A stretch of DNA of 64,000 nucleotides from Asterias amurensis. Taxonomy: Eukaryota > Echinodermata > Asteroidea > Forcipulatida > Asteriidae. A model generated the notes under the pieces. The model saw only the letters and a list, made by a program, of their open reading frames with translations. It did no database searches and had not been told where the DNA came from. Position numbers and translations under genes: made by a program. Shown here one piece after another: positions 1-64,000 of the stretch. The stretch is from assembly GCF_032118995.1 (NCBI RefSeq), contig NC_092669.1:186001-250000 (forward strand). The letters run 5' to 3'. How positions within the stretch are numbered: position 1 is the first letter of the stretch; each line of letters opens with the position of its first letter.

Positions 1-1700
1 CCCCTTAGTTACATAAATAAGGACAGTTAAGATCCTCGCAATTAACACCCTTTGCTTTGCTATTAATATTAAACATACAGATGAAATGACAGGCAACAGC
101 TTATGTCAACAATCCTTTCAACATCAATATGATAATCTGAAAGTACAACACAGATTTAATAATTATTAATAGTACATTAAATTATTAATAGGCCGATTTT
201 AAATTTTATACTTTACAATTACGATAAAACGGAGTTCCAAATGCACATAATATTTCTGTTGTTAACTTTCAAAATCAAATTAAAATTTTAACAATCCCAT
301 ATTATACAAAGTTTAAAAACTATTAATTAATTATTAATTAAAACGTATTTAATTTTAAACACTGTAAAACTAAAATACTGAATAATTATTGAGATATTGT
401 TAAAAGAAACAGCCGTACCAACAATATGGAGCGGAAGCTTCACTTCTCAATCAATTTTAAATGCCTTTTGGGGGACAATTGAACCATTTCCGCACCACCC
501 CAGACCTAGCCAGCTCGAATCTAATAAGTCCGAGCTTTCAGCCTTGTTTACAGTCCAACTTGCCCGCCGTGTCGCGACGCCCACACACCGCGCACACCAC
601 CTGCCAGAAAGGGGTGCACTACGTCAAAAATACTCGTCAAAGGAAAGTGTTTGGCATCAAACGTTTCAGATTAACAACACCACAAATCATCCTAAATTTA
701 CAATACATCAACCAACTCACAACATATACAATTAAAACATGATGCATATTTACCTTAAAAGCTGTTTTCTGGGTTCAAATAACCTCGGAACTTTGCGAAT
801 CCACAAGTAGTCGTGAACTGTTTTCACACAAATCTGGGTACTTCACACAATCACTGGTTCCATATCGATCGTGGAGTAATTCCCTTTGATTGGCGGACAC
901 CAGCTAGGATTCGTTTTATTGACATTTCGTGTGTTGACCTCAAACAAACAAAAACTTAGTGAACTTTACATTCCAGCTTTGTAAGGGACCGTATCAAAAG
1001 TTGCTTTCGTCTGTTTACTTATTGTCCTTATTGTAGGTCCAAAATTGTCACAAAAGTAGTCACATTATTCAGTATCTCTGAAAAGAAAACTTGCTCGTTA
1101 GAATTTTTTGCGAAGGAATACACCAAATGAAATAATGATGTACATAGCTATATGGTACAACCATACCGGGTGTCGTATGCAATTATGTCCTCTATGCAAT
1201 AATGTCTGCCGGACGGTTTTGCATATGCAATTCTTGCCGCCCGGACGCTGCTGCATAATGCAATTGTGTCCGCCCGGACACAGTTGCATATGCAGTTGTG
1301 TCCGCCCCGTGCAAAACTATCCTTGCAGTATTAAACGCCCTTGGTCGACGGAACACCTTCGCCATTTTTTTAACAAGCTAAGTGCATGTCATGAATGACA
1401 CGGGAAATGTTCGGCCGTTGGGTATTCGCTGCAATCATAAAATACTTGAATATTCATGTTGCATATTAATACGTAGGTCCAGCGCATGCACGCCCGTTTA
1501 CGCGCGTACAGTCATGTCCACACTGGACGGTTTTTTGCATAGCCGCGGACACGATTGCATATGCAAAAGTGTCCGGAGCGGACAGTATTGCATGGCGGAC
1601 ACAATTGCATCTGGCACCACAAAAGGCACTTCACTTGCTTTTTTTAACCAGTAGAGGGCAGCATATAATAATATAACAAGTATCAGCCCGTTTGGCAAAT
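1..1700. other. Upstream region without a recognised gene
   Basis: I see no convincing coding exon here. Bases 1-400 are very AT-rich. Bases 470-640 are locally GC-richer and may be a promoter or a 5' exon of something reading leftward, because a plausible minus-strand splice donor lies near 757. Nothing in the translations resembles a known protein. The palindromic repeat cluster at 1,178-1,612 is listed separately. Confidence 0.5.
1178..1612. repeat. Clustered palindromic repeat, about 32-bp unit
   Basis: Two blocks (about 1,178-1,305 and 1,525-1,612) are made of units that read ATGCAATTGTGTCCG, then a short centre, then the near-complement CGGACACAATTGCAT. Each unit is itself a palindrome and neighbouring units abut at ATGCAT or GCATATGC, so the block folds at several scales. 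Several units have diverged. I do not recognise the family. It lies a few hundred bases upstream of the troponin T first exon. Confidence 0.7.
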
Positions 1701-1769
1701 TATGACGTAGTTGTAAGGAATGACAAGTATGTCTAAGATGATGATAACAAGGTCCCTCCGTGAAGATCA

Positions 1770-4700
1770 AGAAAGAAGAGGAAAGTGAAGATCGTTTCAT
1801 CTCGTCTTGCTGCTGGTCTGCCAAGGATACGGGTTGAAGTTCAAGTGAGATTTATTCCGCTCCAGAAGAAAGGTAAAAACTAAAACTTTTCCAATTTAAT
1901 TAAGACAAGTTCAGGCATTTAATATTAATTATTGAGGAGAGGTAATGATGACTATGGTAACACCGTAGAGGAGGGCCTCCATGATAATACCATGATTTTA
2001 CTATGGGCAAAAGTTATGAGAGACAAATCAAAAAACTTGTTCAACAAGACGAGCCAATATTTTCATAATGGAGAAAATTATTAATTTGAGCCTTTACTTT
2101 ATTGTATAGAGAAAAACATTGAAAACGTCTTCATACAAATAAAACCTCCTCATCAATTTTACTTTTAGATTGCTGTTTAAAAAACAATATTAAAATTTTA
2201 AATCTTAAAAACAGTCACGCATTTTTGTTGTATACAATTAATTTTTTAGCAATTCATTATGTCTACAGGCATGAAGGTTTACAAAGTAACATCGCCTATT
2301 TTGTTCATAATAGAAAACATAAAAATAAACTTATTCTCTTTAATTTAATTGATTATTTCGTCCTGGCAACAACTGACGCCAAAAGCTCCACAAGGCCATG
2401 CCATTGCCCCTCTGGTAGTTCAACAGCGAGTATTATTCATCTCTGTAATTTCAACAGCACATGTAACCGTACACATTCTGAAGCCCAAATAAGGGGCTTA
2501 GTTATGCCATAGAACAAGGACCAGCTTGCTATAATGGTTATGCCAACCTTAAAGGGGTTCAACTGTGTTTATATAACTCGTGTTTAACGTTGTCAAAGTC
2601 GCCAACACTTTCTTTAAAAAATTGGTCATTAATTTATGATGGGTTTATATTATGTGCTTTTATTGGGATTATGTACAAAAAGTTGGCTGGATTTTACAAT
2701 AAATTTTGATTAGAAGTTTATTACGAACCTCCCCAAATTCGTCGATCAGTGTGTAGGCATACCTTTGATTTGGTATTTTCTTAAGATTTTACTATTATTT
2801 TGTAACCACAGTTTTACCTGAAGATAATAAAACAACCTCAAGATGGCAGCACCAGAAAGGTAAACATAATAAAATAATTTGTATGAATATTTAAACAAAA
2901 TTAATTATATTATTATGGTATTCAGGATTGGTACATAGATTTGACATAAAAATAATAGACAACCTGTGATAATATATGTATGGGCTTCAACCGTCGACGT
3001 GTTATTCTAATGTCAATTCTGAACTATTTCTTTTGCTCCTATTAGTGAAGAGTCTGAAACCATGGCAGTAATTAAGGTAAGAACAAAAAGGACCTTGAAC
3101 GACTCAAATTCATGATAAATTTACATCGGAACCAAACATTTATTTACATCTAAATCATGCTAGCCCTACATCACGATACTTTATCTAAGACGAACAGTTC
3201 CAAGAAGCGCTTGATATCCCCTCTAAGAAATAAAGCTTTTTGGACAAGAAGTTTTCTGTAAACTTCAAGAAATGAAGTGTGCTTGTTCACAATAAGGAAT
3301 AGTTGAGATAACGTTATAACCCTCCTGTACGTTATCGCAACTAAAATAAGGAACACCTTTTCGTGATAACAAAGAATAAGATTATATTTTGTTTATACCG
3401 ATGTGTTCATAAGCACTGTATAACTGTTCCTTGCTATTGCATAATGTTTAGTGTAGGTTTAAAACAAGTTTATATTATTTGTCCCCGATGCAAAAATAGA
3501 TCCGAGAATAATATGATAATATCAACATAATTGTGAACCTTTTTGAAACCCGCAAACCTTTCTATATCGTATTTCCACCATGCAAAGTTTCAAATCCTAC
3601 TTAACCTTTTGTTTGTTTCTTTTTAATGTTAGGAAAGAGAAGAGAAAAGGAAAGAGGAGCTCAAGATGGAATTAATTGAAGCTCGAGATGAGATTCGTAG
3701 AAAGAGTGAAGAAAAGGCGAAAGAACTTCAAGAACTTCGCGCTAAAAGGGTAACTTTTAAATTACTCAAATCCCCAAAGGAAGTGGATGACATAATGTAG
3801 TGGTAGATAGAACTGTCCACTGTTGATCAAGAAACCGCGCATGGTTGGCAAGAACCGCCGAATGTTATTAACAAAAATCAAGTATCTTCTGCAACATTTT
3901 AACCAAATAAAAATACCCCCTATGATTGGCTGCTTTTGTTTCCAACAAATTCAACACAATGTTTGAATATTTTCGTAACATTGTTAGAAACAGTCCGTTT
4001 ATTTTCATTTTATGTCTTTCCGTATATAGATTTTTCCAACCTCGCTTAGCAAAAACTCTCCATGATGCAATAGAGAGGACGTCCGTATGGACTGTAAAGA
4101 GGGTAAACCTGTTTCAGCCCCAGGAGAAGGTGGCAAAGACCCCTGGACAAAAAAATGGTAGCCCACATCTTGGAGTGCCCTTCAGGCCTTGTGTGTTTCT
4201 GGCGACTTGTAACAAAAAAGCTCAGCGTAATGCCTATATACAACATATTTTAAATTGGTGCCTAATTTTGAAACTGTTATTTTTCTTGTCAGGATGCACG
4301 TCGTGCCCAGCAAGCAGAGGAACAGAAACTACGGGAGCAATACGAAGCAGAGAGACGAGAAAAGGAGAAAGTAGAGAAACAAAAACGGAAGGAGATGTTA
4401 GAGATGAAGAAGAAGGAGAGAGAAGCTAGCATCAAGGCAATGCACAATCCGGATGCTTATCATGCCATCATTGTTGAGGCAAGTGCTGTTTTATTGTTTC
4501 ATCTGCATTTTTCAACGACACAAAAGGGGATCAGATTAAGATCACCAAATAGGATAGCCTCATTGTCTAAATGTGTGCTCATACTAAGAGTCAACGTGTC
4601 AATAAGTAACATTCAATATGATACAAATCTCATATTGGAACCCATTTTTAATTTAAAATGAAGTTTACTTTGTTTTTGACTTTGTTGTAAACAAAAACAG

Positions 4701-7700
4701 GGTATTTTTTTAACTTTCTGTAGAAGGAAGAGCCGAAGAAAAAACCCAAGAAGTCCCAGGAAGAACTTGAGAAAGAGAAAGAGGCAGCGATGAGGGAACG
4801 GATCCAACCTCTATCAATCGGTAAATAAGAAACATGTTTTATTTTCACAACCAGTCAAAACTTGATTTAAGAAAATACAAGTTGTGTGAACAATCTTTAA
4901 AATGTCAAAAATCACCGTCAAACCCGCTCCCTATTACACCTTGTTCTTCAAAACCAAAATCTGAGATCTACAAGAAAGTAAAACTTCGGGGACAATTTGG
5001 TTTTACCCTTACACCGATGTGTGTAAGCATTGTATCCTTAGAATAGGCCGACCTTCCAATTTCTGTGAACTAAAATCAAAGGCATGTACTCGGAGGAATT
5101 CGAACCCACGACCTTCTTTATTGGCCGATTCTTAATCCCTGGGGCAAATTAAACAATCATCTATTAAATTCGTCGACAATGATAACTAAATCTTAAACCA
5201 TTTTTGAAAACCTTTAACCAGTTCAACCGACCTAAACCCGATTACTATAACCGTTTATGCTATTTAGGAGCAAGCACTGCTGAAGAGAAGATTCGTGAGA
5301 TAGCACGCAACCTTCTTCAGAGACTGAGTAACATCTATGCAGACATCTTTGATATGAAATGTCGCAAGAAACGCCAGGTGTACGATGTAAGATATAAGTT
5401 TTAATAATTTAGCGTCAAAATCCGCCTTAAAAAAACGCTCAAGGCGCTATTATTACAGATTAAAATAAGAAAATCAAGGAAGGCAATAAACATACCGAAG
5501 ATATAAAACATTTACATCTATAGTTATTCATTATAAATGTAATATTTTTGGATTTTGATTTCATTTACTTGAACAACATCTATTGGTCAATTGACATCAT
5601 CACCTCAATACATCTTGGTTGCTCCATTATTATATTCCCCGTGTAGGCCTATACAAAATTATGTTTTATATTCAGTGCTAATTTAAGGTGACGCACTCGC
5701 ATTCACAGGCTCTGCATAATGCTTGCAATATTTTACTCTCAAAATGGCATGCAAACCATGCATGCAGACAGTATAAACACGCATGTGACGTCATACGAGG
5801 GGATCAAACGGATCCATTTCAAAAATAAATGGCAAAATCAATCAATGGACATCATTGAGTTATTTGAGGTTTTTTTAATTTTATTTTCAGCATACTGAAC
5901 TGCTTCAACGCATCGCAGATTTAACCAAGGTCAAAGAGTAAGTAGTACTAGCTTGTATTTGTTTCCATAAAATAATTCGTTTTCCTCAATAATTTGTGGC
6001 ATATTTCGTTCATTACAATTTAAATGTTCTTATCGTTTATTTATTTTTTTTTATTCCGCCGCAGGCCACATTCTGCTGAGGCTGCTGGAACGTGAGTACA
6101 CTCAGTGCCAATTGGTCACAACGACTCATTGCCAATTGGTGACAACGACTCAGTGACAATTGGTGACAACGACAAATGACATTTAAAGTACCACAACAAT
6201 TAAAAAACTCTAAGAAAGATAAACAAATAAGAAATCATAATAGTCACGTGACATGGCGAAAGAATGACAGGGACACAAAGAAATGTCAATGTATACTTTC
6301 TTGTTGACGTTCATATTATTTTCATTTCGTTTTTCAGTGTACACAAGTTCAAAGAAGGAGGCGTATTCAAACCTCAGGTAAGAAACCATTCATGAATATT
6401 AATGACAATTTCGCTACATGAAAACTGAAACTGGAAGTACAGCTTCTTTTAACTAAAAACGACAGAGTCCTATCTTGACTTTCATTTTGTTTTGTTGGAT
6501 TCTTAAATCCAGGAGCACGACCATAAGACGAAGATGCAGATGGACGCAGAAGCCGGTTCTATAATGTCTTCCGGTGGGGTCAAAGGTCGATCTGGGATGT
6601 TTGGGGGAGGCTCTGAGAAGAAAACCCCGGTAAGTCACGTGTTGTGTGATGAATAAAAACCAGCAAGAATCTAAGAATGAATGAAGTCCGAAATGATACC
6701 AAACTCTAAAAACTCCCAGGTCAGAATTGACTATGATCGCGGGTCCCATGGGGCCTGACCCATTTAAGGGTCAGTGTGACCCACAGTGCCAAAGAAACGC
6801 AGAAATGGGTCAAACTGATGCGTAATCCAAGTTAACATCCCATTATTATTGTTAAATCGGTTTGGGTCAATCTGACCCAGAAGTGTTTCATGAGACTCTG
6901 ATTCCAAGTCAATTCTGACCCGAGAGGTTTTTAGGGAGCTCAAAATGGCTGTGATTTTGATATTATGTAGGATCAAAGCAAATTGAATCGTGTGTCAACC
7001 AATAACTGTCAGATTTAGTTAAAAGAAAAACTAGTTTTGTGTGACTACATGTAGAATGTGCTGACGTCACAGGCATGACACCCGGCCCCATTAAAAGAAA
7101 GATCTCAAGAGTAAAACATACTGTCTTAAATAATTGCTATACCTGAGTGATATTATGAAGTATTAGATCAATACAGAAGTTGTTAACAATTTAGCCAAAT
7201 AATATTATGTTTATGGCAAACGCAACTCAAATAACTGTCCCGAGTCCGACTTGACCCCAGCAAGGCAGACACGTAAAAAACGAATGCGTTTCCCACTATT
7301 AGTATTATGCTAACACTGTTAATGAAAAAAACAGTTGAATAAAGAGGCATCAAAATGGCTTGAACACACAATAATTAGACCTAAACAAGTAAAAACCCTG
7401 CCATAACACTCGCTTAACAAGCATGTCAAATATTACCCGATTCTTTATTTACAGGAGGATGACGAAGGATAACATTAATGGAGATTCTGAAAGAACTTGA
7501 GCATCAAATGAGGTTTTGGCGCCAAATTAAGTTTGCTTTCCCGCCACCTTGCCTATTGATTATCTGCTGCATGATCGAATAAACCTTAACAGCAGAACGT
7601 TTAAATTAATTTGAAACAACATGTAGATTAGAACCGTGTGTTCAGCTTCTTGGTTGTAATGCTTTAAAAATAAAACTAGAGAGCCATTTTCATTGTCAAA

Positions 7701-8041
7701 CACATCTTTTGATAAGTGTTATTTCGGGGGGAAATATTAGAAGTCTTCACTGTTGCAATACAGCTACAACTTGTATTTTATTTTTATTTTTTTGGGTTGC
7801 TATTTTTAAACAACTTTCTGCAAACTTCCATCTTACTACAGAGAACCATTGAAAGTATTTACCAGATTATGTTAGGATTTTAGAACGCTTGATGACAATT
7901 AAAAGATGAAACTTTCTCAAAATAGTTTGCATTATATTGTCTTGTATCAAAGCTTCAATTGTTAATATTGTGCATTCCTTCGTTTCATCTCCCTCTCCGC
8001 AGGGTTTGGATCGGGCTCAGACTATTGATCTGACCAAGTGA
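1770..8041 (+). CDS. Troponin T (complete, alternative C-termini)
   Basis: Troponin T anchors the troponin complex to tropomyosin on striated-muscle thin filaments. Coding exons: 2843-2859, 3046-3076, 3633-3749, 4293-4478, 4724-4820, 5268-5386, 5891-5937, 6065-6091, 6338-6377, 6513-6629, then 7455-7472 or 8003-8041. A non-coding first exon probably ends at 1872 and splices to 2812. The phases join without a break to give 271 or 278 residues. The first half is a charged helix rich in E, K and R (for example KELQELRAKR), matching the TnT tropomyosin-binding region. A KKKPKKSQEELEKEKE stretch then leads into RIQPLSI and EEKIREIARNLLQRLSNIYA, which aligns with the vertebrate TnT core before the TnI-TnC coiled coil. 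The long acidic N-terminus of vertebrate TnT is missing; only about 11 residues precede the conserved part. AATAAA-like signals lie near 7,577 and 7,669. The gene faces troponin I tail to tail. Confidence 0.9.
4479..4723 (+). other. GC-AG intron in troponin T
   Basis: The donor reads GAG then GCAAGTG, and the acceptor is TTTCTGTAG. Splicing at GC keeps both flanking exons in phase 0 and gives the protein junction IIVE-KEEPKKK. The nearest GT donor, two bases further on, would shift the frame. GCAAGT is the usual strong context for the minor GC-AG class, so the reading is supported by both phase and donor consensus. Confidence 0.8.
5080..5140 (-). repeat. tRNA-derived SINE fragment
   Basis: Read on the minus strand, the segment carries a box B-like GGGTTCGAATTCC within a tRNA-like right half. 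No intact tRNA fold is visible. It lies inside the troponin T intron before the exon at 5268 and is best read as a decayed SINE. Confidence 0.4.
6065..6091 (+). other. 27-base microexon of troponin T
   Basis: The exon lies between CCGCCGCAG and GTGAGTAC and encodes PHSAEAAG with split codons at both ends. It enters and leaves in the same phase, so it can be skipped without a frame change, joining KVK to the next exon through an Asp codon. Troponin T genes in other animals are known for small in-frame cassette exons. Confidence 0.7.
6101..6172 (+). repeat. Short minisatellite, three units of about 28 bp
   Basis: Three diverged copies of a unit built on GCCAATTGGTGACAACGACT run in tandem, starting about 10 bases after the donor of the 27-base troponin T exon. 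Each unit includes the CCAATTGG or ACAATTGG core. Confidence 0.75.
8003..8041 (+). other. Alternative last coding exon of troponin T
   Basis: A strong pyrimidine tract and acceptor (CTCCCTCTCCGCAG) precede an in-phase reading GLDRAQTIDLTK and then TGA. The proximal alternative at 7455-7472 encodes only EDDEG and then TAA. Both follow the exon ending in SEKKTP at 6629 in phase 0. Polyadenylation signals near 7,577 and 7,669 would serve the proximal form, so choice of 3' end and choice of C-terminus are probably coupled. Confidence 0.65.
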
Positions 8042-9489
8042 TTGGCTCAGTAGCAACCAATGGGGTGCTTTGCAGTGCATCACGTGGTATATTGTTTAAG
8101 TTTTACTTTCGAAATTGTGTCGACCAACATGAAAACACAATCAAAGCGTTACTGGACGCCAATTTGCGAATCTTCCGCAAAATTTGAAGTAAAATTCCAT
8201 TATTACGCATCAAACGACAATCAAAGTTTTCAAAATGCAGTCTTGATCTCACTAGACGACAAACAATCTTAACATAAACTCTTTACTTGTTTAAGTTTTT
8301 AAAAACCTTCATCTGTATTGTTAATGTTATTACTGTATTCTAATTTTAGGGCCTCTTCTAACAAGTCAGTAAAAATTCAACAACTGTTCAAGAGGACTTG
8401 AAATGTTCACTCTGTTGTAATTTCCTTGTGATAAAGATGTGAAACAGAAAGGAAACTCTGAAGAATTTAAAGAGGACCGTGGGTTCACATTCTACCTGGT
8501 CCTCGACCGACCATCATTATGTCAGAATACTATACGGAGCTTTAGAAGTACCATCAGACTTGTCTAGATTCTGATATAGTCCGGAATAAGAACTCAGAAC
8601 TCAATTTCACAACAACTTGCTTAGCACAGAAAAGTATTTCTAAAAAGAAGTAGGCTACCAGCATAAATCACAATAAGTTTACATGATTGTTTTGACTGAT
8701 GGTGTCCCACTCATCATTTCTTGCCTAGCAAAGGAGTTCGTCAAGCAGGGCTGAGTTTTTGAACAGCTTTTTGAAATTGCCCACTGACATGTTCCGAACA
8801 AAGTGCCGACATCTAACAAGAAAAATCATTCTCCAAATCAACATCTTATCTTCAAGGCGTAATGTCGTGTCTCCTCATCTTGAGATAATATTTTCAGAAT
8901 CTTGACAGGTCGGAAGGAATTTCCTAAGCTTCGTCTCTAAATGGTTTTCCAAGACTTTTATTCCCGTAACCATTCGAGTCCATGGTGTGTTCGGATTGGT
9001 AGCTTGGTACATAAACATTTTGAGATTTCCCTTGTGGTTTATGACTTGATTTTGACAAAATTTTCTGCAGACTCATGAACAATAATTGGCCTATCAATGT
9101 CTTTTGTGTCTGTGTTGGTATTATAAACATTTTTTAAATGGGGATGTTTGACTACACAATAGGACAATCGGATTGAAATGAACATTAAAATTGTTACGGT
9201 TTGAGGTCGTGTGGTAATTTTTACCCAATAAAAATATTTCAACTGACAAAATGTTTCAAGAGTGCTTCTTTGTTTCTTTGGTAAATTAACACTGTTAATA
9301 GCTCTCAACTATTGAAAGCAAAGCGAATCTAGAAATCAACACCCAAACTTTGTTATGTATACGTCGTGAATTAACAAGGCAAGGCACGCCAATTAATTAT
9401 GTGGATTAAAAATTATTTATTTGACTCACCAAAATGGCTGACCGTGTTTAGTTTGCAAAGTAAAAGGAAAACAACGCAATTTCGAAGCA

Positions 9490-9864
9490 TATAGAGGCAC
9501 TATACACTATCGGTAAAATCACTTAAAATAATTGTTAGCATAAAAACTAACTTGGAGAGCTGTTGAAAGTATTAAAGCATTGTGCGAAACGGCTCTCTCT
9601 GAAGTAACGTGTTTTTTTTTTTTAGTAAGAAGTAATTTTTCACTAAAATATTTCGAGAACTCAGAATTAGATTTTGAGGTTTTGAAATCAAGCATCTGAA
9701 AGCACACAATTTGTGCGACAAGGGTGTTTTTTCTTGCAGCTTCTCGCAACTTCGACGACCGATTGAGCTCAAATTTTCACAGGTTTGTTATTTTATGCAT
9801 ATGTTGAGATACACCAAGTGTAATGACTGGTCTTTGCCAATTACTAATAGTGTTCTGTGTCTTA
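9490..9864. mobile_element. Old TTAA-type MITE copy
   Basis: The ends are diverged inverted copies: the left reads GGCACTATACACTATCGGTA and the right ends near CCAATTACTAATAGTG. The interior shares ACCGATTGAGCTCAAATT and nearby sequence with the elements at 29,415, 36,481 and 52,997. It has no coding capacity. The copy is more diverged than those three, hence probably older. Confidence 0.65.
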
Positions 9865-10059
9865 AAAACACTATTTTAAACCATATTTAAACCGCGCTTT
9901 TCATAGACCAACTCGCCTGATCCATACAACATGCCCTTCAAAGTACACTTCATTATGTTATAAAGTTCATCAAATTCCTAGAATATACAAGAATCGAGTC
10001 GCGTCGTTCACCAAGTGATTGGTTATCACTCTGTGATCAATAAGTTGGGGGTATGGGCG

Positions 10060-10166
10060 TTGGGGTATAGGGGCGTGGGGGGCAGGGGCGTGGGGGGCAG
10101 GGGCGTGGGGGGCAGGGGCGTGGGGGCAGGGGCGTGGGGGCAGGGGCGTGGGGGGCAGGGGCGTGG
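10060..10166 (+). repeat. G-rich minisatellite
   Basis: About seven tandem copies of GGCGTGGGGGGCAGG (15 bp, one G lost in two copies) stand out from AT-rich surroundings. Dense runs of at least three Gs make the plus strand a candidate for G-quadruplex folding. Confidence 0.9.
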
Positions 10167-10536
10167 GGTAATGTTTGGACGCATCCTTCAAAATAACAGA
10201 GACGTAACTAATTCTTTATAGAGTATAAGCTTACTGTTTAATGACCTATTGCTCCATAACGTAAGAACATTACACTATAACATCATTGTGTGTACACATC
10301 AATATCTAGCACTAACAAAACCTTGTTAATAATTCGATTTTCTGTCACTCGGAACATTCCAAACTAGTCCACTCCCTTCGTGATAAACTGTCATCTAAAT
10401 AACGATTTCGGTTCTCACACAATTGTTTTAAAATGTTACAAATAAAAACTTTAAAATAAATAATGACGTCAGAAAGGTTTATAATATTATGCAAGGCTGA
10501 ACCCACCAATCAGAGGGTAGGAGTTAACCACTGCAG

Positions 10537-10778
10537 GGGCCAATTTCATAGAGCTGCTTAAGCAAAAAATTGCTTAAGCACGAAAATAGCTCGCTTGTTT
10601 TACACATGTTACTGGCCAAAATTGTATGCCATATACATTGCTTATGACTAGTATTTAGCTGTTGTTTACTTAGCATAACAATTGAAGGGAGTCTTGGCCG
10701 GTAACCTGATTTTACTAAGCAATGAATTTTTTGCTTAAGCAAATTTTTGTGCTTAAGCAGCTCTATGAAATTGGGCCC
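10537..10778. mobile_element. Foldback MITE with GGGCCAATTTCATAGAGC ends
   Basis: The left end reads GGGCCAATTTCATAGAGCTG and continues through CTTAAGCA; the right end is its near-perfect complement and finishes at TTGGGCCC. The interior is also partly self-complementary around repeated TTGCTTAAGCA. It is non-coding. Diverged relatives occur at 44,683-44,866 and 54,705-54,897. Confidence 0.85.
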
Positions 10779-13700
10779 TGTTATCAACCAATAAAGAGAA
10801 CTTAATAATAATTTATTCAACATAATTGTCCAATCGGGTGTTATTTAGTAATGAATATTCATATTGCATTTTGCCATGAAAGGCACGTTTGCTGGGGGGG
10901 GGGGGGACTTTTGGTTTGTTTCTTTATTTCATTTGTTTCAAAGCGAAACAGAGGAAGGGAATGCCTTGTGTTATTGTTTCATGATGTAGTTTACAAGAGG
11001 CCTTTCCCTCCCCCTACACAAACGAGCAAGGTAAACATTTTCCCCTGCCTCATCCAAAGATGTTGTCTGGGTGTTTAACTTCTCACAGGCGCATGAATTA
11101 AAAATAAATCAATCTGGAGGTTTTCTTATGAAGTGAAAAAATAGGATAACTGATGATCCAACCTTACAGGTAAAATGTCTGCATTTCCTGTAGGTTAATA
11201 TACTAGCACATAAATTAGTAGAGAATCTCATATTTTCATCATTTTGGGGATTAACTTTTAAAAATGAACACAGCAAGTCTGTGTTGTCATGGATTTTCAC
11301 ATCTTGGTACACTAGTAAAAATATATGCCATACAACTTAACACCTTAGTTTTAAAAACTGTTTTCCCAGATGATCTTTTTTTGGGGGGGGGATTTAAAAA
11401 AGAATGTAGTAAAATGAGTAACATTAAACTGTTACTGCAGTCTTCAGTCCATGAAGTTGCAATATTCTATGGGTGTGGCTTACAGTACAACTTTCCACCA
11501 ATCAGAACACTCCAAATGTCATGCATATTCATTATACACATGAATAAAACATAACATGCCCACCATTACAAGTCCAATCTTCGGACTAATATTGCCTACA
11601 ATTAAATGGGAAGGAAAAAAAATCCTATATCTGATAGATGTTCAGTGCATTGAATAACAATTTCTGCCATGATTTGGGGATTCAATTACTTGATCTGAAT
11701 AGACATGGTTCCCTATGACCACAATTAAAAATACCATGCATTAAATCATTTTGTAAAAGGCACCAGCCCAATATGAAACCATGGTTGTTAAACGACCAAT
11801 AGCCTTGTTTATAACAAATTATAACTGCTGTACAATAAGCGTTCCCATCAAGTATGTGAACTACATTCATGCATGCATTCAGACACTATTGGTTTGCAAA
11901 CTCTGTAGAGGTGTCCAGACACAAACAAATGTATATAATGCCCCATGAGATCAGTCCCAAACAAAAAGGCGAGATATTCCCACCATTCTGTCAACCACTA
12001 CTAATACTAGTAGTGTTTTATAACGCTACATTCAAATTCGAAGTGTGGACTTCGGAACAAGAGTCCACATCATGTAGGTGGTTGAAACACTTTGTGGACC
12101 TACCCTCATCCACACAGTGTTATTTACAGTGTTGAGGAATAGGATTTCCCTTTAGTGTATAGTACAAAGAAGTACCCACAGAGTGCATGCAACACAGAGT
12201 GCATGCAACACAGAGTGCATGCATGCACAATGCCCAATTAACATACCATAGGAAAAGACTATTAATGCCTGAATTTAAAAAGAAATAGATTAAACACGTA
12301 TTATTCTATTGAACGTAAAACCATTCAATGGAATTTGCAAAATTATAAATTCACAAAAAATTAGATGAAAGAATAATATTTGAAACAAAGGCTGCAGTAA
12401 ACGGAAAATATATGACCACAAATGAAAGCATTGGTTACTGTTTTGCTAGCCTACACGACTACCCTTTATATGTTTATGTATACACTGTACAAACAACTAT
12501 CACAGACTACACAAGGCTTAGGGTAAAGGTCAACATATCAAAGTCAAATGTTTCTGAAACATCATCTATTTCAGCAGCAACTTGTTTTAAAAAGACTAAA
12601 GAATACTGGTATTTCTGGAGCCCAAAAGCCTTAAATCTACCAGCATATTGAGGTTGAATCAGTTAATGTACAAATATTGAAGACAAGTCCAAGGACCAAG
12701 CCATGATAGGAGCAACTTGCCCAATTAAGAATATTGCCCAGATGAGAACATTCTTCTCAACTATGAGAAAATTAAGTACAATTTGAAACTTTCATGGTGG
12801 AAGTAGATAACTAAAAGAGGTTGGAGGTAACACCATGTGAGTACAGTATCTATTTGGAGAAAAGTATTGATTCCTAATCAAGAAAGCCTTCTTCTATGAT
12901 GCATTGATTTTGCAGCCTTGTGATGTGTGGGGGTGGGGCAACAGGTAGTTGGGCTAGGGTGGGGAGCGAGGTAGTTCTTAAGGAGTGCCAACTGTCCTAC
13001 TTTGAAGTGTGATCCACATCTATTTTGTCCCCCTACTTTACTTCTCCCAAGCTCCACTCCAGAATAACCCCATCCCAGTCAAACCATTCGCCCAATGACA
13101 AAGAAAAAAACAATACGTAAGATGTCACGCAGTGATCATCACAATGAACTCAATCGATAGCAGATCGATCGTAGGCGCAGTGGAAGATAAGGCACATGGA
13201 GTTTTTTTGACCTTTGAAAGTCCGCTGGAAGTTACGGTCATCACAATCATACAAGTCAAGATTTAAAAAAAAAAAATACTTTAAAAATGGTACTCTGTCA
13301 TCTAGAGATGGGTTTTTGTTTTCTTTTTTACAAATAAAGACAAATAAATGCAGTGGAAGACTTCTTTATATGCACATTTTGAAAACACAGTAAACTAGTT
13401 ATTATGTATAATCGGTAATAAAAAAAAGGCTATAAATAACATGAGGGTCGCACATAGTAACAGTGAGCTGTATGAATTGCATTTTGTTTAAAATGTCATC
13501 AGTTAACACACTACATTATTCTAATACACTGATAAATATTCATAAGTCATGAATATGTAAAACTGCTAATATATTCTACAATTAATAACTAAACCTGTAC
13601 ACACCTATTAATAAACCAACATATAAAAGGACAACCCACTCTTACAGGGGGGTATATGAATATTCATTTATAAATAGTGACTTTCAGTAAGTTATTTAAT

Positions 13701-14350
13701 GCCAAAAATAGCATTCTTTGAAATTGTGACCATGGCAACACGATTTAAAAAAGAGAGAGAAAAATCTACATAAAAGACTGGAAGTAACGAATGGATTCTT
13801 CCTCCTCCAGGTTTGGGGGGGGGGGAGGGGGTCTACGGCAAGCTTTGAATTGAATCAATTATCTACTAAGCTACTGTAGAGTCTGGCTTGTAACAATGTG
13901 AAGTACAGCACACTCCTGTAAAAACAATCAAAACACAAAAACATTCATTCATTTTATCATACAGTTAAATATTTTGTGCATTTATCAGAATTCATCAAAT
14001 AAAATTACAACAAATAATTTTAAAGATTGCATGGTATTTTCAAACAAAATTCAAAAACATGGTGTAGTTTTATGTACTTTTTGAAAATGCTGCACAGTGG
14101 AAAACAAAGTTCATGTGTTTTCATACGATGAACAAATAAATTGAATTGAATTGAATTGAACGATGATGAGTAGGAACAATGCAGTAACAAGTAAACAATC
14201 TCATTGTTGCAATTTGGTTTAAAACTTTTGTTGTTGTTGATTGGTTTCATACTGTCAATGTTTTCTTTATAAACAAAATCCTGCTCATAATACAACTGGA
14301 CTTTTATGGGATTTCCCCCGAGGTTTTTCATTTTAAGATATTGTTCTTAC

Positions 14351-14390
14351 CTGTTTACGTTCTAACTGCACACAAATTGAGAAATCAGTC
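14351..14390 (-). other. Splice donor after the troponin I stop codon
   Basis: Forty bases past the TAA the minus strand reads AAACAG and then GTAAGAAC, an excellent donor. Either the 3' untranslated region contains an intron or the exon can splice onward in another isoform. I found no clear acceptor or polyadenylation signal downstream, so the true 3' end of the gene is open. Confidence 0.5.
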
Positions 14391-17300
14391 TTAATTAGAG
14401 ACTTCATGTTTCTTCAAACTCTCACGGAAATCAGATTTATGCTGGAGATAAAACAAGAAAAGTACGAGACCATATGTAAGATTACACTCCTATTATATTT
14501 GCAGATGTAAACAAAAATTCTTGAATGAAAGATCTCATGCGACCTGATAATAATGTCAACTTATAATATAGCACATAAAAGTCCACATAAAAGATGATCA
14601 AGGCACTTCACAACGAAAAAATAACAAGACCAAAAATATCTTATCTAACTAATTAACAAAGTAATCTAATAAATTCTTAAACAACAGTTAACAATGTTTA
14701 CATCATTAAAAAGTATATTGCAAACCAAAAGGGGGGGGGGGGAGAAGAAAAAAAGAAGGAAAAAAGTTGTATTGTAATTTTTACAGAGAAAGATTTAACT
14801 GGATAAAGTTGTTTTTCAAACCTGGTCAGTTTTGTCTTCTGATTTCTTCTCTACTTTCTTCAATGTTGGCTTCACACTGCAAATAAATATACAAATCAAG
14901 AGTCAGGAATCATCTTACTCAGAACTTGAGACAATCTGATCTGATTGGCTGCATATTGCACCCCAGCACCTTGTAAACCATTACATGGTGCTATTCAAAG
15001 AAATCGGTCTCATAATTCAAAGAAGAGACGCACCAAATATTTAAGTACAGACAGAATAGTTTGAGATAAAACTACTGAGGAGAATTGCTACTTACAATCT
15101 ACCCTTTATTTCCATTGCTCTTCTGTTCAGCTCGTCAATCTACAAAAGATAATCACAACAAAGAAACACAACTGTTACACAAATGTAATATGAATACAAA
15201 ATTCCTCAAAGCACTTGACGGCAAAATGAAAAGCATTAAGAAAATAAAACATAGAGTAACGAAGAACCAATCACTTTAAAATGTCTTACATCCAAATCTT
15301 TATCTCGGACTTCAACTTCTAGATCATATTTATCACTCTCAGCTAGTACGAGTTGCTCATGAAGTCTTTCACAGAGTGCTTTAAGATCTCGTTGACTCAT
15401 GGAGTCTACATCAACCATCTTAACATTATCATCAATGAATTGAGATTTCTCAGCAGCAGTCTCTGTCTTTTCCTTCTGAAGGTCTTGACCAGCTTTCTTC
15501 ATCATCATGGCCTAAACACAGAGAAAACAAGTTTTTAATTTTAAAATTATACACTGGGAAGAAATGGTTCGATCCACCCACCTACTTCAAGTTTTGATAA
15601 ATTAAATATTGAATTGTGTTTTAATGTAATCTATACACCGAACAACATAATATTGCTTCAAATATACCAGTTTATAGATCAAACATCAGTAGTTTTCCGT
15701 GACTTTTCCTTTTAATCAGGGTTGAAATTGTTGATCTTGGCGTCTTTTCACACTTACCTTGATATTCATCTTACGACCTGATTTCATTTTGCCCATAAGT
15801 GACATTTTCTTCTCAGCGGGTGGAGCCGCCGTTTCTCCATTCTCAGCGGGTGCAGCTGCTTTCTTCTTACGCTACAATCAACAAATAAAGTTATATTTAT
15901 TTCATTTCTCTGACAAATTAAAACTACAATATTGCACATTCGTAAAAGCATTCATAGATATACATGTACTAGGCCTAATGAAATAATAATAATCAGCTTT
16001 TATAAATCACCCTCAACCCCAAAGGGTCCAGAGGTTAAAAATATTAGGCAAGTTAAGAAAATACTGAACAATTTAAGAAAAACAGATAAGAGTGCATAAG
16101 AAACTACAACTGACCAAAGACATTTTTTTTACAAATTTTTAAGTAAGTAAGAACAATACTGGACAATTTAAGATAAACTGAGAGCAATTCAAATACAGAG
16201 GAATGAAAGAGGACCAGCTTGAGTTTGAAGGATTGCCTAAAAGAAAAAAAGATAATGTCTAGAGGCTCTCCTCTCAAGTTAACTTGAACTTCCGTGGATC
16301 ATTCTACAGGAAATGCCATCTGTAAACCATCAAATTCACATACAATTCAATTCAATTAAATTTATTATAAACATCACATTAAAATCTTATAATAAAACAA
16401 AATCAAGAAAGATTTGTAAAATAGAAAGGAAGAACTATAAAAAGATAAACAGGACAAAATACACAGTGACAGAGATATTTACAATATTATCTAAAAAATG
16501 CCTCAAATTCTTAAACAGTGCATGTTCGTACATAAAATACAGAAAAAATGTCATTCAATTGGACACTGTATACAATAATTAAGAACAAATGTTACAAAAC
16601 ATACATCTTGACTTCATTAACAATTCAATTAAAATCAAGTCAATTTTAAATATTTTATTTTTAAGTAAAAAGTTTAGAATGATCCAGAATGAACTAACTT
16701 TTCACAGCAATTTAAATAACTAAGATGGCAACCTTTGGGGTCTTCTTTCCTTACTAGAAATAAACTTTAAAAACTACTCTTACCTCTTCTTCCTCTTGTT
16801 TCTTTTTGCGATCAGCGTCGGCTTTTGCCTCAGCTTCCTTCCTTTTCCGTTCCTGAATAATAATAATTGTAAAAATAAACATAATAGTAAAGTATTTATA
16901 GAGAGCCCCACCCCAATCCAACACTTATGCACTAAGTAATTAAGGTTTGTGGTGACACTATGTTAGAAATCTCCTTTGAGAGTAGTGGTTGCTCCGAGAT
17001 CTCATAATATGACTTGTGAATACACCAAGAAAAAAGTAAATGTCTTACTTCAACAACGAGAGACAATTATGCTAAGAAAATGTTCGGACTAAGTAAGGTT
17101 TGTGGTGTTACCATGTTAAAAGAATCTTTTAGGAGTAGTGGTTGCTCTGAGAGGAGACGGTTTCTGCTTGATGTTTTCAATTAGTTTTCTCTGACCCTCT
17201 CCTGGAGAGTTCAATGACAAAAACATGGAGCAGTACAAACCGGCTCTTCTCAGAGGATACAAGTAACTTAAGAACAACGGACTGCCCATCTTTCCCAGCG

Positions 17301-20300
17301 TGTCTATCCTGAAGTCTTAATCGCTCCTACCTCATCTTGCTTGCGTTTCTTCTCCTCAGCTAGTCTCTGTCTTTCTTCGTCTTCTTCTTGTCTACGTCGT
17401 TCCTCTTCTTGAGCTGCTTCTTCTTGCTGCCGTTGCTCCTAATCAATCACAATGTCATTAAGAGGAAGGTGTAACTGACAAAACTTAGCGCCAAGGAAAA
17501 CTTATTTGTTAGAAGCCAAAAGCAGCTTTCAAAAGCATTTTGAGAAACATTTCACTTCGAAGAAATGTGGTTATAAGGTCAGTTTTAATCTGACTCTGGG
17601 AAGCGCTATCCTGCAGTAATGCTTCTTAGACCGGGATTCATTTTCTGACTAGTTCTTCCTGCATGAAACACTTACCTCTTCTTGTCTTTGACGCTCTTGC
17701 TCCTCTTCCTGCCTCCTTTGTTCTTCTTCTTCTTCTTGTGCTCTGGCAGCAGCTGCTTCTTCCTCCTGTTAACAATCAGGAATAATAATAGTAATAATGA
17801 TACAGGCCTGGAATGACATGCAGGCCACCGAGGCAATGCCCTCTGTTACCCTTAGTCTTGGCCTTGGTGCCCCTATACAAGTTATTTTAATGCACTATTG
17901 GGTTTCTACCAGTGGTTTAAACAAACATAAATAAAACATAAAGACAACAAATTAAAATGATTAGGTTTGGGGGGAAGTTGACCTGTTTGGTTAATAAATG
18001 GAGGCAATAGTTGTTATCATGAATTTGGGGTAACTATGGATAGATGGTTGCTATGGAAGGTTACTATTAATGGATTAAAACTATGCATACATGGTTGCTA
18101 TGGATAGATTGTCACGATGGATAGATGGTTGCTAAGGAAGGTTACAATGGATAACTATGTCTACATGGTTGCTATGGATATGTGGTAACTATGGATAGAT
18201 GGTTGCTATGGATTGGTGGTAACTATGGATAGATGGTTGCTATGGATTGGTGGTAACTATGGATAGATGGTTGCTATGGATTGGTGGTAACTATGGCTAT
18301 GTGGTTGCTATGGGTAGAAGGGTACTACAAATTATGCCATTGCTCTGGATGGGTGGTTGCTATGGGTACGGTGGAGATAACTATTTGAAGTTTCTTTGGA
18401 TCACCTTGCGTCTCTCTTCATCTTCATTATTGTTCTCCTCTTCCTGTTCAATCTCGTCTCTAGATGGACTGTCAGCCTGTTGACAAGAGTATGACAATGA
18501 CAATGACAATGACAACAACATAAATGACAAACCTGCAATCAGATGTATTCAAATGTCAAATGATGATGTAATGACAAAGAGTCAATGGTTTTATCAAAAT
18601 GGAAAGATGACAACGTCAATGATTGAAATAATGACAAAAATGACAATGACAGTGACAATTGTAACATTGTATTAAAACAAGGATAATGAAGTCAGCATGT
18701 AAGGTATTGCAGCTGCCAAACAAATGATAAAACATTTACACTCCGTTTATAAGAAAAATGTGATCAAAGAATGAGATAAAACTAATTTTTGTGACTGTGA
18801 CAAAACTAATTTTCCAAGAACAACTTTTATTTTGAATAGAAATATTTTGCAGTGATACCATGTTGATAACTCTCTTTTGAGTAGTGGTGGTTCTGAGAAG
18901 AATCTGAGGGTTCAATGTTTCTGACAGTATACTCTCTCCGTCGTCAGGAGACCGATAGAGACAGCACTCTTCATCGTCAGGTGATGACAGACGGAGAATG
19001 TTGAGCCCTCCGCTTCTTCTCAGAACCACCGTCACTTCAAAAAGATTTATTTACATGCTATCACTGAAACAATTATTTATTTATTTTTTTCTTCAGTAAA
19101 GTGGTCGTTGGGAGGGTGTACTCACTTCATCATTTTCTACAACTGGTTCTGGCTCTGGTTCTGGTTTACGTTCTGGTTCTGGAGCTGGTTCAGGAACTCC
19201 CTCCTCTTCTCGTTGTCGTCTTTCTCTTCTTTCTCTCCTCCGTCTCTCAGCGTCTGTCTCCTCAGTAGGACCATTTGTTTCTATTGTTTCCGATTCACCT
19301 GCCTCCAGTCTAATTTTAATAATTAATTGACGAGCCAAAATGTAAATAAGGATTTTAAGATTTCAAAGTTGTTAAGAAGTTTGACAAGTTTCAGTACCGG
19401 AAAAAACAAACACTTTTGAGATATGGAGGACACTATATGAGTACACTGTTTGGTTTGGGCGTAAACAGACAAATTTACCCAGTCCTAATAGTTTTATAGT
19501 ATTGTGTCCATTGTATCTCAAAATGGCTTATAGTATGAAAAGAGAAAATGGAATGAAAACCAATTCATTACACAACTGTATATTGAGTTTCATTATCACA
19601 AGAAACAAAACATGCAAAAATTCATTGTATATATATATAAATGGAAAGGAAAAGAGCGTTCACTTGTAGTTCTGAACTGTTCTTTTGACCATCACTCAAT
19701 CACATGCAATTATCCAAAGCAGTAGCACATAATAGACATGTGTATTTTGAGGAACGCAAGATAGAACAACGCCACCATTTCAAATACATATTTCAAATAA
19801 CTTCAAAATTGCATCCAGGATTTCCAGAATCCTATTCATCAGTTAAAAGTTCAATCACACAAAAATCATGCTTTAAAGTTTCACTCATGATTAAATCTTA
19901 TTAATAAATCAAGAATACATGAAACTGCATGTTAAAATTAGAAACAGAAAGCACAATACACAAAGCACAAAGATACATAACTTTGAGAACTTCCTGTAAT
20001 TTGAGTAACACAACTCTTGGGTTACAACATCTGTAATTCAAATTATGTCATATAGGTTGAATAGGACCAGAAGTAATATTGAACAATAAAACAACAGCAT
20101 TAACAAGGAAGTATTGCATACCTGGAATTCAATCTTTGAGAGGGCAAGGCCAATTTCAATTTGCAAAGAGTGCACTTTCATCGACAACTCTCAAGAATTT
20201 ATGAGGCCCTTATTGAATGCCAAGACCACAGAAAATAAAGGTTGTCGCTGGTCATGTTTTTAAAAACTATTTCCATGTTTGCAAGAGAAAACTATTGAAA

Positions 20301-23300
20301 ATAGAAAGTTTGAGTACGGATTTGCATTGATAAAAAGTTATTGCCATACTAATTATAAGTTTTTTAAAGAGTTTTAGAAAATAAATTGTAAAATTTTAAC
20401 TGGTGTTTAGAGGAAAGTCATTGTGAAAATTTGATTTTCGTCAAAGACAGGCTGTGTCTGAATTAATGGCTGTGGAAGTGGCTATGGCTAGGTTGTTGAA
20501 AGCCAATTATCCATAGTTGTAGCCAACGGCTATAGCCACTATAAAGCCATGGCTAAAGCCACTTAATTCAGACATGGCAAACTATTTACACTTAAAGGTT
20601 AAACAATAAACAAAAAGTGTTAAATACACGCACAATTCTCTTTTCCGTCTTCTGTTTTCTCGTCTCATTCTTAGCTCTTCCAGTTGCCGATCCACCTCCT
20701 CTGGATTTCCATTCTCCAATGCTGCTCTGAAGAAGTTAGAGACAAACAAGGAACCAATACAATCATGCAACACACAAGGTCTGATACTTCATTCTTCTAA
20801 GGACTATCTCATGTCATGGCCGAGTGGTCTAGTTCACCAGACCCAAGCTCTGGTGTTTTCAGCAGCAGAGTGTGGGTTCGAACCTCGGTCATGACACTTG
20901 TACCCTTGAGGAAGGCACTTAACCACAATTACTTCAGAACGAGTTGGGAGGGTAGGAAATTACCTCCAATGCCTCCATGAAGTATCAAACCTGCACACTG
21001 TTATTAGCACAGCAATCATCATAATGCATCCAATTTATCAGAACATTTTATAAAAACAACACAGTTAGTATGTGTATGTAGATCGACTGTGTGTCCAAGT
21101 TCATTACAAAGTATGAGATCACTGTCCTACAGTTAAGTTTACCAGAAAAAAAACCAACTTTTCTTCTTTGGAACATTTTAAGAAGCAATAAAGCAAAGGG
21201 AATTTCCCTCAATGTCACTTTGGAGTCCAAGCCTCGCCTTATCCTCCTCCTCTCTCATCATTTTATCCAGTGAACCATTAGTTGGCACAACAGTCTAAAA
21301 TAATAAGGAGGCTCAGCCACATCTTTTCATATGGGCCTACAAGGGACGATCCCTTCACACCAAAGCGGCCAACAAACATCAATCAAGGGTTAGAATGCAA
21401 TGCATACAGTATTCAATATTAAGTCAACATGCCCAGTGACACACTCAAAATATTAATAACAAATCTGACAAAGAACGTTTTAATGACAAGCGTAAACATT
21501 TGGATTGTGAGTAGACCAGGTCAAGTAAACGTCTCTCCAAACAAACACCGACTAGTTTATAATTAAGCATACTAACGCTCTTACTATAGCTCTGTTCACA
21601 CTACATGGCAAATTCCCGTCCCTTGGGAACTCCTTAGGGATTTTAACCTCACTGTCACCCCATGTTAGTTTGAAGCCCATTACACATAACAGCAATTTAG
21701 CAGGGGTTCTTTGCTTTATTTTAGCATGGTTGCAGAAGTTTACTAATTGCACTTTGAGTGAAAGGACAATCAGTGATTGCACTGTCCAAGGTCCCCTGTG
21801 AAATCTTCTCAACCATTGCTTAATTTTGTCAGCGGTCCAACTAAAACAAAATTGTACACGGGGGAAATCCAATGTTTGAAAGGACCTTTTAAAATAACTT
21901 TTGGAATCTTTGTTAACAAGTTGCTTATTTTTGGTTGTGTTGCACTTCGTGAACAATCACAATCAATTTAAAGTCATTAAAAGGTTTCATACACACATGC
22001 TGAATTATTCTAATATTTAAATGAATTTAGAATGGCTGTTCTATTTACTTCTCTGCCTCCCTCTTCCTTCTTCTCTCCTCTCGACGGCGAGCTCTTTCAT
22101 CCATCTCCTCATCCATCTTGAATTTATAAGGAGTGAATTAGGCCTGGGAAAATGTAAACAAAAACACCAACAAAGGTAAGTATCTATGAATCTTTAAAAA
22201 GTCTAGGTGCCCTTTGTAAAGTTCCAATACAAAGGTTAAGGCCTATAAAGGGGTAACAATTTAAAATTAAACAAAGTTATATTTTGCTCAAGAGTTAAGC
22301 CCGGTTTCAGTTCTGAATGCGAATAGGATACGGATTTTGATGTCACGGCTCCATTTTTTGCTTTGAATATTTTGCTGGAGTTGAACACAGCTAAACTCTA
22401 TCGCATTCTCATTTAGAGGAAGTATGAGCCAGGCTTAAGTTTGAAATTCAAAGGTTCTCTTTCAATGAAGTCAGACACACAATTTCAGAGTATGAATTGT
22501 CAGACTATGATCAGGCCACTCTGGGAATCCTTCTGCCATGGCTACATCATTCACTTGAGTGATCCAATCCACCCAGCATGTAATCATACACAACCTCTAC
22601 AGTGGGTTTATAGCTCCATAGTTCCACCATAAACCCATACAAGCAACCAAGCCTGCAATGCAACCCTACAATGCCCAGCAGCAAGGCCAAATCCTTGCCC
22701 AATGAATAGGAAATGTTTATTGTTCACATGTTATGTTGTGATTCCCAATTCAGATCTAACACCATAGTACTACCAGTTTGATGGGTAGAAGGGGATTTTA
22801 AGTGACTTGTAGATTAAACTAAATGTAATGAGGAAGAAATTCATTCATTATACATTGGATGGAATGGAATCTCATTCTTCTTGGGACAAGGCCACCATCC
22901 CAAAAGAAAAACAGCCCTTCCAAATGGTTATCTGTTCAAGACAAAAATTTTAAGGGGTCTCTTGTAGGGCTTTTTTATACATGTAAAAGATAACAAGCAC
23001 CAAAATCCCAGAGAGAGACATTTCTATCTCAAATAATAAAGTACAAAAGTCAAGCAAACGGCATTCAAACAAAACTATTCCTCCATAAGTCAAAGATGTA
23101 GGCCTTCTTTAAATTAAAGGCCAGAGTTTAATTGCATCTCTACTGCAGAGTGACTTCTGATATTTTAAAACAACTTAATGAGGCTTCAAGAATATCCCAA
23201 TTTAAGTCAAGTAAAGAACGGAACAGCCTGCTAATGATTGGTAAATGTCAACAGCGGTACAAGTAACGTTGTGGCACTGTGCTAATGCAACTATGTGTGT

Positions 23301-26300
23301 CTGCTGTCTCTTCTCAGACAGAGTTCAGGAACATAAAATATTAACTCAGTGAATTATTTGTTTATAAACCAGAACAAAATGTGTCAGTTGGTACTACGCA
23401 AAATGCAGGCCTCAAAATATCCGTAGACACTCACAGCAATTGCTGTGGTGCGCCCTGTGCTTTTGCTGTGGTGCCCTTTGCAAGGTTCCAATACAAACTT
23501 ACAGTTTCCTCATAGAAATGCCCCTTACCAGAGGAAGATGCTGTGCCCCTTCAAGAGGGGATTTCAAGGCCTGAAAATGTCAGCATGTGCATCCATGGGG
23601 AGAACTTTGGTCCAGAAGTCTCTAAAACAAATTCATCCTAAACAGACACTCAAAACATAACAGACAAAGCTTGACTGTTTTTCATAATACTTGGGGACAA
23701 GTTTCGGACCTGATTATGAAATTCTTATGGGCAAGGCACTCTTCCTTTTGTGTAGAGCACCTTTAAATCCCAGCAGTTCAAGGTGCACCAAGGACTACAT
23801 TGCCTCGCTCCAGTCAGGCCTGTATTTAAAACCACATGGGAAGAAAGTCTTGGGTTCATCACTACTGAGTTGACAGCAAGAGATAAAAAAGACATCAATA
23901 AGCTGACAGCAAGAGAGAACCAAAAGACATCACTGAGTTGGCAAGGATATACAGGAAGCAATTAAAATACTTGAAATAGGAGGAGATAAATGAGAATACA
24001 TTAATAGCAAAGACAGGACACTGTAAAGCTACAAGTACAAGTGTTGTCAAGTTCTAAACTTTTAAATCTGGTTAAGTGGTAGGTACATATTGGAGGCTAA
24101 AACCATAGGTAAACTAATCCTTAGACAGATCAGCGGGGATTTAATGTAGTTTGGAATGTCAAAAAGGGTGGTGCAATATTTCAAGTTACATCATTAAAAA
24201 CACATTACATAGAGTCCTGAGAACACCACAGTGAAACTCAGAGATGGACAATAATTTTTTTCTAAAACTGAGGCTTCGACTTAGGTTCCTCATCACAGGC
24301 TTCGTCAGTTAAACCTACTTTGAAATATGTGCTTGCGAAGTTGCAGTATGTAGCTTTAGATATGGTTGACAAACCCTAACCTACAACCGAACTATGGTTT
24401 CAATAAACCCTAGTAAGAGGACCGAACAAGACCTAGAAAAGACATGAGTAAATAAACATCAATTTTTTTCAAATAGTACATGTACATGGTGAAAGGTCTT
24501 CCTTTCTGTATTGTGAGAGAGTTCAAGTTTGTAGAATGTCAACCATTCTAGAGTTTTGATTACATAATATACCCTCGAACTCTGTTATAATTCTAAAGTG
24601 TTGTGCTCCATAAATCAGTTATAGTTTACATTATCACTGACCCTCAACATTATACACAATGCTGATTGGAGTGTTTCTAGTTTGTTGAGCTGGTCCCTTA
24701 ACGTCCTTTAACCTTTTGTAGAGACATGACATACCTTACATACCAAGACTGCCAGTCAGTTCATAGCTAAGGAGGCAAATTGAATGGGGGTGCCCCAGTC
24801 ACTCATGGTTGATACTTGTGTATATAAAACACTGTCTTGTATACAAAACCCAGGATGCAAGAATAAGTGTTTTACTGAGGTGTATACAAAGATCATTTCC
24901 ACTGTTTAACCATGGAGGTAGAATTCCCATGGCTCCATGGTTAATCAGACTGAAAAATACATAAGTGTCCATTGTTTGAGGCTGAAACAAATTTAGGGCT
25001 TAAATTTTTTTCTAGAAGGGCACAGCAATTTTCCTCTGTTATATGGGCACTGCTAACTTTGGAAAATTTAAAATTGTATTGGAACTTTGCAAAGGGCACC
25101 ACAGCAAAAACATAGGGCACCACGGCAATTGCTGTGGGTGCCATGGGTTATTTTGAAGCCTGCAAATTCCACATACTTTTATTCAGATTCTCTCAAATCA
25201 ATTGACATTACTCTCTTCCATAATACAATTTTATGAACTGACCACAGCTTTCTTCTTTTTTAAGCCACAAAAGAAGATTATCAGAGATTTTGTGGCTTTG
25301 GTTGGGTTGAAACATCAGGCTACTATTAACTATTTTGTTGCATTTTTAACATAGGTAATTTTGGTTGGTCAGCAGTTTCCAATATCTAATTCTATTTTCT
25401 CTTTAAGATCTTTCACCTTGTAATTGTTACAAATATGAACAGTAAACTAACCAGAGATAGAAACAAAGTCAAGAAAGTGATATTTTATACTCAGAAAACC
25501 AAACTTGATCGGCCTTTTACAAAGAGTAGTTTGAACCAATTAAATGGTTCACTGCAACTGAGTAAACCAAGATTCTTTGTTGGATTTATTTTCATTATTG
25601 ATACCTCAGGGGGAGAGTCATTGCCGACAAAAAAGTATGAAACTAGGATCCAAGTGTTTTGAGGTATGTTGAAATGTTCCACCTTTTGGTAATCCCTGGA
25701 GTTTATATTTTATAGAGTTTTTAAAAACAGTGTCCTCAGCACTAGAAAAGTAGATCAAAGAGTAGTACTTGTTTTTATGTGGACAAAAAGACAGTTGATT
25801 TTTTTCACCAGACCATTTGAATAAGTCTGAATTCAGATAAAAATCTGAAATATTCTAGTCGCGATGATCGTAGGTCATAGAGGAAAATGAAGAGTTATGA
25901 CCATCGCAATCGCAACTAGAAATATCCAATCCCTGTACATTTCTCTAAATCATGAACTTCATGAACTTGTTACATTCGATTTATCATCCAGCCTGGATGA
26001 CTCCAAGCGTCTCTTTACGGTTGGTGTAAACTTCAACATTTCCATCAAATATTAGACACACCCTGTCCGGTGTATTGAAAAGGGAATCGGGTTTCCACAA
26101 TAGGTTTGAGTATGTTTCTAAGTGATCGGATAAAACCATGTCACAATTGACCTTAAGGTCAGAGATATAATTCATGGAGTTTCTCACTGTATCGTTCCAC
26201 TCAGTGCAAACACAGCAATATGGTTCAAGTCAATAGACTGTTTTGTTATCATTTTGAAATTCAGACGAACAAACGCCAGAAGTTCACTGTCCAAAACTCT

Positions 26301-29300
26301 AAAAACTGTCCATTAACTGCTAAATTTTGCAAACCACAAAACTGATTTTTCTCTTTTCATCATGATCTCACCTTTTACTTTATAAAACAATAAAACATAA
26401 TTTATAACAAACAAAAGACACGTTTGATTTTGCTCGAAATTTGGTTCAAATTTATGTCTAAAATGGCAGGCCTTGAAATAACCCAAGTATACATTAAATA
26501 AATAGCACTCTACTCAGGTGGAAGTAAAGTATGGCTGACAAAAAGTCAGAAATTCAACAACAACAAATCAATAAAGAAAAATACCAAAAAGTTCATGGGT
26601 TAAATTTAATCCAAATCTAAAGCGTAAAAACTCAGTCATTTTATGGTACGGGTCAAGAAATTACAGGGTGCAATTTGGATAAAAATTTGATAACAGGTTC
26701 TGACATGTGTGTGGGAACAGAAATACTGTAAACAGGTAACTGCACTTACTGACTCCAAGCTAGTCCTACCCTTGATTGATCTGTGGGTTACTTATTGACA
26801 GGCAGTCATCATAGTGTGTTAGCTAGAGGGGTGTCTGGGTGTCTTTTTCACACCCTGTTTTAAATTTTGACACCCTGTTTTATCTGTCATTCACATATGA
26901 TGTAAATTGTAAGTGAACACTTTCGACACCTCAGTTTTTAAATGTCCAGCCAATTTGGATCCTTTTCAGATCTGGAATTTCGTCTTTAAAAGAGAAAGCC
27001 ATTTTCATTTTTCAGAGCACATTTCCATTGGAAAAGAATTTCATCTTTAAAAGAGAAAGCCATCTTCATTTTTTAGAGCACATTTCCATTGGAAAAATAT
27101 TTCATCTTTAAAAGAGAAAGCCATTTTCATTTTTTAGAGCACATTTCCATTGGAAAAGAATTTCATCTTTAAAAAAAAAAGCCATTTTCATTTTTTAGAG
27201 CACAATTCCATTGGAAAAGAATTTCATCTTTAAAATAGAAAGCCATTTTCATTTTTCAGAGCGCATTTCCATTGGAAAAGAATTTCATCTTTAAAAGAGA
27301 AAGCCATTTTCATTTTTTAGAGCACATTTCCATTGGAAAAATATTTCATCTTTAAAAGAGAAAGCCATTTTCATTTTTAGAGCACATTTCCATTGGAAAA
27401 GAATTTCATCTTTAAAAGAGAAAGCCATTTTTATTTTTTAGAGCACATTTCCATTGGAAAAGAATTTCATCTTTAAAAGAGAAAGCCATTTTCATTTTTC
27501 AGAGCACATTTCCATTGGAAAAGAATTTCATCTTTAAAAGAGAAAGCCATTTTCATTTTTTAGAGCACATTTCCATCGGAAAAGAATTTCATCTTTAAAA
27601 GAGAAAGCCATTTTCATTTTTTAGAGCACATTTCCATTGGAAAAAAAATTTCATCTTTAAAAGAGAAAGCCATTTTAATTTTTCAGAGCGCATTTCCATT
27701 GGAAAAGAATTTCATCTTTAAAAGAGAAAGCCATTTTCCTTTTTTCAGAGCGCATTTCCATTGGAAAAGAATTTCATCTTTAAAAGAGAAAGCCATTTTC
27801 ATTTTTAGAGCACATTTCCATTGGAAAAGAATTTCATCTTTAAAAGAGAAAGCCATTTTCATTTTTTAGAGCACAATTCCATTGGAAAAGAATTTCATCT
27901 TTAAAAGAGAAAGCCATTTTCATTTTTCAGAGCGCATTTCCATTGGAAAAGAATTTCATCTTTAAAAGAGAAAGCCATTTTCATTTTTCAGAGCGCATTT
28001 CCATTGGAAAAGAATTTCATCTTTAAAAGAGAAAGCCATTTTCATTTTTAGAGCACATTTCCATTGGAAAAGAATTTCATCTTTAAAAGAGAAAGCCATT
28101 TTCATTTTTCAGAGCGCATTTCCATTGGAAAAGAATTTCATCTTTAAAAGAGAAAGCCATTTTCATTTTTCAGAGCGCATTTCCATTGGAAAACCTTTAA
28201 GTCAAAGGGAAATTTTTGAAGAGGCACCAAGGCCAAGAACAGGGGCAACAGAGGCCATTGTCTCTGCTTAGGCCTGTCATGGGCCTGCATGTAATTCTAG
28301 GCCAGTGATCCTAGCAAAAACCTTGTAGCCAGCTGTTACCAGTTTACTTTCTGATAACATAATTATAAATACCCAAGACAGTTTAAATCCATTCTAATTG
28401 ACTGCAAGGATATCACATCATAGTGCAATGATGGAACGCATGGTATAGACATGGTTGGTAAAAACTATTCAAACACATGCTAGTCAGTTGGCACGCCAGC
28501 TTACGCGGGTGCTAATTTACAAGTAACGCAATCAATACACAGTGGTAGTGCTTACTACTCAATGCATAATCTATGAAAAATGTGAGCCAATACCCTCAAC
28601 TGTTGCTAGTGTCATAATGCAATTGACCGTCAATGAAACAGATTCCATCTATAAAACGGAAAGGATTTACAGATTTTCTTAATAAATTTTTCAACAAAAA
28701 GGGCATTTTTAAAAGAGTAGTGACTCGGTCTTAAATGGCCGTTTAAAATCTTGCAGGGTGGCTGCGCACTAAAAGGACTTTCCCTTCGACCCATTCCATA
28801 TATCGAATGGCCACAACCCTACCTGTTTTAAAGTCTGTATAAAAGTCGGTCGCCCGCTCTTTCAATCCATTTACATCTCCTCATTTCTTGGACACCAAGG
28901 AAGGGGTTTAAACTTAAGCAGAATTTTGAGTAAGTTGACTTGAATTGAATGTCAAGCAAATCTCAGATCAAAATGGCAGTTTACTAATACCAATTCCCTT
29001 TAGAAAGAACCATGCAGAGAGGTTTTCACCATCAATACATTTTCCATGGAACTCTCTCAACCTTCGCCCCCACCTCAAGCAAACTGTCGAAAGTGCTTTG
29101 AAATCCATTTCTCTACAAAGACAAGACTGTGTAGCCTTAGGCAGTGCATTGTAAGACATTCATGACACAAAATGTAAATTTGTACAACTTTACTGTAATG
29201 TTCAGCATTTACTCACTGCTACAGCCCTAAATGGTCAATCACGATTTCCGTGTAGTTGATATAAAGTACACGCGTATGGACTGGTAAAAAAAGTTAACGA

Positions 29301-32300
29301 ACTTGTGAAATGAGAAAGTAACTGGTTATTCTCCAGCAAGGTCAGTTACTTTTATTCACAGGCATCTAACTGCAGTCTGTCACAAAAAAAACAAGTGTCA
29401 GGAACAACTGAACTTTAAAGCCATTGGACACTTTCGGTACAGAATTTTTTTTTTTAAGTTCACAGATTTACAACAGGGTTTACAGAAGGTGATGGTGAAA
29501 GACTTCTCTTGAAATATTATTCCATGAAATGCTTTACTTTTTGAAGAAAACATTAAAACAATTATCAATTCTTGATCTCGAGAATTACAGATTTATTTTA
29601 AACACATGTCATGACACGGCGAAACGCATGGAAACAAGGATGGGTTATCCAGTTATTTTCTCCCGACTCCGATGACCGATTGAGGCTTAGTTTTCACAGG
29701 TTTGTTATTTTATATAGAAGTTGTGAATACACAAAGTGTGGGCCTTGGACAATACTGTTTACCGAAAGTGTCCAATGGCTTTAATGAAATGGCACAGCTG
29801 AGAAACCCAAAACGATGAAATCAACTGAATATTTGCTTGACTGTATTTATTATTTTACAGTAATTTAGGCCAACAAGCAAATACAGTCAAAATTTAACTA
29901 GTCATATCAAGAGTCCTTGCACAAAACTCTCCCACAGTAAATCAGTTTTTAAAGTCACAAAGCGTATCCAGTAAATTGTTCCCAACAAAAAGCACGATTC
30001 ATTCCACTCTGCTGAGTAATTTTCCACTTCACTGATCACATTTCGGGAATTTCTTAGATAATATTGTCTATACACAACTCAAAAGAGCAAAAGTACAATG
30101 TGAGTCAAGGTTTAGTACTAAAATTTACAACCAGGAAACACTGAACTGAAGATTCTGGTTCATTCTCAGCGAGATAGGAGAGGAATTTTTTTAAATTTAC
30201 TTAAAAATATATCTACAACATATTTTGGTGGGACTTAACAAATCAGTCTATTTAGAATTACCAGAAATAATTTGACATTTGTTTCAATTTAATGTGACAA
30301 CATTTTATATATTGCTACAGTGTAAGTGTACCCACATTTATATTTAAAATATAATAGGAAAACTAAATGGTCACGAGTGGCAAGATGACAATAATGAATT
30401 CTAGTACTTTGAGAATATTTGTTTACTTTTTAAACTAGGAAAGTTATCAATACTTCCGACATTCAATCCTTTCAAAAAACATAAATTCTTCTTTTGAGAA
30501 TCTTTTCTTAAAAAAAATAAGGAATTGCCGAGTTGATTCACGAGTTAAAAATATTGAACTTTCCGTCGATTTTGACTCATCATACAAACCCACAGGAATG
30601 TTTAACTTGTGAAACTCTTGCACATATTTGTTAAAGAGACTATAAATAAGTCTATTATATTATTCAATTTACCTCAATATTTTCCCAGCCCTATTCTTTT
30701 CCAGACTGCTTTATTTTCCCAATAAATTCCAACTTTATAAGTAACCATTGTGTTTATTGTTTAGTTCAGAGAGTGCATGTGGTACAATGTACATTACATT
30801 ATACACTTTCAACACAACCTTTTATGGCTAGCCTATAAAGCCCACCCCTAGACAAGTGCCATTGACTCCAGGCAATGGATCATACCATTACACTCACAGG
30901 TAAGAACTATGGCAAGATAAAGAGGGTGAAGGTCATTTAGGAGTGAGCCTAGTTCTAAAAAAAATTACCACAACATAGGATTCCTAGCTATTCAAACATT
31001 GCAACTTAATATATCTAAAAAGTCAATTTTTCTTGTGATTTATTATTTGATAAATCTTAACATAATTTTGAACTAAAAGTTTGCAATTGTTTTTTCTAGT
31101 GTCGAAAGTTCTTACGGTGATGGAAATTAAAGTTCATTATAACAAAGTTCATTGCAGGTATGACGAATGAACTTTCAGTTTCTATAAATTTAACCTATTT
31201 ATAAACGCACAAAAATTAATGTGGAAAAGGGCATTAAATCGCAAATCAACTATAAATTCATCTTTATCAGTTACAAAATTTAAAATAGCTTTTTAATGAA
31301 GTTCAATTTCAGCCACAACCAGTAGATAAGTTACTGGTAAACTTGTTTTAGAAATAAAAACTGTACACAACAGCAAAATAAAAGAACAGGTAATGATTTG
31401 TTTATTTAACCCTGACAAACTATGGAGTTAGGCAAGGAATGAGGTAGTTGCGAGGTAGTTCCAGAGGAGGGTTACGGCGGCTGTCGGGAGGAGGGTTACG
31501 TAATCGCAACTAGAAATGATGAGGCTAGTGTATGGTCTCAATCCTCCAATATCATCTTGTCACTTCACACCAACTTGTATGAACCAAGGAGGTAGAACCT
31601 CCATATATGAACTAAGATGATTGGGATGCTTTGCCCAGTCCTTTATTTTCCTTCACTATGGAAATTGGCTACTGAAAAATTTGACGACGCTCAGCGCAAT
31701 TTCATACTACTAAGTATTCTATTTCTAAGCTGGTGTGGTACTCGTTATAAAAAGTTTACTCTACCAATTCAACCAATTCAATGGATAGGTTTACCTTTTA
31801 CCTTTTCTTTTTCTGATTTGTGATAAAATGGCAGGGAAATTGTTTGATGAGGGAAATAAAGTCTGAAATTCATAAATTTCCCGCATTATTACATAATCGT
31901 TTTCCACTCAGTCAGAACTCATCATGTACTTCACTACCAATAAACAAAATTAAACATAAGATTAAAAAACACCAAACCATAGTTTTAATTAATTGCTTAT
32001 AAAATCCCAACTAATTCTGTGGAGCAATGAAGGGTATCAACCCAATACAAAATACTTATGACAGTTCCTTACCCCCACATTTTATACAATCCAAAATAAC
32101 CATCCCTATTGCAAAATGAAACGTTCACAAGTAACACAAACAGACCACACCACGAATAAAAAAAAAAGACAAATTACAACTCGACATGTTGCCTTAAAAT
32201 GGCACCCAACGAGTTTCTAGAGCAGTATACCATGGGCATGATTGGTAGGACAAACCAAAGCTAATCTACTTAAGTTTTTCTACAATGGTAGTCCCTTCAT

Positions 32301-32640
32301 TGCCTAATGAACAATTAATGGAATAAATTACTCGCGAGAAAATCATAATAAATCAATGTCATCAAACTTCCCAATCGAGTGTACAGTACTTCGACATCGT
32401 AAACTGGTTTCGTGTACAGTCTTGACTAAACTTCGAAGTTTTTAACAGTTTAATTTCACATTTAGCAGTCATGACAGCTTCTAAGAATTCACCAATAACA
32501 TCTGAAAGTTATGAACTAAACACTGAAGGATTTTGAGGAAAAAAGCTTACCTGGGAATGATCGAAAATGGAGAATAAATCCCGTCCTAGTTTTTTAGCGA
32601 TGTTCCCTTTTGACACCACACACCGAGGACAGCGAGTTCT
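14351..32640 (-). CDS. Troponin I with long N-terminal extension
   Basis: Troponin I is the inhibitory subunit of the thin-filament calcium switch. Exons in reading order: non-coding exon ending 32551; coding 22116-22049, 20726-20634, 19309-19126, 18476-18405, 17765-17676, 17438-17331, 16852-16784, 15871-15758, 15511-15290, 15139-15096, 14876-14822, 14441-14391 (stop TAA). Lengths sum to 1,170 bases, giving 389 residues without a break. Family signature: RDLKALCERLHEQL, ESDKYDLEVEV and IDELNRRAMEIKGRF match the TnT-binding coiled coil, and VKPTLKKVEKK is the inhibitory peptide. The last exon, KSDFRESLKKHEVSN, resembles the basic TnI tail. The first roughly 230 residues are an extension: RxxRRR motifs, a PEPEPE stretch, then about 110 residues rich in E, Q, R and K that look like a single alpha-helix. 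Typical vertebrate TnI is about 180-210 residues. The start codon follows directly on a splice acceptor. Fine splice choices in the 5' half rest on phase alone. Confidence 0.87.
14683..14866. other. Poly-G run beside troponin I exon 12
   Basis: An uninterrupted G run of about 12 lies near 14,731-14,742 in the intron just past exon 12. The exon itself can read through its donor (CAG then GTTTGA), adding Val and a stop, so intron retention would give a protein lacking the last 16 residues. Confidence 0.4.
18040..18375 (+). repeat. Minisatellite built on GGTTGCTATGGATAG
   Basis: About nine imperfect units alternate GGTAACTATGGATAG and TGGTTGCTATGGATTG (about 17 bp, or 34 bp as a pair). The array lies in the troponin I intron and ends only some 30 bases from the donor of exon 18476-18405. 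Confidence 0.85.
18484..18665 (+). repeat. Degenerate (ATGACA)n simple repeat
   Basis: Runs of ATGACA are perfect near 18,490-18,515 and decay rightward with interspersed AATGACA units. The repeat begins a few bases upstream, in transcript terms, of the troponin I exon acceptor at 18476. A short TGTCAT run of the same motif in opposite orientation occurs near 59,773. Confidence 0.7.
18855..19036. mobile_element. Inverted-repeat element in troponin I intron
   Basis: The ends AGTGGTGGTTCTGAGAAGAA and TTCTTCTCAGAACCACC are inverted copies. The interior resembles the sequences at 16,970-17,270, 40,895-41,060, 50,090-50,215 and 59,165-59,320, which share a CTCTGATCATCTTCAGGAG-like core. It is non-coding and diverged. 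Confidence 0.6.
20451..20578. mobile_element. Short foldback MITE
   Basis: GCTGTGTCTGAATTAATGGC at the left is mirrored by GCCACTTAATTCAGACATGGC-like sequence at the right. The interior is built on alternating GGCTATAGCC and TGGCTATGGC, so most of the 128 bases can fold into a hairpin. It lies just beyond the troponin I exon at 20634-20726. Confidence 0.7.
20815..20960 (+). repeat. tRNA-derived SINE (Leu/Ser-like head)
   Basis: A tRNA-like head with box A GGCCGAGTGGTCTAG and box B GGGTTCGAACCTC is closed by complementary GTCATGAC-type ends. It continues into the tail CTTGAGGAAGGCACTTAACC, a form common to marine-animal SINEs. A decayed minus-strand relative is visible near 50,560-50,690. Confidence 0.75.
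22295..22438. mobile_element. TTAA-flanked MITE, AGCCCGGTT family
   Basis: TTAA, then GCCCGGTTTCAGTTC, opens the element, and GAAGTATGAGCCAGGC then TTAA closes it. Inverted ends between TTAA duplicates are typical of piggyBac-type non-autonomous elements. The same family occurs at 42,201-42,502. Confidence 0.75.
23440..25165. repeat. Inverted pair of GGCACCACAGCA-type repeats
   Basis: The block near 23,440-23,560 (GCAATTGCTGTGGTGC and following) recurs in opposite orientation at about 24,985-25,165, and a shorter piece lies at 22,195-22,245. All share TTTGCAAAGTTCCAATAC-like sequence. No inverted ends or target duplications are clear, so the class is unassigned. Confidence 0.55.
25847..25927. 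mobile_element. Small inverted-repeat element
   Basis: TTCTAGTCGCGATGATCG at the left faces CATCGCAATCGCAACTAGAA at the right, in inverted orientation. A related right end, TAATCGCAACTAGAAAT, recurs at 31,502. The element is non-coding and short. Confidence 0.5.
26974..28193. repeat. Satellite array, about 20 units of 61 bp
   Basis: The unit begins GAATTTCATCTTTAAAAGAG and continues with AAAGCCATTTTCATTTTT, then AGAGCACATTTCCATTGG and AAAA. Copies differ mainly at one place, TTTTAGAGCAC versus TTTCAGAGCGC, plus one- or two-base length changes. The two variants are interleaved, which suggests repeated unequal exchange. Each unit carries CCATTGG, an inverted CCAAT box. The array sits wholly inside troponin I intron 1. 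Confidence 0.97.
29415..29784. mobile_element. TTAA-flanked MITE, full copy
   Basis: TTAA, then AGCCATTGGACACTTTCGGT, opens the element, and ACCGAAAGTGTCCAATGGCT then TTAA closes it. The inverted ends are perfect over about 20 bases. The 362-bp interior has no open frame of note. It is highly similar along its whole length to 52,997-53,370, so the family was active recently relative to the older copies at 9,490 and 36,481. Confidence 0.9.
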
Positions 32641-32700
32641 ACAAATCACGTGACACAAGAACCAATCACTGATTGGTCAGCTGAAGCAGCAACTATTCTT
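32551..32700 (-). promoter_or_regulatory. Troponin I first exon and proximal promoter
   Basis: The minus strand reads a non-coding exon that ends TCATTCCCAG before GTAAGC at 32551. Immediately upstream lie an E-box CACGTG (32,647-32,652), two CCAAT boxes facing each other, and a muscle-type E-box CAGCTG (32,678-32,683). No TATA box is obvious, and the transcription start is not fixed by sequence alone. Confidence 0.5.
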
Positions 32701-35700
32701 GCTCTTACATCAAGTGGGTTTACACCCGTTGAATAAATCAAAGTTTGTCAACTCGAATCAAATTCTTGCGGTCAAAATTCACCCTTGTTAATAAAAAAAT
32801 GTACTCTTCACTGTCGTTACACAGTAAAATCTTTTAAAAAAGAACAAATTGATAGTTAAAGGAAGAGACACTGGTTGACAGCAATTTAATATGCTGATTT
32901 AAAAGGAAAAATTAAAAAGTTCATGACTTTTGTAGTCGAAGCAGACGACAGAAAACGATACGTTTTGAACACATAATGGAAGAGTCGATCGTTCATTCCT
33001 GGGGTCGACGTTCCTCAATAATTATGAACCATCCCATGATCCCTCTTTGGTAAAAACGGACTCAGCTTTAGCTCTTTGGTAAAACCATCATAAATTCGAT
33101 AACTTTTAATTTAAACTATCCATGAAAGAGTTGCCATGGGAATTATCAAAATATAAGAAAAAGTTAATTGTAAACATATTTGCCCATATTTGGAAATGTT
33201 GACTTAATTACGTAATGTTTGCAAGTCATCATTGTTGGCGATGTTAATCTTTGAAACGCTCTCAGTACCTGATCTCCATGTAGATGGCCGGAGTTTATTT
33301 CTAGCGACACCAAAATAAACATCTGTTTACACGACAGGCCTTTAGGGATTATCCAATATTAATATCGTGTTAAGAATTTCAACAATTCTGTTCTTGTTTG
33401 CTGTTAAGTGATCGTTCCTTTTAGGAAAGATTTGTGGGTCTTAAAATATTTTCGATTTGTGGCGTTTTTATTTGACATTTCAGATGACATAGAAAATATT
33501 TCCCTCTTTACACGAAGTTTCAATTGATGGTAACTTCGACATTCCAAAAGGTTTAAATAATGTTGTAACCATACTTCTTTATCGAAAAAACACAATTTCG
33601 CCTCTGACTTTACTTTTGTCCTTATAAGGAAACTCCCAAATGGTGTTTAAGACGTGTGAGTAAACGAGGATATTTCACACACAGAACCATTGAAAAAAGT
33701 CCCCCTATGACCATGGAGGAAGGAATGACAGACCACAACAAAAGCAGAACAATGATACCATTGTTTAAATCTAGTTACAGTTGGGCTAGATCTTAACGAT
33801 GACGTTGTTTTAAGAAGTCACCCTTGATTTCGATGATACTATTGTAGTGTCTGTTGTTGTTGTCGTTGTTGTGACAATAAGACGAAGATATCGAAATAAT
33901 AAGAAGATGGCTTAGAAAGAAGGTCATTTCATTCACTGTCTTCATATCCCTTGAAGAAGATCCTGATACCATCTTGTAACCTTTTAAGACGGTCCCTTAC
34001 ACTGCCGTCTGGCCCACAAGCTCAACGTGAAATATAAATATCTTAAAGGAAAGGCATGTTATAAGGATTGAATCGCCTGCTTTACGGAATGCGAGGAATT
34101 CTACGATAGAGTAAGATAGGAAAACCCGGCTGTATATCTGTCGGTCTCAAGGGAATGAGGCTTAAAGGAAATTGGCTTACTCCATGTAAATAAATAAGTA
34201 GATAACATACTACATAAATGTTAACTAGTACAGAAGGAAGTGACGAAATGCATGGGAATTAAAACATTTCTGGTCTGTTTTACCATGGTTTGACAAAGAA
34301 GCATTTTCCAAAAATTATTGAACAGTAATTATTTTGGTTATCATAGAGCCGACAAAATAGCGGGGAATTAAAATAAACACTGCCCTCTATCGGCATCATA
34401 CATCTTTCCCCCAATTAATAAAAACTACATAATGACATAAGATAGTCAAAAATTATCACAAGTTTTATCAGAATGTTGTATCAAAAACAGGTTTATTCAA
34501 CTTAAGATTAAAAGCAGTGCGATAAGAAATGTGTTTTTGTTTGTTGCTATTATTTGCAGACTGGTAATTATTTTTTACATTCTATGATGCGGTCATAACA
34601 TACACTGCATATGGACCTGGGTATCACAATACAAAGAACACTTCAGAAACATCTTATAAATTATTGATCAACTAATAATAGTGAAGTAACTAGTACCAGA
34701 GCCTTAGCTGTGGCAATCTCACAATGTCTCTTACAAAACAAAAGAGAGAAAAAGAAAATAATAAATTCAAAAGAATGTTCACAACTGTTATCTACATTTT
34801 ATTTAACGGGTCACACAATGTACAAAATGTAAGTCCGAGAATATAAAATAGCAAAAAATGTGGAATGAAAAATGTCTGCAAATGTCATCAAACATTAATG
34901 AAAATAAAACGGGGGGAGTACAAATAAAAATGCAGAAAGTTATTAACAACTTTCTAACACCCCAAACATTTTCCTTGGTTGATATCTAAAACAGTGAATT
35001 TGTCAGAATTTATCAAAATTCAGTAAAACAATTCCTTATTGACAACTTATTACAAAGCACTGCAATTACTTCAAATCATATTGGAAGAATAAACTATTAA
35101 AAGAAGATCCCTTGGGGTTTGCAACAGGCATGTCTGTTTCTTAAATGCCAAATCTTGTAATTAAAAAACCAGTCGAGTATAACAGACAATAAGAAATGAA
35201 ACTCAACACTTGATTTAATAAACAGATGTTCGTCTAACCCTTAAAAATAATTGGTACAAGAGCTCCCTCTAGTGGTCAGATGTATCCAATAATGAATGGG
35301 AAGATGATATTGGTGTCTGGGGAAAGATCTCCTCTTAAAGGGCAAACCTCAAAAGAAAAAACCTCATTTTAAAGGGCAAATTTTCCAAAAAGAAAGACCT
35401 TATTTTAAAGGGCAAACTTTCTCAAAGAAAACAGTCTCTGGAATGCAATGTATAAACATTGCCAGCCTGTGATATCAAATTTACAACCAAATAACTAACA
35501 AAGCATTTTAAGATGTCACAATTATTTCTTGAATACAGCAACTTTTTTGGTACTTGCAGTTCACATTTGAAATGTATTTCTTGTCATTGATCATCTCAAG
35601 ATGATAGCATCACTCTGGGCATCTATCCTTATCATATTATACAGATCAATGTAACGACAAGGAGGCTAAAGTAAAAATAGTCTGGAACCTTGTTTATGTA

Positions 35701-35977
35701 CTGCAGTAAAATATTACATTCACACGTGTATATACAGCATGGTTCTCCCTTAACACCAGTCCACTGGCCAAATGCCAGGTAAAATAACAGAGGACAAGCC
35801 AAACTTTACTCCAAGTGGTCTGGCTGGCTAGTTCAGTGTTGAAAAGCATCCTTATTTTATATGAAATATGGACAAGTGAAAACCTTGGGGACTAGTGAAA
35901 CGACTAGACAAACTCACTGGTGTGGCTGGCTAGTCACTGAAAACATTAAGGGCAAACCCTGCATGGAACTTGAAGAT
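32701..35977. other. Intergenic region between troponin I and RUVBL2
   Basis: No coding exon is recognised. The left part is the likely troponin I control region. Near 35,330-35,420 a short imperfect repeat, TTTTAAAGGGCAAAC followed by an A-rich spacer, occurs three times. The rest is AT-rich and unremarkable. Confidence 0.5.
33620..33629. promoter_or_regulatory. Perfect CArG box upstream of troponin I
   Basis: CCTTATAAGG matches the SRF consensus CC(A/T)6GG exactly. It lies about 1 kb upstream of the troponin I first exon. SRF sites drive many muscle genes. A single match can be chance, but its position is suggestive. Confidence 0.45.
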
Positions 35978-36089
35978 GTTGGTTCCCAATAAAGATGTAC
36001 TGTTAGAGTTTATTACAAGCAGGTCTCATGACGTTTCCATGTTGGTTGCCCAATAAAGGTGCACTGTTGGAGTTTATTACAAGCAGGTC

Positions 36090-36104
<15 letters not shown>
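35978..36104 (-). repeat. Tandem duplication of the RUVBL2 3' end
   Basis: Two 63-64 bp copies lie head to tail (35,978-36,040 and 36,041-36,104). Each holds ATGGAAACGTCATGA, the last codons of RUVBL2, followed by TGTAATAAACTC, so each has its own AATAAA signal. The right copy carries the real stop codon; the left copy lies in the 3' untranslated or flanking sequence. They differ at about five positions. Confidence 0.92.
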
Positions 36105-43959
<7,855 letters not shown>

Positions 43960-43970
<11 letters not shown>

Positions 43971-43985
43971 TTTGCACGTGTGATG
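43960..43985 (-). promoter_or_regulatory. E-box and YY1-like motif at RUVBL2 start codon
   Basis: On the minus strand CACGTG is followed by CAAAATGGCGGC, with the start codon inside the second motif. CAAAATGGCGGC fits the YY1 consensus, which often overlaps the start of housekeeping genes. CACGTG is the canonical Myc/Max E-box. The motifs are seen; their use is inferred. Confidence 0.5.
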
Positions 43986-44682
43986 ATTTCATCTGGTGAT
44001 TTTCAATCACAAGGGGGCGCTATATTCCAACAATTTATCAGCAGATTTCTGAACGGAGGGGGGGGGGGGGGGGGGCGGGGGCTAGTATAAGAAGTGTGGA
44101 GGGGGAGGTGAATGGCCTTTGCGCATTGGTATTGCGCGCTGTTATTTGTTTTGCGATTAGCAACTTAAGCTACTTAACAAACTAAATCATTCTCACAATC
44201 TAATCTCCCTTTTCTTGTCGAAAGATAACTGTTGGCGGATTAATAAAATTGCCTAAATATCTGAGCAATCTGTGGTTCATTGATAAATGTTGTGCTTTTC
44301 CCTGCACTTCGTATTCGTACCCTAGCCATGGAGCTCTATGGCCCTAGCGAGATCGATGTTAAAAGACAGCCATGAGCAGCTTAACGATGTGGGCTATTCG
44401 TATCCCTGCTCAGAGACTAAAAAGTGTTCATAATAAGAAAGAGTTTGAACGTATGGTTTAGTGTTTATAAGAACTATCGCATCCACATTATTTTACTGAA
44501 ACTAAATTTTATACTCAGAAATTGTGGATAGTGAACCCCACGATATTTAGGAGTAAATACAAGTTAAAATTTACTACAAGGAAACCTTCCTATGACAACA
44601 ATTTTGTGGAATCTCAATAATCACTCTGTACATCTTTTTCTCAGGTAAAAGAATGTGCAGCGTATAATTCGGTTTTACAAAA

Positions 44683-44866
44683 TATTGGGCTCCATTATTT
44701 TCAAAAAGCTTGTAAGCACAAAAACTTGCTTAGCACAATAAACGTTTCTTTGGCGAAAATAGGTTACCAACCAGAATAACACCCAGTTACAATTGCTTCG
44801 ACTTGTATCCTTGTAATGTTCTTGCTTAGCCAAGAAATTGCTAAGCAAAATTGGGTCCTGAGAGTT
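44683..44866. mobile_element. Diverged GCTTAGCA foldback element
   Basis: TTGGGCTCCATTATTTTCAA at the left is loosely mirrored by AAATTGCTAAGCAAAATTGG at the right. The content (TTGCTTAGCA, TTGCTAAGCA) matches the family at 10,537-10,778. It sits between RUVBL2 and the dehydrogenase. Confidence 0.5.
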
Positions 44867-45137
44867 CGAAGTTTGCGGTCCCAGTATAGGGCGCCCTCTA
44901 TCCAAACCCTACGGTGACATTGTTGACATTTTATGCGGAAGTCCTATTGATTATACACGTGTGTTATAATGCGGCGCGGTGTGGCGCTCTCTACCGTTAC
45001 AAAAATAATCACCTAGCAAACTGGCCACCATAACCACAGCTGATTGCAGGCTGATAAATGTTGAAGGTCAGCTAAATGAATTCAACACATTGTAAAAAAC
45101 CTTCATTCTATGCACTACATCTCACTACAGCAGCAAA

Positions 45138-48100
45138 ATGTCCACGAAATTAATTTTATATTCCGCGATCACGCTGTGTTTCAACGCCCAGGTTCTACGC
45201 CGTTATTTACGGGACGAACTTCTGCTAACGTTTCCCTACGTTCTCGTACTTATTCTTCCCACGGTAACTCAACCATTTTGTCAGTACTTTCTGGGTGGAT
45301 TTTGCGGTGTTTTTGTGTTCGCTATTGCAGTGTACACTTTGTATGAGAATCTTCCACAGCAATATGTCAACGTTAAAGATAAAGTCGTCTTGATGACCGG
45401 TATGTACAATTCTTTTGTAACTTGTTGAAATGATTATTTATCAGATTTATAAATTAATAAAAAAGATTGCATTTATAATTATAATTATGTTTTATTGATT
45501 GAATCTTAATTAGTTGAGGAAGTGATTAAACAAATTGCCAGTAAGAAAGCCAGTAAGAGTTTGTATTATGTAATTTGATTGTCACTGTACTGTAGTGTAT
45601 TATAAACGTTAATTCTTTCATAAAATTTGAAAGGGTTAGGCCTATTTATAATTTAAAAACATAGTCTGATTTATTCATGTCAATTGTTGTGTTCGGCTTG
45701 GTACGATTTGGATGTAAAACCAGGAAGTAGTGGATTTTGTTTAAAAAAAGCAACTCAATTCTCAAATGTTTTAGCTAAAAATGTTGTGTTCTTGAACGTT
45801 GACAGGAATTATCATGATTTTTTTATATAAATATCCACATCAAAATATAGATTAATATTTTCAGTGCTCCCAAGTTTGAAGAAAGTTTCTGCAAAACAAC
45901 CTAAATCTAAATCTGAGTAACTACATTGACAAATGAATCATTTCCATTATAAAAAATGTCATATCAATGCGGAAAGATTTCCGTTCCAAACTGTCCATGC
46001 CATAACCTTTTCACCAATTTTTACTGAAAGGACTCATTTAGGTAAATTTATATTTCAATCATATACGAATGAAAACAAAAGTTTTGCACGATGCAGACAA
46101 CTTTCCGTTACTCCTTCTACAGTTCTGAGCGACAATGGAAATTTTGTAAATGATCTGGGGTTGAATAAAAAACCTTGACTAAAGCAGGATTTTAACCTCC
46201 TGTGACTTTCGGATCAAGTGCTCTACCATGGAGGAAGAATCTACCAACTGCACTATCTAGCCTGATGTTGGCAATCGCCTTGTGGGTGGGTGTCGGTCAG
46301 AAACCATCTTTTTTTCAACCCCAAATATGCCATTTGCGTGTTAGATTTTAATAATTGTCTGGTACAATGATGTGCTTGATCGTGAGTTACCGTTTAGATC
46401 TGAATTCATCAGACTATAGAGGTAGTTGCTATGTCGCATGATAGGGGGCAAGCTTTTGCAATGGGTCTGCTCATCCGTAGCTATATAAAAGCTTGTCTGA
46501 ACCATTTGACATAGCAACCGTCTCTATGGTCTGAGGAATTCAAACTTAAGCAGTAACTTGTGACTAAGCAATTCATTGTACCAGGCATTATTCAAATCTA
46601 ACTCGCAAATGGCTTATTGTATAGAATTATTATAGAAGGTATTCTAAGCTGCTATCTGTTAATTTGATAGATTTTCTAAGCTTCTGATTGTTGATTCAAT
46701 TGAATGTTGATTGTAAGAAACTGCTGGTACATGCAGATCTAGAAACCTTGCTGGTCATTGACCCTAGTCCATTGTGATAGAATTTCCTGGGGACAAAAGA
46801 AAAGATAATTCTATAGCTCAAGAATTAAAAGTTTCTTAAAGGATGAGCTACTGGGCACCAACATTGCCTGGGACGGTTGGCCTGAAGCCAGTAGTTTTAG
46901 TGTCGCGTCAGTAAACTTATGACTGGACAAGTCCGGCAGTCTTGTGTTTTTCAATTGAATTATGATTGATACATAGACCTATACCGACCGCACTGTGTAA
47001 TATCAAGTTAAGTTCAAATATTGACTTTTGAGTCTGAAAAACACAATTTTATAAGTACTTTTAAATTAAAGACCAGTTTTTATGAAGTATTCCTCTCATT
47101 AGTGTGGTATGATTTTAATTTTTGAAAAACATGGAAATTTGATATATATTAATCAAGGCTTGTTAGCATCACCTGTTATTGAAATACACCACTATCCAGA
47201 TGACTGATAGACAAGTTTATGTTTCCTTGACCCCATTGCTAAGGTCATGATTAAATAGTAAACAGAAATATCATATGGTTCAGATGAATCGAGTGGCTAG
47301 AAATGGCAGCATGTACCACTCGCTGTTCCCGTGACTCCGTGTTGACCATCTATGATGGGAATTCCAGACAGCGAGATCATACTTTGACATCTAATAAATT
47401 CAGAAACAGATGGCCTCCATACACTAATGACAACTACGTCCAGTAAAGCAAATGCAGTGGATCAGGGCAAAATTTCACAGGGCAGCAAAAAATATAGCGC
47501 AGCTTGGCAATATTATGCTTCAAATACCAGACCAGCTGAACAACCATGCCACAGTTCAATTTGAGAGTGTTATCAGAACAGAAAAAAATGTTTTAAGCAA
47601 TATTTTCTGTTTTTGAAAGCACAAAATTCATAGCGCTGCTATAGCAACCTTAGCAATATGGCTTTCCAGCAAAAATATCATGATACATAATTATTTGTAA
47701 ATTAGATTCAAAGGTTAAAAAGCATTATTAAACAACAATTCTGGAAATAAAAGCAAATTTGTTTTTAACATCATGCTTAGTAGAAGGGTTCAAAAGATAA
47801 AGCCTGACAGATTAAAACAGGGAGATTGTTCCATATTCCTACACAAAATCATTTAAGATACTGCACATTTTTGCTAAGCAAAAAAAATTGTTCAAAGCAA
47901 GTTTGTGCTTTTTAGATGTCTTGCTTTCTCTGTTCATGGAGGTACAGATCTCCATGTTGTTAAAGATGAAGAAGCGAAGAATGAATAATGCCTCATTTCA
48001 TTTGTTACCATTTATGGAGCCCAATCCTTTGAACCATTGAGAACAGACTACAGCCTCCCCCCCAATGCCTGTCATTAGATCTCCACATCCTTTGTTTGTT

Positions 48101-51100
48101 CCTTGTTTATGGCTGGTATTGATTGACCCCAGTTAACTTCTACCTGGTAGTGAACAATGGTAACCCACAGACTTATGCATTGCCTGGGGTCCTTCCATAC
48201 AAACAGAAATGTACAGAACTGTATAAATTCAGGGACGGTCTCAAATCATTTATACCAAAATACCAAAATAGACCTTTTCGCAAATACCCATTGCCCAAGC
48301 AAGCTCCTTTGAATAAGGTGCATGCTGGTCTAGCTAAAGCGTTCAAACTTGATCGCTAGCTAGACCAACATGCATGCTGGTCTAGCTAGCGTTAAAACTT
48401 GATCGCTAGCTAGACCTATTTCTACCTCCATGGCTCGACCAACATGCACCTCATTCCACGCCCAACACCTGCTGCGTACCGAGTATTTGCGATTATAAGG
48501 TCTATGGCTTGTGTGATAAATAAGCAGATAGCGCCCTCACCTGCATGAGGAAGAACAAGACACTGATAGTGTTTGATAGCAATGATAATGAGTGGGTTAC
48601 GCAAGCTCGCCTCTCACCATGGCTTCTACCTCCATGCTCTCACCATTGTGGCCCTGGTTTGATACCCAGCTAAGGCCTAGTTAGAAGAGTTGTGCATTGG
48701 TTCTCTCCCATAGACCTTTTCGCAAATACTGGGGTGCGCGCGTAAAGCTTAGAATTAGGTGCATTGTGGTCTAGCTGGTATCCATCCAAATTCTATCCCA
48801 CAATGCACCTCATTCAACAGTCTGCGCTTCCGCAATGGTATTTGCGAAAAGGTCTGCGCCACAAGGTTTTTTTTTTTATTTTATCCAGGTGTCCCAAAAA
48901 ATCAGACACTTTTGATCTTTTGGTCAAGAATATTTACTATGCTTGAACTGGTCCCCAGAAATAATTGTCTCATGTGGCTTGAAGCTACATTATGTAACAT
49001 GTGCTGCACGGCTGCACCTATATGTAATGCTTGTTGTTAAAAGTGTATGGACCTCACATCTATAGGGTTGAAGCCATGGGGTTTATTAACACAGAAATGT
49101 CTGTGGAACTTTGGAGTGAGAGTTGGAGTAAGTTGATTCTGATTGAATTAAACATCATGCGATGATGGTTGCTAGATTCATTTCAGTCCATGTGTCAACC
49201 TCATGTGGTGAGAGCATCTCACACCTTGAAGGCCTTGACAAAAAATAAATTTGGGTTGAAGATTTGTTGGACAAAATACACTCCATGAAAAGTTTTTCAT
49301 TTTTCGTAGTGATCTAATAAAACTCACATTCTGTAAACTGATTGACAAATATGGTTGATGTACATGGGGGGTTAAGAGACGGGAATGGACAAGAAAATGT
49401 TTCGCCTTAGGACCTTGTCATGCCTGACAATTTTCTTTCATGGAACTTAAAGGGAAGTTACGTTTGGTTATCACTCTTAATAATGGCAATAAAAACTGTA
49501 CAGCAGCTTTCAATAAAATAGAAGCATTTTGAACTTGAATAGTTCACTTTCAAATAATGTCATATAAGAAAATTCTTGTTGCTCCTCATTTTCTGTTGCT
49601 CTTCCAAAAAATTTATTTTGTTCATGAAATATTTATTTACAGATAAATGGCTTCTGACTGACACTCCGGAACCAAGATATAGGACAACCGCCAACATAGG
49701 GCTGGATAGCTCAGTTGGTAGAGTACCTGCACGTTAATCCAGAGGTTGTTGGTTCGAATCCCTCTCATGTCAAGTTTTCTTTGTTCAAACCTAAAACTAA
49801 TTACATATTTGTATATTTATGATGCACAGGTTGTGACACAGGTCTGGGACATGCTACTGCTCTTTATTTGGACAGCCTCGGGGCTCATGTCTTCGCTTGT
49901 TGCTATGACAAAAATGGAACAGGAGAGCGAGACCTCGTTGCTAATAGTTCCAGTAGACTAACAACGATACAACTAGATGTGACAGATCAAGATCAGATTG
50001 ATGAGGCTTTGGATATGGTGAAGGATCTATTGAATGGAAGAGGTAAGAAGCAGCTTGAGGTGGAGACTATGGCCATACTGGCGGCTTGAGTTGGAGACTA
50101 TGACCATACTACGACCATACTTAAAATTAAGATGATCAGAGCAGACTGATCGAAAACATTCAGTTGTCAACCACAGGTTATTTTCAAAACCAACACTACT
50201 CAAAAGAGGATTATGCTACGTCCCCCGCAAACCTCCCTAGACAGTGCATTGTGTCTTCTAATTATGTTTGTTTTCTTTAATTGTTTAAGAGTTGTGGGGT
50301 TTGGTGAACAACGCTGGAGTCTGTCTTTACGGAGAGGCAGAAATCACTACGGTGGATGCATTCAAACGAATGTGGGAGGTCAATTGTTTGGGTCATTTCC
50401 GAATGGTCAAAGCATTCCTCCCTCTGCTACGTATCTCCAAGGGTAGGATCGTCAATGTTACTAGCATGTGTGGTAAGTCTCAATGACAATATGAATTATA
50501 AAACTATTTCAGCATCTCAGAGATAGATTAATTATCACAGTCAAGAAACGCTCAAAAGTGTCTTGATACCATCACCTGAAATAGCTGTGTAGAGAATATG
50601 AAGACTTTACATCCCATCTGAAGGACAAAGCAACGATGGTTCTATAAGTGTCTTGCTTAAGGGTACAAGTGTCAAGACTGTGACTCAAATCCACATGAGG
50701 GATTCATGTCATGGCTAAAAATCTACAAAAGGTATCAAAACCCTTCAATATCTCAGGAGTATGGACAGTGTTGAGGTGAAATCACAGTTCAGACAAGACT
50801 CTTCACAGACTCCTTTATTAAAATCAATTCCTTACTATTGTCTTGCTAGATAAAGTAGCCACACCCAGTTTCCCAGCTTACTGCAGCTCCAAGTCGGCAG
50901 CTTTTGGCTTCTCTAACGTCTTAAGGATTGAGCTCCAGAAGTGGGGAATTAATGTCTCTATCATCGAACCGGGAGGCTTTAAAACTCGTAAGTTCTTGAA
51001 AAATGTTTTTCTTTCCATATGTTAGGGAACAAAATCATGTCCCGTAACCTTATACCGAAATATTGTAAATATTGCTGCTTAATTGTGCATTATTGTTTCG

Positions 51101-51795
51101 GAAAAACCGTTAACTTCTTGACAAAACTTTCTAGAATCAAACTTGAAAGCTAATCTTTTTCAAAAAGTTTTAAGAAAAAACTGATAGAAGTTGTTACAAA
51201 GGTGCAAACACTTGTGAACAATTGATGACTTTTATTTGGTTTAAATGACAATAAGATGTTTATTTCTTGTTTCATAGAAGCTGTAGTGGGTACTCAGCTC
51301 CTGACAGAGTACCAGCGGCTCCTTGGTTCCCTAACCCCGAAGGTAGCAGACGCTTATGGTAAGAGGTATTTTAGCACAGCGCTAGCCTCCATGTATAAAT
51401 CAGATGATATCCGACTGTTGGAAGACTTTTCACCGGTAAGCACTGCTGTTGAGCATGCTCTCTTTGCTAAAAGTCCACGCGCTCAATACTTATGCGGGGT
51501 ACCAGCTGTGATTATGTCATGGATAGCCAATCATCTGCCAGCATTTTTTAATGATTTGATGGGGTCGTTGGTAACGGGGACTTATATCCCACAAAGCGCC
51601 CTCCCAACGGATGAAGAACGCGTAGCGACTGCTGAGAGAAAGAAACAAGAGCGTATTGCCAAGAATCAACGCGCTAACATGCCGGCAAAACAAGTTCACT
51701 TTAAGATGGATACTAGTGAACCTAGTAACCAAGGTAACCAGGATAGTACTAATAGTGTCAAGAATATCCCAGATTCAACCCAGAATGGAACATAA
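45138..51795 (+). CDS. HSD17B2-like short-chain dehydrogenase (SDR9C type)
   Basis: This is likely an NAD(P)-dependent membrane dehydrogenase of steroids or retinoids. Exons: 45138-45399, 49830-50042, 50290-50472, 50850-50987, 51278-51795, giving 1,314 bases and 437 residues in one frame. The N-terminus has two or three hydrophobic stretches (for example LLLTFPYVLVLILP and FCGVFVFAIAVYTLY), as in HSD17B2. SDR motifs: TGCDTGLG (87-94), NNAG (165-168), catalytic S217, YCSSK with Y230 and K234, and EPGGF (259-263). FSPVSTAVEHALFAKSP in the last exon matches the HSD17B2 C-terminal region, and BDH1 is the next closest family I recall. A hydrophilic tail of some 60 residues exceeds the human enzyme (387). 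The start at 45138 has A at -3; the ATG at 45110 is in another frame. AATAAA lies near 52,056. Substrate cannot be told from sequence. Confidence 0.92.
46157..46285 (-). repeat. tRNA-derived SINE
   Basis: On the minus strand it shows GATTGCCAACATCAGGCTAG, a box A-like AGTGCAGTTGGTAGA, a decayed box B and a TTTAGTCAAGG tail followed by TTCAACCCC. It belongs to the same family as 42,309 and 49,686. The box A half carries a short internal duplication or insertion. It lies in the dehydrogenase intron 1. Confidence 0.65.
46323..46619. mobile_element. Long-armed foldback element
   Basis: Two arms of about 110 bases are inverted copies of each other. The left begins GCCATTTGCGTGTTAGATTT and reaches GTAGTTGCTATGTC; the right begins GACATAGCAACCGTC and ends GCAAATGGC. 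About 70 bases separate them. The arms differ at roughly one base in seven. There is no coding capacity. It lies in intron 1 of the dehydrogenase gene. Confidence 0.85.
48268..48507. mobile_element. MITE with AGACCTTTTCGCAAATAC ends, copy 1
   Basis: The left end ATAGACCTTTTCGCAAATAC is mirrored by GTATTTGCGATTATAAGGTC at the right. The interior has a palindrome around GCTAGCTAGACCAACATGCA, duplicated in part. A second copy of the family lies only about 200 bases downstream. Confidence 0.8.
48711..48855. mobile_element. MITE with AGACCTTTTCGCAAATAC ends, copy 2
   Basis: TAGACCTTTTCGCAAATAC opens the element and GTATTTGCGAAAAGGTCT closes it, a nearly perfect inverted match. The interior shares GGTGCATTGTGGTCTAGCT with copy 1 and its mirror image, ATCCCACAATGCACCTCATT. 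Confidence 0.85.
49686..49793 (+). repeat. tRNA-derived SINE, best-preserved copy
   Basis: It keeps box A (TAGCTCAGTTGG) and box B (GGTTCGAATCC), so it scores like a tRNA, but the anticodon arm does not pair and acceptor ends do not match. Head (CGCCAACATAGGGCTGGATA) and tail (GTCAAGTTTTCTTTGTTCAA) match the copies at 42,309 and 46,157. It ends about 37 bases before the acceptor of dehydrogenase exon 2. Confidence 0.75.
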
Positions 51796-53852
51796 ATTGA
51801 TAACGATGATTTATTTTCTGTTAAATTTAAGATTATGCACAGAATAGAATTTTTAAATAAGTGTAACGTGAATATTTTCTATGCATTTCTTGTGATAGTA
51901 CTAAGTTTAATTAGAAACAACAGTTATTTTTAACTTTCAAGCATTGCCGAGTTTAACATACGCTGCTTTTTTATTCCCCAGTTTTGTTGGGGGAGGGAGG
52001 AGTGGTTTAAGTGCTTGACGAAAATTGAAAAAGAAATGTTTTTAAGAAGTAAAAAAATAAAAACAAGATCAAGGCAACAAATTAATATCTATTGTATACA
52101 GGATGAAGTATATTAATAATTAATGTAAGATAAAAGGGGAATATTTTAAAGGTAGTGTCATCATTCAGTTTTTCTTTAGCACTATGTTGATTTATTGGCA
52201 TGGTTATAAAAAAAAATGCAATGAAAGTCACCTGTGAAAGTTTCAGTTGAATACAGGGCCTACTTGTGGGTAAAAAAAATGACTGGGTATTTCATTAAGA
52301 ACATTGAATCCATCCACATATAGCAAGGTGACAGCGAGTACGAACTACATCTGTGGCAAATGAGGGCAGTATTCAAACTGAGATGCTATGAAAATTTCAA
52401 AAAATTACCTGAAGGCGATCTTTGGAGATTCAAATTTGTTGATATACCTGTGTTGAATTTTGATTCTGAACGGAGTCGTGACTTCAGATGCTGCAATTTT
52501 GCCAAATGCTTTTACTACCATTTTCAATTTTACAACAAGTAGGATTTCAGATATAAATCATGCAAATTATCTTCGGTATTACCGAAGTATGACCCTACCT
52601 TTAACATCTTCTTATCTATAATTATTAGAAGGATTTTCTCAGCCTTAAAGGCATCACAAATTACGACATTTGTGCCCTTCTTTTGGACCCATTTAATTCT
52701 ACGCATAATCATTTGATGTCGATTAAAATCAACCTTCCAAAGCCTTTAAATTTATCAAAGTAAATACATTTTTTGAAACTTTGATTTTAAACCTTTTTAT
52801 CAATGCAGTACTTAAAAGATGAGTGTTTTAATATAATAACAAATAATAATAATAATAATAGGCATTTGTAATGACTAATGAGCCAAATCAATCTAAAGAG
52901 ATGTTGTGACAAGGTGCAGAGAAGCAGGGTAATAAAAAAGGTTATAAGAAATTGCAAGAAAATGTTAAATTACAAAATGAAAATCTCCCCCAAATTTTAA
53001 AGCCATTGGACCCTTTCGGTACAGAAAAAAACCCCAAAGTTCACAGATTTACAAATAACTTACAGGGTTTACAGAAGGCAATGGTGAAAGACTTCTCTTG
53101 AAATATTATTCCATGAAATGCTTTACTTTTTGAGAAAACAGCAAAACAATATAAATTCTCGTTAACGAGAATTACGGATTTATTTTAAACACATGTCATG
53201 ACACGGCGAAACGCGCGGATACACGGGTGGGTTTTCCCGTTATTTTCTCCAGACTCCGATGACCGATTGAGCCTAAATTTTCACAGCTTTGTTATTTGAT
53301 ATAGAAGTTGTGATACACGAAGTGTGGGCCTTGGACAATACTGTTTACCGAAAGGGTCCAATGGCTTTAAACCAGAAAATGACTTTTCAGAATCAACACC
53401 TTGTCTTTCATGCCCATTTTATGAGTAAAAATAATGGATTCAAATTTTCATCTTGTGAACATTCGATTTCTGAGCTTATTCATTTTTTTCTGTGCCTTAA
53501 ATTATCCATAATCTTTCCAATCTTCTCTGATGAAGTTCAACACAAGCTAATTGCACCCTACAAATTTGTGAAATCATTGAAAAAGATGAGCACTTTGAAG
53601 AACTTAAACATGTAAAATTAAAAGTTTAAAATAAAAAGAGGTTGCTAATTTTTAGTTACCTCATTTTTTTCACACAATGAAATGTTTTAAATCACTGAAA
53701 AGTTAATGTTATGTAATTATTTAAATGTACTGATTACTGGGTACTTAAATTTCTGAGAATACAATTTGCAAATGGAAAAATCCTTTTTATGTTTTATTTT
53801 GACACGGCAAGAATTTATAGAAGTTGCAAAACAATTGAAGTTAATTTAATTT
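51796..53852. other. 3' flank of the dehydrogenase gene
   Basis: A possible 3' untranslated region ends near the AATAAA at 52,056. Beyond that I recognise no gene up to the tRNA, only the TTAA MITE at 52,997-53,370 and AT-rich sequence. Confidence 0.5.
52997..53370. mobile_element. TTAA-flanked MITE, full copy
   Basis: TTAA, AGCCATTGGACCCTTTCGGT at the left and ACCGAAAGGGTCCAATGGCT, TTAA at the right form a perfect inverted pair. The 366-bp interior matches 29,415-29,784 closely. Even the one change in the left end (GGACCC for GGACAC) is matched by a complementary change in the right end, which keeps the ends paired. Confidence 0.92.
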
Positions 53853-53854
53853 AT

Positions 53855-53862
53855 AAAAAAAA
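53855..53862 (-). terminator. Pol III terminator of tRNA-Tyr
   Basis: Eight consecutive T on the minus strand lie 12 bases past the tRNA 3' end, a standard RNA polymerase III stop. Confidence 0.85.
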
Positions 53863-53874
53863 GATACGAGTTCT

Positions 53875-53962
53875 CCTTCGAGCCGGATTCGAACCAGCGA
53901 CCTATGGATGTCGGGCATTTATCGTCTACAGTCCACCGCTCTACCAACTGAGCTATCGAAGG
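53875..53962 (-). tRNA. tRNA-Tyr(GUA) with intron
   Basis: On the minus strand CCTTCGA pairs with TCGAAGG at the acceptor. Box A is TAGCTCAGTTGG and box B is GGTTCGAATCC. The anticodon stem GTGGA pairs with TCCAT, with GTA as anticodon. About 16 bases (ACGATAAATGCCCGAC) interrupt the gene one base after the anticodon, the standard place for the eukaryotic tRNA-Tyr intron. The mature tRNA would be 72 bases before CCA. A run of eight T follows on the transcribed strand (53,862-53,855) as terminator. It looks functional. Confidence 0.95.
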
Positions 53963-54704
53963 GCCGTTGGAAGTGCGGGCTTACGTAGACCCAAAATAAC
54001 TAAGCGATAAATCCTTTAGATATGACTCATCATTGCGTGTGAATTATTGTGAAACCACAGATCAATGAACTCACAACGTCCGGTGTGGTCAGAGTGACTA
54101 GCGCCCTCTTGGGGTTGATTTTTGCCATTACATTATTTTTGTACTCCGCAAAACGTTGGTACGATCATACAACAGATGATTTCAGCTTTCTTAATGCAAA
54201 TAACTAAAACCTACCTAACCAATTATGTAGCACATTAATTTTAATAGTTTTTAATGAAGGATTGTAATTTAAAGTACTTATTTACTGGAAAATGGCATGG
54301 GGTAAAAAACTGCAAACTTAATTATTTATTTATTTTGTTTTAATTAGTTTTTACATACTTTTCGAGAAGGTTGTTCCAAATCTAAGACAATTTTTTTTAA
54401 AGCATTTTACCTTTGGTATAAGTACCTGGTCTTCCTATAACAATGGCATTTTGGAAAACATAGAGTGATATTTACAGTAGAGCAAAGGTTACAATGCTGT
54501 GAACACCATCCAGCTTTTCTTTGAAAGTACAAGTCTTTAAGGATAAATTTAATGGATTGTTTTATTCATGCCAGTTTATTTATATCGTCTTCCTCATCAT
54601 CAGTACATTTCATATGTAAAATTACATGTATATATATCTTTTTTAAAAACTTGCATGTTATTTTAAATTCAATATATTGGCACTCCGTACTATAATGAAT
54701 ATCT

Positions 54705-54897
54705 AAGCCCAATTTCATAAAGCTGTTTAGTAGAAATTACTTCTTAAAAAATATCTTTGCTTTACAAACAATCAGTGGGGCACCAGTTGCAACCATGTAA
54801 ACTTGCCTAGAAATTTGCCTGGTAACCTGTTTTTACTAAGCAAGTTTGAATGTGCTTAGCAGGGTTTGTGTTTAAAGGCTTTATGAAATTGACCCTT
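54705..54897. mobile_element. Diverged GCTTAGCA foldback element
   Basis: TAAGCCCAATTTCATAAAGC at the left is mirrored by GCTTTATGAAATTGACCC at the right, and TTTTACTAAGCA and GTGCTTAGCAGG lie within. It belongs to the family of 10,537-10,778. Confidence 0.65.
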
Positions 54898-56707
54898 CAT
54901 GTATGTCAGACTAACATTTTTTAAAGTAAAATAAGAAGAACATTCTAAAATATTAATGTTTGATAAGGTAATTGTATATCCAATGAAATAATAATATAGC
55001 AGGGTTTTATTCTTATATCTCGCTTGATGTTCATAAACAATATAACTATTAGTTTATTTTCGACTTTCAGTTTTATGTTTTTAATTGCACAGGCAGCCTT
55101 GGTCACATAAATTGTAGTCTTCTTTCCCCCCCCCCCCACCCCCCAAAAAATAATTACATTAGTTCCCAAATTATTTTATTGCGAGCACAGGGTATTTGAT
55201 ATAAGGGTCACAAACCACCTTGGTTAAGTTCTAACCTATATTTTGAACTGATGTATTTATCATTAAACTAGGAAAAGAAAATGATCTTTAATAATGAGGA
55301 AATTTCAGTTGTATAAGACAAGCAATTTCAATATAGTGAAACAAGGAAAAATGGCATCAATCAATTCACGAATCTCGAAAGGGTTTCAGTTTTGATGCCA
55401 CTGAAATGAATAAGATTAGAGGTGGTTTTCTGTTTTAATCCTGCGTGATATTCTTCCTTCTTTAGTCGGAATTCCAGGGATTTTTTTTGCACTTGGATAC
55501 ATCAGAAAAACTGAGATAGTTTAATGGCATGAAAAGGCTGTTTTAAAAAGCCTACACTATGTGTACATCTAGGTCAGCCCTAGGTCGATAAAATATTTCA
55601 CCTAGGAATTAATTTAATGCCTGTTTAATCAACAATTGGAAATTGGGGGCTGAAGATTATATTTATTTGATTTGCTAAAGGATAATTTGTTTAAGGATGA
55701 AATTAGACAGGATTGGGAGATTGAGGTAAAAGTTTATAAGTAATGATGGTGCTGGGTTTATTGTAGATGGTAACGATGGAATTAATTAATTAATGCAAAT
55801 TGATTAAGGGAAAGGTGTAATGAAAATAAAAAAACTGTGGAAACAGCTTGGAATAAAATGACGAATAAATTTCCATGAGCAGAAAAAATAAAATCCTTAT
55901 CTCGTTGTGTAATTTTTTTTGTATTCGATGCTGAACAACGATCTGTGGCAGAGACAGAAAAGTTAATTTATTTCCTATTACAGCTGATCCAATTTTCTTG
56001 AGATTTATTTTTTTTCGAGAATAATCGCAAAGCGAGTAGAAATGATACGCTTAATTTATTTTCTTTTACAATTCCGGCCCAACGGGATTGAAAAATAAAT
56101 TAGAAATTTACAACAAGTCGGAGAAAGTGAGTCTAGTGGACTGGAAGCTAACATTTTCTCCCCATCTCAATTTAGTAAAAACACGCACTAAAAAGGAGGC
56201 AAAGAGTTCCTTTAAAAATGACGACAAATAAAACACATCATATGTTTTAATATAGTTCCAATTTTATTTGATGTATTGTCATATTTTGCTTTGCCTACTT
56301 CTACATTCCTAAGTCATTATCGTCGAGTAATCAACCCAACTTCAGCGAATGAACATAAAGGGACTCCATTCCTACAGTAGTTTTATTAAGAATATCTTAC
56401 AAGTATATAATTTGAAATTATCTTTTTTGTAGAGAAAAAAACTCTGATAAATGTATAAGTAAATTTAATCTAGTTTGTTCACTGATTCTACATCTATTTA
56501 TAACAAAACATGCCCTGAGAGACACTTTCTCAATTTAGTGTGCTTTCAATTTACGGTTTAAAAACTGTACATTTTTTACTCTTTTTGCAAAGTGGAAGAA
56601 ACTGGGCAGTGCAAAGAAAGAATAAACCCTGGTTTTATTAACAGTTTATTTAAACTGGTTAAATTCTGCATACTGTGTTAACCATTTTGAGATGACTGGT
56701 TATATTC

Positions 56708-56963
56708 ATAGAGTTATATATAAGAACCAGACGATGTACCAATGATGTCTTGGCACAAACGCGACGGGACCGCAAGGAGACACGCGCGTCATTTTGTGAG
56801 ATAAACGTTGTACGCCCCTTGAAAATGAAGTAGGCCTACACGTCGGTGACAAATACACTCAATGCGATGTTGTTTGCTCAACTTACAAAATGGCCGCATG
56901 CTCGAATCCTGGGCCGCGTAACTAAGCCAGTGTGCCCTCTAGTTCTTATATGTAACTCTGTGG
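56708..56963. mobile_element. Inverted-repeat MITE, AGAGTTATATATAAGAACC ends
   Basis: CATAGAGTTATATATAAGAA at the left is mirrored by TTCTTATATGTAACTCTGTG at the right. The interior is unusually GC-rich for the region, with ACACGCGCGTC and GGGCCGCG. I see no coding capacity. Confidence 0.75.
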
Positions 56964-57086
56964 TTATACTGTACATTAAACCAGTTTAAGTAAACCAAAC
57001 TGATTGGTTACAATTATAACCTGGGTTTAGTGACAATGACTGATTCAATTGAGGTAGTAAATTTGTCAGATCACACTTAAGACTAA

Positions 57087-57194
57087 AGGCAATCACAGTT
57101 TGCATAAATTAATATTCATTAACATCAGACAAATGTGATGGCAATCACAATTTGCATAAATTAATATTAATTAACAACCATACAAATGTGATGC
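57087..57194 (+). repeat. Tandem duplicate of about 59 bp
   Basis: Two copies of a unit containing GCAATCACAATTTGCATAAA, TTAATATTCATTAAC and CAAATGTGATG follow one another with a few differences. Each carries an octamer-like TTTGCAT next to TTAATATT. Confidence 0.85.
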
Positions 57195-60100
57195 ACTGAG
57201 CAACCCAAAGTTGTGACATCATGAGTAAGCTAATTAGATAAATGTATTATCCACTGATGACACCAAATCTGCATATATCAATATTCATATCATTTTAACA
57301 ACTTGACCAATCAACAGCACTCACCCACACATTTATTGATTTGCATATTCAGAGACAGTGGCTGGTTTACAGGACTTACTTCTTGCAGAACATTTTTAAA
57401 CATCAACTTTTACCAAATTTGCATATTTTCTTTTCCACACTCACATAAAAACAAAACGCTGGACCAAGCCACTAAAATCTATTTTTAACTTGTCTTCATT
57501 TTCAAGACATATGTTAAACAACTTGGCCTGATAAACGCTTCCAGACATCATTCAAACAGGATGCAAAGTTCACAATAGTAACCTCCCTTCCCCATTAATC
57601 TTATAATGGGAACGCCAAATTCTCTACTTTACATTTATTTTACATACACACCAAAAATGAAGAAAAAACAAATAATAGATATGCACAAATTACAAAAAAA
57701 TATTTTGTACACAAATCGTACCACTTAAGGTATCTCATTAATATTCAACAAGTCACTATTGACCTCTGACCTCAAAGAGCATTATGGGTAATCGGCTTCC
57801 TAACCCCTGAGACTTACAGCAAGCATTTACCAAATAGATTGCTATAAAATATTATGTGGAAACCAATACCCAGCATGCATTGCTCTCTGTTTAACGAGGC
57901 TATATCAAAGTTGTTTTTTTCTTTTTTTTTTCTCCTTATTTTTTTTTTAATGACATTTTTATGACATTTTTATTAAAGCAGTTTGTTACTTTAATATTTA
58001 CAAAGGTACCTTTCCTTACACAACCAACAACATCGTGCTTTTAAACAGTAAATTTAACTCGTTCATTATTTCTTTGTTATCATTTTGAGCATGTCCATTA
58101 CCCTCAAAGGTGTATGACTTCATCAGCATATCACCCTATCAGCATATCACCCTCGCAGATAGGGAAATCATTCCTTAGAATTGCTGAAACAAACTACCGT
58201 TCTTTTGAACAAAAAGAAACAAATCTCAAATATTTAAGAAAACAACAAACACTATTGTTTGAACAATTCATCCTTTATCCTAAACACATTATCTACTTCC
58301 TAAACAAATCATAATTTTTATTGTCATGAAAGAAAAATCATTATCAAACCATGACATTTTTCAATGGTTTCCTATCAACTATAATAAACATTGTTTGAAT
58401 GTAACCATGGCAATATATAGTTGACACAAAAAACAATTTGGCAGAGTTGTATGTTAAAAAATTTCTCAAAAAGTTTAAAGGAAAGGGATGTTTATAAGGG
58501 ACTTAAAAAGAAGATCATCAAGACTAAAATCCCTTTCCCCTGTTAATTAAAAACTATTTGTTTTTGCAGGCAACATCACATTTTTTGTGACTTACAGATA
58601 TTGTTCAAACATTTTATTTTGGAACTACAGATAGATTTTTTTTGTTTTAACGCAAACAAGAATTAGGTAAAACAAATATTTGGAGGTTTAATAACCTGGT
58701 GGGATATTAAAATCTGTTTTGGCAAGATAGTTTTAAAAATGTCTGTCTAGAACTAAATCATTAATCAGTGAACAAATCTATTGATACAATAGAGCGACTG
58801 TTCCCTTCAGAATGGGTGACACATTTAAGGAGAACTTTGATTGGCTAAAAGAAAGTGATTTCATCTCAACAAGCCTATCATGTCTTTCTTTACAAAACAG
58901 TTATCTTCAGGGATTTTGATTGGTTAAGGGATCTTTGATTATTCCATTTTAAAAAGGGGTGGTTTAATTTGGCAAAACAACATTAATTGTACAAATAGTA
59001 TTATTGAAAACATTTCATGAAAATAAGTTGGCAATTGCAAATTGAACAAATTTTCCAGTGAAATAAGGCACATTTAAAGTACTGATAAACCAACATAAAC
59101 AAGAAGGATTCTGAAACATCGAGCGGTTTGTGGAGAAGCCATTTATAAATAACTAACCCTAAATAACAACCCACTGGTTTAACAACTCAATGTTTCGATC
59201 AGTAAGCTCTGATCAGCTTCAGGAGAAAAATGATCTTCTTTTCCTAAAGACGATCACGACTTACAAATCAAAACGTCAAGTTGTTGAACCACTGGTTGTT
59301 TTCAGAAGTACAAGTCATGGTATTTCCACAAACATCACTAGATTGTATTCCAAACACGCAAACACTCAAATACTACTTAAGATTCTTAACAGTTTCCATG
59401 GTAATATCTTGATGATTGATATGAAGTAATGAAATATATAAGAAAAATTACTTGATTTACTCTTACTTCAACTGTTAGAAGTTTGAATGATGAGTTCATA
59501 ATAATAATGATGCATATGAGTTGTTAGGTTTCATGAAATTGAAAAAAACAAAGAAGAAAAGATAGGTTTATATTCATATTGCAGGTGTGACAGAAACAGG
59601 GTTACCAACGCTTTCAGAAGGGGATCAGTGACACTAAAGCATTTACTACATGCCTCCCTCCAAGGTATTTTCTTCTTAGATTTTTAACGCATAGTTCCCA
59701 GGCTTTCCTGTACAGATCAAGATGACCAACTGATTTGAATGAAAAGCACCAGCTCATTTTACACTCCAGCCTTGTCATTGTCATTGTCATTGTCAAAAAA
59801 CACATATCTGATAAAATATTGTTGGTAACCTGTTTGTCAACCTTTGTCAAAATTTAGTAAATTGTAAAATTGGTTTGTGAGCAAAAAAACAAAACCCCAA
59901 AGATTCGACTGAATAACAAATTCTTTGAAAAAACTAATTTGATTGGTTGGTCAGTGATTCATGTGTTACTTTCAACCAATCAACTGAACTGTTATTGTTG
60001 ATCAAACCCTGAGATGAATGACTTCACTGTTAAAATAATGCATGAATATTGCATTAATTAACTAATGCCAATTGTAATTGGTCAAAAGGCCAGCCACTTA

Positions 60101-62809
60101 ATAATACAGCCATTCTCACTGGCTGAGGCTTAATGTATGCATTTCCCTGATTGGTTGTAAAGCATCTTGTGACAAAGAGGGGTGTGGCTATAGAGGTAGA
60201 AGAAATAATTTGCAGAAAGTTGTGTTTTATAAAAAAACTAAGAGAGAAATTTTACTGCAATTGTAATGCCGTGCATTATGAGGTAGCAATGCTTGTTTTA
60301 TACAAATAAAAAAATTGAGCGTTAGAAAAAGATTCAAACTCAAGAAAAAGTTTGAAAAATATTGGCTTGTTTCTACAGATGAAACAATCTGTACAATTTT
60401 CACCATTATTTTACAAAACAAATCCTCGTCACAATTGTTATGTATTTCATTTTACATAAGGACAAACGCCAACGGTTTCTGATCTTAGTAACTAACGTTC
60501 AATATGAAAGACAAATGGGAGACTGTTAGACAGTGCTTTTTCACAGTATTGCGCGCTTGTAGGTCTGCGCACTCCCAATACTGAGCATGCGTACGCACGC
60601 TCAGAGCAGCAACAAAGGATCGCTATGTCTGCTGCCGCCAGCGTCTCAAAAGTCTTCTATTGACGTAACAAATTTTGAGGAAAAAGAAAAGAAAAAAATA
60701 TATATGAATATTGAAAATTCATTATTTTGTTTTGTTAGGTTCTTTTTGTTCCTAACATTTTCGATATTTATTGGACCATAATTTGAAACTACATTTTTAA
60801 AATTTTTAAGATCAGAAACTGTTGTCTGCCTCCTGGCCCATTTGAACTTTCTCTACTTTGAAACAGAAAAGTTGATCTTTCACCACAATCATATTGAAAT
60901 ATTCTCACAATATTATTTGAAGTGACCCTCTCGTGAATTGACCTCCTTAGAAACACAATCTTAATGCATTATATGGCTTGTTTCTATGGCAATCATAATA
61001 TAAAACTGACTGATTGTTTGTTAAACCTACAGACAGAGAAACCCCCTTACTATTATGCAAGGTAAACTGTATTCTACTTTCCCCTATTTCAGCATACTGG
61101 TAAAAGCGCCTGACGAAGCAACATTCCACTTAGTCAGACCGAGTTAACATACTACACAAGAAAGCAAGCTTGCTTTGTTTAAGAATTCATCTCCTTTAAC
61201 CATTCAAAAAGGTCCTTCAAGAACCATAAGTAACCCCTACCAAAAACATCCACGCCCCGTCAAGAAAAACCAAACCAAACGTATCTACAACATAATATAA
61301 AACCCAATCATTATTTCACTCTTGTATTGTAGAAGCTTGTCAAACTTAAGAAATATTTGTTTGTAATGTTTTGCAAATAAGTCACAAAATGGGTGAGTCT
61401 TTCATGACCAAAAAGTAAAGCATAAAAAACAGAAATGAAAAAGAAAAGAACCGAAAGTAAAGAAAGTAAAATAAATGCACACCATTTTATTTTAAAATGC
61501 ATAGAGTTTTACGAGTTACATTAGTATTGAAATCTTCATGGGTAACTTAAGACAATAGTTGAGAATTAAGTTTGGAATGAAATGCTGTGAGAAGAAATCA
61601 CGAGTGGGGGAAAGTATTCTGGAATGATTATTAAAGACGATTTAACAAAGTGTTGCACGAGGATCACATGGTTTATCAGTAAGTACCCTACAAACTTTGA
61701 AGTGATGTTTGGGTAAAATCAACAAACTATCAAATCATACCTCAAAAAACTATCTCATCATTAGAATCACTTTGAAATATTCTGGACACTAATCTTTCCT
61801 TTACAAAAAAAGGCTCAAAATTTTGTAAGAAATTGTTTCCCTTTCAGCCCAAGTGATCCTCCAAACCTAATGGTTTTAAAAATCAAACTACATTTTTGGA
61901 CTGATGAATATTAAATATTCCTTGATTTTAACGAACTTGGCAAAAGATTTTATGTTTGGCACAGAAAACATGGCACGCATCAAGAAAAGTATAGATGTAC
62001 TGGCAAATTATGACTCTCAATTTCAACAGTAGCTTTTTAAGCTTTTAAAGAAAGAACAGAAAAATTCTCAAAAACTAAAATGTGAATAAACTAAAAACTT
62101 TTGACAACTTTAAAAAACCATTGCTATTTCAGACATAATTTTGTTTTCGATGAAAAATAATGAAATTCTGACTTTCAGAATTTTCACTTTAGATAAAAAT
62201 TATTTTTTTGTGTGGCATGATATGAATAAACATATATTCAAATTTATTTTAAGTCAAGGAATTATTATCCCTTAAACAAAAAGTCTTTCAAAAACCTCTT
62301 TCAAAAACAACGCTAAAAAACAAAAACTTTTTAGATAACAAATGAGTATTCTTGATGTTGTTGTCATAATAAAAGGTGCTGCTCTTTAATTTAATTTCAA
62401 AAGCCTTAGCTTAAAATATTTCAAGTAAAAAAGAAATAAACCTAAGTTTGTGCTAGGTGTCCTATCAACTTATCGAACAGGAGTAGAAAAATAATCATGC
62501 AAATCTGAGACAATATTTCAGAAAACTTAAAGTCGATTGGGTTGAAAGAAAATAATTTACAAAGATTTGAAATGAAGAAAAAAAAAACCCCAAAACAAAA
62601 CAAATTGAAAAAATGAAATGCTCTCTACAGCTACTAAAAAAAGCTTGCAAGCTGAGTGCGATTAAAATGCAATTTAATGTATTTTTCATTAATGCCCATT
62701 TCTACTTTGAATAATCATCTGCAATAAGATAAGATGTTGTGATGAAATCTCAGACTCTTATTCACAACAACAGCCATCTTCTTAATCCTCAAGACAAATA
62801 CATATTAAC

Positions 62810-62860
62810 CTCATTCCCAGTGGTACCAATCTCGCTGCGCCATTGCTCAATCACAACCCC
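62810..62860 (-). CDS. Doubtful single exon
   Basis: On the minus strand a good acceptor (CACACTTTCAG) and a weaker donor (G then GTTAATATG) bound exactly 51 bases, reading GVVIEQWRSEIGTTGNE in phase 0. GC content is well above its surroundings. Read-through would add VNMYLS and a stop, so it could also be a last exon. I do not recognise the peptide and found no partner exon inside the window. It may instead be part of a dispersed repeat. Confidence 0.2.
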
Positions 62861-64000
62861 CTGAAAGTGTGACAGTGAATTATTTCATCTTGTGGTGGAT
62901 CCATTCTGTGTTAGAGAAGTACGCAGAGTGCTAAGTCAAACCAGGCATCAAGTCATAAACCAACTGGTCCCCTGTCATTATTCTTTTAACTTGTGATATG
63001 TCAAACTGTATGTAGTTTAGGGTGACCATGGAGAACCATGAATCATATGTTTCAAGTAGTTGCATTTTGACACGTACATACTTAGCGCCCTACAAACGTT
63101 CAGAAGTTGTTGGTGTGCACGTTGGCAGCGTTGATTTTTAGCGTTGCCCTTCCAGGGGGTCAGTGATAAGAGGTATTGGTATGGCTCGATTCGGTGCCTA
63201 TGGTAAGGAGGCCGAGTACAGACCAATCACAGCTGTCACAGTAAACCAAAATACTGACTTGAAATACCAAGAAATAACTTCACAAATTCCATGAAAATAT
63301 CAGTCAAATCAAAATGAAAAGCTGTAGAATTATTGTCTACTCCAGATCTTTTCCCGGACATAAATTTACTTGTAAAAAATAAAATGTGTTTTTCAGAAGC
63401 TCTGGTGCCTAATGACTTCTAATATTCTACTAAGTGTAGTAGTCTAGGAACCAGACCATGATGGTTGCTATATTATACACATAATACCTTAGGTGACACA
63501 ACAACGCTATTTTCTACATAAAAAGCTACATACAAGTTTATATTTTACTATAACAATGTGCAATTCTCAGTCTCTACTCTCTCAATTATTTTCACACAAT
63601 AAACATCAATTATTAATCTGATCCATAAAGAATAAAATCCCTGCCGTAATTTGTATTTTTTTTTTTTAATCCGTGCACAAAAATCTCCAAGTGCGGACGG
63701 ATAACATTGCGAAAATAATCACAATGGTCGAAGCTGGAATTCAGTTGGCGCTAACAAGTCAACACACTCTATGTTTACACTTTTACCGCTTCTTGCAAAT
63801 CTTTCCAAGCAGAGAGCAAAGTTATAAACCATTTATTCTGATTGGCTGAAAAATGTTACTTAACACACTCACAACCAATCACACAGCCTGGCTATTATAA
63901 GTTTGTGAGACACACAGACCTACTACATCGATTCAACACTTTATTGTTATTGATTTTTTATCGAGTTCAATTACGTAACCTCCAAGACAACTGACAAATC

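Follow-up and report, generated by a model that had tools for sequence, protein, structure and literature searches.

Vertebrate genes for troponin I (TNNI) and troponin T (TNNT) share one orientation within each pair. In three of the four gnathostome pairs, LAD1, LSP1 or CALD1 lies between the two troponin genes (Joyce et al., 2022; PMC9825255). In amphioxus, and in a tunicate, Ciona, TNNI does not lie near TNNT (Joyce et al., 2022). With the vertebrate linkage known and the amphioxus and tunicate genes unlinked, the age of the linkage was open; a linked echinoderm pair makes an older origin testable.

Sea urchin TnI carries a long extension and is without the switch segment, according to the parts of the description drawn on here (Yaguchi et al., 2017; PMC5341096). 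Ambulacrarian TnT genes are given as divergent orthologues, with three copies in Saccoglossus and four in Ptychodera, and no TnI is entered for Saccoglossus in the table of the same paper (Inoue & Satoh, 2018; PMC5888912). The sea star Asterias amurensis likewise has divergent TnT in more than one copy, TnT and TnT-LIM; the portions of that paper used for comparison make no mention of a LIM-bearing form or of genomic positions (Inoue & Satoh, 2018). Neither an echinoderm TnI-TnT linkage nor a TnT with a LIM domain is reported among the literature matches listed, a set with few subscription papers.

Layout of the Asterias troponin cluster

Three troponin-family genes lie near one end of the smallest A. 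amurensis chromosome (C22), within a coding span of 28.0 kb. Splice models give three intact genes, TnT-LIM (-), TnT (+) and TnI (-) in that order, and a troponin core is present in each (Table 1). TnT-LIM and TnT are head to head, and TnT and TnI are tail to tail, in convergent orientation. The window analysed here is a stretch of 64,000 nucleotides; an earlier note on it had described a complete TnT gene on the plus strand and a complete TnI gene on the minus strand, tail to tail, and the intact models and open frames of both genes agree with that description. Stop to stop, TnT and TnI are 6918 bp apart; measured from the alternative stop of TnI the distance is 6398 bp, which the 6.3 kb previously given between the coding ends fits. 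The third gene was missed at that stage because it lies outside the window.

Table 1. Features of the troponin cluster. Positions are those of the window unless prefixed with C22.
Feature	Position	Strand	Description	Basis
TnT-LIM coding	C22:185751-180154	-	16 exons, 450 aa; wholly outside the window, 250-5847 bases to the left of its first base	splice model
Window edge, presumed 5' flank of TnT-LIM	1..754	-		position
Presumed divergent promoter region, TnT-LIM/TnT	755..1769	.		position only
Possible non-coding first exon of TnT	1770..1872	+	donor after 1872	donor by eye; start from the earlier note
TnT coding	2843..7472	+	11 coding exons, 271 aa, ATG 2843, stop 7472	splice model, open frame
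TnT exons 1-6	2843-2859, 3046-3076, 3633-3749, 4293-4478, 4724-4820, 5268-5386	+
TnT exons 7-11	5891-5937, 6065-6091, 6338-6377, 6513-6629, 7455-7472	+
TnT-TnI interval	7473..13870	.	no gene recognised
Alternative TnI 3' exons	14365-14351 + 13915-13871	-	predicted 392 aa, different C-terminus	GT-AG, open frame
TnI coding	22116..14391	-	12 coding exons, 389 aa, ATG 22116, stop 14391	splice model, open frame
TnI exons 1-6	22116-22049, 20726-20634, 19309-19126, 18476-18405, 17765-17676, 17438-17331	-
TnI exons 7-12	16852-16784, 15871-15758, 15511-15290, 15139-15096, 14876-14822, 14441-14391	-
Possible non-coding first exon of TnI	32640..32551	-		donor site alone; start from the earlier note

The cluster resembles the vertebrate TNNI-TNNT pairs in having TnI and TnT within kilobases of each other and a caldesmon-related sequence nearby, here in TnT-LIM (PMC9825255). 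Unlike those pairs, the Asterias TnI and TnT converge, the third gene, with its troponin core and LIM domain, stands outside the pair, and the chromosome context agrees only in part.

Troponin queries against the genome find neither a second TnI nor a second ordinary TnT; beyond the cluster they return a single match, on C7, at E = 3.69. A TnT-LIM query returns nine matches, every one to the LIM part. A divergent extra troponin copy could still exist, because the search goes exon by exon and the Pfam troponin profile (PF00992) alone missed both TnT and TnT-LIM.

The three genes and their kinship

TnT residues 4-207, a stretch of about 200 residues that takes in the tropomyosin-binding helix and the coiled coil, match solved cardiac TnT at 6.5e-11 and TnI at only 5.9e-4. 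PF00992 stays under its curated cut-off of 26.2 bits with the whole protein (2e-4, 22.1 bits) and with its C-terminal part (2.2e-5, 25.2 bits); the name TnT is kept despite these scores because cardiac TnT is the best solved match. Nine of the ten TnT introns are GT-AG, and the one after exon 4 is GC-AG. The 27-nt exon at 6065-6091 can be skipped in frame.

TnI is recognised more readily. PF00992 matches its C-terminal part at 1.1e-21 (77.9 bits against the cut-off of 26.2), the core matches solved cardiac TnI at 1.8e-15 versus 1.8e-3 for TnT, and 11 of 11 introns are GT-AG. The actin-binding inhibitory peptide is present, with GRFVKPTLKKV aligned to GKFKRPTLRRV of cardiac TnI. Inspection by eye finds no TnC-binding switch segment after this peptide in either predicted C-terminus, and since sea urchin TnI has none either, the Asterias gene is assigned to TnI of echinoderm type. 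As far as its description is drawn on here, TnI of Hemicentrotus pulcherrimus shares the long N-terminal extension, the conserved TnT-binding helix and inhibitory peptide, and the lack of a TnC switch; it differs in its length of at least 430 aa, against 389 aa in Asterias, where an alternative C-terminus is possible (PMC5341096). The same parts of that description make no mention of linkage between TnI and TnT. The Asterias extension is rich in Glu and Arg. A caldesmon-like nature of this extension was considered and rejected, as it has no caldesmon profile match.

TnT-LIM is a more novel part of the locus than the TnI-TnT linkage. In the protein, a caldesmon-like helix and a troponin core are followed by a LIM domain at the C-terminus. 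The LIM domain exceeds its Pfam cut-off (PF00412, 3.1e-8, 34.2 bits against 22.9), and a pattern search finds eight of eight zinc ligands at LIM spacing. Its nearest solved counterpart is the LIM domain of EPLIN (LIMA1 type), at 1.9e-16; we know of no troponin core in EPLIN. The whole protein matches PF00992 at 8.9e-5, below the curated cut-off, and among solved troponins TnT is narrowly ahead of TnI (26.1 versus 22.7 bits). The caldesmon profile (PF02029) matches the whole protein at 4.3e-5 (22.9 bits) and residues 83-195 as an isolated region at 2.2e-7 (30.5 bits), in both cases under the family cut-off of 50, and the match stops at profile position 342 of 498. None of nine controls matched PF02029 (a 199-residue cardiac TnT stretch, the TnT helix and TnI extension of Asterias itself, and six shuffles). 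TnT-LIM differs from caldesmon in its troponin coiled-coil core and LIM domain. A whole-genome search for caldesmon returns nothing at E up to 10; it runs exon by exon and detected no control, and so shows little. TnT-LIM may form a bridge from troponin T, the regulator of striated thin filaments, to caldesmon, that of smooth ones.

A common gene structure connects all three genes. Within the coiled coil, each has a phase-0 intron followed by an exon of 44 to 47 nt ending in phase 2, and on account of this intron-exon pattern the cluster is best read as an old tandem duplication. TnT and TnT-LIM are closest: exons 7-10 of the former and 11-14 of the latter are colinear, four in a row with equal end phases, and the cores are identical at 56 of 137 positions (score 229 versus 33.8 ± 6.1 for shuffled sequences, 0 of 500 as high). 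The TnI and TnT-LIM cores score 73 versus 36.7 ± 7.0, with 1 of 500 shuffles as high. Directly compared, TnI and TnT are weakly alike (17/75 identical, a score reached by 6 of 500 shuffles).

TnI and TnT-LIM also begin alike, with a run of 12 identical residues. Their first 24 residues score 78, against maxima elsewhere of 57 (TnI), 52 (TnT-LIM) and 43 (TnT), and their first 60 score 79 versus 45.7 ± 6.8, a value reached by none of 2000 shuffles. At the nucleotide level these 12 codons match at just 26 of 36 positions; the likeness is therefore no fresh copy. Two features count against this reading of the locus: upstream of the common pattern the three genes have core introns at different positions, and TnT, which does not have the beginning common to TnI and TnT-LIM, likewise ends its first coding exon in phase 2.

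Calcium regulation and age of the linkage

We consider it rather probable that the locus is a compact three-gene troponin cluster that arose by tandem duplication, with an inherited TnI-TnT linkage, regulation that dispenses with TnC, and TnT-LIM as a second anchoring subunit. The cluster would have grown by tandem, partly inverted duplication. The TnI-TnT linkage would predate the echinoderm/vertebrate split, with a local inversion since, and the origin of the troponin cluster may lie before that of vertebrates.

In the filament, TnI and TnT would pair through the coiled coil, and the inhibitory peptide of TnI would keep tropomyosin-actin off. Calcium probably acts via calmodulin, myosin or another route rather than classical TnC, since TnI is without the TnC-binding switch and every EF-hand linker read is of calmodulin type. 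TnC is reported to be missing in relatives of sea stars. A human TnC query gives 28 genome matches at E up to 0.001; nine of nine central-linker exons read are of calmodulin type, and a tenth piece belongs to another EF-hand protein. The absence of TnC is not proven by this set, because at least two further linker-covering matches (C3:908955 and C16:3099698) lie outside it. The muscle of these animals is described as mostly smooth. TnT-LIM probably serves as an additional anchoring subunit, perhaps resembling caldesmon, either in smooth muscle or where actin is attached. A bolder scenario, which we regard as unlikely, places TnI, TnT and a TnT-derived third gene in an ancestral deuterostome cluster; both sea star TnT-LIM and vertebrate caldesmon, LSP1 and LAD1 would descend from that third gene, making caldesmon a runaway troponin T.

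The chromosome context is mixed. Four marker families (TMEM9, MyoD-family, PPP1R12 and TEAD) were picked because they lie near human troponin genes. In the genome search, all four have over-cut-off matches on C7 and none on C22, and simple conserved macrosynteny, the first hypothesis, was rejected; weaker matches, below cut-off, fall on C6, C7, C15, C16 and C17. On C22 itself, PLEKHA4-7 lies at 103-134 kb and RUVBL2 at 225-229 kb. All 11 glycogen synthase matches are also on C22, as is one of three Got1 loci (the others are on C14 and C18). In human, the relatives of PLEKHA4-7, RUVBL2 and glycogen synthase share chromosome regions with troponin genes. Glycogen synthase and Got1 count for less, because they were chosen after the C7 result and after the C22 neighbours had been read. 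Possibly the human troponin regions are a mix of two old chromosomes, which would reconcile the C7 and C22 markers. For CLGI and CLGQ, Simakov et al. (2020; PMC7269912) leave two options, a union that preceded the first duplication or independent fusions that followed it.

The earlier note, which rightly took the animal for a probable echinoderm, reasoned that adjacency here would push TnI-TnT linkage back to the deuterostome ancestor, a view that is only partly supported. An old linked pair is upheld by the common intron-exon pattern and by the PLEKHA4-7 and RUVBL2 neighbours; identity with the vertebrate linkage is not, given the separated amphioxus and tunicate genes, the different orientation and the four markers on C7. 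The same observations fit a less likely alternative: TnI and TnT met secondarily within the lineage of echinoderms or of sea stars, perhaps through translocation to a chromosome end, and the vertebrate likeness is convergent. The location near a chromosome end, with a telomere-like repeat at C22:1-10 kb, agrees with such a history, as do the unlinked genes of amphioxus and Ciona (PMC9825255). It is nevertheless unlikely that two sister families would land within 7 kb of each other by chance in a genome of 491.5 Mb, and the common intron-exon pattern and the protein beginning common to TnI and TnT-LIM also count against a secondary meeting. PLEKHA4-7, RUVBL2 and glycogen synthase, which connect C22 with the human troponin regions, speak against it as well. 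That the adjacency is an assembly misjoin is next to negligible, with C22:1-250000 free of N in a HiFi and Hi-C assembly of contig N50 8.05 Mb (PMC10625585).

The splice model of TnT-LIM, made from the sequence, might join what are really two neighbours, with a separate LIM gene downstream of a TnT paralogue; the LIM exons come after a 423-bp intron, and TnT, the sister gene, has a short last exon at the equivalent place. Such a division is very unlikely in view of the exon 14/15 junction, which is phase 0 and GT-AG and preserves a single open frame of 450 aa. In addition, no in-frame ATG occurs from the stop upstream of exon 15 to the LIM zinc ligands, all eight of which are present.

Intergenic regions

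The interval between TnT and TnI had been described as holding nothing recognisable, and this was borne out where a hidden gene in the gap was not: none of its nine ORFs of at least 80 aa has a Pfam match, and Rfam is blank. On the other side of TnT, the ATG codons of TnT-LIM and TnT are 3111 bp apart, and a 32-bp tandem repeat occupies 1193-1307, inside the presumed divergent promoter region.

A troponin pair and a third gene

The earlier note had placed troponin T (TnT) and troponin I (TnI) tail to tail, about 6.3 kb apart, and this observation is confirmed and enlarged by a third gene. Models assembled by hand from splice sites give TnT 11 coding exons and 271 codons on the + strand, including a 27-nt exon that is skippable in frame and a GC donor at the end of exon 4. 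TnI comprises 12 coding exons and 389 codons on the - strand, with two small exons forming a predicted alternative 3' end. PF00992 (Pfam) matches TnI at 1.1e-21 and TnT at 2e-4, the latter under the cut-off; among solved structures, TnT is closer to cardiac TnT (6.5e-11) than to TnI (5.9e-4), and the TnI core is closer to cardiac TnI (1.8e-15) than to TnT (1.8e-3). Nothing recognisable was found between the two, as had been claimed: the stops lie 6918 bp apart (6398 bp with the alternative TnI stop), none of the nine ORFs of at least 80 aa in this gap has a Pfam match, and Rfam finds nothing there, the window's one tRNA gene lying outside it.

Whole-genome searches with PF00992, the TnI core and TnT, read exon by exon, returned the TnT/TnI locus, one match on contig C7 at chance level (E = 3.69) and one weak TnT match (E = 0.185) at C22:182750-182884, on the window's own contig and 3 kb to its left. 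Following the weak match revealed the third gene, TnT-LIM, whose 16 exons form one open frame of 450 codons with GT-AG borders at all 15 introns. Across the whole protein, Pfam LIM matches residues 382-433 (3.1e-8), and matches to Caldesmon (residues 83-195, 4.3e-5) and Troponin (residues 213-298, 8.9e-5) fall under the family cut-offs; scanned alone, the core reaches 26.4 bits against a Troponin cut-off of 26.2. The LIM domain retains all eight zinc ligands and has EPLIN as its nearest solved structure (1.9e-16). The troponin part is nearest to solved TnT (5.1e-5), narrowly ahead of the best TnI (5.6e-4). TnT-LIM and the adjoining TnT share 56 of 137 residues, with a local score of 229 (33.8 +- 6.1 in 500 shuffles), and by sequence they are clearly sisters. 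They stand head to head, 3111 bp from start codon to start codon.

Used as a genome query, the TnT-LIM protein returned 21 matches: 12 in TnT-LIM itself, and nine at other loci that all involve the LIM part. Since the search was exon by exon and PF00992 alone picked up a single TnI exon genome-wide, a divergent further troponin copy could escape. The families themselves are familiar ones; a cluster that includes a TnT-LIM gene is new, judging from the literature searched.

Caldesmon likeness and common descent

Because charged helices readily match one another, TnT-LIM residues 83-195 were scanned in isolation alongside controls. The isolated segment matches the caldesmon profile at 2.2e-7. 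The match appears in none of nine controls (a 199-residue solved cardiac TnT stretch, the sea star TnT helix, part of the sea star TnI extension and six shuffles of residues 83-195, a small number), so the likeness exceeds mere composition. Judged by profile, it is absent from the other troponin helices scanned.

The best reading of the three genes is that they would derive from old tandem duplication, with divergence afterwards. In alignments of the coiled coil, all three carry, in register, a phase-0 intron followed by a short exon ending in phase 2 (44 nt in TnT-LIM, 47 nt in TnT and 44 nt in TnI). From this point on, through the remainder of the troponin part, TnT exons 7-10 run colinear with TnT-LIM exons 11-14 and have equal end phases, and both proteins contain the C-terminal motif GGVxGRxxMF. 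The first coding exons of TnI and TnT-LIM begin alike, DERARRREERRR being identical in both. Compared over 24 residues, the two beginnings reach a score of 78, whereas the highest values otherwise are 57 in the rest of TnI, 52 in the rest of TnT-LIM and 43 in TnT; 10 of 36 bases differ across the 12 identical codons. The first coding exon ends in phase 2 in TnI, TnT-LIM and also TnT, though TnT lacks the DERARRREERRR motif. Intron positions in the core upstream of the common pattern are unlike among the three genes, and direct comparison of TnI with TnT is weak (17 of 75 residues identical; 6 of 500 shuffles equally high).

Age of the linkage

Macrosynteny was tested inside the sea star genome with four markers whose human counterparts neighbour troponin genes. 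TMEM9, the MyoD family, PPP1R12 and TEAD all have over-cut-off matches on C7, and none of the four has one on C22. Neighbours of the C22 cluster include a PLEKHA4-7 gene (the top seven solved structures all belong to PLEKHA5, 6, 7 and 4), RUVBL2 (84 bits against 53 for RUVBL1) and a homeobox gene with a visible homeodomain, presumably DBX; glycogen synthase lies 5 Mb beyond them. Human PLEKHA4-7 genes are at 19q13, 12p12, 1q32 and 11p15, regions of vertebrate troponin loci. Taken with these human positions, the C7 markers and C22 neighbours suggest that the human troponin regions combine material from two chromosomes of the sea star, and macrosynteny decides neither for nor against a common origin of the linkage.

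Joyce et al. (2022, PMC9825255) describe vertebrate TNNI-TNNT pairs, in several of which LAD1, LSP1 or CALD1 sits between the two genes; in their map the human and lamprey pairs and amphioxus TNNT genes are assigned to one proto-vertebrate chromosome. The proposal that the linkage was already present in the deuterostome ancestor survives as plausible: PLEKHA4-7, RUVBL2 and glycogen synthase on C22 favour it, but the four markers on C7 and the separation of TNNI from TNNT in amphioxus and a tunicate, also reported by Joyce et al., count against it.

Calcium control and genome setting

Sea star TnI carries the inhibitory peptide GRFVKPTLKKV, and no switch segment is visible by eye after it in either C-terminus. 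Sea urchin TnI is reported likewise to lack the TnC-binding switch, to have a long N-terminal extension and to be needed for larval swallowing (Yaguchi et al. 2017, PMC5341096). Among EF-hand matches to a human TnC query, all nine linker exons read are of calmodulin type. Inoue and Satoh (2018, PMC5888912) report that ambulacrarians have TnT-like genes but not TnC, and they call the muscle of echinoderms generally smooth-muscle-like; proteomics of starfish coelomic epithelium includes a troponin-I-like protein (PMC9630195). The apparent lack of a switch segment and the calmodulin-type linkers lead us to expect a calcium route other than classical TnC, acting on TnI and TnT as a putative inhibitory unit on tropomyosin. 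The helix and coiled coil of TnT-LIM might bind tropomyosin and TnI, and its LIM domain might link this assembly with further proteins bound to actin.

The genome that supplied the window (C22:186001-250000) totals 491,506,623 bases in 23 contigs, C22 accounting for 13,426,355. The published assembly has 22 chromosomes, the smallest of 13.43 Mb (PMC10625585). One contig of 16,427 bases has a size suggestive of a mitochondrial genome. Repeated reading frames point to a telomere-like repeat of about 10 kb at the start of C22, so the cluster would lie 180-208 kb from a chromosome end.

Features in and around the troponin cluster and elsewhere in the sea star genome (G000)
Feature	Position	Strand	Remarks
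Forkhead gene	C22:84258-85964		left of window; presumably FoxQ2-like; no Pfam match for the single exon part scanned
Imperfect repeats	C22:137936-147437		left of window; about 10 kb, open for hundreds of codons, with motif like FSSEKFTLFRAKSSQGYSLVHFF
Open repeat frame (example)	C22:144728-146224		499 aa
TnT-LIM	C22:185751 to 180154	-	left of window
32-bp tandem repeat	window 1193-1307		3.6 copies, in divergent region TnT-LIM/TnT
61-bp repeat	window 26975-28193		20 copies, 95% match; between presumed first exon and first coding exon of TnI
RUVBL2 exons	window 38736-42752	-	TIP49 domain
Short-chain dehydrogenase gene	window 49835-51789	+	5' part Pfam 1.3e-6; 51403-51789 without Pfam match
tRNA gene	window 53874-53962	-	sole Rfam match of window
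Calmodulin-type gene group	G000:C1:18448017-18487249		dense, several genes within 40 kb
Calmodulin-type gene group	G000:C3:880649-920795		dense, several genes within 40 kb
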